Of a DNA stretch of 64,000 nucleotides, positions 1 to 64,000 are shown one piece after another. Under the pieces are notes generated by a model, which worked only from the letters and a program-made list of their open reading frames with translations, searched no databases and was not told the DNA's origin. The position numbers and the translations under genes were made by a program. Where the stretch lies: assembly GCF_035581345.1 (NCBI RefSeq), contig NZ_CP141608.1, positions 2,820,501-2,884,500 of the forward strand, given 5' to 3'. This DNA comes from Pseudomonas sp. JQ170C (GTDB lineage: Bacteria > Pseudomonadota > Gammaproteobacteria > Pseudomonadales > Pseudomonadaceae). Position 1 is the stretch's first letter. Each line of letters begins with the position of its first letter.

Positions 1-983
1 AACCGGTGCTGGACAACACCCGCAAGAACGCCGTCGGTGCGCGCAGCCAGGAGGGCGGCACCGCCGTCGACAACGTGCTGCCGGGCATTCCGTTCCCGAT
101 TCCGCAAACCGGCGCCGAAGCCATGTGGAACTTCCTGCTGCGCTACCAGGGCGTGAGCATGACCGCCAAGTACGACTCCTGGAACGTCGACGCCAGTGGC
201 CGGCCAACCCTGTCTACCACCGGCCAGGCCAACATCAGTTACCCAATCTACGAGGACATGAACAAGCTGATCGGCGCCAAGGACACCTACTACCAGATGA
301 AGCTGAGCTACACCGGGCCTGCCCGCCGTGCCGGCGAAGCGATGATGCTGCGCGATGCCGCCAACCCGCTGGTGCAGCCACGCAGCGCCTGGCAGTACCT
401 GCCAGGGCAGCGCCGGGTCAAGCTGGCACCGAACCTTGCCTACGACACGCCCAACCCGGGTACCTCCGGCTCCGGCACCTACGATGACGTGTTCGTCTTC
501 AACGGCGCGCTGGATCGCTACGACTGGACCCTGGTGGGCAAGCAGGAAATGTACGTGCCGTACAACACCTACCAGCTCACCTACCACACCGACGTCAAGC
601 AACTGACCACGCCCAACCACCTGGCGCCGCAGTTCGTGCGCTGGGAGAAACACCGGGTGTGGGTGGTGGAAGGCAAGCTCAAGGACGGCGCCCGCCACAT
701 CTACCACAAGCGCCGCTTCTACCTGGACGAAGACAGCTGGATCGCTCTGGCATCGGACCAATACGACGCCCGTGATCAACTGTACCGCGGCTCGTTCGCC
801 TTCCTCAGCCAGAGCTACGACAAGCAGACCCCGGATGCCACGCCCTTCATGATCTACGACCTGATCGGCGGCACCTACAACCTCAACGGCGTGGTCGGTG
901 CCTATGGCGGCATCCGCTACATCGAGCCGCTGTCGCGTACCCAGTGGTCGCCCGAGTCGCTGGCCGGTGCCGGCATTCGTTAA
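1..983 (+). CDS. DUF1329 outer-membrane-associated protein (5' partial)
   Basis: The reading frame is open to the left edge of the window, so the N-terminus and signal peptide are missing; about 325 residues remain of a family usually near 450. The sequence is plainly paralogous to the complete DUF1329 protein at 46769-48139: both share QYLPGQRR/YNAGQRR, the RYDW(T/K)LVGK(Q/K)E block, YxLHRVW-like KHRVWVVEG, the RHIYHKRRFYLDED block and a C-terminus ending AGIR. DUF1329 proteins are periplasmic or outer-membrane-associated, often beside DUF1302 barrels and MMPL proteins; their biochemical role is unproven. Here it leads into a YCF48 propeller and an MMPL transporter, which suggests movement of a hydrophobic substrate across the envelope. 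The function is inferred from context only. Confidence 0.88.
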   Translation, partial: PVLDNTRKNAVGARSQEGGTAVDNVLPGIPFPIPQTGAEAMWNFLLRYQGVSMTAKYDSWNVDASGRPTLSTTGQANISYPIYEDMNKLIGAKDTYYQMKLSYTGPARRAGEAMMLRDAANPLVQPRSAWQYLPGQRRVKLAPNLAYDTPNPGTSGSGTYDDVFVFNGALDRYDWTLVGKQEMYVPYNTYQLTYHTDVKQLTTPNHLAPQFVRWEKHRVWVVEGKLKDGARHIYHKRRFYLDEDSWIALASDQYDARDQLYRGSFAFLSQSYDKQTPDATPFMIYDLIGGTYNLNGVVGAYGGIRYIEPLSRTQWSPESLAGAGIR

Positions 984-993
984 GCCCATGAAC

Positions 994-1022
994 GGCCCGG
1001 CGTCGATACCCGACGCCGGGCC
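994..1022 (+). terminator. Intercistronic hairpin between DUF1329 and YCF48 genes
   Basis: A perfect 12-bp stem (GGCCCGGCGTCG with CGACGCCGGGCC) surrounds a 5-nt loop, 11 bases after the DUF1329 stop. No T-run follows, so it may act as an mRNA-stabilising or attenuating hairpin rather than a full terminator. Confidence 0.5.
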
Positions 1023-1050
1023 CCTGGTTGAGCGATCCGGAGGATCGGGT

Positions 1051-2118
1051 ATGTATTGTTTGAAGCGATGGACCACGCTGATGGTGGCGTTGCTGGCCCT
1101 GCACGGCACGGCCCAGGCAGCCACTTATGTAGACGTGCTGGACCTGCCGGCCATGCCCAGTGCCCTGGCCAGCAACAGCGCCTTGCGCGATGTGACCACG
1201 GCCGGGGCACGGCTGGTGGCGGTAGGACCGCGCGGGCACATTCTGTATTCCGATGACCTGGGCAGCCGCTGGCAACAAGCGCGGGTGCCGGTCAGTGCCG
1301 ACCTCAATGCCGTCACGTTCCCGACCCCGGAGCTGGGTTGGGCAGTGGGCAATGACGGGGTGATCCTGCACAGCCGCGATGGCGGCCTGAGCTGGCAAAA
1401 GCAGTTGGACGGACGAGTGCTGGGCGAGCAGGTCGTAGCCTGGTACCGCGCCCAGGCCCAGGCCGCGCCGGCTGACGAACGCTGGACAACCTGGGTGGCG
1501 GAAGGCGAGCGGCTGGTGGCCGAAGGCGCCGACAAGCCGCTGCTGGACGTGTGGTTTCGCGATGCCGACAACGGCTTTGCCGTCGGCGTGTTCAACCTGC
1601 TGCTGCACACCACCGATGGCGGCCAGCACTGGACGCCGTGGCTTGATCGCACCGACAACCCGCAAGCCTTGCACCTGACCAGCCTGAATGAAGTCGACAA
1701 CACGCTGTACATCACCGGCGAGCAGGGCCTGCTGCTCAAGCTCGGCGCCGATGGCCAGCACTTCGAGCGCCTGGTCACTCCTTACGCCGGCACCTACTTT
1801 GGCGCGCTTGGCAAACCGGGCGTGCTGCTGGCCTACGGCCTGCGCGGGCATGTGTACCGCAGCAACGATGGCGGTCAGCAGTGGCAAGCGGTGCCCACCG
1901 GATTGTCCACCAGCATTACCGCCGCCGGCCTGGACCGTGCCGGGCAACTGTGGCTGTCGAGCCAGGCCGGTGACGTACTGGTCAGCCGTGATGACGGCGC
2001 AAGCTTTACGCCGGTGACGCAAACGGCCCGTACCCCGGTCAGCGGGGCGACCTTCGATGCCGCGTCCGACCTGGTACTGGTAGGCGACCGTGGTGTGCGC
2101 ACCCTGGCCCACGAATAA
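1051..2118 (+). CDS. Secreted YCF48/BNR-type beta-propeller protein
   Basis: The product has 355 residues. It starts with a Sec signal peptide (hydrophobic stretch around residues 9-18, probable cleavage after AQA near residue 23). At least five Asp-box repeats (S/T-x-D-x-G-x-x-W/F) are visible: SDDLGSRW, SRDGGLSW, TTDGGQHW, SNDGGQQW and SRDDGASF. This is the pattern of YCF48/photosystem-II-stability-factor-like propellers. The ATG at 1051 is chosen over an upstream in-frame start because GGAGG lies at 1039-1043 and the signal peptide begins there. In Proteobacteria such proteins commonly sit directly before MMPL/RND genes, as here, and are thought to be periplasmic partners of the transporter. 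The partner role is inference. Confidence 0.85.
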   Translation: MYCLKRWTTLMVALLALHGTAQAATYVDVLDLPAMPSALASNSALRDVTTAGARLVAVGPRGHILYSDDLGSRWQQARVPVSADLNAVTFPTPELGWAVGNDGVILHSRDGGLSWQKQLDGRVLGEQVVAWYRAQAQAAPADERWTTWVAEGERLVAEGADKPLLDVWFRDADNGFAVGVFNLLLHTTDGGQHWTPWLDRTDNPQALHLTSLNEVDNTLYITGEQGLLLKLGADGQHFERLVTPYAGTYFGALGKPGVLLAYGLRGHVYRSNDGGQQWQAVPTGLSTSITAAGLDRAGQLWLSSQAGDVLVSRDDGASFTPVTQTARTPVSGATFDAASDLVLVGDRGVRTLAHE

Positions 2119-2147
2119 CGCTGCAGCCATAACAAGAGAACAACCTG

Positions 2148-4640
2148 ATGGCCAACATCCAACAAGACACCCTGCCGGTGATCCGCAACCTCAGCGACTT
2201 CGATGCACGCTCCGGCAACCTGCTCGAACGCCTGGTGTTCAACCATCGGCTGCCGTTCGTGGTGTGCATGCTGCTGGTTACCCTGGTGCTGGGCTTCATG
2301 GCCCTGACGCGCCTGGAGTTGCGCCCAAGCTTCGAGAAGATGATTCCCCAGAGTCATCCCTATATTCAGAACTACCTGAACAACCGTGAGTCGCTGCGCG
2401 GCCTGGGCAACTCGCTGCGCATCGTGGTGGAGAACACCCAGGGCGATATTTTCGACCCGGCTTACCTGCAGACCCTGCGCCATATCAACGACGAGCTGTT
2501 CCTCGCCCAGGGCGTGGACCGCGCCTGGATGAAGTCGCTGTGGAGCCCGGCGGTGCGCTGGACCGAAGTCACCGAAGAGGGCTTCCAGGGCGGGCCGGTG
2601 ATGCCCGACAGCTACCAGGGCTCGCCCGAGGATATCCAGCAACTGCGCCAGAACATCGAGCGCGCCAACATTGTCGGCAGCCTGGTGGCCCGCGATTTCA
2701 AGTCGAGCATGCTCATCGTGCCGCTGTTCGACCGCGACTCGGCCACCGGCCGCGGCATCGACTACCACGCGTTTTCGCAAAAGCTTGAACAGCTGCGCAG
2801 CCAGTACGAAGCCATCGGTGCCGAAAACGGCGAGGGCCACTACAAGATCCATGTGATCGGCTTTGCCAAGCTGATGGGCGACCTGATCGACGGGCTGATC
2901 CAGGTCATGCTGTTCTTCGCCCTGGCCGTGGTGACCACCCTGGTGATCATCTACCTCTATACCCGCTGCGTGCGCAGCACCTTGCTGGTGGTGGTGTGCT
3001 CGCTGACCGCCGTGGTGTGGCAGTTGGGCATCGTCGCCTGGCTGGGGTATGCCATTGACCCGTATTCGATCCTGGTGCCGTTCCTGATCTTCGCCATTGG
3101 CGTGTCCCACGCCGCGCAGAAAATGAACGGCATCATGCAGGACATCGGCCGTGGCACCCACCGCCAGATCGCCGCGCGCTACACCTTCCGCCGCCTGTTC
3201 GTGGCCGGTGTCACGGCGCTGCTGGCCGACGCCGTGGGCTTTGCCGTGCTGATGCTGATCGACATCCCGGTGATCCAGGACCTGGCCGTGACCGCCAGCA
3301 TCGGCGTCGCGGTGCTGATCTTTACCTCGCTGCTGCTGATGCCGGTGGCGCTGTCGTACATCGGTGTCGGTCGCAAGGCGGCCGAGCGGGCGCTGCGCAT
3401 CGACTCGCGGGCGGCCGACCATCGCGGCTTCGGCAAGCTCTGGGACCTGCTCGACCGCTTTACCACACGCAAATGGGCCACCGCCGCCGTGGTGATCGCC
3501 GCGCTGATGGGGGCAGGGGGCTTCTGGGTCAGCCTGCAACTGAAGATCGGCGACCTCGACAGCGGCGCCCCCGAGCTGCATGCCGACTCGCGCTACAACC
3601 GCGACAACGCCTACATCACCGGGCACTACGCGCTGTCCAGCGACACCTTCGCGGTGATGATCAAGACCGCCCCCGAAGGCTGCCTGCGCTACCAGACCCT
3701 GGTACTGGCCGACCGCCTGGCCTGGGAGCTGCAACAGTACCCGGGGGTGCAGACCACCCTGTCGCTGACCAACGCGGTGCGCCAGATCACCGCCGGCACC
3801 TACGAGGGCAACCCCAAGCTCAACAGCATCCAGCGCAACCAGGACGTGCTCAACTACGCGGCGCAGCAGGCCTCGGTCAATGCCCCGGAGCTGTTCAACA
3901 ACGATTGCTCGCTGATGCCGGTGATCGCCTACCTCAAGGACCACAAGGCCGACACCCTCAATGAAGTGGTGGCCATTGCCGAGCGCTTCGCCCAGGCCAA
4001 CAGCAGCGACGACCGTCAATTCCTGCTGGCCGCCGGCAGCGCCGGTATCGAGGCCGCCACCAACATCGTGGTGCACGAGGCCAACCGCACCATGCTGTTG
4101 CTGGTGTACCTGGCCGTCACGGTGTTCTGCCTGATCACCTTCCGCAGCTGGCGCGCCACCCTGGTGGCGGTACTGCCACTGATGCTCACCTCGGTGCTGT
4201 GTGAAGCGCTGATGGTGATGATGGGCATCGGCGTGAAAGTCGCCACCTTGCCGGTGATCGCCCTGGGCGTGGGCATTGGCGTGGACTACGCCTTGTACCT
4301 GCTCAGTGTGCAGCTGCATTACCAGCGCAAGGGCATGTCGCTGTCCCAGGCCTATGAAAACGCCGTGGCCTTCACCGGCCGGGTCGTGGGCCTGGTCGGT
4401 ATCACCCTGGCCGCCGGTGTGGTGGGCTGGGCCTGGTCGCCGATCAAGTTCCAGGCCGACATGGGCATCCTGCTGACCTTCATGTTCCTGTGGAACATGC
4501 TCGGCGCGCTGATCCTGATCCCGGCGCTGTCGTATTTCCTCTTGCCCGACCACAAGGCCCGGGCCACTGCCGCAAGCCCCGCACCTGCCAAGGGGCAGCC
4601 TCTAACCACTAAAGCAGTCGAGTGTTCGCAACATGTCTGA
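2148..4640 (+). CDS. MMPL/RND superfamily inner-membrane transporter
   Basis: An 830-residue protein with two repeated halves. A first membrane helix lies near residues 35-53, a periplasmic domain follows, and a helix cluster spans about residues 245-410. The pattern then repeats, with a helix near 443-465, a second periplasmic domain and a helix cluster from about 647 to 810. This is the RND/MMPL layout, and it is shorter than tripartite efflux pumps of about 1,040 residues. Proteins of this branch carry lipids, hopanoids, sterols and other hydrophobic molecules. It is translationally coupled to the next gene (8-base overlap) and follows the YCF48 propeller and DUF1329 genes. A role in uptake or export of the substrate of this cluster is likely; the direction is not evident from sequence. 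Confidence 0.9.
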   Translation: MANIQQDTLPVIRNLSDFDARSGNLLERLVFNHRLPFVVCMLLVTLVLGFMALTRLELRPSFEKMIPQSHPYIQNYLNNRESLRGLGNSLRIVVENTQGDIFDPAYLQTLRHINDELFLAQGVDRAWMKSLWSPAVRWTEVTEEGFQGGPVMPDSYQGSPEDIQQLRQNIERANIVGSLVARDFKSSMLIVPLFDRDSATGRGIDYHAFSQKLEQLRSQYEAIGAENGEGHYKIHVIGFAKLMGDLIDGLIQVMLFFALAVVTTLVIIYLYTRCVRSTLLVVVCSLTAVVWQLGIVAWLGYAIDPYSILVPFLIFAIGVSHAAQKMNGIMQDIGRGTHRQIAARYTFRRLFVAGVTALLADAVGFAVLMLIDIPVIQDLAVTASIGVAVLIFTSLLLMPVALSYIGVGRKAAERALRIDSRAADHRGFGKLWDLLDRFTTRKWATAAVVIAALMGAGGFWVSLQLKIGDLDSGAPELHADSRYNRDNAYITGHYALSSDTFAVMIKTAPEGCLRYQTLVLADRLAWELQQYPGVQTTLSLTNAVRQITAGTYEGNPKLNSIQRNQDVLNYAAQQASVNAPELFNNDCSLMPVIAYLKDHKADTLNEVVAIAERFAQANSSDDRQFLLAAGSAGIEAATNIVVHEANRTMLLLVYLAVTVFCLITFRSWRATLVAVLPLMLTSVLCEALMVMMGIGVKVATLPVIALGVGIGVDYALYLLSVQLHYQRKGMSLSQAYENAVAFTGRVVGLVGITLAAGVVGWAWSPIKFQADMGILLTFMFLWNMLGALILIPALSYFLLPDHKARATAASPAPAKGQPLTTKAVECSQHV

Positions 4641-6411
4641 TTACCGTCCACCTTTGCGCGACATGGAATTTCTGTTCAACGAAGTTTTCGACATCCCGTC
4701 CCAGTGGGCGCAGATGCCGGCCCTGGCCGAGCAGATAGATGCCGACACCGCCCGGGCGGTGCTGGAGCAGGCGGGCAAGGTCATTGCCCAGGTGGTGGCG
4801 CCGCTCAACCGCAGTGGCGATGAGCAGGGCTGCCGCTTCGACGCCGGGCAGGTGACTACCCCCGACGGTTTTGTCCAGGCCTACCGTACCTACGCCGCCG
4901 ATGGCTGGGTGGGTGTGGCCGGCGCGCCGGAATTCGGCGGCATGGGCATGCCCAAGGTGATCGGCGCCCAGGTCGAAGAGATGCTCAACGCCGCGAACCT
5001 GTCGTTTGCCCTGTACCCGATGCTCACTGCGGGCGCCTGCCTGTCGCTGCTCAACCATGCCAGTGAAGCGCTCAAGGCCCGCTACCTGCCGGCCATGTAC
5101 GAAGGGCGCTGGACCGGCTCCATGTGCCTGACCGAGCCACACGCCGGCACCGACCTGGGGCTGATCCGTACCCGCGCCGAACCCCAGGCCGATGGCAGCT
5201 ACCGGGTCAGCGGCACGAAGATCTTCATCACCGGCGGCGAGCAGGACCTGAGCGAGAACATCATTCACCTGGTGCTGGCCAAGCTGCCCGATGCGCCCGC
5301 CGGGGCCAAGGGCATCTCACTGTTCCTGGTGCCCAAGGTGATGGTCGGCGACGACGGCGCGCTGGGCGAGGCCAACGCGGTGAGCTGCGGCTCCATCGAA
5401 CACAAGATGGGCATCAAGGCCTCGGCCACCTGCGTGATGAACTTCGACGGCGCCACCGGCTACCTGGTCGGCGAGCTGAACAAGGGCCTCAACGCCATGT
5501 TCACCATGATGAACTACGAGCGCCTGGGCGTCGGCATCCAGGGCCTGGCCCTGGGCGAACGCTCGTACCAGAACGCCATCGAGTATGCCCGCGAGCGCCT
5601 GCAGAGCCGCGCGCCCACCGGCCCGCAAGCGACCGAGCAGGCGGCCGACCCGATCATCGTGCACCCGGACGTGCGCCGCATGCTGCTGACCATGAAGGCG
5701 CTGAACGAAGGCGGGCGAGCGTTTTCCACCTACGTGGCGCAGCAACTGGACCTGGCCAAGTACAGCGAAGCCGCCGAGGCGCGTCGCCAGGCCGAAGCCC
5801 AGGTGGCGTTGCTGACACCCGTGGCCAAGGCGTTCCTGACCGACATGGGCCTGGAAACCACCGTGCATGGCCAGCAGGTGTTCGGCGGCCACGGCTACAT
5901 TCGCGAATGGGGCCAGGAGCAGTTGATCCGCGACTGCCGCATCACCCAGATCTACGAAGGCACCAACGGCATCCAGGCCCTGGACCTGATGGGGCGCAAG
6001 CTGGTGGCCGATGGCGGCCGAACCTATGCGCTGCTGTCCGAGCAGATCAAGGCTTACGCCGCCGGGCTGCCAGCGTCGCGTGCAGAGTTCAGCGCGCCGC
6101 TGCTGGCCGCCGTGGCCAACCTGGACGAATTGACCGCCTGGGTGCTTGACCGCGCTCAGGGCGAGCCGAGGGAAATCGGCGCGGCGGCCGTCGAGTACCT
6201 GCACGTGCTGGGCTACACCCTGTATGCCTGGTTCTGGGCACAAATGGCCGACGTGGCCCTGGCCAAGCAGGAGCAGGGCGCCTACTACCAGAGCAAGCTG
6301 GGCACCGCGCGCTTCTACTTTGCCCGTCTGTTGCCGCGCATCCACTCCCTGAGCGCCAGCGTCAAGGCCGGCAGCCACAGCCTGTACCTGCTCGACGCCG
6401 AGCAACTGTGA
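4633..6411 (+). CDS. Acyl-CoA dehydrogenase, large DmdC-like subfamily
   Basis: A 592-residue flavoprotein, about 200 residues longer than ordinary ACADs. The N-terminal PLRDMEFLFNEVF block and the C-terminal extension are typical of the long subfamily that includes 3-methylmercaptopropionyl-CoA dehydrogenase (DmdC). The FAD/substrate motif CLTEPHAGTDLGL is near residue 163, and the catalytic glutamate is expected at Glu442 in QIYEGTNGIQ. It oxidises an acyl-CoA to the 2-enoyl-CoA with electrons passing to ETF. It overlaps the MMPL gene by 8 bases and is followed by an acyl-CoA synthetase, so activation and first oxidation are co-expressed with transport. The DmdC substrate should not be assumed; the subfamily acts on many acyl-CoAs. 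Confidence 0.88.
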   Translation: MSDYRPPLRDMEFLFNEVFDIPSQWAQMPALAEQIDADTARAVLEQAGKVIAQVVAPLNRSGDEQGCRFDAGQVTTPDGFVQAYRTYAADGWVGVAGAPEFGGMGMPKVIGAQVEEMLNAANLSFALYPMLTAGACLSLLNHASEALKARYLPAMYEGRWTGSMCLTEPHAGTDLGLIRTRAEPQADGSYRVSGTKIFITGGEQDLSENIIHLVLAKLPDAPAGAKGISLFLVPKVMVGDDGALGEANAVSCGSIEHKMGIKASATCVMNFDGATGYLVGELNKGLNAMFTMMNYERLGVGIQGLALGERSYQNAIEYARERLQSRAPTGPQATEQAADPIIVHPDVRRMLLTMKALNEGGRAFSTYVAQQLDLAKYSEAAEARRQAEAQVALLTPVAKAFLTDMGLETTVHGQQVFGGHGYIREWGQEQLIRDCRITQIYEGTNGIQALDLMGRKLVADGGRTYALLSEQIKAYAAGLPASRAEFSAPLLAAVANLDELTAWVLDRAQGEPREIGAAAVEYLHVLGYTLYAWFWAQMADVALAKQEQGAYYQSKLGTARFYFARLLPRIHSLSASVKAGSHSLYLLDAEQL

Positions 6412-6422
6412 AGGACACGCAC

Positions 6423-8069
6423 ATGATCAACACCCGCGTCATACCGCCAGCCCCCGGGGCCTATAGCTACCCGTTACTGATCAAGCGCCTGCTGCTGTCG
6501 GGCGTGCGCTACCAGCCCGGCCAGGAAATCGTCTACGCCGACAAGCTGCGCTACACCTACACCACCCTGAACGAGCGCATCCAGCGCCTGGCCAATGTCC
6601 TGACCGAGGCCGGGGTCAAGCCCGGCGACACCGTGGCCTTGCTCGACTGGGACAGCCATCGCGCCCTGGAGTGCTTCTTTGCCGTGCCGATGCTGGGCGC
6701 GGTGCTGCACACCGTGAACGTGCGGCTGTCGGCGGAACAGATCCGCTACACCATGAACCACGCCGAAGACCGCCTGGTGCTGGTACATGACGACTTCCTG
6801 CCGCTGATGGAGCAGATCAAGGGCGAGCTGAACACGGTCGAACGCTTTATCCGCTTGAGTGACGGCGGCACCTGCACCGCCGACCTGCCCGTACTGGGCG
6901 AGTACGAGGCGTTGCTGGCCGATGCCCCTGTCGGGTACGAATTCCCTGACTTCGACGAAAACTCACTGGCGACCCTGTTCTACACCACCGGCACCACCGG
7001 CAACCCCAAAGGGGTGTACTTCACCCACCGGCAACTGGTGCTGCACACCCTCAACGAACTGGGCACCTTCGCCGCCTGCGCAGCGGAGCCGTTGCTGCGT
7101 TCGGGCGATGTGTACATGCCGATCACCCCGATGTTCCATGTGCATGCCTGGGGCGTGCCTTACGTCGCCACGGCGTTGGGGATCAAGCAGGTGTACCCCG
7201 GCCGCTACGAGCCTAACCAGCTGGTGCGCCTGTTCCGAGAAGAGCAGGTGACCTTCTCCCACTGCGTGCCGACCCTGCTGCAAATGATGCTCGACTGCGA
7301 GGAAGGCCGGCGCACCGACCTGGTCGGCTGGAAAATGCTCCTGGGCGGCAGCGCCCTGACCCAGGGCCTGGCGGCGCGCGCCAATGCCCGGGGCATCCGG
7401 GTGCACTGTGGCTACGGCATGTCCGAGAGCTGCCCGCTGCTGAGCCTGACCTGCCTGAGCGCGGAAGACCTTGCGCTGTCCATGGAGCAGCAACTGCCCC
7501 TGCGCATCAACGCCGGCGTGCCGGTGCCCCTGGTCGACCTGCGCATCGTCGACGGCCAGGGCAAGGACGTTGCCCATGACGGCGAAAGCCTGGGCGAAAT
7601 CGTCGTACGTGCGCCCTGGCTGACCCAGGGCTACCTCAATGCACCGGAGCAGGGCGCCGAGCTTTGGGCCGGTGGCTGGATGCACACGGGTGACATGGCC
7701 TGCATCAACGATCGTGGCGTGGTGCAGATTCGCGACCGGATCAAGGACGTGATCAAGACCGGTGGCGAATGGATCAGCTCGGTGGAGCTGGAAAGCCTGA
7801 TCAGCCAGCACCGCGATGTCGACGCCGTAGCCGTCGTCGGCATTGCCGACGCGCAATGGGGCGAACAACCCTTGGCGCTGGTGGTGTGCGTGGCCGGAGC
7901 GCGGATGGAGCAACCGGACCTGGCGCGGCACCTGCAGCAGTTCGTCGACAGCGGCCGCCTGAACAAATGGGCGATACCCCGCCAGGTACGTTTTGTGAGC
8001 GAGATACCCAAGACCAGCGTGGGCAAGATCAACAAGAAATTGATCCGCGAACAACTTGGCACCGTGTAG
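6423..8069 (+). CDS. AMP-forming acyl-CoA synthetase
   Basis: A 548-residue member of the ANL adenylating superfamily. Visible core motifs are the P-loop-like FYTTGTTGNPKGVYFTHRQ, GYGMSES, the GGWMHTGD block, RDRIKDVIKTGGEWIS, and the C-terminal lysine region TSVGKINKKL that closes the active site. It activates a free carboxylic acid with ATP and CoA. The ATG at 6423 is preferred because AAGGA at 6411-6415 is well spaced. A GTG at 6408 overlapping the upstream stop would add only five residues. It is the last gene of the first operon. Length and motifs fit medium/long-chain or aryl-alkanoic acid ligases; the substrate cannot be read from the sequence. Confidence 0.9.
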   Translation: MINTRVIPPAPGAYSYPLLIKRLLLSGVRYQPGQEIVYADKLRYTYTTLNERIQRLANVLTEAGVKPGDTVALLDWDSHRALECFFAVPMLGAVLHTVNVRLSAEQIRYTMNHAEDRLVLVHDDFLPLMEQIKGELNTVERFIRLSDGGTCTADLPVLGEYEALLADAPVGYEFPDFDENSLATLFYTTGTTGNPKGVYFTHRQLVLHTLNELGTFAACAAEPLLRSGDVYMPITPMFHVHAWGVPYVATALGIKQVYPGRYEPNQLVRLFREEQVTFSHCVPTLLQMMLDCEEGRRTDLVGWKMLLGGSALTQGLAARANARGIRVHCGYGMSESCPLLSLTCLSAEDLALSMEQQLPLRINAGVPVPLVDLRIVDGQGKDVAHDGESLGEIVVRAPWLTQGYLNAPEQGAELWAGGWMHTGDMACINDRGVVQIRDRIKDVIKTGGEWISSVELESLISQHRDVDAVAVVGIADAQWGEQPLALVVCVAGARMEQPDLARHLQQFVDSGRLNKWAIPRQVRFVSEIPKTSVGKINKKLIREQLGTV

Positions 8070-8087
8070 CCGCTGATGCTGTGTAAG

Positions 8088-8277
8088 CGTAATCACGACC
8101 GCTACGCGGCCGATCGCAGGCTGTCGCCAGCGGCTACGGGTCTGGCTTGCAACCGTAGCCGCTGCCGAGGTACGAGGCTGCGATCGACTGCGCAGCAGTC
8201 GCCATGGTGTCAGGCATATCGCATCGCGGGGCAAGCCCGCTCCTACCTACCCGGTAGGAGCGGGCTTGCCCCGCGAG
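8088..8277. repeat. REP pair plus a degenerate 45-bp intergenic element
   Basis: At 8222-8277 two REP sequences face each other (CGGGGCAAGCCCGCTCCTAC, then GTAGGAGCGGGCTTGCCCCG) and can form one long hairpin. Before it, 8098-8140 carries the CGACCGCTACGCGG...GCCAGCGGCTACGG element that recurs in the arrays at 38309 and 60530. The repeats lie between convergent genes and may also end transcription. Confidence 0.85.
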
Positions 8278-8293
8278 AGGGCGGCCTTGTCGC

Positions 8294-9415
8294 TCAGAGC
8301 GTACGCGCCGTCAACCCCGCCCAGAACCCTTCGCTGCCCGCCGCAATCGCCGCCTGGCCCAGTACCTGGGCCCAGTGCGCATCGCTGCCGAATTCATCGC
8401 GCCACGACCACAAGCGGCGGGTCGCGAAGTGGAGGCGGTGCTCCTGGGTAAAGCCAATGGCACCATGCACCTGGTGCGCCACCGAGGTCGCTAGGCTGGC
8501 GGCTTCGCCCGCGCATACCTTGGCCACGGCCACATCGAACGCCAGGCTGCTGGTGCTGCCAGGCTCGGCCTGCATGACCTGGCTGGCGCTGTACAGGGCC
8601 ACTTCGGTGGCGGTACGGGCCGCGCTGATGGCGCCGGCCATGTGTGCCAGTTGCTGCTGGATGGCCTGGAAGGCGCCGATGGCCTTGCCGAACTGCACCC
8701 GCTCGTTGGCGTACGCCACCGCCTGGTCGAGGCACGACTCCAGCGCGCCGACCAACATGCACGCGCGCACCAGGGCGCCGAACACCCACACCGGCTGGCG
8801 CACATCGGCCAGTTGCAAGCTACCCAGCGCATCCACGGGCGCCGCGCTGAACTGCAGCGCATCGCGTTCCTCACCGGCAAAGTTGCTGCCCGCTTCGACG
8901 CTGACCTGGGCCTGCCGCAGATCCACCAGGGCAACACGCCCATTGTCGTCGGCCACTGCCGCCCAGCGGCAACTGCGCGCCCACGGCACATTGGCACAGC
9001 GGCCATTGAGCACCCCGGCTGCGGTCAGTTCCAGCTCCGTCGCGGCACCGGCCTGCAGCACCGTCAGGGCACCCTCGGGCACCTCGATACCGGCCCGGGA
9101 CAACAGCAGCCCGGCCAGCAGGGTTTCGTTCAGCGGCACCGGTGCCTGCCAGTAACCCACGCCCCGCAGCACCGGGCTGACATCGAGCCAGGTGGCGGCG
9201 TTGTCGTCGGATACCGGTGCCACCAGGGCCTGGGGCAAGCCGTGCTCGACCAGCTGTCGCCAGAGCACATGAGCCGGCACACCGGCATCGAATTGCGACA
9301 GCACCTGGGGTGTCACGTGGTCGTTGAACAGACGCTCGACGCTGTCGGCGATCAGTCGTTGCAGTGACGAAGGCGCGCTGTCGTGCCCTTCGTTGTGATG
9401 GAGTGCCTGGTTCAT
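8294..9415 (-). CDS. Acyl-CoA dehydrogenase, probable non-catalytic (beta) subunit
   Basis: A 373-residue ACAD-fold protein whose N-terminal and middle domains are poorly conserved. It has no TEP-type flavin motif and no YEGT or GGTNEI block at the C-terminus, where LWSWRDEFGSDAHW stands instead. The C-terminal helical bundle (ERVQFGKAIGAFQAIQQQLAHM, HQVHGAIGFTQEH) is well preserved. The gene overlaps the next ACAD (9412-10554) by 4 bases. Such neighbouring pairs, one subunit with the base and one without, are the hallmark of alpha2beta2 ACADs known from steroid side-chain degradation in Actinobacteria. It probably supplies half of a shared FAD site. The subunit assignment is inference from sequence and gene order. 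Confidence 0.8.
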   Translation of the reverse strand: MNQALHHNEGHDSAPSSLQRLIADSVERLFNDHVTPQVLSQFDAGVPAHVLWRQLVEHGLPQALVAPVSDDNAATWLDVSPVLRGVGYWQAPVPLNETLLAGLLLSRAGIEVPEGALTVLQAGAATELELTAAGVLNGRCANVPWARSCRWAAVADDNGRVALVDLRQAQVSVEAGSNFAGEERDALQFSAAPVDALGSLQLADVRQPVWVFGALVRACMLVGALESCLDQAVAYANERVQFGKAIGAFQAIQQQLAHMAGAISAARTATEVALYSASQVMQAEPGSTSSLAFDVAVAKVCAGEAASLATSVAHQVHGAIGFTQEHRLHFATRRLWSWRDEFGSDAHWAQVLGQAAIAAGSEGFWAGLTARTL

Positions 9416-10554
9416 CGCAGTCCTAATCCTCTGGCAATGATTCCACGAAGAATTTCGCGTGTGCCGCCGCGCAGGGAAAACGACGGGGCAGTCTGGGTCA
9501 GGTAGCGCATTACCTGGTCGAGTCGGGAGCCGGGCGTGCGCGTATCGCCGAACAGTGTGTGGGCAAGGTCGGGCATGGCCTGTTCGAGCAGCGCGCCCTG
9601 GTCCTTGACCAGCGCCGCCGGGGTTGCCGGGTTCTCGCCCCGGGCAAGCATCCCGGCGACCCCCAGCGACATTTGCCGCAAGGCGGCATAGCGCGCTGCC
9701 ACGCGGCCCAGGCTCACGGTATGGTGCGGGTTGCCGGCGTCGGCGGCGTCGAGCATTTCCAGGTACAGCTGGGTGCAGCTGAGGTAGCGTTCCGGGCCGC
9801 TGCGTTCCAGGGCCAGCTCAGCGCCGACCTGCTTCCAGCCATCGCCGGGCTGGCCGATGAGAAAATCGTCGGCAACGAAGACATCCTCCAGGAACACCTC
9901 GTTGAAATCATGCTCGCCAAGCATGTTGTGGATCGGGCGCACGGTGACGCCGGGGGCTTTCAGGTCGATCAGCAATTGCGACAGGCCGCCATGACGATTG
10001 CCGGGCTCCTTGGGCCCGGTACGCAGCAGGGTGACCATGTAGTCGCAGCGCTGGGCGCCGGTGGTCCACACCTTGCTGCCGTTGACGACCCAGCCGCCCT
10101 CGGTCTTCACCGCACGGGTGCGCACCGAGGCGAGGTCGGAGCCGACATCCGGTTCGCTCATGCCGATGCAGAACAGCAGCTCACCCCGGGCAATGGCCGG
10201 CAGCAGGCGCGGGGCGAGCACCTCAGGGGAAAACTTCATCAGCAACGGGCCCGACTGACGCTCGGCAATCCAGTGGGCGTTGACCGGGGCGCCGGCCGCC
10301 AGCAGCTCTTCCAGCACCACATAGCGCTCCAGCGCACTGCGCTCATGGCCGCCGTAGCGCTTGGGCCAGGTCATGCCCAGCCAGCCGCGCTCGCCGAGCT
10401 GGCGGCTGAAGGCGCTGTCGGCCCCGTTCCAGTTTTTGGCCCGCTCGGCGGCGGGAAGGTCTTTGAGGGCCTGGGCAAGAAAGCGGCGGACCTCGACGCG
10501 CAAGGCCTCGGCCTTGGCGTCCAGGTGACAGGGTCGAATATCGAGTGCCTGCAT
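9412..10554 (-). CDS. Acyl-CoA dehydrogenase, probable catalytic (alpha) subunit
   Basis: A 380-residue ACAD. The flavin/substrate motif GMSEPDVGSDLASV (about residues 131-144) and GSKVWTTGA (159-167) are present. The C-terminus has SLRGGTREIL, where MCAD-type enzymes carry YEGT, so the base is not there. Instead Glu250 in LALERSG lies at the position used by isovaleryl-CoA and long-chain ACADs. The start at 10554 (MQALDIRP) is chosen because the in-frame extension to 10665 runs through the divergent promoter and looks non-coding. Its coupled partner is the beta-like ACAD at 8294-9415. The pair is divergent from the crotonase/TetR operon. Confidence 0.85.
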   Translation of the reverse strand: MQALDIRPCHLDAKAEALRVEVRRFLAQALKDLPAAERAKNWNGADSAFSRQLGERGWLGMTWPKRYGGHERSALERYVVLEELLAAGAPVNAHWIAERQSGPLLMKFSPEVLAPRLLPAIARGELLFCIGMSEPDVGSDLASVRTRAVKTEGGWVVNGSKVWTTGAQRCDYMVTLLRTGPKEPGNRHGGLSQLLIDLKAPGVTVRPIHNMLGEHDFNEVFLEDVFVADDFLIGQPGDGWKQVGAELALERSGPERYLSCTQLYLEMLDAADAGNPHHTVSLGRVAARYAALRQMSLGVAGMLARGENPATPAALVKDQGALLEQAMPDLAHTLFGDTRTPGSRLDQVMRYLTQTAPSFSLRGGTREILRGIIARGLGLR

Positions 10555-10598
10555 AACAATGTGCTCATGTGATTGAAGGGGCAGGGCTCTTGTTTTTA

Positions 10599-10620
10599 AC
10601 TTGCTGAACGCCCAACAAGT
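10599..10620. promoter_or_regulatory. Candidate operator: ACTTG-N12-CAAGT dyad in divergent promoter
   Basis: ACTTG at 10599-10603 and CAAGT at 10616-10620 form an inverted repeat that extends outward imperfectly into a T-rich left flank and an A-rich right flank. It lies in the 139-bp gap between the divergent ACAD pair and the crotonase-TetR operon. A TetR-family regulator encoded by the right-hand operon is the natural candidate to bind it; this is inference. Confidence 0.35.
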
Positions 10621-10693
10621 AAATACGCTAGCAGCATCCCGGGCCGTGAAGCAATAGCCGCCCACTTACCCCCTGTGATCTTTTGGAGCCTGC

Positions 10694-11479
10694 ATGTCGA
10701 TCCCGAGCACGTTTACTCCAGGCCGCGGCCTGACCCTGGAACTTCAAGGGCATGTCGCCACCTTGAGCTTCAGCCGCCCGCCGCTGAATTTCTTCGATGC
10801 CGAGCTGATCAACGACCTGGCCGAGACCCTGGACTACCTCGATCAGTTGCCCGCCTGCCGGGTGACGGTACTGGTGGCTGAAGGCAAGGTGTTCTGCGCC
10901 GGGGCCGATTTTTCCGGGGCCGACCAGCGCGACCCGCAGTACCCGCGGCGGGTCTACAAGTCGGCGGTGCGCCTGTTTCGTACCCGCAAGCCGCTGATCT
11001 GTGTCGTCGAGGGGGCCGCGATAGGCGGCGGCCTGGGCCTGGCGCTGGTCGCCGATTTTCGCGTTACCAGCGAAAAAGCGCGCCTTTCGGCCAACTTCAA
11101 CCGCCTGGGGATTCATCAAGGCTTCGGCATTTCGGTTACCATGCCGCGCCTGGTGGGCCCGCAGATGGCCGCCTTGCTGATTGCCACTGGCCGCCGTATC
11201 GATGGCCGCGAGGCCGTGCGTATCGGCCTTGCCGATGTGCTGGCCGAGCCCGGCCAGGAGCGTCAGGCGGCCCGGGCCCTGGCCGAGGAAATTGCCGCCA
11301 GCGCGCCCCGCGCGGTGATGTCCAGCCGCGAGACGTTGCGCATGGGCCTGGCCGACGCCGTCGACACGGTCATCGACCGCGAGGCCAGCGAGCAGGAGTG
11401 GCAGATCGTCAGCGCCGACTTTGCCGAGGGCACCCGCGCCATGGCCGAGCGGCGCCAACCCGTCTTTACAGGTGACTAA
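10694..11479 (+). CDS. Enoyl-CoA hydratase/isomerase (crotonase) family protein
   Basis: A 261-residue crotonase-fold protein. The oxyanion-hole segments are clear: VFCAGADFSG (residues 67-76) and EGAAIGGGLGLAL (106-118). By eye alignment with rat hydratase, the two catalytic glutamates (144 and 164) fall on Gly115 and Phe135, so ordinary syn-hydration by that mechanism is unlikely. Members lacking both acids can act as isomerases, hydrolases or lyases. GGAG at 10684-10687 supports the ATG at 10694. The TetR gene follows after 11 bases, probably as one operon. The exact reaction is unknown; a CoA thioester substrate is well supported. Confidence 0.82.
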   Translation: MSIPSTFTPGRGLTLELQGHVATLSFSRPPLNFFDAELINDLAETLDYLDQLPACRVTVLVAEGKVFCAGADFSGADQRDPQYPRRVYKSAVRLFRTRKPLICVVEGAAIGGGLGLALVADFRVTSEKARLSANFNRLGIHQGFGISVTMPRLVGPQMAALLIATGRRIDGREAVRIGLADVLAEPGQERQAARALAEEIAASAPRAVMSSRETLRMGLADAVDTVIDREASEQEWQIVSADFAEGTRAMAERRQPVFTGD

Positions 11480-11490
11480 GGAACGACCCG

Positions 11491-12129
11491 ATGGAACCGG
11501 CAGAAAAAACACTCCACGGCGGTTCGCGCCGCACCCAGGCCGAGCGTCGAGGCGAGGCTGAACAGCGCTTGTTGCAGGCGGCGCGGCAGATTGTTGCGCG
11601 CAAGGGCTGGGTCGGCATGACCCTGTCCGAGGTCGGCGAGGAGGCGGGCTACAGCCGGGGCCTGGCGACTCACCATTTTGGCAGCAAGGCCGGGCTGCTG
11701 CGGGCCCTGGCGGCGTACGTCAACAGCAACTTCATGAGCCTGGTGCAGGTCGAGGCGCCCAAGTGGCGCCCTGGCCTGGATGCGCTCAAGGGCTTTGTCA
11801 GTGTTTACCTGGGGCGCAACGACAGCGACTGGGTCAACAGCCGCGCGCTGTTGTCGCTGATGGCCGAGGCAGTCACCCAGGATTCGGAAACCGCGCCGAT
11901 CCTGGCGCAGTACAACCGCACGGTGCAGCAGCACCTGGCCGATTGCATCGAGGCGGGCATTGCCAACGGCGAGATCCGCGCCGATGTGCAGCCCCAGGCC
12001 AGCGCCGTGCTGATCCTGGGCACCTTGCGCGGTTCGATGCTGCAGTACCTGCTTGACCCCAGCGGCATCGACCTGGCGGCGTTGCACCGCCAGTTGCTCG
12101 ATCTGATCGACGCGGCGCTGGCGGCCTGA
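11491..12129 (+). CDS. TetR/AcrR-family transcriptional regulator
   Basis: A 212-residue protein with an N-terminal TetR helix-turn-helix at about residues 25-70 (RQIVARKGWVGMTLSEVGEE, then the recognition helix AGYSRGLATHHFGSKAGLL). The C-terminal domain is all-helical and variable, as expected for ligand binding. It lies 11 bases after the crotonase gene and so is probably co-transcribed, an arrangement that fits autorepression relieved by an acyl-CoA or related ligand. A dyad at 10599-10620 in front of this operon is a candidate target. The ligand is unknown. It ends 9 bases before the convergent activator gene. Confidence 0.9.
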   Translation: MEPAEKTLHGGSRRTQAERRGEAEQRLLQAARQIVARKGWVGMTLSEVGEEAGYSRGLATHHFGSKAGLLRALAAYVNSNFMSLVQVEAPKWRPGLDALKGFVSVYLGRNDSDWVNSRALLSLMAEAVTQDSETAPILAQYNRTVQQHLADCIEAGIANGEIRADVQPQASAVLILGTLRGSMLQYLLDPSGIDLAALHRQLLDLIDAALAA

Positions 12130-12138
12130 GCCGGCGCC

Positions 12139-14811
12139 TCAGTCGAGCAGGCCCTGGGTCCTGGCAATCGACACCGCTTCGGTGCGCCCACCGGCGCCGA
12201 GCTTGGTGTTGATCTTGCGCAAATGCGACTTCACCGTCAGCTCGGACAAAAACATCTTCTCGGCGATTTCGCGGTTGCGATACCCCAGGGCCAGCATGCG
12301 CAGCACCTGCAGCTCGCGGTTGGACAACGCATTGGCCGGGATGTCCTGAGCCTTGGCCTCCTGCGCCGGGCTGCTGTGGCAGCGCTGCAGTAAATGGGCG
12401 ACGAAGCGCGGTTCGATACCCAGGGCGCTCTCCTGGCCGTGGAAGGTCACCGACCAGCGCTCCAGCAACGCCGCCAGCGGTGCCCCCTCATCCAGGAAGG
12501 TACGAATGAAGCCGACCGGGCTGGCGATGCCCAGGGCCAGGGTCAGTTGCTCCAGCGCCTGCTTGGGTTGCCTGCAGGCCTCGAGGGCCATGGCCAGCAG
12601 CAGGCGCAGCTTCAGGGCACGGCGGTGTTGGTGAAGTGCCAGGGCCTGGTTCATGGCCTGCAGCAGGTCATCCGGGTCGACAGCACCCTGGGCAATCGCC
12701 AGGCGCTGGCGGGCAATGTAGGGGGTGTCGACATCGTTGGCGGTCAGCAGAATGCCCGGCCGGTCCCAGTCATTGTGTTGCTCGGCCGAACGCATGGCAT
12801 GGTCGGCGGTGTCCAGGCGGTTTTCCAGGGTGGCCACCCGCGCCCGTTCCAGCCAGCTGGAACACAGGATGCGCGACGAGCCCGACACCCGGCCCAGCTG
12901 ATCAAGCTCGGCCAGGTAGCGCATCCAGCCCTGGCGATCGCCATGAAGGTAGGTGATGCGCGCCAGCAGCACGTGGGTGGTGATCAGTGAGTCGGGGGCG
13001 GCATGTTCGCGGGCATAGGGCAGCAGCTCGGTGAGCCGGTGCTGCGCCTGCTCCAGTGCATCGGATTCGTACATCACCAGGCACAGTGCGGTCTGCAGCA
13101 CCGGGAAGCCCACCGGCGGTGTGCCGGTCAGGGTCTCGCGGCTGCGCCGGTTGGCGGCGAGCAAGCGGCTCATGCCGCTGTCCAGTTGGCCCTGGGTGAT
13201 GTCCAGCAGCGCTTCCAGGCTGTCGGTGACATCGCGCAGGTAAGGCGACTCGCTCTGCACCTGGCGCAAGCGGTCGCTGCCCAGCAACTGCCGGGCTTCG
13301 TCGTAGCGACCGCTGTAGTACAGGCACGTGGCGCGCACGTAGGCGGTCACCCGGTAGGGCGATCTGCTGTCGTCCGCCAGGCGCGGCAGCAGGTCCTCGC
13401 TGCTGCGCAGCGCTTCGTCGACGCGGTCGTTGATCAACAGCAGCAGGCAGTGCAGGTGATGCTGCAGGCCCGCCAGCGTCGGGCTTTGCATCACCTGTAG
13501 CGCCTCCTTGTAGCGCCGCGCGTGGATCAGTGCCCAGGCATAGGCCACGCCCAGGCCCGGATGCAACTCGCGCACCGACTCGGGGATGCGCGACAGCCAG
13601 CGCATCATCAGGCTGGCATGGCCGTTTTCCACCAGGCGATCAACCTGCGACACCAGCTGGCTGGCCGCCTCGTCGATGGCATTGGCGGCGAACAGATGCT
13701 CCAGGGCCTCTTCGCTATGGTCGGCGGCGGTGTACCACTGGGCGGCCGCGCGGTTCAGCTGCGCGACCCAGTCCGGGTGGCGCCGTGCCAGGCTGTGGCG
13801 CAGGAAGTCGGCAAACAGGCTGTGGTAGCGGAACTGCTGGCGTTGTTCATCGGTGGCAGTGATGAACAGGTTGGCCTGTTCCAGGGCCTGGATCATCGCC
13901 GCGCTGTCGGTGCGCCCGGTGACCGCGTCGCACAGGGCTGGGCAGAACTGCGTCAGTACGCAGGTCTGCAGCACAAATCGCTGGCTCGGCTCGTCAAGCC
14001 TGGCCAGGACATCCTCGGCCAGGTACTCGCTCAACGCCGGCGTGGCGCCGCTGAAGGCGTTGATGAATGCCGGCGGGTCGTCATGGCGCTTGAGCGACAA
14101 GGTGGCCAGGTACAGCCCAGTCAGCCAGCCTTCGGTGCCGTGGTAGAGGCGGGCGATGTCATCCTGGGTGAGCGTCAGCTGATGGCACTGGCGCAGGTAG
14201 TGGCTGGTTTCGTCGAGGCTCAGGCGCAGGCCTTCGCTGTCCACTTCATGCAGTTGGCCCAGGGCGCGCAAGCGACCGAGATTGAGCGCGGGCAGGGTGC
14301 GGCTGGCGAGGCCCAGGGTGGCCTGGGCGGGCAAGGCCTTGAGCAGTTGCTGGATGAACGCCAGCGCGTCGGGGTGGGTGATGATCTCGAATTCGTCGCA
14401 CAGCAGGGCGAAGGTTTCGCTGCACCCGGCAAGCTGTTCGAGCAGCCATTGCGGCAGCTGCCCGAAGGCGGGGGCGTCGGCGCTGATGATGCCCCGCTCC
14501 CGGAGCCCGCTGAACAGCGTGGCGGCCAGTTGCCGGGGATCGTTGTCGGCAGGGTCCAGGTTGCACCACAACACCCGCCGGCCCTGTTCCAGGCACTGCG
14601 CCTGGTAGTGCGCCAGCAGAGTGGTCTTGCCGGCACCGGCACAGGCGCTGATCAACAGCAGGCGCAGCCCGGGGTGGTGCTCGCCGGGGGGGAGCAGTGC
14701 GCTACGGTCCAGCAATCCGGGGAGGGTGGCTGGCACCAGGAATTTTCCTGGGCGTACAGGCGGGGCTACTCCCTGCTCTGGTCCGTTGGAACTACGCAAG
14801 AAACCTTCCAT
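12139..14811 (-). CDS. Large MalT-like LuxR-family ATP-dependent activator (first copy)
   Basis: An 890-residue STAND-type regulator. The N-terminus has a Walker A (SACAGAGKTTLL, about residues 55-66) and a Walker B-like FALLCDEFEII near 135-145. A long helical-repeat sensor region follows. The last 65 residues form a LuxR/GerE HTH (LSNRELQVLRMLALGYRNRE, then KMFLSELTVKSHLRKINTKL). Proteins of this design are activated by a small ligand plus ATP and oligomerise on DNA, as MalT does. AGGAT sits just before the start. It is divergent from the aldehyde/alcohol dehydrogenase operon at 14965, its most likely target. It is closely related to the second copy at 21502-24183. Ligand and target are inferred. 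Confidence 0.9.
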   Translation of the reverse strand: MEGFLRSSNGPEQGVAPPVRPGKFLVPATLPGLLDRSALLPPGEHHPGLRLLLISACAGAGKTTLLAHYQAQCLEQGRRVLWCNLDPADNDPRQLAATLFSGLRERGIISADAPAFGQLPQWLLEQLAGCSETFALLCDEFEIITHPDALAFIQQLLKALPAQATLGLASRTLPALNLGRLRALGQLHEVDSEGLRLSLDETSHYLRQCHQLTLTQDDIARLYHGTEGWLTGLYLATLSLKRHDDPPAFINAFSGATPALSEYLAEDVLARLDEPSQRFVLQTCVLTQFCPALCDAVTGRTDSAAMIQALEQANLFITATDEQRQQFRYHSLFADFLRHSLARRHPDWVAQLNRAAAQWYTAADHSEEALEHLFAANAIDEAASQLVSQVDRLVENGHASLMMRWLSRIPESVRELHPGLGVAYAWALIHARRYKEALQVMQSPTLAGLQHHLHCLLLLINDRVDEALRSSEDLLPRLADDSRSPYRVTAYVRATCLYYSGRYDEARQLLGSDRLRQVQSESPYLRDVTDSLEALLDITQGQLDSGMSRLLAANRRSRETLTGTPPVGFPVLQTALCLVMYESDALEQAQHRLTELLPYAREHAAPDSLITTHVLLARITYLHGDRQGWMRYLAELDQLGRVSGSSRILCSSWLERARVATLENRLDTADHAMRSAEQHNDWDRPGILLTANDVDTPYIARQRLAIAQGAVDPDDLLQAMNQALALHQHRRALKLRLLLAMALEACRQPKQALEQLTLALGIASPVGFIRTFLDEGAPLAALLERWSVTFHGQESALGIEPRFVAHLLQRCHSSPAQEAKAQDIPANALSNRELQVLRMLALGYRNREIAEKMFLSELTVKSHLRKINTKLGAGGRTEAVSIARTQGLLD

Positions 14812-14964
14812 GCATCCTACCTTTGGTTGTCGTCGGGTGGTCCCGTCCTTCTTAGTATCGGCTCACTGGAATACCGCTCCAATCGTGGCACGTGCCCTGA
14901 GTGTAACGGCCTGCCGGCCGATTGGAAGCTCCCCAACAGCCACTTGAAAGGAAGACCCAACCAC
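14812..14964. promoter_or_regulatory. Divergent promoter region between regulator and aldehyde dehydrogenase operon
   Basis: This 153-bp gap separates the MalT-like regulator (-) from the aldehyde dehydrogenase operon (+). It contains the perfect palindrome GGCACGTGCC (14887-14896) and a second palindromic run CGGCCTGCCGGCCG (about 14908-14921). AAGGAAG at 14947-14953 is the ribosome binding site of the dehydrogenase gene. I could not fix a -35/-10 pair with confidence. Confidence 0.4.
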
Positions 14965-16377
14965 ATGAGTGCCAATGAAAACCTGCGGGGTGCCGAAGTG
15001 CGTGTCGTGCTGGAGAAGCAACGTGCGGCGTGGCTGGCCAGTGCGCCCTGGACCGCCGAGCAGCGCTGCGAGCTGATCGACCGCGCCATCGGCCTGCTGG
15101 TGGATTATCAGGACGATATCGTCGCGGCCCTGGCCGCCGACTTCGGTCATCGCAGCGCTGACTTCTCGCGCCTGTTCGACGTGCTCAGCCCCTTGGCGTC
15201 GATGAAGTACACCAAGAGCCAGGTCGCCACCTGGATGCGCGACGAACCCCGCCATACCGACCGCGGCGAAGCCTGGGTGCGCTACCAGCCATTGGGCGTA
15301 GTGGGCATCCTCACCGCCTGGAACTTCCCCGGCAACATGATCTTCAACGGCCTGGCCGGCGCCCTGGCAGCCGGTAACCGGGTGATGATCAAACTGTCGG
15401 AGTTCAACCCGCACACCAGCGCGCTGATCGCGCGCATCTTCCCCACGGTGTTTGCCGACGATGAAGTGGCCATCGTCACCGGCGGCGCCGAGGTCGGCCA
15501 GGCCTTCTGTGCATTGCCGTTCGACCACCTGCTGTTCACCGGCGCCAGCAGCATCGGCAAGCACGTCATGCGCGCGGCCGCCGAGAACCTGGTACCGGTG
15601 ACCCTGGAGCTGGGCGGCAAGTCGCCGACCATCATTTCGCGCTCTGCCGACCTGGCGGCGGCGGTGAGCAAGATCATCACCGGCAAGCTGCACAACGCCG
15701 GGCAGATCTGCCTGGCCCCGGACTACGTGTTCGTGCCCGAAGAGCACATGGCCGAATTCATCAGCCTGGCCAAGGCGACGGTGGCCAAGCTGTACCCGAC
15801 CCTCAAGGACAACCCCGACTACACCTCGGTGATCAACGCCCGTCACTTCGAGCGCCTGCACGACTACCTGGCGCAAGCGCGCGACGCCGGCGTACACACC
15901 GTCGAGCTGAACCCGGCCAATGAAGACTTCAGCGGCCAGCCCCACCACAAGATCGCCCCGACCTTGCTGCTCAACCCCGATGACAGCCTCAAGGTCATGC
16001 AGGACGAGATCTTCGGCCCACTGTTGCCGGTCAAGCCGTACAGCGACATCCAGGCGGTGGTGGCCTACATCAACAGCCATCCGCGTCCGTTGGGCCTGTA
16101 CTACTTCGGCAGCCACGCCGAAGAGGAAGCCTTCGTGCTCGAGCGCACCACCTCCGGCGGCGTGTGCGTGAACGATGTGCTGCGCCATGGCGGCGTCGAG
16201 ACCCTGCCGTTCGGCGGTGTCGGTGCCAGCGGCATGGGTGCCTACCACGGCTTCGATGGCTTTCGCACCTTCAGCCACGCCCGGGCCGTGCTGCGCGCAG
16301 CCGATGGCCCTGACCTGATGCGCCCGCCCTACAGCGACCCGGTCCGCCAGCTGGTGGGGTCGCTGATCAAGCGCTGA
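14965..16377 (+). CDS. NAD(P)-dependent aldehyde dehydrogenase (coniferyl-aldehyde-dehydrogenase-like)
   Basis: A 470-residue ALDH-superfamily enzyme. Visible motifs are the cofactor region TAWNFPGN, the general-base segment LELGGKSP (Glu near residue 215) and the nucleophile segment NAGQICLAPDY (Cys near residue 248). Length and the C-terminal DGFRTFSHARAVL resemble the coniferyl aldehyde dehydrogenase (CalB) branch, which also covers medium/long-chain and terpenoid aldehydes. The ATG at 14965 has AAGGAAG 11 bases upstream. The same frame stays open far upstream, opposite the regulator gene, and that extension was discarded. It precedes an alcohol dehydrogenase, so the two probably convert a primary alcohol to an acid before CoA activation. 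Confidence 0.88.
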   Translation: MSANENLRGAEVRVVLEKQRAAWLASAPWTAEQRCELIDRAIGLLVDYQDDIVAALAADFGHRSADFSRLFDVLSPLASMKYTKSQVATWMRDEPRHTDRGEAWVRYQPLGVVGILTAWNFPGNMIFNGLAGALAAGNRVMIKLSEFNPHTSALIARIFPTVFADDEVAIVTGGAEVGQAFCALPFDHLLFTGASSIGKHVMRAAAENLVPVTLELGGKSPTIISRSADLAAAVSKIITGKLHNAGQICLAPDYVFVPEEHMAEFISLAKATVAKLYPTLKDNPDYTSVINARHFERLHDYLAQARDAGVHTVELNPANEDFSGQPHHKIAPTLLLNPDDSLKVMQDEIFGPLLPVKPYSDIQAVVAYINSHPRPLGLYYFGSHAEEEAFVLERTTSGGVCVNDVLRHGGVETLPFGGVGASGMGAYHGFDGFRTFSHARAVLRAADGPDLMRPPYSDPVRQLVGSLIKR

Positions 16378-16423
16378 ACCACCCTCGCACTTGTCCGGCT
16401 CACTCAATAAAGAGAACAAGAAG

Positions 16424-17509
16424 ATGAAAGCTGCCGTATTCCATACCCCAGGTTCCCCGTTGACCATCGAGGACGTGGGCATCAGCAAACCCGGCCCGCA
16501 CGAAGTGCTGGTGCGCACCGTCGCGGTCGGCGTGTGCCATTCGGACCTGCACTTTGTCGACGGCCTGTACCCGCACCCGGCCCCCGTGGTGCTGGGCCAT
16601 GAGGCCTCCGGTATTGTCGAGCAGGTGGGCGAGCTGGTGCGCACGGTCAAGCCGGGCGACCACGTCGTCACTTGCCTGTCGGCCTATTGCGGCCACTGCG
16701 CACACTGCGTCACCGGTCACCTGTCGCTGTGCGTGTCGCCCGACACCAAGCGTGGCAAGGATGAAGAGCCACGCCTGACCTATGTACAAAAGCCGATGAC
16801 CCAGTTCATCAACCTGTCGGCCTACGCCGAGCAGATGCTGGTGCATGAGCACGCGCTGGTCGCCATCCGCCGCGACATGCCGCTGGACCGTGCGGCGCTG
16901 CTGGGCTGCGCGGTCACTACCGGCACCGGTGCGGTGTTCAACACCGCCAAGGTGCGCCCCGGCGAGACGGTGGCCGTGATCGGCTGCGGCGGCATCGGCC
17001 TTGCCACCATCAACGGTGCAGCACTGGCAGGCGCCGGGCGCATCATCGCCATCGACATGCAGGACTCGAAGCTGGAACTGGCCAGGCAGTTCGGTGCCAC
17101 CGATGTCATCAACCCCAAGCACGGCGACCCGGTGCAGCAGGTACAGGAGCTGACCCGTGGCGGCGTACACCATTCGTTCGAGTGCATCGGCCTCAAGCAA
17201 ACCGCCGAACAGGCCTTCACCATGCTCGCCCGTGGCGGTTGCGCGACCATCATCGGCATGATCAAGCCGGGCCTGAAGCTGGACATCGACCCGCTACTGC
17301 TACTGCACGAGCGTCGCATCCAGGGTTCGTTCATGGGCTCGAACCGCTTCCCGGTCGACCTGCCGCGCCTGACCGACTTCTACATGCAGGGCCGCCTCAA
17401 GCTCGACGAAATGATTTCCCAGCGCATCAAGCTCGAGCAGATCAACGACGCCTTCGACGAACTGCGTCGCGGCGAGCTGGCCCGCTCGGTCATCGTCTTC
17501 GATCAATAA
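16424..17509 (+). CDS. Zinc-dependent medium-chain alcohol dehydrogenase
   Basis: A 361-residue MDR-family enzyme. The catalytic zinc ligands are GVCHSDLHF (Cys near residue 38) and the GHEASG histidine near residue 60. The structural zinc lobe is CGHCAHCVTGHLSLC (C-x2-C-x2-C-x7-C, about residues 89-103). The NAD-binding Rossmann motif IGCGGIGLA lies near residue 186. The family resemblance is to class III-type or NDMA-type alcohol dehydrogenases. The ATG at 16424 is preferred over an in-frame ATG at 16391 because family homology starts at MKAAVF. It lies between the aldehyde dehydrogenase and an ACAD pair, fitting oxidation of a primary alcohol to the aldehyde. Confidence 0.9.
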   Translation: MKAAVFHTPGSPLTIEDVGISKPGPHEVLVRTVAVGVCHSDLHFVDGLYPHPAPVVLGHEASGIVEQVGELVRTVKPGDHVVTCLSAYCGHCAHCVTGHLSLCVSPDTKRGKDEEPRLTYVQKPMTQFINLSAYAEQMLVHEHALVAIRRDMPLDRAALLGCAVTTGTGAVFNTAKVRPGETVAVIGCGGIGLATINGAALAGAGRIIAIDMQDSKLELARQFGATDVINPKHGDPVQQVQELTRGGVHHSFECIGLKQTAEQAFTMLARGGCATIIGMIKPGLKLDIDPLLLLHERRIQGSFMGSNRFPVDLPRLTDFYMQGRLKLDEMISQRIKLEQINDAFDELRRGELARSVIVFDQ

Positions 17510-17519
17510 CTGCCTCAAG

Positions 17520-17546
17520 CCGCCGCAGTGCTCAGGCCTGCGGCGG
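17520..17546 (+). terminator. Intercistronic hairpin after alcohol dehydrogenase
   Basis: A 9-bp stem (CCGCCGCAG with CTGCGGCGG) surrounds a 9-nt loop. There is no T-run, so it is more likely a processing or attenuation hairpin within the operon than a strong terminator. Confidence 0.4.
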
Positions 17547-17591
17547 TCTCCCCCTGCCTGTATCAAGCAAAAAAACTGAACGAGGTATCAA

Positions 17592-18788
17592 ATGGATATC
17601 CATTTCACGCGCGACGAACTCGCGTTTCGTGACGAGGTGCGCGCGTTTCTCGAGCTGAACCTGCCCAAGGACCTGGCCGAACGCGTGCGCCATGGCAAAA
17701 GCGTCTCCAAGGCCGACAGCGTGGCCTGGATGCGCACCCTGAACAACCAGGGCTGGCTGGCGGCCAGCTGGCCGGTGGAGCATGGCGGCACCGGCTGGAG
17801 CGCCGTGCAAAAGCACATCTTCGACGAAGAGTACGCCCGGGCCGGTGCGCCGCGGATCATTCCGTTCGGCGTCAATATGGTCGGCCCGGTGATCATCAAG
17901 TTCGGCACGCCCGAGCAGAAGGCCCACTACCTGCCGCGTATCCTCAACTGCGAAGACTGGTGGTGCCAGGGGTACTCCGAGCCCGGTGCCGGCTCTGACC
18001 TTGCCAGCCTGCAGACCCGCGCGGTGCGCGAGGGCGACACGTACGTGGTCAGCGGCCAGAAAACCTGGACCTCCACCGCCCACCAGGCCGACTGGATGTT
18101 CTGCCTGGTGCGCACCGACCCCCAGGCCCAGGCCCAGCGCGGCATCTCGTTCCTGTTGATCGACATGAAATCGCCGGGCATCACCGTGCGGCCGATCATC
18201 ACCCTCGATGGCGGCCACCACGTTAACGAGGTGTTCCTGGATAACGTCCGGGTGCCGGTTGGCAACCTGGTGGGCCGCGAGCACGAAGGCTGGACCTGCG
18301 CCAAGTACCTGCTGACCCATGAACGCACCACCATCGCCGGCATCGGCAGCGCCAAGGCCATGCTCCAGCGCCTCAAGCAGGCGGCGAACATCGAGCTGCG
18401 CAACGGCAAACCCCTGATCGAGGACGCGCAGTTTCGTGCCCAGATCGCCGAAGTCGAGATGCAGCTGATGGCCGTGGACATGAGCAACCTGCGCATTCTG
18501 GCCGCTGCCCGCGACGGCGGTGTGCCGGACGCGGAAAGCTCGATCCTGAAGATCAAGGGCACCGAGATCCGCCAGGCCATCACCTACCTGCAATCCAAGG
18601 CGGTCGGGGCCTACGCCGTGCCGTTCCTGGAAAACGAACTGGGGTACGGGCATGCCGGTGATCAACTGCACAACGACTACAGCGCCACCGCCACCTGCCA
18701 GTACCTGGATATGCGCAAGGCCTCGGTTTATGGCGGTTCCAACGAAATCCAGAAGAACATCATCGCCAAGATGATTCTCGAACTCTAA
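17592..18788 (+). CDS. Acyl-CoA dehydrogenase, probable catalytic (alpha) subunit
   Basis: A 398-residue ACAD. The flavin motif GYSEPGAGSDLASL (about residues 127-140) and GQKTWTST (155-162) are intact. The C-terminus has SVYGGSNEIQKN, so the catalytic base is not at the MCAD position. Glu244 in LLTHERTTIAG occupies the isovaleryl-CoA dehydrogenase-type position. It is followed after 10 bases by an ACAD lacking both glutamates, giving a second probable heteromeric pair like the one at 8294-10554. It sits in the same operon as the alcohol and aldehyde dehydrogenases, which links it to the acid they would produce. Confidence 0.88.
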   Translation: MDIHFTRDELAFRDEVRAFLELNLPKDLAERVRHGKSVSKADSVAWMRTLNNQGWLAASWPVEHGGTGWSAVQKHIFDEEYARAGAPRIIPFGVNMVGPVIIKFGTPEQKAHYLPRILNCEDWWCQGYSEPGAGSDLASLQTRAVREGDTYVVSGQKTWTSTAHQADWMFCLVRTDPQAQAQRGISFLLIDMKSPGITVRPIITLDGGHHVNEVFLDNVRVPVGNLVGREHEGWTCAKYLLTHERTTIAGIGSAKAMLQRLKQAANIELRNGKPLIEDAQFRAQIAEVEMQLMAVDMSNLRILAAARDGGVPDAESSILKIKGTEIRQAITYLQSKAVGAYAVPFLENELGYGHAGDQLHNDYSATATCQYLDMRKASVYGGSNEIQKNIIAKMILEL

Positions 18789-18798
18789 GGGGCAGGCC

Positions 18799-19941
18799 AT
18801 GGACTTCAAATTGACTGAAGAGCAGCAGATGCTGCAAGACACCGCTGCCCGCCTGGTACGCGATACCTATGGCTTCGAGCAGCGCGAACAGCACCTGCAC
18901 AGCGCGCGCGGCTTCAGCTATGCCTTCTGGCAGCAGCTGGGGGAACTGGGCCTGACCTCGGTGCCTTTCGACCCTGCCTACGGCGGCTTTGGCGGCAACG
19001 GCGTGGACCTGATGCTGGTGGCCCAGGAGCTGGGTCGCGGCCTGTGCCTGGAGCCGTTCCTGTACTCCGTGGTGTTCGGCGGTGGCCTGGTCGAGCAACT
19101 GGGCAGCCAGGCGCAAAAAAGCGAACTGCTGCCCCAGGTGGCCGCGGCCTCGCTGCAACTGGCCGTGGCCCTCGAAGAGCCGCAAAGCCATTACCAGCTG
19201 CACGATGTACAGACCCGCGCCAGCACCACACAGGGCGGCTGGACCCTCGATGGACGCAAGGCCGTGGTGGTGGGAGGGCACAGCGCCAACCTGCTGCTGG
19301 TGTCGGCACGCACAAGCGGCGAGAGCCGTGACCGAACCGGCATCAGCCTGTTCCTGGTCGACCCGAAAAGCCCGGGTGTGTCCCTGCGCGAGTACGCGAC
19401 CCTGGATGGGCGCAAAGCCTGTGACGTACTGCTCGAGCAGGTGCACATCAGCGCTGGCGCCTTGCTCGGCGAGCCGGGCGCAGCGCTGCCGGCGCTGCAG
19501 TACCAGCAGGGGCGGGCCATTGCAGCGCAATGCGCGGAAGCGGTGGGCAGCATGAGCGCCGCCTGCGACCTGACCCTGGACTACCTCAAGACCCGCAAGC
19601 AGTTCGGCCAGCCGATCGGCAAGTTCCAGGTGCTGCAGCACCGCATGGTCGACATGCACATCGAACTCGACCAGGCCACCTCCATGTCGATGCTCGCGGC
19701 CTGCCTTGCCGACGCCCCCGACAGCGACGAGCGCAGCCGCGCGCTGACCGCCGCCAAGTTCATCGTCAGCAGGGCGGCGCGCTACATCGCCGACCAGGGT
19801 ATCCAGCTGCACGGCGGCATCGGCCTGACCTGGGAATACGTGCTGTCGCACCACGCCAAGCACCTGTTGATGGTCGCCCGGCAACTGGGTGACGACGACC
19901 ACCACCTGCACGCCTACAGCGAACGGATGCAGTCCCTGTAG
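18799..19941 (+). CDS. Acyl-CoA dehydrogenase, probable non-catalytic (beta) subunit
   Basis: A 380-residue ACAD-fold protein. It begins MDFKLTEEQQMLQDTAARLV, a typical N-terminal helix, and keeps the C-terminal bundle (TRKQFGQPIGKFQVLQHRMV, QLHGGIGLTWEY). The TEP flavin motif is replaced by ALEEPQSHYQLHDV, and the C-terminus is LSHHAKHLLMVARQLGDDDH with no glutamate at either known base position. The gene directly follows the catalytic ACAD at 17592. This is the gene order of alpha/beta ACAD complexes in which the beta chain completes a shared active site. The final codons run into a REP element. The complex is inferred. Confidence 0.85.
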   Translation: MDFKLTEEQQMLQDTAARLVRDTYGFEQREQHLHSARGFSYAFWQQLGELGLTSVPFDPAYGGFGGNGVDLMLVAQELGRGLCLEPFLYSVVFGGGLVEQLGSQAQKSELLPQVAAASLQLAVALEEPQSHYQLHDVQTRASTTQGGWTLDGRKAVVVGGHSANLLLVSARTSGESRDRTGISLFLVDPKSPGVSLREYATLDGRKACDVLLEQVHISAGALLGEPGAALPALQYQQGRAIAAQCAEAVGSMSAACDLTLDYLKTRKQFGQPIGKFQVLQHRMVDMHIELDQATSMSMLAACLADAPDSDERSRALTAAKFIVSRAARYIADQGIQLHGGIGLTWEYVLSHHAKHLLMVARQLGDDDHHLHAYSERMQSL

Positions 19942-20071
19942 GCGCGGGCTTGCCCCGCGACCGCCCCCTGAGTCGTGCACATCCAGGTGCAGATTCACGA
20001 TCCATCGCGGGGCAAGCCCGCTCCCACAGGCGCCCCAGGGGCCGGTAGGAGCGGGCTTGCCCCGCGATCCC
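19937..20071. repeat. Three REP units between ACAD and MFS genes
   Basis: REP sequences lie at about 19938-19961 (+ orientation), 20003-20029 (inverted) and 20043-20070 (+). Between the first two is a short form of the CCTGAGTCGTGCACATCCAG spacer seen in the array at 49862-50721. They separate the ACAD pair from the MFS gene and may reduce read-through. Confidence 0.85.
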
Positions 20072-20128
20072 GCACCGTCCCCCCCGATCGCCCCCCGCCG
20101 GGCCCTGCAGCCGGCCAAGGAGAGCACC

Positions 20129-21457
20129 ATGAACGACGCCGTTGCGATACCCGCCACAACCGACGCAGACGCCCTGGAAACCCGCGAGGTGTTTCGCAAG
20201 GTCATCCTGCGCCTGCTGCCGTACCTGTTCCTGGCCTACGGCCTGAACACCATCGACCGCCTCAATGTGTCGTTCGCCAAGCTGCGCATGGCCGAGGACA
20301 TTGTCCTCACCGATGCCGCCTATGGCATTGGCGCCGGAATTTTCTACCTGGGCTACATCCTCTTCGAGGTGCCGAGCAACATGTACCTGCAACGCATCGG
20401 CGCCCGCGCGACGCTGACGCGGATCATGGTGCTGTGGGGGCTGGTGACCGTGGCCACGGCCTTCGTCACCACGGCCAACCAGCTTATCGTCGCGCGGTTC
20501 TTCCTCGGGGTGGCCGAGGCCGGGTTTTTCCCGGGCGTGATCCTCTACCTCACCTACTGGTTTCCACCGGCCCTGCGCGCCCGCATCACCGCCGTGTTCC
20601 TGATGGCGGCGATGATCGCCGGGGTCGTCAGTGGCCCGCTGGCCGGCTGGATCATGACCCACCTGCATGGCTGGATGGGGCTGCGCGACTGGCAAGTGCT
20701 GTTTGTGGTCGAAGGCATTCCGGCAATACTGCTGGGGGTGTTCGGCTGGTTCTGGCTGGTCGACAAACCGGCGGATGCACGCTGGCTCACGCCCCGGCAG
20801 AAGCAGCTGCTGAGCAACGCCCTGGCGCAGGGGCAGGGCGCCGACACGGCCCGGGCGACCCTCGGTGAAGTGTTGCGCAACCCTCGTGTGTACATCGCCG
20901 GCCTGGTGTTCTTCTGCCTCTACAGCGGCTCGAACACCGTGTCGTACTGGATGCCGACGCTGATCCGCGGCTTTGGCGTCGACGACCTCAAGACCATCGG
21001 TTCGCTGGCCAGCCTGCCGTACCTGCTGGCGCTGGTGGGCATGTATCTGTTGGCGCGCAGCTCCGACAAGCGCCTGGAGCGACGCTGGCATGTGGCGGTG
21101 CCGGTCCTGGTCAGCGCCGGCTGCTTTGCGCTGTTGGGCCCGGCCCAGGGGCACCTGGGGTTCTCGGTGGCGCTGATGACCTTGGGAGCGGCGTCGGCGC
21201 TGGCCTCGCTGTCACTGTTCTGGACCATCCCCCCGGCGCTGCTGACGCCGTCGGCCGCTGCGGTGGGCATTGCCGTGATCAGTTGCATCGGCGGCCTGGC
21301 GGGGGTGATCAGCCAGGTGGTGGTGGGGGCGATCAAGTCGGCGACCGGCAGTTTGTACCTGGCCTTCGACGTCATCGCCGTTGTGCTGGTGATGGGGGCG
21401 GTGCTGTTGCTGGTGGCAATTCCGGCCAGTCAGTTACAGGAGCGGCACGGCCACTGA
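20129..21457 (+). CDS. MFS transporter, anion:cation symporter-type
   Basis: A 442-residue major facilitator with about twelve hydrophobic segments. It carries the family signatures DRLNVSFAKLRM in the first loop, FEVPSNMYLQRIGAR before helix 3, and the GVAEAGFFPGVILYLTYWFP segment of the ACS (anion:cation symporter) family, whose members import organic acids such as phthalate, tartrate and hydroxyphenylacetate. The ATG at 20129 has an AAGGAGAG ribosome binding site at 20117-20124. It probably imports an acidic substrate or intermediate. It is paralogous to the MFS gene at 58512-59843. REP units separate it from the dehydrogenase operon, so co-transcription is uncertain. Confidence 0.9.
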   Translation: MNDAVAIPATTDADALETREVFRKVILRLLPYLFLAYGLNTIDRLNVSFAKLRMAEDIVLTDAAYGIGAGIFYLGYILFEVPSNMYLQRIGARATLTRIMVLWGLVTVATAFVTTANQLIVARFFLGVAEAGFFPGVILYLTYWFPPALRARITAVFLMAAMIAGVVSGPLAGWIMTHLHGWMGLRDWQVLFVVEGIPAILLGVFGWFWLVDKPADARWLTPRQKQLLSNALAQGQGADTARATLGEVLRNPRVYIAGLVFFCLYSGSNTVSYWMPTLIRGFGVDDLKTIGSLASLPYLLALVGMYLLARSSDKRLERRWHVAVPVLVSAGCFALLGPAQGHLGFSVALMTLGAASALASLSLFWTIPPALLTPSAAAVGIAVISCIGGLAGVISQVVVGAIKSATGSLYLAFDVIAVVLVMGAVLLLVAIPASQLQERHGH

Positions 21458-21459
21458 AG

Positions 21460-21496
21460 GCCGTGCGGGGTGGCTCGTTGAGCGACCCCGCACGGC
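21460..21496. terminator. Bidirectional terminator between convergent MFS and regulator genes
   Basis: A perfect 12-bp stem (GCCGTGCGGGGT with ACCCCGCACGGC) carries an inner GCTC/GAGC stem in its loop. It lies 2 bases after the MFS stop and 5 bases before the stop of the convergent regulator gene. Confidence 0.7.
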
Positions 21497-21501
21497 GCCG
21501 G

Positions 21502-24183
21502 TCAGGCGATCCAGCCTTTGCTCCGGGCGATGGCCAGGGTCTCGGTGCGGCCCTTGGTATCGAGCTTGGCGTAGATCTTTTGCAGGTGCGATTTGACCGT
21601 GAACTCGGACAGGAAGACTTTCTCGGCGATATCGCGGTTCTTGAGACCCACGGCCAGTAACTGAAGGATCTGGTATTCGCGTGCGGTCAGTACCTTCTGG
21701 GCGCCGTTGTCGTCGTGCACCGCTGCGCTTTCCCCGGCCTCTGCTCCCAGGTACTGCAGCAACTCCTCGACAAAGTTGGGCTCGATGCCCAGTTCCTTGC
21801 AGCGCGGCCTGCCGCTGACGGCCCAGCGCTGCACCAGGCCGGCCAGGCGCTCGCCTTCCTCGATGAAGGTCGCCAGGAAACCCTCGTGGCTGGCCAGGCG
21901 CAAGGCATCGTTGAGCGCCTGGAAGGCCTCCTGCGCGTGCTGCTGGCTGTCCAGGGCCATGGCCAGCAGGATGTGCAGCTTCAGTTCGCGGCGCACATGC
22001 TGCCAGTGCCGCGCTTGTTCGATGGCCGTACGCAAGGCCTGGGCCGCCTGCGCGCCTTCACCCTGGACGATGCGCAGGCGCTGGCGAGCGATGCTGGGGG
22101 TATCGACCTCGTTGGCAAAGCGGATGAAATCGGGGCGGTCCCAGTCACCGTTCTGGTCGGCGGCGTGCAGCGCCTGGCTGGCGACATCCAGGCGCTGCTC
22201 GAGCATCGCCACCCGCGCGCGTTCGAGCCAGGCCGAGCACTGCAGGCGACGTGAGCCGACCTGCTGGCCGATCTGCTCCAGCTCCACCAGGCAGCGCATC
22301 CAGGTGGTGCGATCGCCCTTGTTGTAGGCAATGCGCGCCGTGAGCACATGGGTGACGATCTGGTTTTCCGGCGAGATCACCTGCTTGGCGAAGTACAGGC
22401 AGCGCGTCAGGGTCTTTTCGGCCTGGTCGAAGGCAGCGACTTCGTACATCAGCAGGCCGTAGAAAATATCCAGCGACAGCTTGGCTTCATGGGACTTGCG
22501 CTGACTGCTGCCCAGCGGTGCATCGACGGTGCCTTGCATGCGCACCAGGGCGTTGCTCAAACGCCCCTGGATCAAGTCGAGGATGCTTTCGTTGACGCTG
22601 AACGTATGACGCAAAAAACTGACGTTGATGTGCGGATTGCGCTGCAGCGCCGTCGACAACAGGCTGCGGGCTTCATCGTAGCGGCCGTTGGCGACCAGGT
22701 TCTGGGCCACCGAGCTGGCCAGCACCATGTACAGGTTGACCTCATCGGCGGGCATCTGGCCGAGCAGTTCGAGGCCCAGGGTGCAACAGGCTTCGGCGTG
22801 ATCGGTCGCCCCCAGTTGCAGGCAATGCAGCACCCGGGTCACATAGGCGTACTGTGGCCCGCAGACCCGCTCCAGGCGTTGGGCGACCAGCAGGGCGTCT
22901 TTCATGCGCGTGGTGGTAGCCAGCAACCAGGCATAGGACTTGGTCAGGTAGGGGTAGCCATCGCGGGTTTCCTGGTCGATGCGGTCGAGCCAGCGCAGCA
23001 ACAGGCGGGTGCGGCCGCTGTTGATGAGGGTGTCCATGTGCTGGTTCAGGCGCCTGGCGGCTTCGTCGTGCAAACCGGCGCTGAACAGGTGCTCGATGGC
23101 CGGGATCGGTTGCTCGTTGGCGAAAAACCACTGGGCGGCGGTTTCGTGCAAGCCCTTGGCCATGGTCGGGTGCAGGCGCTCCAGGGCATGGCGCAGGAAA
23201 CTGGCGAACAGGTGGTGGTAGCGAAACCACTGCTGCTGGCTGTCGACCGGCACCAGGAACAGGTTGCTGCGATCCAGGTGCTCAAGCATCGCGCCGCTGT
23301 CGCTGCGTCCGGTCACGGCCTGGCACAGCGGCACGCAGAACTGGTCGAGGATGCTGGTCTGCATCAGGAACAGGCGACAGTCCTCGCTCTGGCGCATGAG
23401 GATGTCTTCGGTCAGGTATTCGGCCAGCTCCAGGTTCGAGCCCGAGAACGAAGCAATGAACGCGCCATGGTCCTCGCGATCCTTGAGCGACAGGCTGGCC
23501 AGGTACAGGCCGGCGATCCAGCCCTCGGTGCAGCGGTACAAGGTGGCCAGTTCGTTGTCGCGCAGGGGGATCTGGCGCTTGTCGCGAATGAACGCCATGG
23601 ACTCTTCAGGGGTGAAGCGCAAATCGGCGGGCTTGATTTCCAGCAACTGGCCCCGGGCCCGGATGCGCCCCAGGCCAATGGCCGGGGCGGCGCGAGAGGC
23701 CATGACCAGCACGCAGCCTGCGGGCAACTGTTCAATCAACTGCTGGAAAAACTCCAGGACTTCGCTGTTCTGGATCACCTCGACTTCATCGAGCAGCAGG
23801 GCAAAGGGCTGCGTGCAGGCGGCAATCTGCTCCAGCAGCGCGTCGACGCCGCAGACGAGGGCGTCTTCGATGCTGGCCGGCAGGCACGCGGCAAGGCCGC
23901 TGGCCAGGATGCGAAGAAAACGCGGCAGGTCGTTGTCGGCAGGCTCGAGGTTGACCCACAGCACCTGCTTGCCGGCAGCCAGGCTGCGCTCGCGGTACTG
24001 CTGCAGCAGGGTGGTCTTGCCAAACCCTGCGGCGGCGCGGATGAGGATCAGGCGGGTGGTGTCGGTATTGGCCATCTGCTCGAGCAGGCGCAGGCGCGGC
24101 AAATGGCTGTCGGCGGATTTTGGGCTGGCGTACTTGGTCGAGGTGGTTTTGGGAATGGCAACCTCGTCCCGCTGAACTGGCAT
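21502..24183 (-). CDS. Large MalT-like LuxR-family ATP-dependent activator (second copy)
   Basis: An 893-residue STAND-type regulator. Walker A is RAAAGFGKTTLLQQY (about residues 49-63) and a Walker B-like FALLLDEVEVI follows near 126-136. The middle is a long helical-repeat sensor region. The C-terminal LuxR/GerE HTH reads LTAREYQILQLLAVGLKNRD, then KVFLSEFTVKSHLQKIYAKL. Domain layout and many positions match the first copy at 12139-14811, so the two are paralogues. GGAGG precedes the start. It is divergent from the operon at 24480-29773, separated by a 296-bp region with dyads, and probably activates that operon and perhaps itself. The ligand is unknown. Confidence 0.9.
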   Translation of the reverse strand: MPVQRDEVAIPKTTSTKYASPKSADSHLPRLRLLEQMANTDTTRLILIRAAAGFGKTTLLQQYRERSLAAGKQVLWVNLEPADNDLPRFLRILASGLAACLPASIEDALVCGVDALLEQIAACTQPFALLLDEVEVIQNSEVLEFFQQLIEQLPAGCVLVMASRAAPAIGLGRIRARGQLLEIKPADLRFTPEESMAFIRDKRQIPLRDNELATLYRCTEGWIAGLYLASLSLKDREDHGAFIASFSGSNLELAEYLTEDILMRQSEDCRLFLMQTSILDQFCVPLCQAVTGRSDSGAMLEHLDRSNLFLVPVDSQQQWFRYHHLFASFLRHALERLHPTMAKGLHETAAQWFFANEQPIPAIEHLFSAGLHDEAARRLNQHMDTLINSGRTRLLLRWLDRIDQETRDGYPYLTKSYAWLLATTTRMKDALLVAQRLERVCGPQYAYVTRVLHCLQLGATDHAEACCTLGLELLGQMPADEVNLYMVLASSVAQNLVANGRYDEARSLLSTALQRNPHINVSFLRHTFSVNESILDLIQGRLSNALVRMQGTVDAPLGSSQRKSHEAKLSLDIFYGLLMYEVAAFDQAEKTLTRCLYFAKQVISPENQIVTHVLTARIAYNKGDRTTWMRCLVELEQIGQQVGSRRLQCSAWLERARVAMLEQRLDVASQALHAADQNGDWDRPDFIRFANEVDTPSIARQRLRIVQGEGAQAAQALRTAIEQARHWQHVRRELKLHILLAMALDSQQHAQEAFQALNDALRLASHEGFLATFIEEGERLAGLVQRWAVSGRPRCKELGIEPNFVEELLQYLGAEAGESAAVHDDNGAQKVLTAREYQILQLLAVGLKNRDIAEKVFLSEFTVKSHLQKIYAKLDTKGRTETLAIARSKGWIA

Positions 24184-24479
24184 TGAAAACCTCCGCTGCT
24201 GCCGCCTGCCGCGCGAGGAGCCCGGCGCAGGCGATCAAATTATTATTCTGCTGGGGCCGCATACTGCCACGGGTGGCAGATGAGCGGTGGGGCACGCGAC
24301 CATCGTCTGCACCCCAGGTCGAGCCCGATTATTGTTCGCGCCGCAGGGCATTGGATACCGGCCCACCCGGTGAGGGTGGCTCTCGCTCACCCAACCCCCA
24401 TGCAACGATTGCTGCAACACATTGAAACGGGTTTTTACCGTTTCGTTCTTGCAATCTTGTGGCGGGCAAAGGTTTTCGT
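24184..24479. promoter_or_regulatory. Divergent control region with several dyads
   Basis: This gap between the second MalT-like regulator (-) and the thiolase operon (+) is less GC-rich than its surroundings. It holds a 12-mer dyad GCCACGGGTGGC (24266-24277), which recurs in the control region at 52558-52569. It also holds CCACCC-N5-GGGTGG (24363-24379) and GAAACGG-N7-CCGTTTC (24424-24444). The last lies close to the operon start and may overlap the promoter. No gene is seen here. Confidence 0.5.
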
Positions 24480-25313
24480 ATGGATGCACAGCGCACGCTC
24501 TACCGCGAAGATCACGAGCTGTTTCGCACCGCCGTGCGGCGCTTTGTGCAGCGTGATTACCTGCCGCACCAGGGCAACGGCGCGCCGGACCGCCCACTGT
24601 GGTTGAAGGCCGGTCACCAGGGCTTGCTGTGCGTGACCTTGCCGGCCCAGTACGGCGGTGGCGGTGACTTCGGCCATGCCGCGATCATCCGCGAAGAATT
24701 CGCCCGTGCAGGTCTGCATGACCAGGCCTTGTCGCTGCACTCGGACATCGTCGCCCCCTGCATCGCCCGCCTTGCGACCGATGAGCAGCAGCAGCGCTGG
24801 CTGCCGGGCATCTGCAGCGGTGAGCTGGTCCTCGCCCTGGCCTGGGCCGATCCCGACAGCGCCGATGGCGAAGTCCGGACCCGCGCCCACCACGAACATG
24901 ATCATTACCGCATCCACGGCAGCGCCTGCGTCGTTGGCAATGGCGATGACTTTGACCTGTTGCTGCTGGCCTGCCAGATCGACGGCGAAGGCGGCGACAC
25001 AGGCCTGAGCCTGATCGTCGTCGAACGCGACCGTCCGGGCCTGGACGCTGGCGGCACGGCTATCGGCCTTGCCGACGTGCGAGTGCCCCGCGCCAATCTT
25101 CTGGGGCAGGCGGGCAGGGGCCAGGCCTGCCTGGACCAGGCCCTGCAGCAACAGCACTTGCTGAGCGTGATTTTTGCCACCAGCCAGCTTGAGCAACGGC
25201 TTGAGCCGGTGTTGGGCAGCGCGCAGCAGCGCTGGGACCCGAACGACGCGCGCCTGGCCCTCGCCGCCATCAAGACCCGGGCCTTGAGACTGGGCCTTGA
25301 GCTTGGTTCGTGA
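24480..25313 (+). CDS. Truncated acyl-CoA dehydrogenase-like protein
   Basis: A 277-residue protein aligned with the N-terminal and middle domains of ACADs (DHELFRTAVRRFVQRDYLPH, TLPAQYGGGGDFGHAAIIREEFAR). It stops about 100 residues early and lacks most of the C-terminal four-helix domain. The flavin motif is degenerate: LAWADPDSADG stands where M/L-TEP-x-AGSD is expected, and the GSK-x-F/W-I-T/S segment reads GSACVVGNG. It is therefore probably not an active dehydrogenase on its own. No C-terminal remnant follows; the next gene starts 51 bases later. It is the first gene of a complete operon, so it may be kept as a structural or regulatory subunit, or be decaying. The ATG at 24480 is chosen because ACAD similarity starts there. 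Confidence 0.72.
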   Translation: MDAQRTLYREDHELFRTAVRRFVQRDYLPHQGNGAPDRPLWLKAGHQGLLCVTLPAQYGGGGDFGHAAIIREEFARAGLHDQALSLHSDIVAPCIARLATDEQQQRWLPGICSGELVLALAWADPDSADGEVRTRAHHEHDHYRIHGSACVVGNGDDFDLLLLACQIDGEGGDTGLSLIVVERDRPGLDAGGTAIGLADVRVPRANLLGQAGRGQACLDQALQQQHLLSVIFATSQLEQRLEPVLGSAQQRWDPNDARLALAAIKTRALRLGLELGS

Positions 25314-25363
25314 GCCGGGCCGCGCTTTCCAACCTCCTTTTTCACCCGTCAGGACACACCACC

Positions 25364-26551
25364 ATGAGCGAAAACGTAATCGTAGCCGGGGTCGGCATGA
25401 TCCCCTTCAGCAAGCCCGGCGCCAGCCCCAGCTACATCGACATGGGCGCCGAAGCCGTGCGCCTGGCGCTGGCCGATGCCGGCCTTGACTACCACCAGGT
25501 ACAGATGGCCTTTGCCGGCTACGTCTATGGCGACACCACGTGCGGCCAGGCCGTGCTGTACCGGGTAGGCCGCACCGCTATTCCGGTGTTCAACGTCAAC
25601 AATGCCTGCGCCACCGGCTCCAGTGCCCTGTACCTGGCCCGCGCGGCGGTGCAGAGCGGTCAGGTCGAGTGCGCCCTGGCCGTCGGTTTCGAGCAGATGC
25701 GCCCGGGGCCGACCCGCTCCAACTTCGACGACCGCCCGTTGCCACGGGGCGACTACCTGCCGATCCAGGATGAACTGTGTGCTGATGCCGGTGATATTCC
25801 GCGCAACCTGATCACCTTCGGTGGCGCCGGGCGCGAGCACATGCGCAAGTACGGCACGCAGATGAGCACCTTTGCCGCGATCCGCGCCAAGGCCAGCCGC
25901 CACGCGGCCAACAACCCCCTGGCGCTGTTCAAGAAAGTGGTCAGCACCGAAGAGGTGATGAACGACCAACTGATGTGGGAAGGGGTCATGACCCGCATGA
26001 TGGCCTGCCCACCCACCTGCGGCGCGGCGGCGGCGATCGTCTGTTCCCCGGCCTTTGCCCGCAAGCACGGCCTGCGTCGTGACGTGGCGATCCTCGGTCA
26101 GTCGCTGGTGACCGACCCGGTGGAGTCCTTCGAGCCCAAGACCATGACCGGTTTTGTCGGCGCCTACATGGCCGAGCGCGCCGCCGGGGCGGTGTACGAG
26201 CAAGCCGGCGTGGGGCCGCAGGACATCCGCGTGGTCGAGCTGCACGACTGCTTCGCCCACAACGAACTGCTCACCTATGAAGCCCTGGGCCTGTGCCCGC
26301 AGGGCGGCGCCGAAAAATTCATCCTCGACGGCGACAACACCTATGGCGGTCGCGTGGTCACCAACCCGTCCGGCGGCCTGCTGTGCAAGGGCCACCCCCT
26401 GGGTGCCACGGGCCTGGCCCAGTGCTACGAGCTGACCCATCAACTGCGCGGCAGCGCCGGCGCGCGCCAGGTCGAAGGCCTGCAGCACGGCCTGCAACAC
26501 AACCTCGGCCTGGGTGGCGCCTGCGTGGTCACCCTGTACGGCAAGCAGTAA
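25364..26551 (+). CDS. SCP-x-type thiolase (acetyl-CoA acyltransferase), first copy
   Basis: A 395-residue thiolase of the lipid-transfer/SCP-x branch. The nucleophile is Cys82 in NVNNACATGSSALYLAR. The second-site segment is ELHDCFAHNELLTYE, the histidine of GHPLGATG is near residue 344, and GGACVVTLYG lies at the C-terminus. It cleaves a 3-oxoacyl-CoA with CoA to a shortened acyl-CoA plus acetyl- or propionyl-CoA; SCP-x enzymes favour 2-methyl-branched substrates. AGGA at 25351-25354 supports the ATG. Paralogues lie at 39009 and 48223. SCP-x thiolases often come with a DUF35 partner; none is visible in this window. Confidence 0.9.
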   Translation: MSENVIVAGVGMIPFSKPGASPSYIDMGAEAVRLALADAGLDYHQVQMAFAGYVYGDTTCGQAVLYRVGRTAIPVFNVNNACATGSSALYLARAAVQSGQVECALAVGFEQMRPGPTRSNFDDRPLPRGDYLPIQDELCADAGDIPRNLITFGGAGREHMRKYGTQMSTFAAIRAKASRHAANNPLALFKKVVSTEEVMNDQLMWEGVMTRMMACPPTCGAAAAIVCSPAFARKHGLRRDVAILGQSLVTDPVESFEPKTMTGFVGAYMAERAAGAVYEQAGVGPQDIRVVELHDCFAHNELLTYEALGLCPQGGAEKFILDGDNTYGGRVVTNPSGGLLCKGHPLGATGLAQCYELTHQLRGSAGARQVEGLQHGLQHNLGLGGACVVTLYGKQ

Positions 26552-26590
26552 TCACCCCCTCCCGTTCAACGAAAACAAGAGACAGGCTCC

Positions 26591-27421
26591 ATGGAACAGA
26601 CACTTGCAGGAAAAGTTGCCATCGTCACCGGCTCCGGCCGTGGTATCGGCCGTTGCGTGGCACTGAAATTCGCCAGCAAAGGCGCCAAGGTCATCATCAA
26701 CGACCTGGACCAGGGCCCGGCCGATGAAGTGATCGCCGAAATCCGCGCCCTGGGCAGCGATGCCGTGGCCTGCATCGGCAACGTCTCGGCCCCCGACTTC
26801 GGCGAGCGCATCGTGCAGACCGCGCTGCAAGCGTTCGGGCGCATCGACATCATCGTCAACAACGCCGGTTTCACCTGGGACAACGTCATCCAGAAAATGG
26901 GCGACGAGCAGTGGGACGCGATCCTCGACTGCCACCTCAAGGCGCCGTTCCGCATCCTGCGCGCGGCCTACCCGTACTTTCGCGAAGCCAGCAAGGCTGA
27001 AGCCGAAGCCGGCCAGGAAGTGTTCCGCAAGGTGGTCAACATCTCCTCGGTGTCGGGCACCCAGGGCAACGCCGGCCAGGTCAACTACTCCTCGGCCAAG
27101 GCCGGCATCATGGGCATGACCAAGACCCTGGCCAAGGAGTGGGGACGCATGAAGGTCAACGTCAACTGCGTGGCGTTCGGCTTTATCGAAACCCGCCTGA
27201 CCCAGCCCACCACCGAAGAAAAGACCGTGCAGGTCGAGGGCCGCGACATCAAGGTCGGCGTGCACCCGGACCGCATCGCCGCCGCCAGCCGCGAAATTGC
27301 CCTGGGTCGCCCCGGCACCGCTGAAGAGGCTGCGGGCTCGGTGTACATGTTCTGCATTCCCGAGTCCGACTACGTCACCGGCCAGACCCTCATCTGTGGT
27401 GGCGGTCGCGGCGGCTTCTGA
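26591..27421 (+). CDS. SDR-family 3-hydroxyacyl-CoA dehydrogenase-like oxidoreductase, first copy
   Basis: A 276-residue classical short-chain dehydrogenase. The cofactor motif TGSGRGIG spans residues 13-20 and NNAG residues 90-93. The catalytic Ser is near residue 153 (NISSVSG), with Tyr166 and Lys170 in NYSSAKAG. Asp in NDLD at the end of beta-2 suggests NAD(H) preference. It resembles FabG and the dehydrogenase unit of peroxisomal multifunctional enzyme 2, so oxidation of a 3-hydroxyacyl-CoA is the likely step. A segment near residues 210-235 (VEGRDIKVGVHPDR) is longer than in FabG and is shared with the paralogue at 41141. It lies in the thiolase operon. Confidence 0.88.
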   Translation: MEQTLAGKVAIVTGSGRGIGRCVALKFASKGAKVIINDLDQGPADEVIAEIRALGSDAVACIGNVSAPDFGERIVQTALQAFGRIDIIVNNAGFTWDNVIQKMGDEQWDAILDCHLKAPFRILRAAYPYFREASKAEAEAGQEVFRKVVNISSVSGTQGNAGQVNYSSAKAGIMGMTKTLAKEWGRMKVNVNCVAFGFIETRLTQPTTEEKTVQVEGRDIKVGVHPDRIAAASREIALGRPGTAEEAAGSVYMFCIPESDYVTGQTLICGGGRGGF

Positions 27422-27435
27422 GCCCTCGCGTTATC

Positions 27436-27465
27436 GCGCCGGGAACGCAGGCTCGTTCCCGGCGC
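27436..27465 (+). terminator. Intrinsic hairpin after SDR gene
   Basis: A perfect 12-bp stem (GCGCCGGGAACG with CGTTCCCGGCGC) surrounds a 6-nt loop, 15 bases after the SDR stop. It lacks a long T-run and the next gene follows in the same direction, so partial termination or mRNA processing is likely. Confidence 0.6.
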
Positions 27466-27502
27466 ATTCCATTGTGCGACCCGGCCCAAAGAGAAGCAGT
27501 CC

Positions 27503-28072
27503 ATGACGACTACCCCGCCAGCGCTCACCCGTACCTTGCTGCACACCCGTGAAATCATCTGCCGAGGCTACCAGCGCAGCGACGGCCTCTTCGACATCGA
27601 AGGGCGGCTGCAGGACCTGACCAACGCGCCCACCGACCTGCCGTTTCACACGGTCGGCGAGGGCGGCACCATCCATGACATGCGCCTGGTCATGACCATT
27701 GATGCCGACATGGTCATCCAACACATCGCCGCCACCACCGAAGTGGGGGCCAGCCCGTTCTGCGCTCAGATCAGCAGCGCCTATTCGGGCCTGCTGGGGC
27801 TCAAGATCGCCGCAGGCTTCAAACGCAAGATGAAAGACATCGTCGGCGGTGCCAATGGCTGCACCCACCTGACCGAACTGCTTGAACGCATGGCCACCAC
27901 GGCCATGCAAACCCTGTTTTCCACCTACCGGTCGCAGGCCAGCCTGCGCGCCGCCGGCGGCCAGCCACGCGAAGTCGCCGTGCGCCCCTGGGTGATCGGC
28001 ACCTGCCATGCCTACCGCGAAGACGGCGAGGCCGTGCGATTGCTGTGGCCCCAGGGGCTGCCCAAGGCCTGA
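27503..28072 (+). CDS. DUF2889 family protein
   Basis: A 189-residue soluble protein with no signal peptide or membrane segment. The sequence matches the DUF2889 pattern in the blocks CRGYQRSDGLFDIEGRL, HDMRLVMTID, CAQISSAYSGLLGLKIAAGF and NGCTHLTELLERMATTAMQT, with two conserved Cys and a His. Members often occur in catabolic clusters for aromatic or steroid-like compounds, but no reaction is established. Here it lies between the SDR and an ACAD in the thiolase operon, so a role in the same pathway is probable. The start at 27503 follows an AGAGAAG ribosome binding site. Confidence 0.78.
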   Translation: MTTTPPALTRTLLHTREIICRGYQRSDGLFDIEGRLQDLTNAPTDLPFHTVGEGGTIHDMRLVMTIDADMVIQHIAATTEVGASPFCAQISSAYSGLLGLKIAAGFKRKMKDIVGGANGCTHLTELLERMATTAMQTLFSTYRSQASLRAAGGQPREVAVRPWVIGTCHAYREDGEAVRLLWPQGLPKA

Positions 28073-28096
28073 CTTCAATCACTACCGGAGCCGTTT

Positions 28097-29281
28097 ATGC
28101 TGCCATTGCAATCCACCGCTTCGAGCCTGTTAGCGGAGCATCAGGAAATACGCCAGGCGATCCTGAAAATCTGCGAACGCTTCGACGCCGACTATTGGCT
28201 GGAAAAAGACAAGCACGGTGGCTTTCCCGTCGAATTTCACCAGGCCCTGGCCCGGGACGGCTGGCTGGGTATCTGCATCCCCGAGGCCTATGGCGGTTCG
28301 GGGCTGGGCATTACCGAAGCGACGATCATGATGCAGGCCATCGCCGAGTCAGGCGCAGGCATGAGCGGCGCCTCGGCGGTACACATGAACATTTTCGGCC
28401 TGAACCCGGTGGTCGAGTTCGGCAGCGAGGAACAGAAGCTGCGCATGTTGCCGCCGCTGATTGCCGGCGAGCACCGCACCTGCTTCATGGTCACCGAGCC
28501 CAACACCGGCTTGAACACCACCCAACTCAAGACCCGCGCCATTCGCGAGGGCGACCACTACGTGCTGCATGGAGTCAAGACCTTCATCTCCACGGCCAGC
28601 ATCGCCGAAAAGATGTTGATCCTGGCGCGCACCACGCCGCTGGAAGAGGTCAAGAACAAGAGCGATGGCCTGAGCCTGTTCTACACCGACTTCGACCGCA
28701 GCTGCATCGACGTGCATGAGATCGACAAGATGGGCCGCAAGGCCATCGACACCAACCAGGTGTTCATCGATGGCTTGCGGGTACCGGTGGCCGACCGCAT
28801 TGGCGAGGAGGGCAAGGGCTTCAAGTACATCCTCCACGGCATGAACGCCGAGCGCATTCTGGTGGCCGGCGAAGCCGTGGGCCTGGGCCGCGCCGCGTTG
28901 GCCAGGGCGGCGAACTATGCGCTGGAGCGCGAAGTGTTCAACCGCCCGATCGGCTTGAACCAGGGCATCCAGCATCCGCTGGCCAAATGCTGGATGGAGC
29001 TGGAAGCGGCCAATCTGATGGCCTTTCATGCCGCTGGCCGCTTTGATCGCGGCGAAGAATGCGGTGTCGAGGCCGGTGCCGCCAAGTTCCTGGGCGCCGA
29101 AGCCGGCTACCAGGCCTGCGAAACCGCGGTGATGACCCATGGCGGCTACGGCTACGCCAAGGAGTACCACGTGGAGCGCTACCTGCGCGAGGCCATGATC
29201 CCGCGCATTGCCCCGGTCAGCCGGGAGATGATCCTGTGCTTCATTGCCGAGAAAGTCCTCGGCATGCCCAAGTCGTATTGA
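28097..29281 (+). CDS. Acyl-CoA dehydrogenase
   Basis: A 394-residue full-length ACAD. The flavin/substrate motif MVTEPNTGLNTTQLKTRA (about residues 131-148) has Asn-Thr-Gly-Leu where Gly-Ser-Asp is usual; this variant is seen in ACADs acting on unusual substrates. Glu252 in NAERILVAG sits at the isovaleryl-CoA dehydrogenase-type base position. The usual C-terminal GGTNEI block is replaced by MIPRIAPVSREM. The loop TTPLEEVKNKSDGLSLF is longer than normal. It lies in the operon between DUF2889 and a MaoC-like protein and would form the double bond that the hydratase then uses. Confidence 0.87.
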   Translation: MLPLQSTASSLLAEHQEIRQAILKICERFDADYWLEKDKHGGFPVEFHQALARDGWLGICIPEAYGGSGLGITEATIMMQAIAESGAGMSGASAVHMNIFGLNPVVEFGSEEQKLRMLPPLIAGEHRTCFMVTEPNTGLNTTQLKTRAIREGDHYVLHGVKTFISTASIAEKMLILARTTPLEEVKNKSDGLSLFYTDFDRSCIDVHEIDKMGRKAIDTNQVFIDGLRVPVADRIGEEGKGFKYILHGMNAERILVAGEAVGLGRAALARAANYALEREVFNRPIGLNQGIQHPLAKCWMELEAANLMAFHAAGRFDRGEECGVEAGAAKFLGAEAGYQACETAVMTHGGYGYAKEYHVERYLREAMIPRIAPVSREMILCFIAEKVLGMPKSY

Positions 29282-29290
29282 GGTGTGTGC

Positions 29291-29773
29291 ATGAGCCACG
29301 TTGAACCTGGGCAGGTGTCGCTGGAGGTCGGGATCTACTGCGACGACCTGCCGGTGGGTACCCGCTTCCACAGCAAGAAACGCACGGTGACCGAAACCGA
29401 CCTGGTCAACTTCGCCAACCTGACCTGGCTCACCGAAGAGCTGTTCACCAATGCCGAGCCTGCCGATCGGGCCCGCATGGGCATCAGCGGCAGGGTGGTG
29501 CCGGGCGGGCTGGTGTACACCTTCGCCGAAGGCCTGGTTGCGCCGTCGTTCCAGGCCTCGGGCATGGCGTTTCTCAATGCCGAGCTGAACATGCAGGGCC
29601 CGACCTTTGTCGGTGACACCCTGCAGGTGCGCTGCGAAGTGATCGAGCAGCGCATCAGTTCCAGGCCCGATCGCGGGCTGGTGCGCACGCGCAACGAGGT
29701 GGTCAACCAGCGGGGGGAGACGGTGATGGTGTACACGCCGCTGCGCATGATGCGGGTGCGACCTGAGCGCTGA
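29291..29773 (+). CDS. MaoC-like hotdog protein lacking the hydratase dyad
   Basis: A 160-residue single-hotdog protein similar to MaoC dehydratases over its whole length. Recognisable parts are GDDLPVGTRF-like YCDDLPVGTRF, the RVVPGGLVYTFAEGL helix and the GPTFVGDTLQVRCEV strands. The hydratase-2 motif (G-D-x-N-P-x-H) is absent; NLTWLTEELFTNAEP occupies that place, so the catalytic Asp and His are missing. It may be a non-catalytic subunit or carry out another reaction. The ATG at 29291 is preferred to a GTG two codons upstream. It closes the operon and is followed by a strong terminator. Confidence 0.75.
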   Translation: MSHVEPGQVSLEVGIYCDDLPVGTRFHSKKRTVTETDLVNFANLTWLTEELFTNAEPADRARMGISGRVVPGGLVYTFAEGLVAPSFQASGMAFLNAELNMQGPTFVGDTLQVRCEVIEQRISSRPDRGLVRTRNEVVNQRGETVMVYTPLRMMRVRPER

Positions 29774-29779
29774 GGTGAG

Positions 29780-29807
29780 GGCGCGGGCAACCTTGGTTGC
29801 CCGCGCC
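29780..29807. terminator. Bidirectional intrinsic terminator
   Basis: A perfect 13-bp stem (GGCGCGGGCAACC with GGTTGCCCGCGCC) is followed by GTTGTTTATT. It lies between the convergent MaoC-like gene and the racemase gene. Confidence 0.85.
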
Positions 29808-29812
29808 GTTGT

Positions 29813-30967
29813 TTATTGCGGGTTGTCGCCCATCACGTCCTTGCTGGCCCATTGCGCGATGCGCGCGGCCGGCAGCCAGCCCGAGAGCGCTTCCTGCGCA
29901 CCGGCAACCGTGGCGGCCCTGGGTGGGGTGGGTGTTGCGGACGGGGTACGGCTGAAGCGCGGCGCCGGCGCCGGCTGCACCACGCCATCGACTTCGACAA
30001 AGGTGCCACGGGCCTTGAGGTGTGCATGCTCCGGCGCCTCGCTGAACGACAGCACCGGGGCAAAGCACACGTCGGTGCCTTCGAGCAGTTCACACCACTG
30101 CGCCCGGGTACGCCGGGCGAAGGCTTGGGCAAACAGCGTGCGGGCGGCGGGCCAGTTGCGCGGATCGTTCTGTTCGCCAATCTGCTGCGGATCGATTTCC
30201 AGGTGGCGCAGCAGCTCGGCATGAAAGCGGCCCTCGATGGGGCCGATGGATATCAACTGGTCATCGGCACAGGGGTACACATCATAAAAGTGCGCACCGG
30301 AATCCAGCACATTGCTGCCGCGCCGGGGGGTCCAGCTACCCGCCGCGACCAGGCCGTAGAACACCGTGGCCATGGAGGCCGCGCCATCGACAATGGCGGC
30401 GTCCACCACCTGGCCCCGGCCAGAGCCACGGGCTTCGAGTATCGCGGCCAGCATGCCGATGGTCAGGTACAGGGCGCCACCGCTCATGTCGCCCAGCAGC
30501 GCCAGGGGCACGGCGGGCAACTGGTCTTTGCGGCCGAGGGCGTTGAGTACGCCGGTCAGGGCGATGTAGTTGATGTCATGGCCGGCCGCCTTGGCCAGCG
30601 GGCCGGTCTGGCCCCAGCCGGTGATCCGCCCGTACACCAGGCGCGGGTTGATCGCCAGGCACTGCTCCGGGCCCAGGCCCAGGCGCTCGGTGACGCCGGG
30701 GCGAAAGCCTTCGATCAGGCCGTCGGCGTCGGCCAGCAGTTCCTTGACCAGCGCCACCGCCTGCGGGTCCTTGAGGTCCAGGGCAATGGCCTGGCGGTTG
30801 CGCAACAGCAGGTTGTACTTGAGGGGCTTCTTCACCCCCAGCTCCACCGCCTCGCGTCGCTCAATGCGCAGCACCGTCGCGCCCAGGTCGGCGAGCATCA
30901 TGGCCGCCATGGGGCCGGGGCCGATGCCGGCCAGCTCGATGATCTTCACGCCTGCAAGTGGGCCCAT
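29813..30967 (-). CDS. Alpha-methylacyl-CoA racemase (CaiB/BaiF superfamily), first copy
   Basis: A 384-residue CaiB-family protein with the pattern of alpha-methylacyl-CoA racemase rather than a CoA-transferase. The N-terminus ELAGIGPGPMAAMMLADLGA is the racemase signature. The three catalytic positions known from the Mycobacterium tuberculosis racemase (His126, Asp156, Glu241) correspond to His130 in GHDINYI, Asp160 in LLGDMSGG and Glu245 in IGPIEGRF, with a constant offset of four. It interconverts (2R)- and (2S)-methylacyl-CoA so that ACADs specific for one form can act. It is divergent from the LysR gene. A second racemase lies at 52643-53758. The identification is strong; the physiological substrate is not known. 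Confidence 0.88.
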   Translation of the reverse strand: MGPLAGVKIIELAGIGPGPMAAMMLADLGATVLRIERREAVELGVKKPLKYNLLLRNRQAIALDLKDPQAVALVKELLADADGLIEGFRPGVTERLGLGPEQCLAINPRLVYGRITGWGQTGPLAKAAGHDINYIALTGVLNALGRKDQLPAVPLALLGDMSGGALYLTIGMLAAILEARGSGRGQVVDAAIVDGAASMATVFYGLVAAGSWTPRRGSNVLDSGAHFYDVYPCADDQLISIGPIEGRFHAELLRHLEIDPQQIGEQNDPRNWPAARTLFAQAFARRTRAQWCELLEGTDVCFAPVLSFSEAPEHAHLKARGTFVEVDGVVQPAPAPRFSRTPSATPTPPRAATVAGAQEALSGWLPAARIAQWASKDVMGDNPQ

Positions 30968-31083
30968 GAGTGTTTCCCGTCAACGTAGTCAGTGTCACCT
31001 CATCATTCTCCCGCCGGACGCGGGCGTCCAATACCGGATCCGGATCGACCGATACACAGGGCTGATGGCCCGACAGAGGCAGT
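30968..31083. promoter_or_regulatory. Divergent racemase/LysR promoter with a T-N11-A palindrome
   Basis: The palindrome CCGGATCCGG (31034-31043) is flanked by AT on each side so that ATACCGGATCCGGAT shows a T-N11-A arrangement (T31032, A31044). This is the usual geometry of a LysR-type binding site, placed about 40-50 bp before the LysR start. Confidence 0.4.
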
Positions 31084-31983
31084 ATGGAACTACGTCAACT
31101 CAAGCAAATGCTGGTGCTGGCCCAGACCCTCAATTTTCATCGTGCCGCCGAGCAACTGCACATGGCCCAGCCGCCGTTGTCGACTTCGATCAAGAAGCTG
31201 GAGGGCGAACTTGGCGTGTTGTTGTTCGAGCGCTTGCCCTCGGGCTTGAAGCTGACCCCGGCGGGCGAAGCGGTGCTGGGGCATGCACGGCGGTCGTTGT
31301 TCTTCGCCGATGAAATTCGTCGCGCTGCCCGCGAGGGCCAAAGCGGCGAGCAGGGGCGCTTGCGGGTCGGTTTTGTCGGCTCGGCGGCGTTCTCGCTGAT
31401 GCCCGGGATCATCCGCCGTTACCGTGCCCGTTTCCCGGCGGTGGCGTTGCAGATCGAGGAGTCGACCACCAGCGACTTGCTGCGCAGGCTTGGCGAGCAC
31501 TCCCTGGATGTGGCGTTGGTGCGGTTTCCGGTGTTGGAGCCGACTGCGGCGAAAGTCACCCTGTTGCAACGCGAGCGCATGGTGCTGGCGGTGAGTGCAG
31601 ACTCGCCGCTGGCTGGGCGGGTGGGGTTGCGGCTTGCCGACCTGGGTGAGGAACCCTTTATCGTCCATTCTCGCAGCCGGGTGCCGGGTATGTATGCGTT
31701 GACGCAGTATGCCTTCCAGGCGGCCGGTATCCAGCCGCCCGTTGTTCAGGAAGCGGTGCAGGTGCAGACCATTCTGGGGTTGGTCGAGGGTGGGCTGGGG
31801 GTGGCGTTGCTGCCGGATGCGGTGTGTCGCTACAGCGGTACCGGGGTGGCGTTCGTGCCGCTCGATGAGCTGGATGAGCGCCTGGTGGTCGGGACGGCGG
31901 TGGCGGTGCTGGAGGATGCCGTCACGCCCACGGCCCGGCATTTTCTAGAGCTTTGCAGGAGCGGGCTTGCCCCGCGATCGTGA
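31084..31983 (+). CDS. LysR-family transcriptional regulator
   Basis: A 299-residue LTTR. The N-terminal winged HTH spans residues 1-60 (MELRQLKQMLVLAQTLNFHR, then QLHMAQPPLSTSIKKLEGEL). The effector-binding domain runs from about residue 90 (LRVGFVGSAAFSLMPGIIRR). The last eight residues (RSGLAPRS) and the stop are encoded by a REP element, so the C-terminus seems to have been formed by REP sequence. It is flanked by the racemase (-) and CoA-transferase (-) genes. The CoA-transferase promoter holds a perfect ATAC-N7-GTAT box (33573-33595), a standard LTTR site, so regulation of that gene is likely. The inducer is unknown. Confidence 0.9.
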   Translation: MELRQLKQMLVLAQTLNFHRAAEQLHMAQPPLSTSIKKLEGELGVLLFERLPSGLKLTPAGEAVLGHARRSLFFADEIRRAAREGQSGEQGRLRVGFVGSAAFSLMPGIIRRYRARFPAVALQIEESTTSDLLRRLGEHSLDVALVRFPVLEPTAAKVTLLQRERMVLAVSADSPLAGRVGLRLADLGEEPFIVHSRSRVPGMYALTQYAFQAAGIQPPVVQEAVQVQTILGLVEGGLGVALLPDAVCRYSGTGVAFVPLDELDERLVVGTAVAVLEDAVTPTARHFLELCRSGLAPRS

Positions 31984-32299
31984 GCATATCCATTTGCCAA
32001 GGTGATGCTGAATCACCTTGGCGCCCTTACGGCGCCCTCACTGCGGTTAACGGGGTGGGTGGATCAAGATCAAAAGCACAATTCGATGCGCTCTTGCTGG
32101 CCCGTGGCGTTCTTTCAAGCTGCGGTAGGAGCGGTGGCGCCCACGGCCCGGTATTTTGTCGAGCGCTGTGGGAGCGGGCTTGCCCCGCGATGGCGCTTGA
32201 GTCGTGCACTCCAGCCGTAACGGCGAAGCGGGATCACTGGCAGGCATGGAGCTATCGGCAAGATTCAAGATCCCTCGCGGGGCAAGCCCGCTCCTACAG
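31959..32299. repeat. REP elements and hairpins in the LysR/CoA-transferase gap
   Basis: One REP overlaps the LysR 3' end (31959-31981). An 11-bp stem hairpin (GCCAAGGTGAT with ATCACCTTGGC, 31996-32022) follows. Further REPs lie at about 32166-32193 and, inverted, at 32273-32298. Between the last two lies the GTCGTGCACTCCAG...GCAGGCATGGAGC spacer related to the array at 49862-50721. The stop codon of the convergent CoA-transferase gene (32294-32296) falls inside the last REP. No gene is seen in the rest of this 310-bp gap. Confidence 0.85.
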
Positions 32300-33499
32300 G
32301 CGGGTGATGCCTTTGGCGGCCAGTGTGTCGATGTCTTCGGGGGTGTAGCCCGCGGCGGCGAGGATCTGGGCGCTGTGTTCGCCCAGTTGCGGCGCAGGGC
32401 GGGTAAGGCTCGGTTGGGTCGCAGACCAGGTGGAGGGAATGCCTAGCGTGCGAATCCGCCCCTCGCTGGGATGCTCCTGGTAGTCGAAGAAGCCCACCGC
32501 CTGCAGGTGCGGGTCCTCCAGCAGGGATTCCACCGTGTGCATGGGCATCACCGGTATGTCTGCAGCCTCAAGCAGCGCGATCCATTCGGCGCTGGTGCGG
32601 GTGGCTATGATCCCGGCGACCATCCGGTACAGCGCTTGGATATGTTCGGTGCGCCGGCCGATGGAGCCCAGGCGTTCATCGGCGTCGAATTCGTCAGCCC
32701 TGCCGATGACGTCGTAGAAGCTGCGCCATTGTTTGTCGCTGTAGATCATCACGCACAAAAAGCCATCCAGGGTGGGGTAGGGCTTGCGGTGTTCGCTGAG
32801 CAGACGCGCATACCCCGACGGCCCCTGGGGCGGGTCGAAGGTCAGGCCGCCGAGGTGATCGCCCAACACGAATTGGGCCATGGTCTCGAACATGGGGATT
32901 TCGATCGACTGGCCTTGTCCGCTGCGCTGGCGATGGTACAACGCAGCCGTGATGGCATTGACGGCGCTCATGCCGACGATGCGATCGGCCATGGCGCTGG
33001 GCACGTAGCGCGGGGCATCGGCACCCGCAGCCAGGGCCAGCGCCGGCAAGGCCGCGGCGCCCTGAATCAGGTCATCGTAGGCCGGCTTGGCGGCGTAGGG
33101 GCCCGCCTGGCCGTAACCGTAGACGCCCACATAGATAATCGTCGGGTTGACCGCCGCCAGTGCGGCATAGTCCAGGCCCAGGCGGGCCATGGCCTGGGGC
33201 CGCACGTTGTACACCAGCACATCGACATCGGCGGCCAGGCGCATCAGGGCTTCACGGCCCTCGGGCTGCTTGAGGTCAAGCACGATGCTGCGCTTGTTGC
33301 GGTTGGCCTGGAGGAAAATGCCGGCCATCCCCGGGTTTCGCCGTGGGCCGATATCACGCACGGTATCCCCTGCGGGCGCTTCGACCTTGATCACGTCGGC
33401 ACCCATGTCACCGAGTATCTGCGTGGCGTAGGGGCCCATCAGCACGGCAGTGATATCAAGGACCCGGACCCCGGCAAGCGGCCCTTTTGCTGTGTTCAT
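32294..33499 (-). CDS. CaiB/BaiF-family (class III) CoA-transferase
   Basis: A 401-residue class III CoA-transferase. Unlike the two racemases in this window, it carries the transferase-type aspartate (Asp142) in KPAYDDLIQG, and its N-terminus DITAVLMGPYATQILGDMGA fits transferases. It moves CoA between an acyl-CoA donor and a free acid without ATP. AGGAG upstream supports the start at 33499. Its stop lies inside a REP element. The upstream perfect ATAC-N7-GTAT dyad points to control by the neighbouring LysR regulator. It may activate the substrate or recover CoA from an end product; donor and acceptor are unknown. Confidence 0.87.
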   Translation of the reverse strand: MNTAKGPLAGVRVLDITAVLMGPYATQILGDMGADVIKVEAPAGDTVRDIGPRRNPGMAGIFLQANRNKRSIVLDLKQPEGREALMRLAADVDVLVYNVRPQAMARLGLDYAALAAVNPTIIYVGVYGYGQAGPYAAKPAYDDLIQGAAALPALALAAGADAPRYVPSAMADRIVGMSAVNAITAALYHRQRSGQGQSIEIPMFETMAQFVLGDHLGGLTFDPPQGPSGYARLLSEHRKPYPTLDGFLCVMIYSDKQWRSFYDVIGRADEFDADERLGSIGRRTEHIQALYRMVAGIIATRTSAEWIALLEAADIPVMPMHTVESLLEDPHLQAVGFFDYQEHPSEGRIRTLGIPSTWSATQPSLTRPAPQLGEHSAQILAAAGYTPEDIDTLAAKGITRL

Positions 33500-33572
33500 C
33501 GAACGCTCCTATGGCTGGTGCTTCGATGGTAGGCAGTACGAGGGCGTGGCGGACAATACTTTTGCCGTCTTG

Positions 33573-33595
33573 GCCGATACCCATTCTGTATCGGC
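33573..33595. promoter_or_regulatory. LysR-type operator (GCCGATAC-N7-GTATCGGC)
   Basis: A perfect 8-bp inverted repeat with a 7-bp spacer contains ATAC-N7-GTAT, which meets the T-N11-A rule (T33578, A33590). It lies 74 bp before the CoA-transferase start codon and on the left side of a REP pair. Confidence 0.6.
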
Positions 33596-33596
33596 T

Positions 33597-33677
33597 CTGT
33601 AGGAGCGGGCTTGCCCCGCGATGGATCTTGAATTGTGCACGACTCTAGGGCCATCGCGGGGCAAGCCCGCTCCTACA
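33597..33677. repeat. Head-to-head REP pair upstream of third MalT-like regulator
   Basis: A REP at about 33598-33622 (GTAGGAGCGGGCTTGCCCCG) and its inverted copy at about 33653-33676 flank a short CTTGAATTGTGCACGACTC spacer. The pair lies 50 bp before the regulator start codon. Confidence 0.85.
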
Positions 33678-33726
33678 TCTGTCGCTATCCAGTTACACTG
33701 GTGCCTCGCGCTGTCCGCCATTCTGG

Positions 33727-36477
33727 ATGCTTTCGCTCATGCCGCTATTGCCCGATTCAGCCACCGACACTGATCCCTCCAATGTCCAGACCAAGGTCGT
33801 GCCGCCACGCGGGGCGCGCTTGCTGTTGGCCCGCGAGGGCTTGCTTGCGCGTTTGATGGAGGCTCGCCGACAGCGCTGCGTGGTGATCCAGGGCCCGGCC
33901 GGGAGCGGCAAGACCAGCACGCTGCTGGCCTGGCGGCGCGAGTTGCTGGCACTGCATTTCGATGTGGCCTGGTTGTCGCTGTCCGCCGATGACAATGACC
34001 CGGAACGCTTCTGTCATTGCCTGCAGGCCAGCCTGGCGGAAATCGACCCCACGCTGGTGCGCGAGGCCGGGTTCCTGCTGGGGCGCGACAATGGCGAGTT
34101 GGCCCTGGAACATTGGGTCATTACCCTGGTGCAGAGCATTGCCAGCCACGGGCGCGAGTTGGTGCTGATGCTGGACGACCTGCACCATGTGCAGGACCCG
34201 CACATTATCCAGGTGCTGCACTGGTTGCTCGATTACGCACCCGCCCGGCTGCACCTGGTGTTCTGTTCGCGGGAGGCCCCGCCGGTGGTCCTCGCACGCT
34301 TTCGTGGACGCGGCCAGGTCAGTGATTTCGACCTGCGCGACCTGCGCTTCAGCGCCGATGAATCGGAACGCTTTCTGCGCGAGCAACTGGGCAGCATCGA
34401 CCCTCGCGATGCGGCGGTGCTGCATGAGCTGACCGATGGCTGGGTCGCGGGGCTGCAGCTGTTTGCCGTGGACCTCAAGGCCAAGCAGGGCGGTCGCTTC
34501 GACCGGGTGCAGGTGCGCGATCCCGGTGCCTTTGCCAGTTACTTCGAGCGTGAAGTGCTGGTGCGCCTGGCGCCTGACGACCTGCGCCTGCTGACCCGGG
34601 TGTCGATCTGCGAACGCTTTTGCGCCTCGCTGTGCGCAACCCTGCTGGGCCAACCCCATGCCATCGCCCGGATGCTCACCCAGCTGACCCGCCTGGACAG
34701 CGACAACCTGTTCATCACCCAGGTCAAGAGCCATGATCAGGAGACCTGGTATCGCCTGCACCCGTTGCTGGGCAAGGTCCTGCTCAGTCGCCTGGAGGCC
34801 GAGGCCGATACCCGCGCGACGGACCTGCACGCCGCCGCCCGGGGCTGGTTCAGTGCCCATGGGCATCTCGACGAGGCCGTGCGCCATGCGGTGAAGGCCG
34901 GCGATGCCGAAGCCGCTGCCGACATCATCGAAGCCTGCGCCTATGACTTGCTGAACAAGGGCAACCTCAGCCAGGTGTCGGGGTTGTTGCGCAGCCTGCC
35001 AGCCGAGCAGACCGCCAGCCGTATCGGCCTGCAACTGGTGATGGCGCACCTGTCGCTGTACGCCCGCAATTACCCCGCCGTCGAGCAGAGCATGGCCGAG
35101 CTGCGCCGCCAGCACGCCGTGCTCGATCGCAATCAACAGCATGTGTTTACCGTGCTGCAAGGCAGCCTGGCGTTGTTCCAGGACGACACCGAGGCGCTGT
35201 TGGCATTGCTGCCCGCGCTGCTCGCCATACCTGAGGATGCCGACGATTTTGCCTATGCCGGGCGTTGCAACACCCTGGCCTGGCTGTACATGTACCAGGG
35301 CGAATTCGAGCAGGCCCGGGCGGTGCTCAAGGAGGGTGAACGCTTGCAGGGCTCACCACGGCGCAGCCTGGTGGGGCGCTGCTTCACGGGCATGAGCCTG
35401 GCGCTTGAAGGGCGCAGCACCGAAGCCGAGCACCTGTACCGCGAGGTGCTCGAACAGGCAGAAAGCCAGGGCGTGGCCTATCTGATCGTCAGCAGCATGG
35501 CAGCCGCGCTGCTGGGCATGGCGTTGTACGAACAGGGCGACTACGAGGCCGCGTGCCAGTTGCTGGAGCCGCGCATGAAGCTGCTGCAGCGGGTGGCGAT
35601 TCCCGACAGTGTGCTGCAGGCCATGCAGACCCTGGCCATGGCCCACTGGCTGGCGGGCCGGCACACCGAGGCCTGGAGCTGGGTCGAGCGTCTGGAGCAG
35701 TTTGCCAGCAGCTACAACCTGGACCGCCTGCTGGCAGCGGCATTGGTGTTGCGCATGCGCTGGGCCCAGCAGGGGGGGGATGAACAGCAGGCGGATGCGG
35801 CGCTGCAGCGTATCGAACAACTTGCCCGGGGTCATGACCCGCAAGGCCCGGGGACTGCCCATGAAGTGCAGGTCATCGCCCGTCGCGCCGCCAGCGAGCG
35901 GGATCTGCATGAGGGCAAGCTGAGGGACGCCGGGCAGCAGTTGCAGGCACTGATCGACACCTCGCGCCGTCACCGACGCTGGCGCCGGGTGGTGCCGATG
36001 CTGCTGCAAGTGGCGGTCAGCGAGCAGGGCCAGCAGCGGCCTGAAGCCGCCCGAGAATTGATCATCGAAGCCCTGCGCCAGGGCCATCGCCTGGGCCTGG
36101 TGCGCAGCCTGCTCGATGCCTGGCCCAGCGTGGCGGCCATGCTCCAGGCCTTGCTCGCCGAGGCTGAGCCGGACCCGGTGCTGGCGTTCTACACCCGCCG
36201 GTTGCTTGAGGTGGCGCGAAGCACTGCGGCCAGCCAGGAACATGCCGACGATGCCGACAGCCGCAAAGTGCTCAGCGCCCGTGAACTGGAGGTGCTGAGC
36301 CTGGTGGCCCGGACACTGCCGAACAAGAAGATTGCCAGGGTGTTGAACCTGTCACCGGAAACGGTGAAGTGGCACATGAAGAACATCTTCTACAAGCTGG
36401 GGGTCACCGGTCGCGACGAGGCGATTGCCAAGGCTCGCGACCTGGACCTGAAACTGCCCGACAACACCGCGCTGTGA
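33727..36477 (+). CDS. Large MalT-like LuxR-family ATP-dependent activator (third copy)
   Basis: A 916-residue STAND-type regulator. Walker A is IQGPAGSGKTSTLLAW (about residues 54-69), and a Walker B-like ELVLMLDDLHHV lies near 142-153. A tetratricopeptide-like helical region follows. The C-terminal LuxR/GerE HTH is LSARELEVLSLVARTLPNKK, then LNLSPETVKWHMKNIFYKLG. It is more distant from the other two copies than they are from each other. The start is uncertain between the ATGs at 33727 and 33739. Its stop touches the stop of the convergent thioesterase gene with no gap. It may control the thioesterase/ACAD or the thiolase operon at 39009; no direct evidence fixes the target. Confidence 0.88.
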   Translation: MLSLMPLLPDSATDTDPSNVQTKVVPPRGARLLLAREGLLARLMEARRQRCVVIQGPAGSGKTSTLLAWRRELLALHFDVAWLSLSADDNDPERFCHCLQASLAEIDPTLVREAGFLLGRDNGELALEHWVITLVQSIASHGRELVLMLDDLHHVQDPHIIQVLHWLLDYAPARLHLVFCSREAPPVVLARFRGRGQVSDFDLRDLRFSADESERFLREQLGSIDPRDAAVLHELTDGWVAGLQLFAVDLKAKQGGRFDRVQVRDPGAFASYFEREVLVRLAPDDLRLLTRVSICERFCASLCATLLGQPHAIARMLTQLTRLDSDNLFITQVKSHDQETWYRLHPLLGKVLLSRLEAEADTRATDLHAAARGWFSAHGHLDEAVRHAVKAGDAEAAADIIEACAYDLLNKGNLSQVSGLLRSLPAEQTASRIGLQLVMAHLSLYARNYPAVEQSMAELRRQHAVLDRNQQHVFTVLQGSLALFQDDTEALLALLPALLAIPEDADDFAYAGRCNTLAWLYMYQGEFEQARAVLKEGERLQGSPRRSLVGRCFTGMSLALEGRSTEAEHLYREVLEQAESQGVAYLIVSSMAAALLGMALYEQGDYEAACQLLEPRMKLLQRVAIPDSVLQAMQTLAMAHWLAGRHTEAWSWVERLEQFASSYNLDRLLAAALVLRMRWAQQGGDEQQADAALQRIEQLARGHDPQGPGTAHEVQVIARRAASERDLHEGKLRDAGQQLQALIDTSRRHRRWRRVVPMLLQVAVSEQGQQRPEAARELIIEALRQGHRLGLVRSLLDAWPSVAAMLQALLAEAEPDPVLAFYTRRLLEVARSTAASQEHADDADSRKVLSARELEVLSLVARTLPNKKIARVLNLSPETVKWHMKNIFYKLGVTGRDEAIAKARDLDLKLPDNTAL

Positions 36478-36942
36478 TCAGCGCGGGGTCACCGCATTGC
36501 CGATAAAGGTCGCCTTGCCCCGGGCGACCAGACGCTCGCCATCGAGCAGGTCGAGGCTGGCGTGGTACAGGGTGCGCCCCAGGCGGTGGATCTGCACTTG
36601 CGCTTCGACCCAGGCCCCCAGGGGCGCCGGGCACAGGTAATCCATGCTCAGGTTGATGGTTGCCGGTGGCATGTCGCTGCCGGCGGCGTACTTGAGTGCA
36701 CGGCCGAACGCGGTATCGGCCAGGGTGGCGAGAAAGCCGCCGTGGGCGATCCCCAGCGGGTTCAGGTGCTCGGGGCGGATTCTCGCGGCCATCACGACGC
36801 GCTGCGGATGGAAGTACAAGCCGGTGCATTGCGCCACGAAACCGCTGGGTGACATGGGCACAAAGCCGTCCGGCGGTGCATCGTCGGTACCCGGCACAGC
36901 GGCCTGGGAAAGGGTGGTGTCCTTGAAGTCGTTACCGCGCAT
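36478..36942 (-). CDS. PaaI-family hotdog thioesterase
   Basis: A 154-residue single-hotdog protein. The PaaI-type motif HGGFLATLADTAFGRAL lies near residues 68-84, with the catalytic-type Asp in LADTA. The family hydrolyses acyl-CoA thioesters and often relieves blocked CoA pools in aromatic or fatty acid catabolism. The start at 36942 (MRGNDFKD) has a GGAG ten bases upstream; an extension of eight residues to 36966 is less likely. A terminator hairpin separates it from the upstream ACAD gene, so it may have its own promoter or be only partly co-transcribed. The substrate is unknown. Confidence 0.85.
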   Translation of the reverse strand: MRGNDFKDTTLSQAAVPGTDDAPPDGFVPMSPSGFVAQCTGLYFHPQRVVMAARIRPEHLNPLGIAHGGFLATLADTAFGRALKYAAGSDMPPATINLSMDYLCPAPLGAWVEAQVQIHRLGRTLYHASLDLLDGERLVARGKATFIGNAVTPR

Positions 36943-36963
36943 GGGAAATCTCCATTCCAGCAA

Positions 36964-36993
36964 CAAAAACGCCCCGGCTTTGGCAGCCGGGGC
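36964..36993 (-). terminator. Intrinsic terminator after ACAD gene
   Basis: A 9-bp GC-rich stem (GCCCCGGCT with AGCCGGGGC) is followed on the minus strand by GTTTTTG. It lies 13 bases past the ACAD stop and before the thioesterase start. Confidence 0.8.
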
Positions 36994-37005
36994 GTGTCGG
37001 GTGGG

Positions 37006-38154
37006 TCAGAAAGTGCGCGCGATCAGCTCTTTCATGACTTCGTTGGAGCCGCCGTAGATCCGCATGGGGCGGGTGTTGATGTACAGCCGGGCAATCGGGT
37101 ATTCGAGCATGTAGCCGTAGCCGCCGTGCAGTTGCAGGCACTCGTCGATGATCTGGCAGGCCTGGGTCGAGGTCCACCACTTGGCCTTGGCCGCGGTGGC
37201 TGGGTCCAGTTCGTGGCGAATCATCTTGCCCATGCAGGCGTCGACAAAGGTTTGGGCGATGGTCACGGTGGTCTGCATCTCCGCCAGCTTGAAGCGGGTG
37301 TTCTGCATGTCCAGCAGTGGCTTGCCGAAGACCTTGCGGTCCTGGGTGTACTTGATGGTTTCTTCGACGGCACGCTCCATCGAACCCAAGGCGTTCATGG
37401 TGATGAACATGCGCTCTTCGGGCAGTTGCTGCATCAGTTGCACAAAACCCTGGCCTTCCTGCGGGCCCAGCAGGTTTTCCACGGGCACGCGCACGTCGTC
37501 GAAGAACAGCTCGGAGGTGTCCTGGCCTTTCTGGCCGAGCTTGTCGAGGATGCGGCCGCGACGAAAGCCCGGCAGGTCCTTGGTTTCCAGGACGATGATG
37601 GACATGCCCTTGGCACCCAGGCTCGGGTCGGTCTTGCACACCAGCAGCACCAGGTCGGCAAGGTAGCCGTTGGTGATGAAGGTCTTGGAGCCGTTGATGA
37701 CGTAGTGGTCGCCGTCGCGGATGGCCTTGGTCTTGACGTTCTGCAGATCGGTGCCGGCGCCGGGCTCGGTCATGGCGATGGCGGCGACCAGCTCGCCGCT
37801 GGCCATGCGCGGCAGCCAGCGTTGTTTCTGGGCCTCGCTGGCGTAGCGCAGGAGGTAGTGGGCGCAGATGGCGCTGTGCACGTTGGTGCCCAGGCTGGTG
37901 GCGACGGCGCGCGCCAGTTCGTAGCCGATGATGGCGTTGTGGGCGTGGCTGCCGCCGCCACCGCCGTATTCCTCGGGGATACCGGGGCAGAGCATGCCCA
38001 TTTCACCGGCCCTGTTCCAGGTCTGGCGGTCGACGTGCTGTTGCTTGGCCCAGCGTTCTTCGTGGGGCACCAATTCTTCCGCGGCGAAGCGGCGTACCGA
38101 TTGCTGGAAGATGGCCATGTCTTCGGTGAGCCAGGAGGGTCTGTAGTCGCTCAT
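37006..38154 (-). CDS. Acyl-CoA dehydrogenase (long-chain/isovaleryl-type)
   Basis: A 382-residue full-length ACAD. It has the flavin motif AMTEPGAGTDLQNV (about residues 127-140), GSKTFITNG (155-163) and the C-terminal IYGGSNEVMKELIARTF. Glu247 in LPEERMF sits at the long-chain/isovaleryl-type base position, as expected when the C-terminal site lacks Glu. The start at 38154 (MSDYRPSW) is supported by AAGGA upstream; the longer frame to 38262 is non-coding. It is closely related to the ACAD at 42042-43184: both begin with the same W(M/L)TEDxxxF pattern and share the GFRRG and ERxxIxxxAxxxME blocks. It is followed by a terminator and the thioesterase. Confidence 0.9.
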   Translation of the reverse strand: MSDYRPSWLTEDMAIFQQSVRRFAAEELVPHEERWAKQQHVDRQTWNRAGEMGMLCPGIPEEYGGGGGSHAHNAIIGYELARAVATSLGTNVHSAICAHYLLRYASEAQKQRWLPRMASGELVAAIAMTEPGAGTDLQNVKTKAIRDGDHYVINGSKTFITNGYLADLVLLVCKTDPSLGAKGMSIIVLETKDLPGFRRGRILDKLGQKGQDTSELFFDDVRVPVENLLGPQEGQGFVQLMQQLPEERMFITMNALGSMERAVEETIKYTQDRKVFGKPLLDMQNTRFKLAEMQTTVTIAQTFVDACMGKMIRHELDPATAAKAKWWTSTQACQIIDECLQLHGGYGYMLEYPIARLYINTRPMRIYGGSNEVMKELIARTF

Positions 38155-38308
38155 TGGGGTCCTTGGGTCGGTTGGGGGCTGTGCTGTCATGCTAGGTGGC
38201 CGCCGGCGCGGCCAGGGAGCGCCGAAGGGATGATGCTGCGGACGATGCGCGCCATCGTTCAAAGGAACGCCCCAAGGTAGGAACAGGCTTGCTCCCCCAG
38301 GATTACCC

Positions 38309-38835
38309 CCGGTAGGAGCGGGCTTGCCCCGCGATGCGCAGGATGCTGAATGCGGAGGTAGATCCCGCTTCGTAGCCGCTGGCGCCAGCCTGCGATCGGC
38401 CGCGCAGCGGTCGTTGTTCAGGCAGCATCATCTGTGCAAGCTGCAATGGCCTCTCGCGGGGCAAGCCCGCTCCTACAGACATACACCCGGTAGGAGCGGG
38501 CTTGCCCCGCGATGCGCAGGATGCTGAATGCGGAGGTAGATCCCGCTTTCGTAGCCGCTGGCGCCAGCCTGCGATCGGCCGCGCAGCGGTCGTGGTTCTG
38601 GCAACATCATCTGTGCAAGCCGAGATGGCCTCTCGCGGGGCAAGCCCGCTCCTACAGACATACACCCGGTAGGAGCGGGCTTGCCCCGCGATGCTCAGGA
38701 TGCTGAATGCGGGGGTAGATCCCGCTTCGTAGCCGCTGGCGCCAGCCTGCGATCGGCCGCGTAGCGGTCGTGGTTCTGGCAGCATCATCTGTGCAAGCTG
38801 CAATAGCCTCTCGCGGGGCAAGCCCGCTCCCACCG
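38309..38835. repeat. Tandem array of three composite REP units (period about 178 bp)
   Basis: Units start at 38311, 38489 and 38668. Each runs REP (GGTAGGAGCGGGCTTGCC...), the spacer GATGCTGAATGCGG, the CGTAGCCGCTGGCGCCAGCC...CGCAGCGGTCG element, the spacer CATCATCTGTGCAAGC and an inverted REP. The copies differ by only a few bases, so amplification is recent. The array fills most of the 854-bp gap between the ACAD (-) and thiolase (+) genes. The rest (38836-39008) should hold the thiolase promoter, but I cannot place it. Confidence 0.92.
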
Positions 38836-39008
38836 CACCACCTCACTACTCCTGCCCCTCGTTCCTTTGAACGCCTCCCTGGTTGATCCGCAACTTCATC
38901 CCTTCAGCGGTCGTAGCACCGCCTTGCCACTCCTACGATGGGCACCAACAACTACCGGCCGGCCGGGCAGGTACCCCTCTGAAAGTGCATGGCAAAGGAC
39001 ACGATTCG

Positions 39009-40193
39009 ATGAACGACAAAGTGGTGGTAGCCGGAGTTGGCATGATCCCGTTCGCCAAACCCGGTGCAAGCCCCAGCTATACCGACATGGGCGCACAGGC
39101 CACACGCCTGGCGCTCAAGGACGCCGGCATCGACTACGACAAGATCCAGATGGCCTTCACCGGTTATGTCTACGGTGACTCCACCTGCGGCCAGACCGCC
39201 CTGTATGAAGTCGGCCGCACCGGTATCCCGATCGTCAACGTCAACAACAATTGCTCTACCGGCTCCACCGCGCTGTACCTGGCCCGCGCTGCGGTGCAAA
39301 GCGGCCAGGCCGAGTGCGTGCTGGCCCTGGGCTTCGAGCAGATGCAGGCCGGTGCGCTGAAGTCGCACTGGGACGACCGTCCGCAGACCCGCGCCAGTGT
39401 CGTGCATGTGATGGAAGAGCTGACCCGCGATGTCGACCTGCCACGCGCCTTGAAAACCTTCGGCGGTGCCGGCCGCGAGCACATGCAGAAGTACGGCACC
39501 CGCATGGAAACCTTCGCCGCCATCCGCGCCAAGGCCAGCCGCCATGCCGCCAACAACCCGCTGGCGCTGTTCAAGAACATTGTCAGCACCGAAGAGGTGA
39601 TGAACGACAAGGTCATGTGGCCCGGTGTCATGACCCGCCTGATGGCCTGCCCACCCACCTGCGGCGCCGCTGCCGCGGTGGTCTGCTCGCCAGCCTTCGC
39701 CAAAAAGCACGGCCTGCGCAGCGATGTGGTGATCCTGGCCCAGTCGATGGTCACCGACCCGGTCGAGTCGTTCGATCCGCCGTCGATGATCGCCTACGCC
39801 GGTTTCCATATGGCCCAGCGCGCCGCCTACCAGGTGTACGAGCAGTCCGGCTTTGGCCCGCAGGATGTGCGCGCCGTGGAGCTGCATGACTGCTTCGCTC
39901 AGAACGAGTTGCTGACCTACGAAGCCCTGGGCCTGTGCCCGGTGGGCGGTGGCGAGCAGTTCGTGCTCGACGGCGACAACACCTACGGCGGCCAGGTGGT
40001 GACCAACCCCTCCGGCGGCCTGCTTTCCAAGGGCCACCCCCTGGGTGCCACGGGCCTGGCCCAGTGCTACGAGCTGACCCATCAGCTGCGTGGCAACGCC
40101 GACAAGCGCCAGGTCGACGAACTGAACATTGCCTTGCAACACAACCTGGGTCTGGGCGGCGCCTGTGTGGTGACGATGTTCGGCCGCAACTGA
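39009..40193 (+). CDS. SCP-x-type thiolase, second copy
   Basis: A 394-residue thiolase very close to the copies at 25364 and 48223. The nucleophile is Cys82 in NVNNNCSTGSTALYLAR, followed by ELHDCFAQNELLTYE, GHPLGATG and the C-terminal GGACVVTMFG. It cleaves a 3-oxoacyl-CoA, probably with preference for branched or bulky substrates as in the SCP-x family. AAAGGA at 38994-38999 supports the ATG. It is the first gene of an operon that encodes a full turn of beta-oxidation: thiolase, split hydratase, SDR, ACAD and acyl-CoA synthetase. Confidence 0.92.
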   Translation: MNDKVVVAGVGMIPFAKPGASPSYTDMGAQATRLALKDAGIDYDKIQMAFTGYVYGDSTCGQTALYEVGRTGIPIVNVNNNCSTGSTALYLARAAVQSGQAECVLALGFEQMQAGALKSHWDDRPQTRASVVHVMEELTRDVDLPRALKTFGGAGREHMQKYGTRMETFAAIRAKASRHAANNPLALFKNIVSTEEVMNDKVMWPGVMTRLMACPPTCGAAAAVVCSPAFAKKHGLRSDVVILAQSMVTDPVESFDPPSMIAYAGFHMAQRAAYQVYEQSGFGPQDVRAVELHDCFAQNELLTYEALGLCPVGGGEQFVLDGDNTYGGQVVTNPSGGLLSKGHPLGATGLAQCYELTHQLRGNADKRQVDELNIALQHNLGLGGACVVTMFGRN

Positions 40194-40226
40194 ACCCGCC
40201 AGCCCCTTACAACAACAAGAGGAACC

Positions 40227-40670
40227 ATGCACATGGCTGACAAGAACCTGATCGGGCACAAGCTCGGGACATTCAGCACCGAGGTCGAAAAGGGCCGCTT
40301 GCGCTTCTTCGCCAAGGCCATCGGTGAAACCGACCCGGTCTACACCGACGAAGCCGTTGCCAAGGCCGCAGGCCACAAATCGCTGCCGCTTGCGCCGACC
40401 TTTCTCAAATGCCTGGAAGGCGAGGGGCGCGAGCTGACAGCGTTCCTCAAGCTGGTGGACTTCGACCTGGGCCGCATCCTGCACGCCGAGCAGTCGTTCG
40501 TGTACCACAAGATGGCCTACGCCGGGGACGTGCTGACCTTCGACGCGACGATCACCGATGTCTACGAGAAGAAGGGCGGGGCCCTGCAGTTCGTGGTCAC
40601 CGAGTCGCGGGTGACCAACCAGGACGGCGAGCACATCGCCGATGTCCGCTCGTCTCTTGTCCAGCGCTGA
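40227..40670 (+). CDS. MaoC-like hydratase, N-terminal-type subunit
   Basis: A 147-residue hotdog protein of the N-terminal MaoC dehydratase type (FAS1 dehydratase region). IGHKLGTFSTEVEKGRLRFF, AIGETDPVYTDEAVAKAAGH and PLAPTFLKCLEG are typical. It lacks the G-D-x-N-P-x-H motif, which the next gene carries. Adjacent half-size MaoC proteins of this kind form heterodimers in which one chain binds the acyl group and the other has the catalytic dyad, as ChsH1/ChsH2-type hydratases do. The start may be 40227 or the ATG at 40233. The heterodimer is inference from gene order and motifs. Confidence 0.85.
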   Translation: MHMADKNLIGHKLGTFSTEVEKGRLRFFAKAIGETDPVYTDEAVAKAAGHKSLPLAPTFLKCLEGEGRELTAFLKLVDFDLGRILHAEQSFVYHKMAYAGDVLTFDATITDVYEKKGGALQFVVTESRVTNQDGEHIADVRSSLVQR

Positions 40671-40680
40671 GGAATTGCCG

Positions 40681-41109
40681 ATGTCCCTTGCCAACCACGT
40701 TCAGTTTTCCGATATCCAGGTCGGTGACCAAGTGCCGCTGCTCACGCTGCAGCCCGTCAATCGCACCACCCTGGCCCTGTACTGCGGCGCCTCGGGCGAC
40801 CACAACCCGATCCACGTCGACATCGACTTCGCCCGCAAGTCGCGCATGCCCGACGTCTTTGCCCACGGCATGCTCTCGGCCGCCTATCTGGGTCGCCTAC
40901 TGACCCAGTGGGTTCCCCAGCAGCAAGTGCGCTCGCTGTCGGTGCGCTTCACCGGCATCACCCAGCTGGGCCATGTGCCGAGCTGCAGCGGCACGGTCAC
41001 GGAAAAATTCCAAGAGAACGGCGAGCAGCGCGTACGCCTGGCCATCCGCTGCGCCAATCAGTACGGCGAAGACAAGCTGCTCGGCGAAGCCGTGGTTGCC
41101 CTGGCCTGA
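40681..41109 (+). CDS. MaoC-like enoyl-CoA hydratase, catalytic subunit
   Basis: A 142-residue hotdog protein with an intact hydratase-2 motif, YCGASGDHNPIHVD, giving catalytic Asp40 and His45, then the MPDVFAHGMLSAAYLG helix. It adds water to a 2-enoyl-CoA to give the (3R)-hydroxyacyl-CoA. The gene starts 10 bases after its presumed partner subunit at 40227. The stereochemistry implied by this family matches the SDR dehydrogenase encoded next, which resembles the (3R)-specific enzymes of multifunctional enzyme type 2. Confidence 0.88.
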   Translation: MSLANHVQFSDIQVGDQVPLLTLQPVNRTTLALYCGASGDHNPIHVDIDFARKSRMPDVFAHGMLSAAYLGRLLTQWVPQQQVRSLSVRFTGITQLGHVPSCSGTVTEKFQENGEQRVRLAIRCANQYGEDKLLGEAVVALA

Positions 41110-41140
41110 CCCCAAACCCCAGCATTTAAGGAACGGATTG

Positions 41141-41974
41141 ATGAAAAAGCTTGAAGGCAAAGTCGCCCTGGTGACCGGTTCCGGTCGTGGTATCGGTCGT
41201 GAAGTGGCGCTGCAACTGGCCGCCTACGGCGCGCGCGTAGTGGTCAACGACCTTGACGCAGAACCGGCCGAAGAAGTGGTCGCCACCATCCGCGGCGCCG
41301 GTGGCGAAGCAGTCGCCTGCGTGGGCAGCGTCACCGCGCCGGACTTCGCCGAGCGTCTGGTCAAGACCGCCGTCGACAACTACGGCGCCATCGACATCAT
41401 CATCAACAACGCCGGTTTCACCTGGGACAACGTGATCCAGAAGATGAGCGACGAGCAGTGGTACGCCATCATGGACTGCCACTTGACTGCGCCGTTCCGC
41501 ATCCTGCGCGCCGCCCAACCGGTGATCAGTGCCGCGGCCAAGAAAGAAGCCGCCGAAGGCCGCGAAGTGCTGCGCAAAGTCGTCAACATCTCGTCCGGCG
41601 CCGCCGGTGGCAACGTCGGCCAGAGCAACTACTCCTCGGCCAAGGCCGGCATGCTGGGCCTGACCAAGACCCTGGCCAAGGAGTGGGGCCGCCTGAAGGT
41701 CAACGTCAACGCCGTGGCCTTCGGCCTGGTCGACACCCGTCTGACCCAGGCCCTGGCCGGTGAAGACAGCAAGACCGTGAACATCGAAGGCCGCGAAATC
41801 AAGGTCGGCGTGCAGCAGTCGCGCCTGGACAGCGCCAGCCAGACCATCCCCCTCGGACGTCCCGGCAAGCCCGAAGAAGCGGCCGGTGCGGTGGTGATGT
41901 TCTGCCTGCCCGAGTCCGACTACTGCTCCGGCCAGGTCATCTACTGCGGTGGTGGCCCAGGTTCCAATTTCTGA
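41141..41974 (+). CDS. SDR-family 3-hydroxyacyl-CoA dehydrogenase-like oxidoreductase, second copy
   Basis: A 277-residue classical SDR, strongly similar to the one at 26591 through its whole length. It shows TGSGRGIG (residues 12-19), NNAGFTWDNVIQKM from residue 89, and catalytic Tyr164 and Lys168 in NYSSAKAG. Asp in NDLD suggests NAD(H). It shares the inserted segment IEGREIKVGVQQSR with its paralogue. AAGGAA upstream supports the ATG at 41141; the frame extends back into the MaoC gene but that part was discarded. It most likely oxidises the (3R)-hydroxyacyl-CoA made by the preceding hydratase. Confidence 0.9.
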   Translation: MKKLEGKVALVTGSGRGIGREVALQLAAYGARVVVNDLDAEPAEEVVATIRGAGGEAVACVGSVTAPDFAERLVKTAVDNYGAIDIIINNAGFTWDNVIQKMSDEQWYAIMDCHLTAPFRILRAAQPVISAAAKKEAAEGREVLRKVVNISSGAAGGNVGQSNYSSAKAGMLGLTKTLAKEWGRLKVNVNAVAFGLVDTRLTQALAGEDSKTVNIEGREIKVGVQQSRLDSASQTIPLGRPGKPEEAAGAVVMFCLPESDYCSGQVIYCGGGPGSNF

Positions 41975-42041
41975 TTGCTCCTTGCCCTGCAGCCCCTGGC
42001 GTTACGGACGCCAGGGGCGCTTCGACCTAGAGGTTCACGCA

Positions 42042-43184
42042 ATGCTGGAAAACTACCGCTCACCCTGGATGACCGAAGACCTGGAGCAGTTTCGCGACAT
42101 GGTCCAGCGTTTTGCCAAGGAGTACATGGAGCCCAACGAGCTGCACTGGCGCGAGCAGCACTGTGCCGACCGCGCCGCCTGGCTCAAGGCCGGCGAGCTT
42201 GGCCTGATCCTGCCGGACGTGGGTGAAGAGTACGGTGGCGCCGGCGGCACCATCGGCCACTACGCCTGTGTGGTGCAGACCATGAGCGCCTTCGGCGGCG
42301 GCCTGGGCCTGGGCCTGAGCCATATCGTTGCGCACTACATCCTCGAGTCCGGCACCGAGGCGCAGAAAAAGCACTGGCTGCCGAAAATCGGCTCCGGCGA
42401 AGTGATCTGCGCCATCGCCATGACCGAGCCGGGCGCCGGCTCCGACCTGCAATCGGTACGCACCCGTGCGGTGAAGCAGGGTGACACGTACGTCATCAAC
42501 GGCGCCAAGACCTTCATCAGCAACGGCCAGACCTGCGACATGGTGCTGGTGATTGCCAAGACCGACACCAGCCAGGGCGCCAAGGGCGTTTCGCTGTTCA
42601 TGGTCGACACCAACACCCCGGGTTTCCGTCGCGGCAAGCTGCTGAGCAAGATCGGCATGCACGCCCAGGACACCTCGGAGATGTTCTTCGACGACGTCGA
42701 AGTGCCGGCCGATTGCCTGCTCGGCGAAGTGGAGGGCAGGGGCTTCTACACCCTGATGAGCCAGTTGCCCTACGAGCGCGCGCAGATTGGCGTTGGCGCC
42801 GTGGCAGTGATGGAGCGCGCCCTGCGCCTGACCGTGGAGTACACCAAGGACCGCAAGGCCTTCGGCAAGCCGGTGATCGACTTCCAGAACAGCCGCTTTG
42901 TGCTGGCCGACGTCAAGGCCACCGTGCTGGCGGCCAAGACCTTTGTCGACCTGATCGTGCAGCGCTGGATCGACGGCAGCCTGGACACCACCCTGGCCTC
43001 GATGGGCAAGTTCTGGCTGACCGAGCGCCAGGGCGAAGTGCTCGACCGTTGCCTGCAGTTGTTTGGCGGCTACGGCTACATGAACGAGTACCCGATCGGG
43101 CGGATGTGGGCCGATGCCCGGGTGGCGCGCATCTACGGCGGCTCCAACGAAATCCAGCGCGAAGTGGTTGCCCGCTCGCTTTGA
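42042..43184 (+). CDS. Acyl-CoA dehydrogenase (long-chain/isovaleryl-type)
   Basis: A 380-residue full-length ACAD. It has AMTEPGAGSDLQSV (about residues 126-139), GAKTFISNG (154-162) and IYGGSNEIQREVVARSL at the C-terminus. Glu245 in LPYERAQIG is the likely catalytic base. It is a close paralogue of the ACAD at 37006-38154. The ATG at 42042 follows AGAGGT; the open frame further upstream has no ACAD similarity. It lies between the SDR and an acyl-CoA synthetase in a compact operon and should give the 2-enoyl-CoA for the MaoC heterodimer. Confidence 0.91.
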   Translation: MLENYRSPWMTEDLEQFRDMVQRFAKEYMEPNELHWREQHCADRAAWLKAGELGLILPDVGEEYGGAGGTIGHYACVVQTMSAFGGGLGLGLSHIVAHYILESGTEAQKKHWLPKIGSGEVICAIAMTEPGAGSDLQSVRTRAVKQGDTYVINGAKTFISNGQTCDMVLVIAKTDTSQGAKGVSLFMVDTNTPGFRRGKLLSKIGMHAQDTSEMFFDDVEVPADCLLGEVEGRGFYTLMSQLPYERAQIGVGAVAVMERALRLTVEYTKDRKAFGKPVIDFQNSRFVLADVKATVLAAKTFVDLIVQRWIDGSLDTTLASMGKFWLTERQGEVLDRCLQLFGGYGYMNEYPIGRMWADARVARIYGGSNEIQREVVARSL

Positions 43185-43243
43185 CCTGAAGCCGATTGCC
43201 GGCCCCTGATCACTTCAACAATAAAAACAAACTGGAGTTCAGT

Positions 43244-44806
43244 ATGTACATCACTCAAGGGCTGCACCGCCAGTTGCAGCGTCGCCCACACGCGGTGGCC
43301 ATCCGCGACCAGGGTCGCAGCACCACCTACGCCGAGTACGGCGAGCGCGTCGCGCGCCTGGCCGGTGCGCTCAAGGGCCTGGGCCTGGGCAGTGGCGATC
43401 GTGTCGCCATGCTGGCGTTCAACTGCCAACGCTACCTGGAATACTACCTGGCGGTACCCTGGGCCGACGGTGTGGTCAATCCGGTCAATTTTCGCTGGAG
43501 CGCAGCAGAGATCCTCTACTCGCTCGATGATTCGCAAACCTCGATCCTGATTGTCGATGACCACCACAAGGACTTGGGCCGCAAGATCCTCGAGCAGGCC
43601 AGCACCGTGCGCCAGGTGATCTATGCGGGCAACGGCCCTGTGCCCGAGGGCATGCTCGACTATGAAACCCTGGTCGCCAACAGCCAGGCGGTGGAAGACG
43701 CCCGCCGTGGCGGTGACAACTTGCTCGGCATCTTCTACACCGGCGGCACCACCGGCTTTCCCAAGGGGGTCATGCTCAGCCATACCAACGTCGCGTTCTC
43801 GGCGCTGAACTCGCTGACCATGGGGCGTTGCGGCATCGACTCGATCTACCTGCACGCCATGCCCATGTTCCACCTGGCCGATTTCGCCGCAATGACTTCG
43901 CTGTTCATTTCCGGTGGCACCCATGTGGTCCTGCAGAACTTCACGCCCCAGGGTGTGCTGCAAGCGGTCGATCGGGAAAAGGCCAACGAGATTCTGCTGG
44001 CGCCGACCATGCTGCAGATGCTGCTGGACTGGCACCAGCAACATGGCCAGGCGCTGGATGTCAGTGGCCTGACACGCATCAGCTACGGTGCCTCGACCAT
44101 TACCCCAGTGCTGCTCGACCGCGCGCGCAGCGTGTTCGTCAATGCCGAGTTCACCCAGGGCTATGGCATGACCGAGCTTGCACCCGTGGCCACGACCCTG
44201 GGCGCCGAGTACCACACGGCCGAGTACCAGGCCAACGGCAAGATGTATTCGGCGGGGTTCCCGGCGGTGTGTGTGGAAGTGCGCATCGTCGATGGCGACG
44301 ACAACGAAGTGCCGCGTGGCACCACGGGCGAGATCATCGTGCGTGGCCCCAACGTGATGCTCGGTTACTGGAACAACCCGCAAGCCACCGCGCAAGCCCT
44401 GCGTGGCGGCTGGATGCACACCGGTGACGGCGGCTACATGGACGAGGACGGGTTCATCTACGTCTGCGACCGGCTCAAGGACATGGTCGTCAGTGGTGGC
44501 GAGAACATCTACAGCGCCGAGGTCGAGACCGCCATTGCCAGCCACCCGGCGGTGGTGCAAAGCGCCGTGATCGGCATCCCGTGCAACAAGTGGGGCGAGA
44601 CCGTGCACGCGGTGATCATTCTCAAGCCCGGGGTGACGGTCAGCGGCGAAGAGATCATCGGCCACTGCCGCGAACGCATCGCTGGCTACAAGGTGCCGCG
44701 CAGCATCGAGTTCCGTGATTCGTTGCCGCTGAGCAGTGTCGGCAAGGTCTTGAAGACCGAGCTGCGCAAGCCGTTCTGGGAAAACCAGAAGCGCGGCGTC
44801 GCCTGA
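43244..44806 (+). CDS. AMP-forming acyl-CoA synthetase
   Basis: A 520-residue ANL-family ligase. Core motifs are IFYTGGTTGFPKGVMLSHTN, QGYGMTELAPV, GGWMHTGDGGYMDEDGF, CDRLKDMVVSGGENIYS and the C-terminal lysine region LSSVGKVLKTELRKPFW. It forms an acyl-CoA from acid, ATP and CoA. GGAG at 43234 supports the ATG at 43244. It is the last gene of the thiolase-hydratase-SDR-ACAD operon and is followed by an intrinsic terminator. It belongs to a different branch from the synthetase at 6423, so the two probably activate different acids or chain lengths. Confidence 0.91.
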   Translation: MYITQGLHRQLQRRPHAVAIRDQGRSTTYAEYGERVARLAGALKGLGLGSGDRVAMLAFNCQRYLEYYLAVPWADGVVNPVNFRWSAAEILYSLDDSQTSILIVDDHHKDLGRKILEQASTVRQVIYAGNGPVPEGMLDYETLVANSQAVEDARRGGDNLLGIFYTGGTTGFPKGVMLSHTNVAFSALNSLTMGRCGIDSIYLHAMPMFHLADFAAMTSLFISGGTHVVLQNFTPQGVLQAVDREKANEILLAPTMLQMLLDWHQQHGQALDVSGLTRISYGASTITPVLLDRARSVFVNAEFTQGYGMTELAPVATTLGAEYHTAEYQANGKMYSAGFPAVCVEVRIVDGDDNEVPRGTTGEIIVRGPNVMLGYWNNPQATAQALRGGWMHTGDGGYMDEDGFIYVCDRLKDMVVSGGENIYSAEVETAIASHPAVVQSAVIGIPCNKWGETVHAVIILKPGVTVSGEEIIGHCRERIAGYKVPRSIEFRDSLPLSSVGKVLKTELRKPFWENQKRGVA

Positions 44807-44819
44807 TTGCCTGAACCTT

Positions 44820-44849
44820 GCGCGGCCAGGGAAGGCCGCGCGTTTCTTT
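44820..44849 (+). terminator. Intrinsic terminator after acyl-CoA synthetase
   Basis: An 8-bp stem (GCGCGGCC with GGCCGCGC) surrounds a 6-nt loop and is followed by GTTTCTTTC. Confidence 0.82.
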
Positions 44850-44922
44850 CGCTTTCGCAGAGACCAGAACCGCACCCTGAGTGCGGCATGCCTTCCTGGC
44901 GCACCTGTATACCGGAGTCATC

Positions 44923-46743
44923 ATGAACCTGACGAGAATGCGTGGAGCCCGCGCTCCGCACCTGTTGGCCGTCGCCGTTGCCCTTGCCGTGCAGTCCCAG
45001 GCCAATGCCAAGGACTTCAGCATTGGCGAAATCGAAGGCAGTTTCGATTCATCGCTGTCCATCGGCGCCAGCTGGGCCGTGCGCGGCCCGGACCCGGATT
45101 TCATCTCCAACTTCAACTCGCAAGGGACCCGCGGCAACGCGTCCTCGCGTACCAACGACGACAACCGCCTGAACTTCAAGAAGGGCGAGACCTTCTCGAA
45201 GATCTTCAAGGGCGTGCACGACCTGGAACTCAAATACGGACAGAGCGGCGTGTTTGTGCGCGGCAAGTACTGGTACGACTTCGAGCTCAAGGATGAAAGC
45301 CGGCTGTTCTACGACATCGACGACAGCGGCCGTGACCGTGCCGCCAAGTCGTCGGGGGCGATGTTTCTCGACAGTTTCGTCTACCACAACTACAACCTGG
45401 GCTCGCTGCCGGGCAACGTGCGGGTCGGCAAGCAGGTGGTGAGTTGGGGCGAGAGCACCTTCATCGGCAACTCGATCAACAGCATCAACCCCATCGACGT
45501 CGCCGCCTTGCGCCGCCCGGGCGCCGAGGTCAAGGAAGGCCTGATCCCGGTCAACATGTTCTACCTGTCCCAGGGCCTGACCGACAGCCTGACCGCCGAG
45601 ATGTTCTACCAGATCGAATGGGAGAGCTCGGTGATCGACAACTGCGGCACCTTCTTCGGCAACGACGTCACCCCCCAGGGCTGCAACGATCGTGTCGTAC
45701 TGGCCGGCCTAGACCTGCCGCCGGGCGTGGCCAACAACACCGGCACCCCGGGGGTGACCGACGATGCCTACGTTCCGCGCACCAAGACCCGCGACGCCCG
45801 CGACAGCGGCCAGTACGGCCTGGCGCTGCGCTGGTACGTACCGGAGCTGAACGAAACCGAGTTCGGCTTCTATGCCATGAACTACCACAGCCGCAACCCG
45901 AGCCTGGACTTCACCCGCGCCACCAACGCCAGCAACGCGGTCGCCGCCATCCGCACCGCCAGCTACAACGTGGTCTACCCCGAAGACGTGCGCCTGTACG
46001 GCGTGAGCTTCGCCACCAACGTCGACGGCACCTCGCTGGGTGGTGAGATCAGCTACCGGCCGAACATGCCGCTGAACCTCAACGGCGCCGACCTCAACCT
46101 GGCGGCGCTGGGCAATGCGGCCTCGCCGCTGTTCCAGAGCGGCAATTCGGTGAACGTTGCCGGTGCCGACATCGACGGCTACAAGCGCATGCCGGTGCTG
46201 CAGGCGCAGGTCAGCGCCACGCACTTCTTCGACCAGGTGATGGGCAGCGACCGCCTGACCCTGGTGGGCGAGGTGGGCTACAACCACATCAACGGCCTGG
46301 GCTCGAGCGACGGCAGCGACCTGCGCTTTGGCCGCAACACCGTGTTTGGCGCCGGTGAACTGGTGAACCAGGCAGTGTGCGTGGGCGCCAACCAGCCCGT
46401 GCCGGGCCAGCCGGGCGTGACGGCGCCGAGCAACCCACAGCAGGAATGCAACAGCCACGGCTTCTACACCAGCAGCTCCTGGGGCTACCGCCTGCGTGGC
46501 AAGTTCGACTACCCCAACGTGATCGCCGGCATCAACCTGTCACCCAACATCGCCTGGTCCCATGACGTGGACGGTGTCGGCCCCAACTTCGAGGAAGGCA
46601 CCAAGGCCGTGAGCCTGGGGCTGGATGCCGAGTACCTGAACACTTACACCGCCAGCCTGAGTTACACCGACTACTTCGGCGGCAAGTGGAACACCAACAC
46701 TGATCGCGACTACGTCGCCCTCAGCTTCGGCGTGAACTTCTGA
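44923..46743 (+). CDS. DUF1302 outer-membrane beta-barrel-type protein
   Basis: A 606-residue protein with a Sec signal peptide (cleavage likely after NANA at residue 29). The mature part begins with the DUF1302 hallmark IEGSFDSSLSIGASWAV. It has many alternating hydrophobic segments ending in aromatic residues (FGVNF at the C-terminus), as in outer-membrane barrels. DUF1302 proteins nearly always sit beside DUF1329 genes in clusters for hydrophobic compounds and are thought to be porin- or FadL-like entry channels; this is not proven. CGGAG near 44912 supports the ATG. The DUF1329 gene follows after 25 bases. Confidence 0.9.
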   Translation: MNLTRMRGARAPHLLAVAVALAVQSQANAKDFSIGEIEGSFDSSLSIGASWAVRGPDPDFISNFNSQGTRGNASSRTNDDNRLNFKKGETFSKIFKGVHDLELKYGQSGVFVRGKYWYDFELKDESRLFYDIDDSGRDRAAKSSGAMFLDSFVYHNYNLGSLPGNVRVGKQVVSWGESTFIGNSINSINPIDVAALRRPGAEVKEGLIPVNMFYLSQGLTDSLTAEMFYQIEWESSVIDNCGTFFGNDVTPQGCNDRVVLAGLDLPPGVANNTGTPGVTDDAYVPRTKTRDARDSGQYGLALRWYVPELNETEFGFYAMNYHSRNPSLDFTRATNASNAVAAIRTASYNVVYPEDVRLYGVSFATNVDGTSLGGEISYRPNMPLNLNGADLNLAALGNAASPLFQSGNSVNVAGADIDGYKRMPVLQAQVSATHFFDQVMGSDRLTLVGEVGYNHINGLGSSDGSDLRFGRNTVFGAGELVNQAVCVGANQPVPGQPGVTAPSNPQQECNSHGFYTSSSWGYRLRGKFDYPNVIAGINLSPNIAWSHDVDGVGPNFEEGTKAVSLGLDAEYLNTYTASLSYTDYFGGKWNTNTDRDYVALSFGVNF

Positions 46744-46768
46744 CCCCCATCAGAGAGGAAAAACAACA

Positions 46769-48139
46769 ATGAAACCTGCACGTCTTCTGCTCACCGCCTG
46801 CACCCTGTCGCTGTCCCTGGTGGCCGCGAGCGTAATGGCCGCCGTTTCCCCGGAAGAAGCGGCCAAGCTTGGCACCAGCCTCACCCCGGTAGGCGCGGAA
46901 AAAGCCGGCAACGCCGATGGCAGCATCCCGGCCTGGACCGGCGGCCTCAAGGCCGACGCCGCCCCGGTGCAAAACGGCTTCATGGGTAACCCCTACGCCA
47001 GTGAAAAGCCGCTGTTCGTCATCACCGCCGCCACCGCCGAGCAGTACAAGGACAAGCTGACCCCGGGCCAGCAAGCCTTGTTCAAACGCTACCCCGACAC
47101 CTACAAGATGCCGGTGTACCAGACCCAGCGCAGCGCGGTGCTGCCGCAAACGGCCTATGACGCGGCGAAAAAAAGCGCGGTGACCACCGAAGCGATCAAC
47201 GACGGCTATTCGCTGAAAAACTTTGAACAGATCCATTACTTTGCCTTCCCGATCCCCAAGAACGGCCTGGAAGTGGTGTGGAACCACCTGACCCGCTACC
47301 GCGGCCATAGCTACATCAACTCCCAGGTCCAGGCCACGCCGCAGGTCAACGGCAGCTTCACCCCGGTGCAGATCGAAATGGCCAGTGGGTTCCCCTGGCT
47401 GATGGCCGATGCCAAGTCCAAGGACATCAACAACATCCTGTTCTTCGTCAAGCAGACCGTGACCGCACCGGCGCGCATGGCCGGTAACGTCACCCTGATC
47501 CACGAAACCCTCGACCAGGTTGCCGAGCCGCGCATGGCCTGGGCCTACAACGCCGGGCAGCGCCGGGTTCGCCGTGCACCGCAAGTGGCCTACGACGGCC
47601 CGGGTACCGCAGCCGACGGCCTGCGCACCGCCGACAACTCTGACATGTACAACGGCGCGCCGGACCGTTACGACTGGAAACTGGTGGGCAAGAAGGAAAT
47701 CTACATTCCCTACAACAGCTACAAGCTGCAGTCGCCGTCGCTCAAGTATGACGAGATCATCAAGCCAGGCCACATCAACCAGGACCTGACCCGCTACGAG
47801 CTGCACCGGGTGTGGGAAGTGGTGGGCACGCTCAAGTCCGGCTCGCGGCACATCTATGCCAAGCGCCACATGTTCTTTGACGAAGACACCTGGACCGCTG
47901 TCGAAGTTGACCACTACGACGGCCGCGGCCAACTGTGGCGGGTCAGTGAAGGGCACAGCTACACCGACTACGTACAGAAGCTGACCGCCTTTGCTGCCGT
48001 GGGTACCTATGACCTGATTGCCGGGCGCTACGTGGTGTCGAACCTGGGCAACGAGAACAAGGCCGGCATCAACTATGCCTACCAGCCGAGCGTCAACGAT
48101 TTCACCCCGGCAGCGCTGCGCAACGCCGGTATCCGCTAG
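46769..48139 (+). CDS. DUF1329 outer-membrane-associated protein (complete copy)
   Basis: A 456-residue protein with an N-terminal export signal (hydrophobic residues 6-24). A LTAC sequence at residues 8-11 resembles a lipobox, but the hydrophobic run continues past it, so ordinary Sec cleavage near VMA is more likely. The body matches the partial DUF1329 protein at the left end of the window. AGAGAGGAAA gives a good ribosome binding site. It lies directly after the DUF1302 gene, the usual pairing. The pair probably forms an outer-envelope unit for a hydrophobic substrate, here without its own MMPL gene. The molecular function is unknown. Confidence 0.9.
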   Translation: MKPARLLLTACTLSLSLVAASVMAAVSPEEAAKLGTSLTPVGAEKAGNADGSIPAWTGGLKADAAPVQNGFMGNPYASEKPLFVITAATAEQYKDKLTPGQQALFKRYPDTYKMPVYQTQRSAVLPQTAYDAAKKSAVTTEAINDGYSLKNFEQIHYFAFPIPKNGLEVVWNHLTRYRGHSYINSQVQATPQVNGSFTPVQIEMASGFPWLMADAKSKDINNILFFVKQTVTAPARMAGNVTLIHETLDQVAEPRMAWAYNAGQRRVRRAPQVAYDGPGTAADGLRTADNSDMYNGAPDRYDWKLVGKKEIYIPYNSYKLQSPSLKYDEIIKPGHINQDLTRYELHRVWEVVGTLKSGSRHIYAKRHMFFDEDTWTAVEVDHYDGRGQLWRVSEGHSYTDYVQKLTAFAAVGTYDLIAGRYVVSNLGNENKAGINYAYQPSVNDFTPAALRNAGIR

Positions 48140-48153
48140 AACTGTCTGTATCG

Positions 48154-48179
48154 GCTGTTCGCCCTGTGCGGGCGGACAG
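48154..48179 (+). terminator. Probable hairpin terminator after DUF1329
   Basis: An 11-bp stem with one G-T pair (GCTGTTCGCCC with GGGCGGACAGC) lies 15 bases after the stop. It lacks a clear T-run, so some read-through into the third thiolase gene is likely. Confidence 0.5.
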
Positions 48180-48222
48180 CATCGTTATTCCCTTTGAGAC
48201 TGTCTGATACTGGAGATCTGTG

Positions 48223-49413
48223 ATGTCGCAAAAACCTTATGTCGTGGGCGTGGGGATGATCCCGTTCGTCAAGCCGGGCACCAGCGGTACCTACATCGAG
48301 ATGGGTGCGCAGGCCATTCGCCTGGCGCTGCAAGACGCCGGCCTGGACTTCGGCCTGGTGCAACAGGCCTATGCCGGTTATGTGTACGGTGACTCCACCA
48401 GCGGCCAGGCGGCGCTGTATGAAGTGGGCATGAGCGGCATTGCGGTGGTCAACGTCAACAACAACTGCTCCACCGGCTCCAGCGCCCTGTTCCTGGCGCG
48501 CCAGGCGGTGGAGAGCGGGGCGGTGGACTGCGCCCTGGCCTTCGGTTTCGAGCAGATGCAGCCCGGTGCGCTGAAATCGGTGTGGACTGATCGCCCGGGT
48601 GCCACTTCGCACAAGACCGGGCCGGTGATCGAGGAACTGACCGCCGATGTGGGCGATATGCCCAGTGCCTTGCGCATGTTCGGCGGTGCCGGGCGTGAGC
48701 ATATGCACACATACGGCACGCAGATGAGCACCTTCGCGGCCATTCGCGCCAAGGCCAGCCGCCATGCGTCCAACAACCCGCTGGCCTTGTTCCGCAAGGT
48801 CGTCACCACCGAAGACGTGATGAACGACCAGGTGATCTGGCCGGGCGTCATGACCCGTCTGATGGCCTGCCCACCGACGTGCGGCGCGGCGGCGGCGATC
48901 ATCTGCTCCGAAGCCTTTGCCAAGAAGCATGGCCTGAACACCGATGTGGTGATCCTGGCCCAGGCTTTGACCACCGATACACCGATTTGCTTTGAGAGCA
49001 AGTCAATGATCGAAGTGGTCGGTTTCAACATGGCGCAGCGGGCGGCCCAGGCGGTCTACGAGAAGGCCGGTGTGGATCCGCTGGACATCCGTGTGGTGGA
49101 ACTGCACGACTGCTTCGCCCACAACGAACTGCTGACCTACGAATCGCTGGGGCTGTGTCCGGTGGGTGGGGCCGAGCGCTTTGTGCTCGATGGTGACAAC
49201 AGCTATGGCGGGCAAGTGGTGACCAACCCGTCGGGTGGTTTGTTGTCGAAGGGGCATCCGCTGGGGGCTACGGGGCTTGCGCAATGTTATGAGCTGACGC
49301 ATCAGCTGCGCGGCACTGCTGACAAACGTCAGGTGGAAGGTACCAGCCTTGCACTGCAGCACAACCTGGGTCTGGGTGGTGCGTGTGTGGTGACGTTGTA
49401 CGGACGGGGCTGA
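48223..49413 (+). CDS. SCP-x-type thiolase, third copy
   Basis: A 396-residue thiolase paralogous to those at 25364 and 39009. The nucleophile is Cys82 in NVNNNCSTGSSALFLAR, with ELHDCFAHNELLTYE, GHPLGATG and GGACVVTLYG further on. One conserved Cys seen in the other copies (residue 60, GDTTCGQ/GDSTCGQ) is Ser here (GDSTSGQ). The ATG at 48223 follows TGGAGA; a GTG one codon upstream is also in frame. It stands alone after the DUF1302/DUF1329 pair and is followed by a strong terminator. Three copies suggest different chain-length or branch specificities for successive cycles. Confidence 0.91.
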   Translation: MSQKPYVVGVGMIPFVKPGTSGTYIEMGAQAIRLALQDAGLDFGLVQQAYAGYVYGDSTSGQAALYEVGMSGIAVVNVNNNCSTGSSALFLARQAVESGAVDCALAFGFEQMQPGALKSVWTDRPGATSHKTGPVIEELTADVGDMPSALRMFGGAGREHMHTYGTQMSTFAAIRAKASRHASNNPLALFRKVVTTEDVMNDQVIWPGVMTRLMACPPTCGAAAAIICSEAFAKKHGLNTDVVILAQALTTDTPICFESKSMIEVVGFNMAQRAAQAVYEKAGVDPLDIRVVELHDCFAHNELLTYESLGLCPVGGAERFVLDGDNSYGGQVVTNPSGGLLSKGHPLGATGLAQCYELTHQLRGTADKRQVEGTSLALQHNLGLGGACVVTLYGRG

Positions 49414-49431
49414 GCGTAGGCGGTAATGTTT

Positions 49432-49457
49432 GCCGGGCCTTGTGCCCGGCTTTTTTT
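49432..49457 (+). terminator. Strong intrinsic terminator after third thiolase
   Basis: A 7-bp stem (GCCGGGC with GCCCGGC) surrounds a 5-nt loop and is followed directly by seven T. Confidence 0.92.
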
Positions 49458-49476
49458 GGGTTTTTCACTGAGTTCT

Positions 49477-49516
49477 GTTGGTGTTGGTGTTGGTGTTGGT
49501 GTTGGTGTTGGTGTTG
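49477..49516. repeat. Hexanucleotide tandem repeat (GTTGGT) x 6.7
   Basis: Six complete GTTGGT units and a partial seventh lie 20 bp after the thiolase terminator in a non-coding region. Perfect short repeats of this kind can vary in copy number. Confidence 0.95.
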
Positions 49517-49552
49517 CGGCTGGGGGCTTATCCATTTCATGGGGTGACGCTG

Positions 49553-49830
49553 ATGGCCCCTTCCGCCCTTACGGCGGGTCCCTTTTGTCTTGGCAAAAGG
49601 AACCAAAACCGCTCGCTCCTGCATCCGGCCCTACGCTGCGCTCCGGGTTCCCTCCCTCCGGTGCCCTCCAGGGGCCTCGCGGCCTACGACTTGCTGCGCC
49701 AAGTCTACGGCTCGCGACTTCGGCTACGCCGAAGGGTGCTGCGCACCTGCCCCTTCCAGACACCTCCACTCGGCCTCCTGAAGTCGCGAAGTTACGGGCG
49801 GCGCCTGGGAGGACGCATCTTCGAGATCAA
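49553..49830. repeat. Non-coding Pseudomonas-type intergenic element
   Basis: This stretch has a hairpin (CCCTTTTG with CAAAAGGA, about 49580-49602) and a GCTCGCTCCTGCATCCGGCC segment that I recognise as common between Pseudomonas genes. Overlapping open frames here are short and dissimilar to known proteins. It shares CGCCCTTACGGCG with the hairpin region at 32022-32035. No gene is called. Confidence 0.5.
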
Positions 49831-49861
49831 CATCCACTGCCAACAGCCAGGTAGGAGCAGG

Positions 49862-50721
49862 CTCGGTGGGAGCGGGCTTGCCCCGCGATAGGCCCCTGAG
49901 CCGTGCACATCCAGCTGCAACACTGAAGCGGGATCATCGGCAGGCATGAATCTATCGGCAAAATTCAAAATCCATCGCGGGGCAAGCCCGCTCCCACAGC
50001 AGGCATTCGGTAGGAGCGGGCTTGCCCCGCGATTAGGCCCCTGAGCCGTGCACATCCAGCTGCAACGCCGAAGCGTGATCACCGGCAGGCATGAATCTAT
50101 CGGCAAAATTCAAAATCCATCGCGGGGCAAGCCCGCTCCCACAGCAGGCATTCTGTAGGAGCGGGCTTGCCCCGCGATAGGCCCCTGAGTCGTGCACATC
50201 CAGCTGCAAGGGTAAAGCGGGATCAGCGGCAGGCATGGATCTGTCGGCAAGATTCAAAATCCATCGCGGGGCAAGCCCGCTCCCACGGCAGGCATTCTGT
50301 AGGAGCGGGCTTGCCCCGCGATAGGCCCCTGAGCCGTGCACATCCAGCTGCAACGCTGAAGCGGGATCATCGGCAGGCATGAATCTGTCGGCAAAATTCA
50401 AAATCCATCGCGGGGCAAGCCCGCTCCCACAGCAGGCATTCGGTAGGAGCGGGCTTGCCCCGCGATTAGGCCCCTGAGTCGTGCACATCCAGTTGCAACG
50501 CTGAAGCGGGATCACCGGCAGGCATGAATCTATCGGCAAAATTCAAGATCCATCGCGGGGCAAGCCCGCTCCCACGGCAGGCATTCGGTAGGAGCGGGCT
50601 TGCCCCGCGATAGGCCCCTGAGCCGTGCACATCCAGGCGCAACGGTGAAGCGGGATCACCGGCAGGCATGGATTTGTCGGCAAAATTCAAAATCCATCGC
50701 GGGGCAAGCCCGCTCCTACAG
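49862..50721. repeat. Tandem array of six composite REP units (period 144-145 bp)
   Basis: Units begin near 49865, 50009, 50154, 50298, 50442 and 50587. Each consists of a REP, the spacer CCTGAGCCGTGCACATCCAG and following sequence to GGCAAAATTCAAAATCCATC, then an inverted REP and a short linker CAGGCATTCGG or close variant. Copies are almost identical. The array and the elements before it fill the 1,348-bp gap between the third thiolase (+) and the propeller gene (-). No coding sequence is supported in it. Confidence 0.95.
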
Positions 50722-50761
50722 AGGGACAGAACGCCCGGTGTGGGGCACCGGGCGCTTGGTC

Positions 50762-52483
50762 TTACTGGCTTTTGGCAATCGGTTCGACTTTCTGCATACG
50801 GCTGGTATCCATCAACACCAGGCCAAAGGCCATGCCATACATCAGGCGCCCCTGGGCATCGACCTTGATCGGCGCATACATGCCGTTGAACACCGGATCG
50901 CTGCCGGTGGCGATTTCGAGGACAGTCTTGCCCGTGTCCAGGTCCATGCCGATGTGATAACCCTCGCCCTGGCGCGCGGTGTACACGCCGTTGATCACAG
51001 CCATGCGGCTGCCACCGCTGATCATCGGCACCACCGAGACCGAACCGACATCAGTACGGGTCCACAGGGTGTTCCACTGGTCCTTGGCGCTGTCCCACTT
51101 GAGCATCGCCACGCCCTTGGCCGCCGGACGGGTCATGCCGTTGAGCATGGTGACGTAATAGCCCGACTTGGCCAGTGCCGGTTTGTCTTGCGCCGGGATG
51201 TTGTTGACCACAAAGGCATGGCCGTCATACACCGCCACCGATTGTTCCGACTGCACGGTCGGCACCGCATCACCCAGGTCAACCTGGCGCTGGTCGGCAA
51301 CCCGCGGCGACAGGGTGCCCGGCTTCTGCTTCCAGCCCGCCGGGATCTGGTCGCGCCACATGGCCACCAGGTTCATTTTTTTGGAACCGTCGGTGAACAC
51401 CACCAGCTTGTCTTCGTCCGGGCCATAGCCCATCAGGGTCGGGGTGGAGCCGGTACCGTCGCCGATTTTGACCGCAGCGAAACGCACGCCACGTTCATAC
51501 GGTGCTTTCCAGGCGCCGCTGGCCTCGTCGGCGTGGAGCTTGCCGTGCTTGTCGACCACCAGGCGGTACATGTTCTGGTTGGAGGCGACATACACCGCAC
51601 CGCCATTCACTTCAGGGCCGGTGGCGAAGGAGTTGAGGAACACCTCGTCTGCGCCTTCGATGCGGTAGCTGTCGACCAGTGCCAGGGTGGTACGGTCCAG
51701 GGTGGCCACGGTGCCCCCCATGGTGTTGACCACCAGGTAGCCGTTCAGGGTCATGCCCATGCCGAAGGTGGTGTCCACCGGGATACCCACGCTGCGCTGG
51801 GTTTTCTGGTTATCGAACAGCGCGTCGGGCAGTTGCACTTCGTGGCTCAGCTTCATGCCCGAGGCCGGGTCTTTGGGGTCGTTCTGGTCGATGCGGAACA
51901 CCCGGCGGGCACTGGCGCCAATGAACGCGTTGTCGCGGGTCAGCAGCGAGTAGATGGCGCCGCCCAGCAACTGGTCGGTAGTGGCCGTCAGCATGCGGTT
52001 GGGTTGCGCCTGCATGTAGTCGAGCAGGCCTTTCTCATCCTTGGCGTCGAGGAATTTGTGCGCCTGGGCGGCCTGCTGCAATCGCTGCTCGGGGGTAACG
52101 GCGCTGAAGTTGGGCAGTTTGACTGGCAGGTCGACGCGGGCGATTTCCTTGAAGTTGAAGTCGTCCTCGATCTTCAGCTTGCGCAGGGAAAACCCGGCCC
52201 AGTACCAGTAGATATCCGTGCCCCCGACCTTGTCGGTGTACTGCATCAGGCTGCCCGATTCGTTGGGCACCACCCGGTAGGCATCCGGGGTCATCTTGTA
52301 CGACCCGCGTGCCACGCTGATGCTGGTGCTGTCCGAGGCGCCATCGTTCCAGTGGGTCTGGTTGTTGTACGACTGGGCCAGGTACGGGTTGGGCGGTGCG
52401 ACCTGGGTTTGCGCCGTGGCCGCAGCCGGTACGGCGAGGCAGCAGGTAGCCCACAGGGCCCAGTGGGGAGGTAACTCGAACAT
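50762..52483 (-). CDS. Secreted beta-propeller-like protein of unknown function
   Basis: A 573-residue exported protein. It starts with a signal peptide (MFELPPHWALWATCCLAVPA, cleavage near ATA, residue 24). The body has repeated strand-rich blocks typical of PQQ- or WD-like propellers, for example GYLVVNTMGGTVATLD, GAVYVASNQNMYRLVV, HAFVVNNIPA and GEGYHIGMDLDTGKTVLEI. I do not see an established enzyme signature. AAGGAAGG upstream supports the start. It lies near the DUF1302/DUF1329 pair and divergent from a racemase, so it may be a periplasmic binding or oxidoreductase component of the same system. The family is not recognised with certainty. Confidence 0.75.
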   Translation of the reverse strand: MFELPPHWALWATCCLAVPAAATAQTQVAPPNPYLAQSYNNQTHWNDGASDSTSISVARGSYKMTPDAYRVVPNESGSLMQYTDKVGGTDIYWYWAGFSLRKLKIEDDFNFKEIARVDLPVKLPNFSAVTPEQRLQQAAQAHKFLDAKDEKGLLDYMQAQPNRMLTATTDQLLGGAIYSLLTRDNAFIGASARRVFRIDQNDPKDPASGMKLSHEVQLPDALFDNQKTQRSVGIPVDTTFGMGMTLNGYLVVNTMGGTVATLDRTTLALVDSYRIEGADEVFLNSFATGPEVNGGAVYVASNQNMYRLVVDKHGKLHADEASGAWKAPYERGVRFAAVKIGDGTGSTPTLMGYGPDEDKLVVFTDGSKKMNLVAMWRDQIPAGWKQKPGTLSPRVADQRQVDLGDAVPTVQSEQSVAVYDGHAFVVNNIPAQDKPALAKSGYYVTMLNGMTRPAAKGVAMLKWDSAKDQWNTLWTRTDVGSVSVVPMISGGSRMAVINGVYTARQGEGYHIGMDLDTGKTVLEIATGSDPVFNGMYAPIKVDAQGRLMYGMAFGLVLMDTSRMQKVEPIAKSQ

Positions 52484-52642
52484 ACGCTCTTTCCTTCCTT
52501 TTGTTGTTATTGCCAGCGGTGGCGGGCCCAGAGTAGTCCGCTGCCCCGCCAGCCATAGCCACCCGTGGCGGGGGGCAGGTTTTCAGCGCGCTCATCTGCT
52601 AGCGTGAAGCCACAACAACAAGGTCAATCAGGAGGAGCACAC
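52484..52642. promoter_or_regulatory. Divergent control region with GCCACCCGTGGC dyad
   Basis: The 12-mer GCCACCCGTGGC (52558-52569) is the exact reverse complement of the dyad at 24266-24277. A near copy GCCAGCGGTGGC lies at 52512-52523. The sites are about 75-85 bp from both divergent start codons, a fitting place for an activator. AGGAGGAG near 52630 is the racemase ribosome binding site. Confidence 0.5.
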
Positions 52643-53758
52643 ATGCTGTCAGGCATCAAAGTTGTCGAGATCTGCGGTATCGGCCCGGGGCCGTTCTGCG
52701 CCATGCACCTGGCGGACCTGGGTGCTGATGTGATTGCGGTGGAGCGGGGCGCATCGACCTCGATCACCGGCGAGGCCAATGCCGCCAGCAACCCGCTCAA
52801 CCGAGGCAAGCGCTCGATGGTGGCCGACCTCAAGACCGCCGAAGGCCGTGAGCAGGTGCTCAAGTTGATCGAAAGAGCCGACGTGCTGATCGAGGGCATG
52901 CGCCCCGGTGTGATGGAGCGCCTGGGCCTGGGCCCGGAGCAGTGCCAGGCGCGCAACCCGGCGCTGGTATACGGGCGCATGACCGGCTGGGGCCAACACG
53001 GGCCGCTGGCCAACGCTGCCGGCCACGACAATAACTACATCGCCTTGTCGGGCGCGCTGTACCACAGCGGTACGGCCGGGGAGGCGCCGTCGTCGCCCAT
53101 CACCCTGATCGGCGATATCGGCGGTGGCGCGCTGTACCTGGCCATCGGTGTGCTGGCCGGGGTCCTCAAGGCGCGCCAGACCGGGCAGGGCAGTGTGGTA
53201 GATGCCGCCATCGTCGATGGCTCGGCGCACATGATGCAACTGATGATGTCGCTGGGCAGCCGCGGCCTGCTCGATGAGCAACGTGGCAAGAGCGTCCACG
53301 ATGGCTCGCATTTCTACGCCACCTACCGCTGCGCCGATGACCGCTACGTCGCTGTGGGCTCGATGGAGCCGCAGTTCTACGCGCTGCTGCTGAACAAACT
53401 CGGCCTGCAGGATGACCCGCGTTTCGCCCGCCAATGGGATGCCAAGCAGTGGCCGGTCATGCGCGAAGCCTTTGCCGAACTGTTCGCCAGCCAGCCGCGC
53501 CAGCACTGGTGCGACCTGCTCGAAGGCACCGACGCCTGCTTTGCCCCGGTGCTCAGCCCCCGTGAAGCGGCCCGGCACCCGCACATGGTCGAGCGCGACG
53601 TCTACTTCGAGCGCGACGGCCTGCTGCAGGCGCACCCGGCCCCGCGCTTTGACGGGCAGGTGGTTACCCCAGGGCCGATTCCCACCCGGGGTGCGCATAC
53701 TGATGAGGTATTGAACGCACTCCAGAGCGGCAACCTGGCCAGGCTCTGGGCGCGCTGA
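52643..53758 (+). CDS. Alpha-methylacyl-CoA racemase (CaiB/BaiF superfamily), second copy
   Basis: A 371-residue CaiB-family protein with the racemase signature at the N-terminus (VVEICGIGPGPFCAMHLADL). The catalytic triad positions map to His128 in GHDNNYIALSG, Asp158 in LIGDIGGG and Glu242 in VGSMEPQFY, matching the Mycobacterium tuberculosis enzyme pattern. It should epimerise a 2-methylacyl-CoA at C2. The ATG at 52643 has a strong AGGAGGAG site. It is a paralogue of the racemase at 29813-30967, not a close duplicate. It is divergent from the secreted propeller gene and shares a control region with it. Confidence 0.88.
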   Translation: MLSGIKVVEICGIGPGPFCAMHLADLGADVIAVERGASTSITGEANAASNPLNRGKRSMVADLKTAEGREQVLKLIERADVLIEGMRPGVMERLGLGPEQCQARNPALVYGRMTGWGQHGPLANAAGHDNNYIALSGALYHSGTAGEAPSSPITLIGDIGGGALYLAIGVLAGVLKARQTGQGSVVDAAIVDGSAHMMQLMMSLGSRGLLDEQRGKSVHDGSHFYATYRCADDRYVAVGSMEPQFYALLLNKLGLQDDPRFARQWDAKQWPVMREAFAELFASQPRQHWCDLLEGTDACFAPVLSPREAARHPHMVERDVYFERDGLLQAHPAPRFDGQVVTPGPIPTRGAHTDEVLNALQSGNLARLWAR

Positions 53759-53759
53759 C

Positions 53760-54046
53760 AGGCAGGCGCGGGCTTGCCCTGCGATAGCGGTCTGTCTGCC
53801 AGATTGTCTCGCGGGGCAAGCCCGCTCCCACAGGCCCTGTAGCCGCTGGCGACAGCCTGCGATATTCGGTAGGCGCGGGCTTGCCCTGCGATTGCGGTCT
53901 GTCTGCCAGATTGTCTCGCGGGGCAAGCCCGCTCCCACAGGCCCTGTAGCCGCTGGCGACAGCCTGCGATATTCGGTAGGAGCGGGCTTGCCCCGCGATT
54001 GCGGTCTGGCTGTGAGATTGATTCGCGGGGCAAGCCCGCTCCTACA
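53760..54046. repeat. Tandem array of three REP units (period about 107 bp)
   Basis: Units start near 53763, 53869 and 53976. Each has a REP, the spacer GCGGTCTGTCTGCCAGATTG or a variant, and an inverted REP. The first two are joined to the next by the CTGTAGCCGCTGGCGACAGC element. Two of the three left-hand REPs carry a shared variant (GGCGCGGGCTTGCCCTGCG). The array fills the gap between the racemase (+) and IclR (-) genes. Confidence 0.92.
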
Positions 54047-54056
54047 TTAGAGCCAA

Positions 54057-54896
54057 CTAGTAGATCCCCATCATCCCTTCGATGCTGCGCACCATCGACA
54101 CCAGCCGTGGCCCCACGTCTTTGATCAATTGCCCCTCGCTGAGCATGAATGAGGGAATACCGCAGTTGAACACCAGGATCTCGCCATCACCCATGGCCCG
54201 CATGGGTACGGCCACGGCGTGGATTTCTTTGCGCAGGTCGCCGTATGACACGCAAAACCCCCGCGTTTGAAACTCCTGGATGCTTTCTTCGATCCGGACG
54301 TGGAAGGCGCTCCAGTCCTCAGGGGTCCTGACTTTGATTTCATTGAGTAATGCCGTGCGTTCCTCACGCCCGGCGGCGGCGATGATCGCCCGGCCCATGG
54401 CTGTGCGCACGATGGGGTAGCTCAGGCCGACGTCCGGCGGATGGCTCATGGGCGCGGCGCTGCGGCTGCTTTCCAGGTACACCACGCTGAGGCGGTCGCG
54501 CATGCCCAGCGACACCGACCCGCGAATGTAGTCGGCCAGTTCCTTCATGAAGGGCCTGGCGATCTGGCGGATGTTGAGGCTGGCCAGCAACGGGTAGCCC
54601 AGGGCGAGGACCGCCGAGCCCAGTTGGTATTTGTTGTTCATGCGGTTGATGCGCAGGTAGCCCAGGCGCACCAGGGTGTAGGTGAAGCGCGAGATGGTCG
54701 CCTTGGGCATGCCGGTGCGGGCGACCAGCTCGGCGTTGCCCAGTTGGGTATCGCGTGCGGTGAAGCAGTGCAGGATTTCAAGGCCACGGGCCAGGGTGGA
54801 GGCAAACTGTCGGTCATCGGCGAATTCGTCGGCCAGGTAGTGCTTGGCCGGGGTGTGCCAGTCGCCCTTCGATACCGGTGTGTGTTTATCGTTCAT
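54057..54896 (-). CDS. IclR-family transcriptional regulator
   Basis: A 279-residue protein. The N-terminal winged HTH lies at about residues 32-92 (FASTLARGLEILHCFTARDT, AELVARTGMPKATISRFTYT). The C-terminal effector domain follows, with GYPLLASLNIRQIARPFMKE and the late CVSYGDLRKEIHAVAVPM block. It is divergent from the ACAD/acyl-CoA ligase/MFS operon at 55056-60494. Inverted TTGTTCCG/CGGAACAA half-sites lie between them, so it is very probably the local regulator. IclR proteins can repress or activate; the effector may be the imported acid or its CoA ester. Confidence 0.9.
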   Translation of the reverse strand: MNDKHTPVSKGDWHTPAKHYLADEFADDRQFASTLARGLEILHCFTARDTQLGNAELVARTGMPKATISRFTYTLVRLGYLRINRMNNKYQLGSAVLALGYPLLASLNIRQIARPFMKELADYIRGSVSLGMRDRLSVVYLESSRSAAPMSHPPDVGLSYPIVRTAMGRAIIAAAGREERTALLNEIKVRTPEDWSAFHVRIEESIQEFQTRGFCVSYGDLRKEIHAVAVPMRAMGDGEILVFNCGIPSFMLSEGQLIKDVGPRLVSMVRSIEGMMGIY

Positions 54897-54947
54897 GTCT
54901 GTGGCCCGTTCTCGGATTCAACCGCTCATGGGCAAATAGTGCGACGC

Positions 54948-54988
54948 TTGTTCCGACTATTCAAACGCTGTTCGGCATAGCGGAACAA
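54948..54988. promoter_or_regulatory. Candidate IclR operator with inverted half-sites
   Basis: TTGTTCCG (54948-54955) and CGGAACAA (54981-54988) are perfect inverted copies. A further half-site TGTTCGG (54969-54975) faces the right-hand copy, giving TGTTC-N9-GAACA. They lie in the gap between the divergent IclR and ACAD genes. Confidence 0.5.
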
Positions 54989-55055
54989 TTATTGTGAGTC
55001 GGCTGATTTGAATGCCATATGTTGCCCAACAACTATAAAAACGCGGGAGGCAACA

Positions 55056-56210
55056 ATGGTACGCAATCAGCAGGCGTTCGACGCTTTCTTGAGCGACGTG
55101 CGCACATTTGTACGTAATGAGGTATTTGCCCGGGAAGCCGAGATCGAGCGCCTGGACGAGGTGCCGGCCGACCTGGTGCAGACGCTGCGCGAGAAAGGCT
55201 ATTTCGGCTGGAGCATCCCGCAGGATTACGGCGGCGCAGGCCTGAGCACCGAAGAGCTGGTGTTGGGGGCGCTGGAGCTGTCCCAGGCGGCGGTGGCGGT
55301 GCGGGCGCGAGTCGGCACCAACACCGGGATCGGTGCCGAAGGCATCGTGGTCGACGGTACCGAGGCGCAAAAGCAGCAGTACCTGCCGCGCCTGGCCAGC
55401 GGTGAATGGACCGGTTGCCTGGCGGTCACCGAGCCTGAAGCCGGTTCCGAAGCCACCAACGTGCAAACCACTGCCCGGCGCGAGGGCGACAGCTACATCC
55501 TCAATGGCAGCAAGTGCTACATCACCAACGCTCCCCTAGCCGACGTGTTCACCGTGACCGCCCGTACCGAGCCAGGCAGCAAGGGTGCCAAGGGGGTGTC
55601 GGCGTTCATTGTCGAGCGCGGCATGCCCGGGCTCAGCACCGGTGCGCCGTATCGCAAGATGGGCCAGGCCGGCTCCCCGGTCGGCGAAGTCCATTTCAAT
55701 GAATGCCGGGTGCCGGCGGCCAACCTGATTGGCGGTGTCGAAGGCAACGGCTTCAGGACCGTGATGAAAACCCTCAACAAACAACGTATCCACCTGGCCG
55801 CCCTGTCCACGGGGCCGGCCATGCGGATGCTGGAGATGGCGGTCGCGCACACCACCGCGCGCGCCCAGTTTGGCCAGCCGGTGGCGAATTTCCAGTTGGT
55901 CCAGGCCTTGATCGCCGACTGCCGCACCGAGATCTTTGCCGCCCGCAGCATGATTCTGGAAACCGCCCGCAAGCGTGATCGGGGCGAAGACGTGGTGCTT
56001 GAAGCCTCGATGTGCAAGTACTTCGCCACCGAGATGTGTGGGCGGGTCGCCGACCGCTGTGTGCAGATGTTCGGGGGCGCAGGTTATGTGGCTAACCACA
56101 GTGAGATCGAGCGCTGGTATCGCGATGTACGGCTGTTCCGCCTGTACGAGGGCACCAGCCAGATCCACCAGCTGAACATCGCCAAGCAGGTGCTTGCCGC
56201 GCACCGCTGA
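55056..56210 (+). CDS. Acyl-CoA dehydrogenase (MCAD/SCAD-type)
   Basis: A 384-residue ACAD. The flavin motif is AVTEPEAGSEATNVQTTA (about residues 123-140) and GSKCYITNA lies at 151-159. Here the catalytic base is Glu365 in RLYEGTSQIHQL, and the alternative site is Gln243 (LNKQRIHLA). This is the short/medium-chain arrangement and differs from the ACADs of the main cluster. GGGAGG upstream supports the ATG at 55056. It is the first gene of the IclR-linked operon and is followed by an NDP-forming acyl-CoA ligase and an MFS transporter, so it probably oxidises the CoA ester of the imported acid. Confidence 0.9.
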   Translation: MVRNQQAFDAFLSDVRTFVRNEVFAREAEIERLDEVPADLVQTLREKGYFGWSIPQDYGGAGLSTEELVLGALELSQAAVAVRARVGTNTGIGAEGIVVDGTEAQKQQYLPRLASGEWTGCLAVTEPEAGSEATNVQTTARREGDSYILNGSKCYITNAPLADVFTVTARTEPGSKGAKGVSAFIVERGMPGLSTGAPYRKMGQAGSPVGEVHFNECRVPAANLIGGVEGNGFRTVMKTLNKQRIHLAALSTGPAMRMLEMAVAHTTARAQFGQPVANFQLVQALIADCRTEIFAARSMILETARKRDRGEDVVLEASMCKYFATEMCGRVADRCVQMFGGAGYVANHSEIERWYRDVRLFRLYEGTSQIHQLNIAKQVLAAHR

Positions 56211-56250
56211 GGCGGGCGCCGGCCATTCTCCTCTGTTGCAGGAAATTGTC

Positions 56251-58425
56251 ATGTCTACGTTCGATTTGTTCTTCACGCCGCGTTCGGTTGCCGTGATCGG
56301 TGCCTCGCAAGACCTTGCATCCATCAGCGGCCAACCCATTGCCCACCTCAAGGCCAAGGGCTTTGCGGGCCAGGTATTGCCGGTCAACCCTCGCTACGAC
56401 GAGGTCGCCGGGTATCGTTGCTACCCCGACGTCGCCTCGCTGCCCGTCACCCCCGACGTGGCGGTGATTGCCGTTGGCGCCAAGCGCGTGCCCGACGCCT
56501 TGCAGGCCCTGGGCAGCAAGGGCTGCCGCTTTGCGGTGATTCTGTCATCCGGTTTTGCCGAGGCAGGCGAGCAGGGCGCCGAGGCACAACGTGCCCTCAC
56601 CGCCATCGCCCGCTCGTACGGCATGCAGGTGATCGGCCCCAACTGCCAGGGCTACATGAACATCAGCGCGGGTATTCATGTGGGCTTTGGCGCGCCGTAT
56701 GGGCTGACCTACCCCAAGGGCCACCTGAGCCTTACGTCGCAAAGCGGGGCATTCGGCAACTCCATCGTCATGCTGGCCAGTCAGGAAGGCATAGGGTTCA
56801 GGCACTACGTGTCCACCGGCAACGAATCGGTGACCACCTCGCTGGACTTCATGGACGCCATGATCGACGACCCCGAGACCCGCGTGATCGCCGGCTACGT
56901 GGAGGGCTTCCAGGACGCCCGACGCTTGCTGGGGATTGGCCGCCGTGCCTTGATCGCGGGCAAGCCGATGCTGATCTGGAAGGTTGGCACCTCGGAAGCC
57001 GGTGCCCGCGCGGCGGCGTCGCACACGGCCAACCTGGGTGGCTCGATGGCGCTGTACCGCGCCGCCTTCCGGCAAAGCGGCATTATCGAAGTCAATGACG
57101 TGGGCGACCTGGCCGATTGTGCCAAGGCGCTGCTGCCGGGCCGCTTGCCCAAGGGCAAGCGTCTGGCAGTGGTCACTATCTCTGGCGGTGCCGGTATTGC
57201 CATGGCCGACGGCGCGGCCCACGGGGGCCTGGTGTTGCCTGAGCTGGCGCCAGCGACGGTGACGGCACTCAAGGAGGTGCTGCCGTCGTTCGCTGCGGTC
57301 GCCAACCCGCTGGATGTGACGGCAAGCCTGTTGACCGATGCAAGCCTGCTGCGGGTGACCCTGGAGCAACTGGCCGATGACCCCAACGTCGACATGATCG
57401 GCCTGGCCCTGGCGGCGGCCAGCGGTGCGCTGGCCACCGAGCTTGCCAACGAGATTGTGCGCATTCGCGACGAGCGCGGCATACCGGTGCTGGTGGCCTG
57501 GAACGCCGACCCTGCCACGGTGCAGGCGGCGTACGACATTCTCGATGCCGCAGGCATTCCCCGCTATCAGTCGCCGGTACGCTGCGCACGTGGCGCCAGT
57601 GCCTTGTGGGCGTTTGCCGAGGCCCGCGGGCGCGTGGCGCAGGTCATGGACGAGTCGCCTTTGCAACTGACGGCCGCGCCGATGCGTGCTCTGCTCGGCG
57701 CACGCCGCAGCGACCTCACCGAGTTTGAAGCCAAGAAAGTAGTGGCGGCCTATGGCATCGGCGTGACTCAGGAGGCGCTGGCCAGCAATGCCGATGAGGC
57801 CTCGCGCATTGCCCAGGCCATGCAGCGGCCAGTGGTGATGAAGATCCAGTCGGCCGACATCCCGCACAAGACCGAAGCCGGTGGCGTGCGCGTCGGTGTC
57901 CAGGGCAGCGCGCAGGTGAGGGCAGCGTTTGCAGAAATCCTCGGCAACGCCCGCTCTTATGCCCCTGAGGCGCGTATCGACGGCGTACTGGTGCAGGAAA
58001 TGGTCAGCGGCGGCACCGAACTGATCCTTGGGATCAACAACGATCCCTTGTTCGGGCCGGCGGTGATGGTAGGGTTTGGCGGCATTTTTGCGGAGGTGAT
58101 GAAGGATGTCAGCTTCCGCCTGGCGCCGATCACCCGCAGTGAGGCGCACGCGATGCTGCGCGAGTTGCGTTCGTTCCCGATCCTGGATGGCGCCCGTGGC
58201 CGGCCCAAGGCCGATGTCGAGGCTGTGGTCGATACCTTGATGCGCGTATCGGCCATGGCCGTAGACTTGGCCGGGGTGCTGCAGGAATTCGACATCAATC
58301 CATTGTTCGTGCTCAAGCAAGGCGAGGGCGTGAGGGCAGGGGACGCGTTGGCCAAGCCGCTGTTGCCTGCTGGCGAAGCGTCTGCCCATCACCAGCCGAG
58401 CGAGGACGCACTCGCCCACCCGTGA
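56251..58425 (+). CDS. NDP-forming acyl-CoA ligase (acetate-CoA ligase family)
   Basis: A 724-residue fused ligase. Order: CoA-binding Rossmann domain (about residues 5-130, starting FFTPRSVAVIGAS), succinyl-CoA-ligase-like domains (about 150-450), and an ATP-grasp domain (about 490-705, PVVMKIQSADIPHKTEAGGV onward). The phosphohistidine-type motif SHTANLGGSMALYRAAF is present near residue 255. It forms an acyl-CoA from acid, CoA and ATP (ADP-forming). The ATG at 56251 follows AGGAAA; the longer frame into the ACAD gene was discarded. It lies between the ACAD and MFS genes, giving import, activation and oxidation in one operon. The substrate is unknown. Confidence 0.88.
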   Translation: MSTFDLFFTPRSVAVIGASQDLASISGQPIAHLKAKGFAGQVLPVNPRYDEVAGYRCYPDVASLPVTPDVAVIAVGAKRVPDALQALGSKGCRFAVILSSGFAEAGEQGAEAQRALTAIARSYGMQVIGPNCQGYMNISAGIHVGFGAPYGLTYPKGHLSLTSQSGAFGNSIVMLASQEGIGFRHYVSTGNESVTTSLDFMDAMIDDPETRVIAGYVEGFQDARRLLGIGRRALIAGKPMLIWKVGTSEAGARAAASHTANLGGSMALYRAAFRQSGIIEVNDVGDLADCAKALLPGRLPKGKRLAVVTISGGAGIAMADGAAHGGLVLPELAPATVTALKEVLPSFAAVANPLDVTASLLTDASLLRVTLEQLADDPNVDMIGLALAAASGALATELANEIVRIRDERGIPVLVAWNADPATVQAAYDILDAAGIPRYQSPVRCARGASALWAFAEARGRVAQVMDESPLQLTAAPMRALLGARRSDLTEFEAKKVVAAYGIGVTQEALASNADEASRIAQAMQRPVVMKIQSADIPHKTEAGGVRVGVQGSAQVRAAFAEILGNARSYAPEARIDGVLVQEMVSGGTELILGINNDPLFGPAVMVGFGGIFAEVMKDVSFRLAPITRSEAHAMLRELRSFPILDGARGRPKADVEAVVDTLMRVSAMAVDLAGVLQEFDINPLFVLKQGEGVRAGDALAKPLLPAGEASAHHQPSEDALAHP

Positions 58426-58511
58426 CGAGGCGTTTTCTGCAATTCTGGCGGTCGGCGTGGTGCCGGCCGCTCCTTGGTATCGACTACACCTTTGCAGTCA
58501 TCGAGGGTCAC

Positions 58512-59843
58512 ATGACTATCACCCAACAGCACCCCGCATTTGTAGAGACGTACTCGGCCGACGAGGTTGAGCACACTTACCGCAAGATTGCGCTGCGACT
58601 CATGCCGTTCTTGATCATCTGCTACATCGTGTCCTACCTGGACCGCGCCAATATCAGTTTTGCCAAGCTCCAGTTCATGAGCGACCTGGGCTTTTCGGAA
58701 ACTGCCTATGGCCTGGGAGCAGGTCTGTTTTTTGTCGGTTATGTACTGTTCGAGGTACCGAGCAACCTGTGGATGCAGCGTATCGGCGCACGCCGCACCT
58801 TGTTGCGGATCATGATCCTGTGGGGCTTGATCTCCAGTGCCATGATGTTCGTCAACACACCGACACAGTTCTACGTCATGCGCTTTTTCCTGGGCGCTGC
58901 GGAGGCGGGTTTCTTTCCGGGCGTGATCTTTTACCTCACCTACTGGTTTCCGGCTTCGCGCCGGGGCCGGGTGACCGGCTTCTTCATGATGGGCGCCGCC
59001 ACCGCGGGCATCATCGGCGGGCCGCTGTCGACCTGGATCATGGTGCACATGGCCGACCTGCACGGGCTGCGCGGCTGGCAATGGCTGTTCCTGCTCGAAG
59101 GCCTGCCGGCGGTGTTCCTTGGGGTGATTGCCTTCTATTACCTGTGCGACAAGCCCGGCGACGCCACCTGGCTGAGCGCGCGCGAAAAAGCCATCGTGCG
59201 GGGCGACCTGGCCGCCGAGGAACAGGGTGAGCCCAAAGGCCGTGGTCACGGCCTGGGCCAAGCCTTGCGCAACCCCAAACTGTACGTTGGCATGGTCGGC
59301 TACTTCTGTGTGCTGGTGTCGTTCAATGCCATCGGTTTCTGGGCGCCGACCATCATTCGCGATGTCGGCGTGACCGACCTGGTGCAAGTCGGCCTGCTGT
59401 CGAGCGTGGTGTTCCTGGCCGGTGCGGCGGGTACCTATGTGGTCGGCTACAGCTCCGATATCCGGATGGAACGGCGCTGGCACCTGCTGGCGTGCGGTGC
59501 GGTCATTGCCCTGTGCTTTGCCTTGCTGCCACTGATCGCACACAACATCACCTACGCCATTACGCTGTTGTCGCTTGCGGCGGCGGCTTCCTACGGCGGC
59601 TTCGTGGTGTTCTGGACGATTCCGGCGACCTTCCTCACTGGCAACACCAAGGCCAGCGGCATTGCCTTGATCACCAGCCTGGGCGGCATCGGCGCGTTTG
59701 TCAGCCCGACCCTGGTGGGCTGGATGAAGTCCACTACCGGCAGCATTTACGCGGGGCTTGGGATTCTGGGGGTTATCACACTGATTGGCGCGGTGATCAT
59801 CCTGGTTGCCATTCCGGCGAACAAGGGAGCCCGACATGCGTGA
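58512..59843 (+). CDS. MFS transporter, anion:cation symporter-type
   Basis: A 443-residue major facilitator with about twelve membrane segments. It shows SYLDRANISFAKLQFM, LFEVPSNLWMQRIGARRTLL and GAAEAGFFPGVIFYLTYWFP, signatures of the organic-anion-importing ACS family. The start at 58512 follows GAGGG and fits the family N-terminus; the frame upstream to 58422 is probably not translated. It is paralogous to the transporter at 20129-21457. It overlaps the next gene by 8 bases. It most likely imports the carboxylate that the preceding ligase activates. Confidence 0.9.
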   Translation: MTITQQHPAFVETYSADEVEHTYRKIALRLMPFLIICYIVSYLDRANISFAKLQFMSDLGFSETAYGLGAGLFFVGYVLFEVPSNLWMQRIGARRTLLRIMILWGLISSAMMFVNTPTQFYVMRFFLGAAEAGFFPGVIFYLTYWFPASRRGRVTGFFMMGAATAGIIGGPLSTWIMVHMADLHGLRGWQWLFLLEGLPAVFLGVIAFYYLCDKPGDATWLSAREKAIVRGDLAAEEQGEPKGRGHGLGQALRNPKLYVGMVGYFCVLVSFNAIGFWAPTIIRDVGVTDLVQVGLLSSVVFLAGAAGTYVVGYSSDIRMERRWHLLACGAVIALCFALLPLIAHNITYAITLLSLAAAASYGGFVVFWTIPATFLTGNTKASGIALITSLGGIGAFVSPTLVGWMKSTTGSIYAGLGILGVITLIGAVIILVAIPANKGARHA

Positions 59844-60195
59844 GCCGCACTGGCGCCAACAAGGGGAAGAGCCGGACTACCGGTTCTCGCTGGCCAACGA
59901 ACGCACCTTCCTGGCCTGGATTCGCACAGCCCTGGGGTTGTTGGCCGGTGGCGTGGTGCTGGACCAGTTCTCCAGCAAGCTGGGCCCTCATGCGGTGGTG
60001 ATCGGCCTGGCTGTCGCCTTTGGTGTGCTGGCGGCGGTGTTGTGTTCGTTGGCCTACGTGCGCTGGCGTGCCAATGAAATCGCCATGCGCCATGCCCGGC
60101 GCTTGCCCTCGACCTTGGCCATCCCGCTGGTTTCGCTGGCCACGGTCGCATTGGCGGCGGCGATGGTGCTGTTGTTCGTGGTCAAGCTGACGTGA
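59836..60195 (+). CDS. DUF202 small membrane protein (YidH-like)
   Basis: A 119-residue protein with three predicted membrane helices (about residues 28-46, 54-72 and 94-115). The DUF202 hallmark LANERTFLAWIRTALGLL is at about residues 20-37. It begins inside the end of the MFS gene (8-base overlap) after AAGGGAG. DUF202 proteins are small inner-membrane proteins of unknown function, often encoded in pairs as here. A link to the transporter is suggested only by coupling. Confidence 0.85.
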   Translation: MREPHWRQQGEEPDYRFSLANERTFLAWIRTALGLLAGGVVLDQFSSKLGPHAVVIGLAVAFGVLAAVLCSLAYVRWRANEIAMRHARRLPSTLAIPLVSLATVALAAAMVLLFVVKLT

Positions 60196-60494
60196 AGGAC
60201 CCGGGCCTGCAGGCGGAGCGTACCGCCCTGGCTTGGAACCGCACGGGTTGGGCGGTGCTGGTCAATGCCTTGTTGGCGCTGCGTTCGGGTTGGCTGCACC
60301 AGCACCTGTTGGTGACGTTGCTGGCGTTGGCGTTGCTGGTAGCGTCGGGGGCGATGATTTACCTGGGCGCCTGGCGCCGTCGGCAGTTGATTGATGGCCG
60401 GGGGGTGTTGGCGCCCTCCAGCCCTATGGTTATTGCGGCAACGGCAGTGACATTGATTGCCTGTGTGACTGCCGTGATATCGGTTTTCCACTGA
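60192..60494 (+). CDS. DUF202 small membrane protein (YidG-like)
   Basis: A 100-residue protein with three hydrophobic segments and the DUF202 sequence QAERTALAWNRTGWAVLVNA near its N-terminus. The GTG start at 60192 overlaps the TGA of the previous gene (GTGA), indicating translational coupling. With its neighbour it forms a YidH/YidG-like pair. The function is unknown. It is the last gene of the operon and is followed by a REP array. Confidence 0.83.
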   Translation: MKDPGLQAERTALAWNRTGWAVLVNALLALRSGWLHQHLLVTLLALALLVASGAMIYLGAWRRRQLIDGRGVLAPSSPMVIAATAVTLIACVTAVISVFH

Positions 60495-60528
60495 ACCCGC
60501 CCCGGCCCGGCAACTCGATGATCATTGC

Positions 60529-61051
60529 CGGTAGGAGCGGGCTTGCCCCGCGATAGTGGTCTGTCTGTGGGATTGATTCGCGGGGCAAGCCCGCTCCTAC
60601 AGGCCCTGTAGCCGCTGGCGACAGCCTGCGATCGGCCGCGCAGCGGTCGTAATACCTTGAAGGCGACTGCTACGTGATTCGGTAGGCGCGGGCTTGCCCC
60701 GCGATTGCGGTCTGTCTGCCAGATTGTCTCGCGGGGCAAGCCCGCTCCCACAGGTCCTGTAGCCGCTGGCGACAGCCTGCGATCGGCCGCGCAGCGGTCG
60801 TAACGCGTTGGAGGCGACGCGATTCGGTAGGAGCGGGCTTGCCCCGCGATAGCGGTCTGGCTGTGAGATTGTGTCGCGGGGCAAGCCCGCTCCCACAGGC
60901 CCTGTAGCCGCTGGCGACAGCCTGCGATCGGCCGCGCAGCGGTCGTAATACCTTGAAGGCGACTGCTGCACGATTCGGTAGGCGCGGGCTTGCCCTGCGA
61001 TTGCGGTCTGTCTGCCAGATTGTTTCGCGGGGCAAGCCCGCTCCTGCAGGC
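60529..61051. repeat. Tandem array of four composite REP units (period 145-151 bp)
   Basis: Units start at 60530, 60681, 60826 and 60977. The first three hold a REP, a GCGGTCTGTCTG-type spacer, an inverted REP and the TAGCCGCTGGCGACAGCC...GCGCAGCGGTCG element. The last ends with the inverted REP. It fills the 573-bp gap between the DUF202 pair (+) and the small ORF/nhaA genes (-). No gene is supported in it. Confidence 0.93.
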
Positions 61052-61067
61052 CGCTCCAGGCGTTGCG

Positions 61068-61244
61068 TCATTGCCGGTTGGTCGGGTCGTGCAGTTGCAT
61101 GACCCAGGCCAGGCTCCTGGCGTGTTCTTCTTCCTGGGCGGCAATCAGTGCAGCGCTGCCGTCCGCGGCGGCCCGGCGGTTTTTCAGCGTGCCGCAGCAG
61201 GCATGTATGACGCTGTGCCAGATCACGCGAATTCGTGCACCCAT
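61068..61244 (-). CDS. Small hypothetical protein
   Basis: A 58-residue ORF starting MGARIRVIWHSVIHACCGTL and ending LAWVMQLHDPTNRQ. A strong GAGGAGAG site lies 5 bases before the ATG at 61244, which favours this start over a longer one at 61280. It has no signal peptide or membrane helix and I do not recognise a family. It is downstream of nhaA on the same strand, separated by about 100 bases. It may be a real small protein; coding status is unproven. Confidence 0.45.
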   Translation of the reverse strand: MGARIRVIWHSVIHACCGTLKNRRAAADGSAALIAAQEEEHARSLAWVMQLHDPTNRQ

Positions 61245-61346
61245 GATGGCTCTCCTCAACCCAGCTGTATTACGCACCATGGTCGGGGCAAGGCAGGGCG
61301 GCGCGGTATCAGGGATGCACGAAAACGGTGTAGTGGACGCACTACA

Positions 61347-62573
61347 TTAGTCTTGAACCTGCGCAACGGCCTTCGCGCGCCCAGCCTTGAGCAATACCAC
61401 GACGCCCAGTACGGCGCACAGGAATGAGCCCATCAGCACGCCCACTTTTACCGCATCGACCAGGTGCGGCGCCTGCGGGAAGGCCAGCGCACCGATGAAC
61501 AGGCTCATGGTAAAGCCGATACCGCACAGCAGTGCCACGCCATATAGCTGCATCCAGTTGCAACCCTCTGGCAGCCTGGCCAGGCCTGTGCGGATCGCCA
61601 GGGCGGCCAGGCCGAATACGCCAATCTGTTTGCCCAGCAACAGGCCCAGGGCCACACCCAGCGGTACCGGCTCAAGCAGGTGGCTGGGGGTCATGCCGGC
61701 CAGCGAAACACCGGCGTTGGCAAAGCCGAAGATCGGCACCACGGCGAAGGCAACCCAGGGGTGCATCTTCTCTTCAAGGTAAAGCAGCGGCGACTGCCGG
61801 GTGTTGTCGGCATCACCCAGCGGAATGCACAGGGCCAGGATCACACCCGCCAGCGTCGCATGCACCCCCGACTGCAGCATGAAGAACCACAGCAGGCCGC
61901 CGGCCAGCAGGTAAGGCCACAGCCGTTTCACGCCGCAGCGGTTGAGCACCACCAGCAACACGATGATCGCCAGCGAGGCCAGCAGCATGCTCACCGACAG
62001 GCCGCTGGTGTAGAACAGGGCGATGATCACCACCGCCCCCAGGTCATCGAGAATCGCCAGGGCCGACAAGAAGATTTTCAACGACAGCGGTGCGCGCTTG
62101 CCCAGCAGGGCCAGCACGCCCAGGGCAAAGGCAATATCGGTGGCCGCCGGAATGGCCCAGCCGTTGCTGGTCTCGGCACTGCCACCGTTGACCGCAAGGT
62201 AAATCAGCGCGGGCACCAACATGCCACCCAGGGCGGCAAAGCCGGGCAGGGCGCGCTGGCTCCAGGTCGACAACTGTCCGGCGAGGATTTCGCGCTTGAT
62301 CTCAAGGCCCACCAGCATGAAGAAGATCGCCATCAGGCCATCGTTGACCCAATGGGCGATCGACAGCCCGGCAACTTTGACCTGGAGGGTCGAGAAATAC
62401 ACCGCGGCCAACGGCGAATTGGCCACGATCAGCGCCGCCAGTGCAGCGGCCATGAGGATGACGCCACTGGCGGATTCAGCGGCGAAAAAACGGGTGAGAA
62501 AGGCCAGGGAGGAGGGCGATTGGCCCAACGGGCGGGTGTGCTGTGGGCGCGAGGAATCAAGGCTCATAGGCAT
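61347..62573 (-). CDS. nhaA: Na+/H+ antiporter NhaA
   Basis: A 408-residue inner-membrane antiporter that expels Na+ or Li+ in exchange for H+. The active-site motif [19 protein letters not shown] carries the Asp pair region of NhaA ([10 protein letters not shown]). The characteristic [13 protein letters not shown] and [15 protein letters not shown] segments are present, with about twelve membrane helices. The start at 62573 is chosen because GGAG lies 5 bases upstream; the ATG at 62567 is an alternative and the frame to 62750 is non-coding. The GC-rich leader can fold so that this Shine-Dalgarno sequence is partly paired, suggesting control of translation by ions. Confidence 0.95.
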
Positions 62574-62700
62574 GGCAACTCCGCGCGGCGGCCCGACCTG
62601 CGCTGAATTTAACCTGCCCTGCCGCGGTGTTGCGGTGGCACCCAGGGGCGGCATTCTACACAAAAGCTGCGCGGGCAGGTAACGGCTGCTGCAACGTTCA
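62574..62700 (-). promoter_or_regulatory. Structured nhaA leader, candidate cation riboswitch
   Basis: On the minus strand the leader has a two-part hairpin (CCCTG...CAGGG enclosing GGTG...CACC). Next to the start codon a small hairpin CCGC-CGC-GCGG pairs part of the GCGGAG Shine-Dalgarno region. nhaA-associated leader RNAs (nhaA-I, a lithium/sodium-responsive class) are known upstream of this gene in Proteobacteria. Assignment to that class is from memory of the pattern and needs a covariance-model match. Confidence 0.4.
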
Positions 62701-62759
62701 ATGCCTTTGATCAGAGGCGCAGGGAAACTTCCAGAACTGCCATAAGGCATATGGGAATT

Positions 62760-62977
62760 TTCTTACAAAATGCATAAATTCCTAAACATTTGAGATCACT
62801 GTTCAGCGATAAAGCAAATGCGGTTAATGAATCTAGGAGTATTCCGATTCGCGACGGCCAAGGGGTTCGGTAGGCTGCACGCATTCGCCGATGGTCAACT
62901 TAACGAGACGAAGCGAATAAAGCGTTACTACCCAACGCTCATTGAGCCAACCCCTAGTTACGAATATGGAACACAAC
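62760..62977 (+). promoter_or_regulatory. AT-rich region upstream of fimbrial operon
   Basis: This gap is markedly more AT-rich than the rest of the window and precedes the fimbrial genes. It should hold their promoter. I could not fix a convincing -35/-10 pair, and no gene is seen. Confidence 0.35.
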
Positions 62978-63478
62978 ATGACTTCCCTGAAAAAAATCAT
63001 CCTCGCCCCCTTCGCTCTTGCTGCTCTGGCTGTATCGGCTCAGACCATGGCTGCTACTCAAGAGCGTCACACCGTTCAACTGGAAGCCACCATTCCAAGC
63101 CAGGTCTTCCATGTTCAGCCGGTAGATGGTAGCTGGTTGCCTAACAAGCAAGTGCTGAACTACAACCCTGTGGCCGAAGCCCTGGAAACCCTGCGTAAGC
63201 AATTCGTTGCCAAGCACACTGCCGGCACCATCGAAGGTAGCGTACTGGTCACCCCTGAACTGCAAGACATCGCCGGCACCGAGAAAATCGCGCTGCAAGT
63301 TTCCTTCAACAACAAGCCACTGACCACCACTCCGGTCGAAGTGGCGACTGCAAGTGAAGCCGCCGCGGGCGCAACCGTATGGCTGGAAATCAAACCTACC
63401 AAACCAGCCGGCGGTTACAAAGCTGGCACTTACGAGGGTAACGTCCAGTTGTCCTTTGATGCAGTAGTAAAACCATAA
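62978..63478 (+). CDS. CFA/I (CS1)-type fimbrial major subunit
   Basis: A 166-residue secreted protein. The signal peptide spans residues 1-25 (MTSLKKIILAPFALAALAVS, cleavage after TMA). The mature part (QERHTVQLEATIPSQVFHVQ, PVDGSWLPNKQVLNYNP) matches the CFA/I, CS1 and Cbl pilin family of alternative (alpha) chaperone-usher fimbriae, including the C-terminal YEGNVQLSFDAVV strand. The ATG at 62978 is favoured by GGAAC a few bases upstream and by the signal peptide. The usher gene follows at 63566 after a hairpin. The base composition is less GC-rich than the catabolic genes. The chaperone and tip-adhesin genes are probably outside the window. Confidence 0.85.
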   Translation: MTSLKKIILAPFALAALAVSAQTMAATQERHTVQLEATIPSQVFHVQPVDGSWLPNKQVLNYNPVAEALETLRKQFVAKHTAGTIEGSVLVTPELQDIAGTEKIALQVSFNNKPLTTTPVEVATASEAAAGATVWLEIKPTKPAGGYKAGTYEGNVQLSFDAVVKP

Positions 63479-63508
63479 GTCCTGCGCGGATCTTATTGGC
63501 TGCTGTAT

Positions 63509-63538
63509 ATCCAGCGACTCTTTAGCGTCGCTGGATAC
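63509..63538 (+). terminator. Hairpin between fimbrial subunit and usher genes
   Basis: A perfect 11-bp stem (TATCCAGCGAC with GTCGCTGGATA) surrounds an 8-nt loop. With no strong T-run, it would allow partial read-through and so yield more pilin than usher. Confidence 0.7.
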
Positions 63539-63565
63539 TTAATACATTCTTAGTCTGGTTTAATT

Positions 63566-64000
63566 ATGTTTCGATCTGTCCTCGGGCCAGCCGCTATTGC
63601 GTGGACGCTGTTGGCTGTTCTACCCGTGCACGCGGCGAGCCCAACTCAGCCGAACTTAAGCCTTATTGACCAGGCGCAGGGATTGCCCAAAGACTTTCAT
63701 GAGCATTTCTTCGATGTGCCCCTGGTCGTGCGCCTGTCGCTGGACGGCGAAGCGCTGGGCGAGGCCATCATTATTCTGAGTCGCGACGAGCGAATCGAGC
63801 TTGTCGAGTTCACCGATATTCGCGACAGCCGCATTGATGCGAGCGAGCGCGAAACCTGGCACGCACTGCTGCAGCAAGGCATTTCCCTGGGGCCCTGCAA
63901 GGCGGCGTGCGCCAATGACCTGGTGGCTGTGCACTACAGCCTGGCCAACTCCGAAGTGTCGATCCTGACCAGTGGCGCCGAGCGTGATCTTGACGCCAAG
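63566..64000 (+). CDS. CFA/I-type fimbrial outer-membrane usher (3' partial)
   Basis: 145 codons are open to the right edge. The signal peptide (FRSVLGPAAIAWTLLAVLPV, cleavage near HAA, residue 24) is followed by LPKDFHEHFFDVPLVVRLSL, which fits the N-terminal region of TcfC/CooC-type ushers of alpha-fimbriae. A pair of cysteines (GPCKAACAND) lies near residue 120. The position directly after a CFA/I-type pilin gene supports this call. The protein would form the outer-membrane channel for pilus assembly. Only the N-terminus is visible. Confidence 0.75.
   Translation, partial: MFRSVLGPAAIAWTLLAVLPVHAASPTQPNLSLIDQAQGLPKDFHEHFFDVPLVVRLSLDGEALGEAIIILSRDERIELVEFTDIRDSRIDASERETWHALLQQGISLGPCKAACANDLVAVHYSLANSEVSILTSGAERDLDAK

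Follow-up and report, generated by a model that had tools for sequence, protein, structure and literature searches.

The window, a 64,000-nucleotide stretch of the chromosome of Pseudomonas sp. JQ170C, carries a large catabolic cluster that probably takes up and shortens the alpha-methyl-branched side chain of a hydrophobic compound; the best candidate is a pre-oxygenated steroid with a C25-methyl side chain. It is well supported, as far as homology can tell, that the gene products form a route for alpha-methyl-branched acyl-CoA thioesters, i.e. for 2-methyl-branched chemistry. Ring-breakdown-like genes in the same genome suggest that the cluster probably consumes the side chain of a steroid-like, still putative, substrate. 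The failure to find a P450 suggests that the compound is oxygenated before its arrival and, together with the 9,10-seco type of the ring pathway, points to the C25-methyl side chain of an end-oxygenated steroid.

Gene content and enzyme identities

Every enzyme class that the first-pass annotation had listed between 1 and 53758 was recovered with Pfam (Table 1). The window encodes two AMP ligases, one crotonase, three MaoC-type hot-dog proteins, two SDRs, three SCP-x thiolases and three CoA_transf_3 proteins, as well as nine acyl-CoA dehydrogenases (ACADs; at 4633, 8294, 9412, 17592, 18799, 24459, 28097, 37006 and 41949) and a tenth at 55008. Placement of the catalytic glutamate in the ACADs is ambiguous; the one at 24459 has 284 aa, and the ORFs at the same place in seven relatives have 276-448 aa. 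The bounds 1..53758 themselves did not hold, as the left edge lies about 3 kb upstream of the window (DUF1302a, a serine hydrolase and an AraC regulator in stretch L009) and the order conserved in P. putida 31753 passes 53758, continuing through IclR, ACAD and ADP-forming acyl-CoA synthetase genes. Inside the cluster lie five regulators (three of the LAL type, a TetR and a LysR), with IclR and AraC at its edges, and REP arrays separate its operons. The protein at 50762-52483 has homologues in Pseudomonas and other proteobacteria, the named ones being annotated as hypothetical.

By PDB match two of the three CoA_transf_3 proteins are racemases of the MCR type and one is closest to formyl-CoA-transferase-type enzymes. 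AMACR1 and AMACR2 align with M. tuberculosis MCR (1x74) at 395 and 345 bits, and His126, Asp156 and Glu241 of MCR are all aligned in both; in these alignments the PDB variants 8rp4 and 8rp5 carry non-wild-type residues at 156 and 241. THIO1-3 score 400-421 bits against the type-1 SCP2-thiolase 6hsj, all three exceed the NF006102 cut-off, and they bear the nucleophilic Cys in NVNN-[AN]-C and the HDCF, GHPLG and QHNLG motifs of that type. Steroid aldolases (Sal/Ltp2) are defined by a YDCY or YDHF motif, lack of the catalytic Cys and a DUF35 partner; this identity was ruled out for the SCP-x proteins, since THIO1-3 carry HDCF and the catalytic Cys, and DUF35/OB_ChsH2_C had no Pfam match among the window proteins searched.

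SDR2 scores 226 bits against (3R)-hydroxyacyl-CoA dehydrogenase versus 153 for the next PDB match, and the hydratase-2 motif is present in MaoC3 and absent from MaoC1 and MaoC2. Together SDR2, MaoC2 and MaoC3 would supply both parts of MFE-2, the dehydrogenase and the double hot-dog hydratase-2; the parts are encoded by separate ORFs rather than fused, so the set would be MFE-2-like in working but is not MFE-2. No SCP2 lipid-carrier domain was found on the MFE-2/SCPx-like proteins of the window. Sequence and motif verify the proposed 2-methyl-branched toolkit, here made up of racemases, thiolases of the true SCP2 type, an SDR resembling (3R)-hydroxyacyl-CoA dehydrogenase and a split hydratase-2.

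We infer the following order of steps, as well as the direction of transport and the substrate. The DUF1302/DUF1329/BNR/MMPL module would carry the compound over the envelope, ADH and ALDH would oxidise its terminal alcohol to the acid, and an acyl-CoA ligase would convert this into the CoA thioester. Racemase 1 or 2 may then interconvert the 2R and 2S thioesters, and whichever epimer is accepted would be desaturated by the acyl-CoA dehydrogenases. MaoC2 and MaoC3, as a hydratase-2 pair, would yield the (3R)-hydroxyacyl-CoA, an SDR would oxidise it, and an SCP2-thiolase would release propionyl-CoA. Such a pathway would be the unfused bacterial counterpart of the AMACR / MFE-2 / SCPx sequence with which animal peroxisomes shorten methyl-branched side chains resembling those of bile acids.

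Table 1. Predicted genes of the cluster and of the adjoining operon
Feature	Position	Strand	Basis and remarks
DUF1302 porin, partner of the DUF1329 at 3..983	L009:13632-15587, just left of window		Pfam
DUF1329 periplasmic LolA-like protein, envelope module a	3..983	+	Pfam; gene start at L009:15625
YCF48/BNR beta-propeller protein	898..2118	+	Pfam; ORF start overlaps preceding ORF, true start not fixed
MMPL/RND inner-membrane transporter	2148..4640	+	Pfam
Long acyl-CoA dehydrogenase, 592 aa	4633..6411	+	Pfam
Acyl-CoA ligase 1	6408..8069	+	Pfam; NF004837 above cut-off
ACAD_a, acyl-CoA dehydrogenase-like partner subunit	8294..9415	-	Pfam, C-terminal domain only
ACAD_b, acyl-CoA dehydrogenase, paired with ACAD_a	9412..10665	-	Pfam; pimC-like, below cut-off
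Enoyl-CoA hydratase (crotonase)	10694..11479	+	Pfam; top NCBIfam match EchA19, below cut-off
TetR regulator	11491..12129	+	Pfam
LAL regulator 1 (AAA-TPR-LuxR, MalT-like)	12139..14811	-	Pfam
Aldehyde dehydrogenase	14836..16377	+	Pfam; start codon not fixed
Zn-dependent alcohol dehydrogenase	16391..17509	+	Pfam; adh_III / NDMA-ADH families, below cut-offs
Acyl-CoA dehydrogenase, PimC-like large subunit	17592..18788	+	Pfam; pimC 480 bits, cut-off 624
Acyl-CoA dehydrogenase, PimD-like small subunit	18799..19941	+	Pfam; pimD 359 bits, cut-off 653
MFS transporter	19889..21457	+	Pfam
LAL regulator 2	21502..24183	-	Pfam
Short acyl-CoA dehydrogenase	24459..25313	+	Pfam, N-terminal and partial middle domains only
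SCP2-thiolase 1 (THIO1)	25310..26551	+	Pfam; 400 bits to 6hsj; NNAC, HDCF, GHPLG retained
SDR 1	26591..27421	+	Putative hydroxyacyl-CoA dehydrogenase, by likeness to SDR 2
DUF2889 protein	27503..28072	+	Pfam; marker for distribution search
ACAD_d, acyl-CoA dehydrogenase	28097..29281	+	Pfam
MaoC1, FAS1-DH/MaoC-like hot-dog	29285..29773	+	Pfam; without hydratase-2 motif
Alpha-methylacyl-CoA racemase 1 (AMACR1)	29813..30967	-	395 bits to 1x74; catalytic His/Asp/Glu retained
LysR regulator	31084..31983	+	Pfam
Family III CoA-transferase, formyl-CoA/succinyl-CoA type, not racemase	32294..33499	-	Pfam; closest matches
LAL regulator 3	33727..36477	+	Pfam
4HBT thioesterase	36478..36966	-	Pfam
ACAD_e, acyl-CoA dehydrogenase	37006..38262	-	Pfam
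SCP2-thiolase 2 (THIO2)	38883..40193	+	Pfam; 421 bits to 6hsj; motifs
MaoC2, MFE-2-like N-terminal hot-dog, HadA-like	40227..40670	+	Pfam; without catalytic hydratase-2 motif
MaoC3, (R)-specific hydratase	40642..41109	+	Pfam; GDHNPIH motif
SDR 2	41141..41974	+	Pfam; top PDB match (3R)-hydroxyacyl-CoA dehydrogenase, 226 bits
ACAD_f, acyl-CoA dehydrogenase	41949..43184	+	Pfam
Acyl-CoA ligase 2	43196..44806	+	Pfam; NF004837 above cut-off
DUF1302 outer-membrane barrel	44881..46743	+	Pfam
DUF1329 periplasmic protein	46769..48139	+	Pfam
SCP2-thiolase 3 (THIO3)	48220..49413	+	Pfam; 415 bits to 6hsj; motifs
Family-less protein, signal-like N-terminus	50762..52483	-	No Pfam or NCBIfam match
Alpha-methylacyl-CoA racemase 2 (AMACR2)	52565..53758	+	345 bits to 1x74; catalytic His/Asp/Glu retained
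IclR regulator, adjoining operon	54057..54896	-	Pfam; order common to P. putida 31753
Acyl-CoA dehydrogenase, adjoining operon	55008..56210	+	Pfam; order common to P. putida 31753
ADP-forming acyl-CoA synthetase, adjoining operon	56194..58425	+	Pfam; order common to P. putida 31753
MFS transporter, adjoining operon	58422..59843	+	Pfam

Ring genes and distribution of the cluster in Pseudomonas

The earlier statement that ring-degradation genes are absent stood for the window, among whose proteins Pfam found no ring enzymes, and failed for the genome. KstD and relatives of HsaA, HsaC, HsaF/G, FadD3, IpdAB, Sal and Ltp2 lie on the same chromosome about 0.54-0.62 Mb from the window, a lack of adjacency that speaks against our reading. 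KstD matches 3-oxosteroid 1-dehydrogenase 7p18 at 742 bits and stays below its NCBIfam equivalog cut-off, as do HsaA (365 bits) and HsaC (275 bits), each against a cut-off of 450 bits; FadD3 (702 bits, cut-off 657) and HsaF/G are above theirs. The CoA-transferase pair IpdAB was assigned by Pfam class only, and a KshA-like Rieske protein by motif only, with no NCBIfam match. A motif scan over 2.20-3.45 Mb missed KstD, whose gene starts ahead of this region; a family search detected it. Sal-type (YDCY) and Ltp2-type (YDHF) proteins are located at 2.21-2.23 Mb. The host would thereby possess a 9,10-seco steroid set (KstD, HsaA, HsaC, FadD3, IpdAB). A search for P450 (PF00067) at E <= 0.001 that was positive in 7 of 14 control genomes found none in the host, which thus has no detectable CYP125/CYP142-type enzyme for cholesterol side-chain activation.

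Comparison across Pseudomonas genomes, suggested at first pass, revealed an orthologous cluster in eight named genomes, all of which have an HsaC homologue of at least 55% identity. Among the drawn genus genomes, own genome included, such a homologue occurs in 35 of 249 at this threshold and in 40 of 249 at 48% or more; at the latter it is found in 13 of 19 racemase-positive versus 27 of 230 racemase-negative genomes, counted without phylogeny correction. The match is missing in the other six racemase-positive genomes (G081, G089, G131, G173, G214, G228), and in P. schmalbachii a paralogous module is accompanied by a ring-cleavage relative of only 35%, which means that related modules can serve something else. 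In P. azerbaijanoccidentalis SWRI74 THIO2 is 92% identical and HsaC only 55%, so the two were not simply inherited together as a single block. The host ring pathway and the presence of HsaC in all eight named genomes favour what the first-pass annotation had offered as an alternative, that only a side chain is handled here.

The order in P. putida 31753 (L103, L012 and L104) is largely syntenic at 80-100% identity, which indicates that the grouping is more than chance. ACAD_c (68%) is an exception, and pimC, pimD and SDR1 were not found at their places; this cluster has additional SDR, ETF-like and crotonase genes. That pimC/pimD are displaced or missing there, and that the AMACR1 block is missing in five of the eight relatives, speaks against the steroid side-chain reading. 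It seems rather unlikely that the cluster is just a row of separate operons, each devoted to another acyl-CoA substrate, as the number of regulators inside and at the edges, the two ligases, the REP arrays between operons, the missing AMACR1 blocks and the missing left envelope block in PS862 and SWRI74 (in the stretches read) might suggest. Against this, the order LAL2-THIO1-DUF2889-LAL3-4HBT-ACAD_e is retained, optional genes aside, in L012-L017 and L020, with THIO2 next wherever read, and at least one racemase occurs in all four clusters whose two sides were both read.

We regard it as unlikely that the substrates are acyclic alcohols and acids of the isoprenoid or multimethyl-branched kind (pristanic-type acids, 2-alkyl-branched alcohols), the genomic ring pathway being coincidental. 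Many 2-methylacyl-CoAs would in principle be acceptable to the enzymes, an alcohol fits ADH and ALDH, and the six racemase-positive genomes without HsaC agree with this reading; however, HsaC accompanies all eight named clusters. A marker of the Atu/Liu acyclic terpene pathway is geranyl-CoA or methylcrotonyl-CoA carboxylase, and the window proteins covered by the Pfam search included no such carboxylase. Of the degradation of a 2-methyl-branched compound proposed at first pass, the thioester chemistry is retained on sequence and motifs, while the acyclic lead, as an exclusive reading, is demoted by the host ring genes and HsaC.

It is very unlikely that the cluster serves branched alkyl sulfates (synthetic 2-alkyl-branched surfactants or natural sulfate esters) from which a sulfatase, known from the relatives, would free a branched primary alcohol for ADH/ALDH: a type I sulfatase between ADH/pimCD and LAL2 in six of the eight named clusters, PS862 and SWRI74 among them, hints at sulfated alcohols, and a sister module (L018) of P. 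putida 31753 has a metallo-beta-lactamase-type alkyl sulfatase, but the window has none, P. putida 31753 and P. vranovensis (DSM 16006, with part of the cluster in the contig read) have no sulfatase at that place, all ten genomes tested contain sulfatases of this sort (4-10 matches in each), whose role may be no more than sulfate scavenging, and the ring-pathway association would go unexplained unless the sulfate were a steroid. A sulfatase was rejected as a direct component of the window; the 85% homologue of the host stands at 3.68 Mb without cluster neighbours, so it is only a lead from relatives.

Relation to known systems and significance

Searches of the open-licence literature recognised no described Pseudomonas system of such kind. 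The steroid side-chain route proposed here shares with the animal peroxisomal AMACR / MFE-2 / SCPx system the racemase, SDR, double hot-dog hydratase-2 and type-1 SCP2-thiolase with retained motifs, and differs from it in unfused genes, dehydrogenases in place of oxidases, no SCP2 domain found, and an extra ADH/ALDH and outer-membrane module. The cholesterol side-chain pathway of M. tuberculosis uses MCR, P450s that start the oxidation, heteromeric ACADs and MaoC hydratases. It is similar in its MCR-type racemase (395 bits), adjoining ACAD gene pairs and a ring pathway in the genome, whereas our host has no P450 found, type-1 SCP2-thiolases and a DUF1302/DUF1329/MMPL envelope module. M. tuberculosis MCR, according to passages of PMC12682127, epimerises 25R side-chain thioesters.

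The host genome also has Sal-type and Ltp2-type proteins, like the proteobacterial bile-acid pathway (Sal/Shy/Ltp2; P. stutzeri Chol1, C. testosteroni), which, in the sections concerned of PMC8399759 and PMC12329534, employs aldolases that lack the catalytic Cys; in the window, true thiolases and racemases are present instead. Comparable to AmeABCD (Castellaniella) and to PP_0765/0766/2018/2019 (P. putida KT2440) is a set of DUF1302, DUF1329, a further periplasmic protein and an RND/MMPL transporter that lies in one gene run here. Portions of PMC6394551 tie the DUF1302/DUF1329/RND-type set to monoterpene metabolism, and portions of PMC10866462 tie it, with a further periplasmic protein, to growth on Tween 20. 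Unlike those, the window set is embedded in a 2-methylacyl-CoA pathway, and the genome holds 16 DUF1302 genes, along with 10 true SCP2-thiolases and 4 racemase-like proteins, in paralogous modules.

In parts of their account Bergstrand et al. report that the proteobacterial steroid degraders tested failed to metabolise cholesterol, and link this to missing P450 orthologues (PMC4810484). A Pseudomonas in which no P450 was found, but with ten true SCP2-thiolases, four racemase-like proteins and paralogous split-MFE-2 modules, suggests that bacteria of this kind may use pre-oxygenated sterol-like side chains, and the racemases, thiolases and hydratases of the cluster are a potential supply for steroid chemistry. 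We may even suggest, as a quite doubtful extension, that sulfated C27 bile alcohols or C27 bile acids, for instance from fish and amphibian excretions, are substrates of the cluster and its paralogues. A sulfatase would free the side-chain alcohol, ADH/ALDH and a ligase would activate it, racemase, split MFE-2 and SCP2-thiolase would split off propionyl-CoA, and the rest of the molecule would be left to Sal/Ltp2 and the ring pathway. If true, this would constitute a P450-independent sterol-side-chain route in an aerobic Pseudomonas.

Predicted enzymes for alpha-methyl-branched chains

All gene classes listed by the first-pass annotation were found in the window (bases 2,820,501-2,884,500 of the single 5.94 Mb contig of the host), where open reading frames were picked by codon-position G+C and named via Pfam and NCBIfam. 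The two proteins considered there as racemase-type CaiB members were confirmed by their match to M. tuberculosis MCR (395 bits for racemase 1 and 345 for racemase 2; best non-racemase CoA-transferase match 123 and 124 bits) and by the residues at MCR positions 126, 156 and 241, kept in both alignments. The third CaiB protein is nearest to formyl-CoA-transferase-type enzymes. Ten CoA_transf_3 genes occur in the host genome; four match racemase 1 at E <= 1e-80, all with the His and Glu motifs and three with a pattern-matched Asp motif.

The SCP-x thiolases THIO1, THIO2 and THIO3 match SCP2-thiolase type-1 (6hsj) with 400, 421 and 415 bits, and each possesses the Cys, HDCF, GHPLG and QHNLG motifs. 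According to parts of two publications (PMC8399759, PMC12329534), steroid aldolases lack the nucleophilic Cys, so this motif set separates THIO1-3 from them and rules out a steroid aldolase identity. A search of the host genome with the SCP-x C-terminal thiolase family gave 17 matches, and motifs were read in all 16 above cut-off: ten carry the full SCP2-thiolase set, two (3.25 and 3.89 Mb) have the Cys but are of other SCP-x types, and the remaining ones show YDCY, YDHF, YDAF (one each) or, in one case, none.

The nearest match of the dehydrogenase SDR2 is 2et6, named (3R)-hydroxyacyl-CoA dehydrogenase (226 bits, the next 153), which we take to be a part of yeast MFE-2. The hydratase-2 motif GDHNPIH is present in MaoC3, which has HadB and an (R)-hydratase among its best PDB relatives, and absent from MaoC2, which has Rv0504c and HadA among its own. 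Meanings of these motifs and the roles of MFE-2 are well established. Matches and motifs of the racemases, thiolases, SDR2 and MaoC2/MaoC3 lead us to predict that the window encodes an unfused AMACR / MFE-2 / SCPx sequence, and alpha-methyl-branched beta-oxidation, the route proposed earlier for this cluster, is strongly supported, by sequence, as its chemistry.

Borders, repeats and variants of the cluster

The left end of the cluster precedes the window and comprises an AraC regulator, a serine hydrolase and a DUF1302 porin. A tyrosine recombinase adjoins the AraC gene; it scores 123 bits to XerC, far below the 335 cut-off, and is possibly a mark of a mobile island. Gene order across the stretch that starts with the AraC regulator and ends with the ADP-forming synthetase is kept in P. 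putida 31753 at 80-100% identity, with the acyl-CoA dehydrogenase ACAD_c (68%) as an exception; pimC, pimD and SDR1 were not found at their places there, and additional ETF-like, crotonase and SDR genes occur. ACAD_c has 284 aa in the host, 276-326 aa in P. vranovensis and P. putida 31753, and 367-448 aa in PS862, SWRI74, 17522, ASAD and IT-P366; the short form is common to the first three.

A protein without a Pfam family adjoins racemase 2 and has 548 homologues at E <= 0.001 among scored candidates; in the best 120 of these, named ones are mostly from Pseudomonas, Cupriavidus, Variovorax and Rubrivivax. REP-like tandem arrays between the cluster operons have shortest periods of 107-179 bases and units rich in GGAGCGGGCTTGCCC-type sequence. 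A perfect TGTTGG repeat (6.8 copies) lies downstream of THIO3, and a similar Leu-Val repeat ORF follows a DUF1302/DUF1329 pair of a paralogous module near 3.18 Mb. Downstream of a CS1-type pilus gene, two ORFs 1.7 kb apart share identical first 40 residues, probably by duplication; the first has no Pfam match.

The block of racemase 1 and the adjacent genes ACAD_d, MaoC1 and LysR occurs in P. putida 31753 and P. jinjuensis and is missing from the PS862, SWRI74, 17522, ASAD and IT-P366 clusters, while the P. vranovensis contig stops short of this position. P. putida 31753, PS862 and SWRI74 carry racemase 2; in the 20 kb of downstream sequence covered for P. jinjuensis it did not turn up. Thus none of the four clusters that were covered on both flanks is without a racemase.

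Coordinates of host genes and of sites in the host and its relatives
Feature	Location	Match or family
KstD	2.20-2.28 Mb	742 bits to 7p18; 588 bits to NF005882 (cut-off 788)
HsaA	2.20-2.28 Mb	365 bits (cut-off 450)
HsaC	2.20-2.28 Mb	275 bits (cut-off 450)
HsaF, HsaG	2.20-2.28 Mb	above own cut-offs; such enzymes serve aromatic pathways too
FadD3	2.20-2.28 Mb	702 bits (above 657 cut-off)
CoA-transferase pair, read as IpdAB	2.20-2.28 Mb	Pfam class only; no NCBIfam match
IpdE2-like ACAD	2.20-2.28 Mb	139 bits (cut-off 450)
Rieske protein, may be KshA	2.20-2.28 Mb	motif only; no NCBIfam match
Paralogous modules of host	2.617-2.646, 3.088-3.107, 3.120-3.136, 3.172-3.179, 3.387-3.409 Mb	
Leu-Val repeat ORF	G000:C1:3179511-3179846 (host contig)	
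Tyrosine recombinase	L009:9818-10756 (left of window)	
ACAD_c	window 24459-25313	
REP-like arrays	window 38304-38830, 49856-50721, 53764-54046, 60529-61052	
TGTTGG repeat	window 49476-49516	
Protein beside racemase 2	window 50762-52483	
ORF pair	L010:2756-3283 and 4435-4962 (minus)	
Flavoprotein, P. putida 31753	L018:12081-13559	amine-oxidase-like
Alkyl sulfatase, P. putida 31753	L018:15348-17123	metallo-beta-lactamase type

Co-occurrence with ring genes and the likely substrate

We interpret the tabulated steroid-ring-type genes of the host at 2.20-2.28 Mb as a steroid 9,10-seco pathway. A search of the host genome for P450s gave no match. The genome has 16 DUF1302 genes.

In a scan of public species genomes, the DUF2889 marker was found at 16 loci, of which 11 are in named Pseudomonas, with P. 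vranovensis on top (92% identity) and alpha- or betaproteobacterial MAGs as the five weakest (35-39%). Among 249 genus genomes, the host's own included, 10 have the marker, 19 encode racemase-1-like proteins (E <= 1e-80) and 45 encode HsaC-like proteins (E <= 1e-40); removal of five with best match below 40% identity leaves 40 at >=48%, and 35 have HsaC at >=55%. With relatedness ignored, HsaC (40-genome count) accompanies the racemase in 13/19 genomes vs 27/230 others (Fisher p = 1e-7) and the marker in 8/10 vs 32/239 (p = 8e-6); with all 45, equally ignoring relatedness, the figures are 13/19 vs 32/230 (p = 5e-7) and 8/10 vs 37/239 (p = 2e-5). Eight of the 11 annotated loci (L011-L021, from the 16) are the orthologous cluster, in eight genomes, all with HsaC at 55-98% identity; in P. 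schmalbachii, where the locus is instead a paralogous module, the match is only 35%. Since SWRI74 combines THIO2 at 92% with HsaC at 55%, the pairing points to a link in function rather than to a single joint inheritance.

Six of eight named clusters (PS862, SWRI74, 17522, ASAD, IT-P366, P. jinjuensis) possess a type I sulfatase between ADH/pimCD and LAL2, three called by Pfam (one a partial ORF) and three by coordinates of 85% identical matches; the 85% homologue of the host lies at 3.68 Mb without cluster neighbours. In P. putida 31753, a second module carries an alkyl sulfatase and a flavoprotein. We give sulfated C27 bile alcohols a low probability as the substrate, and suggest, as the most likely though unproven reading, that the cluster acts on a steroid side chain.
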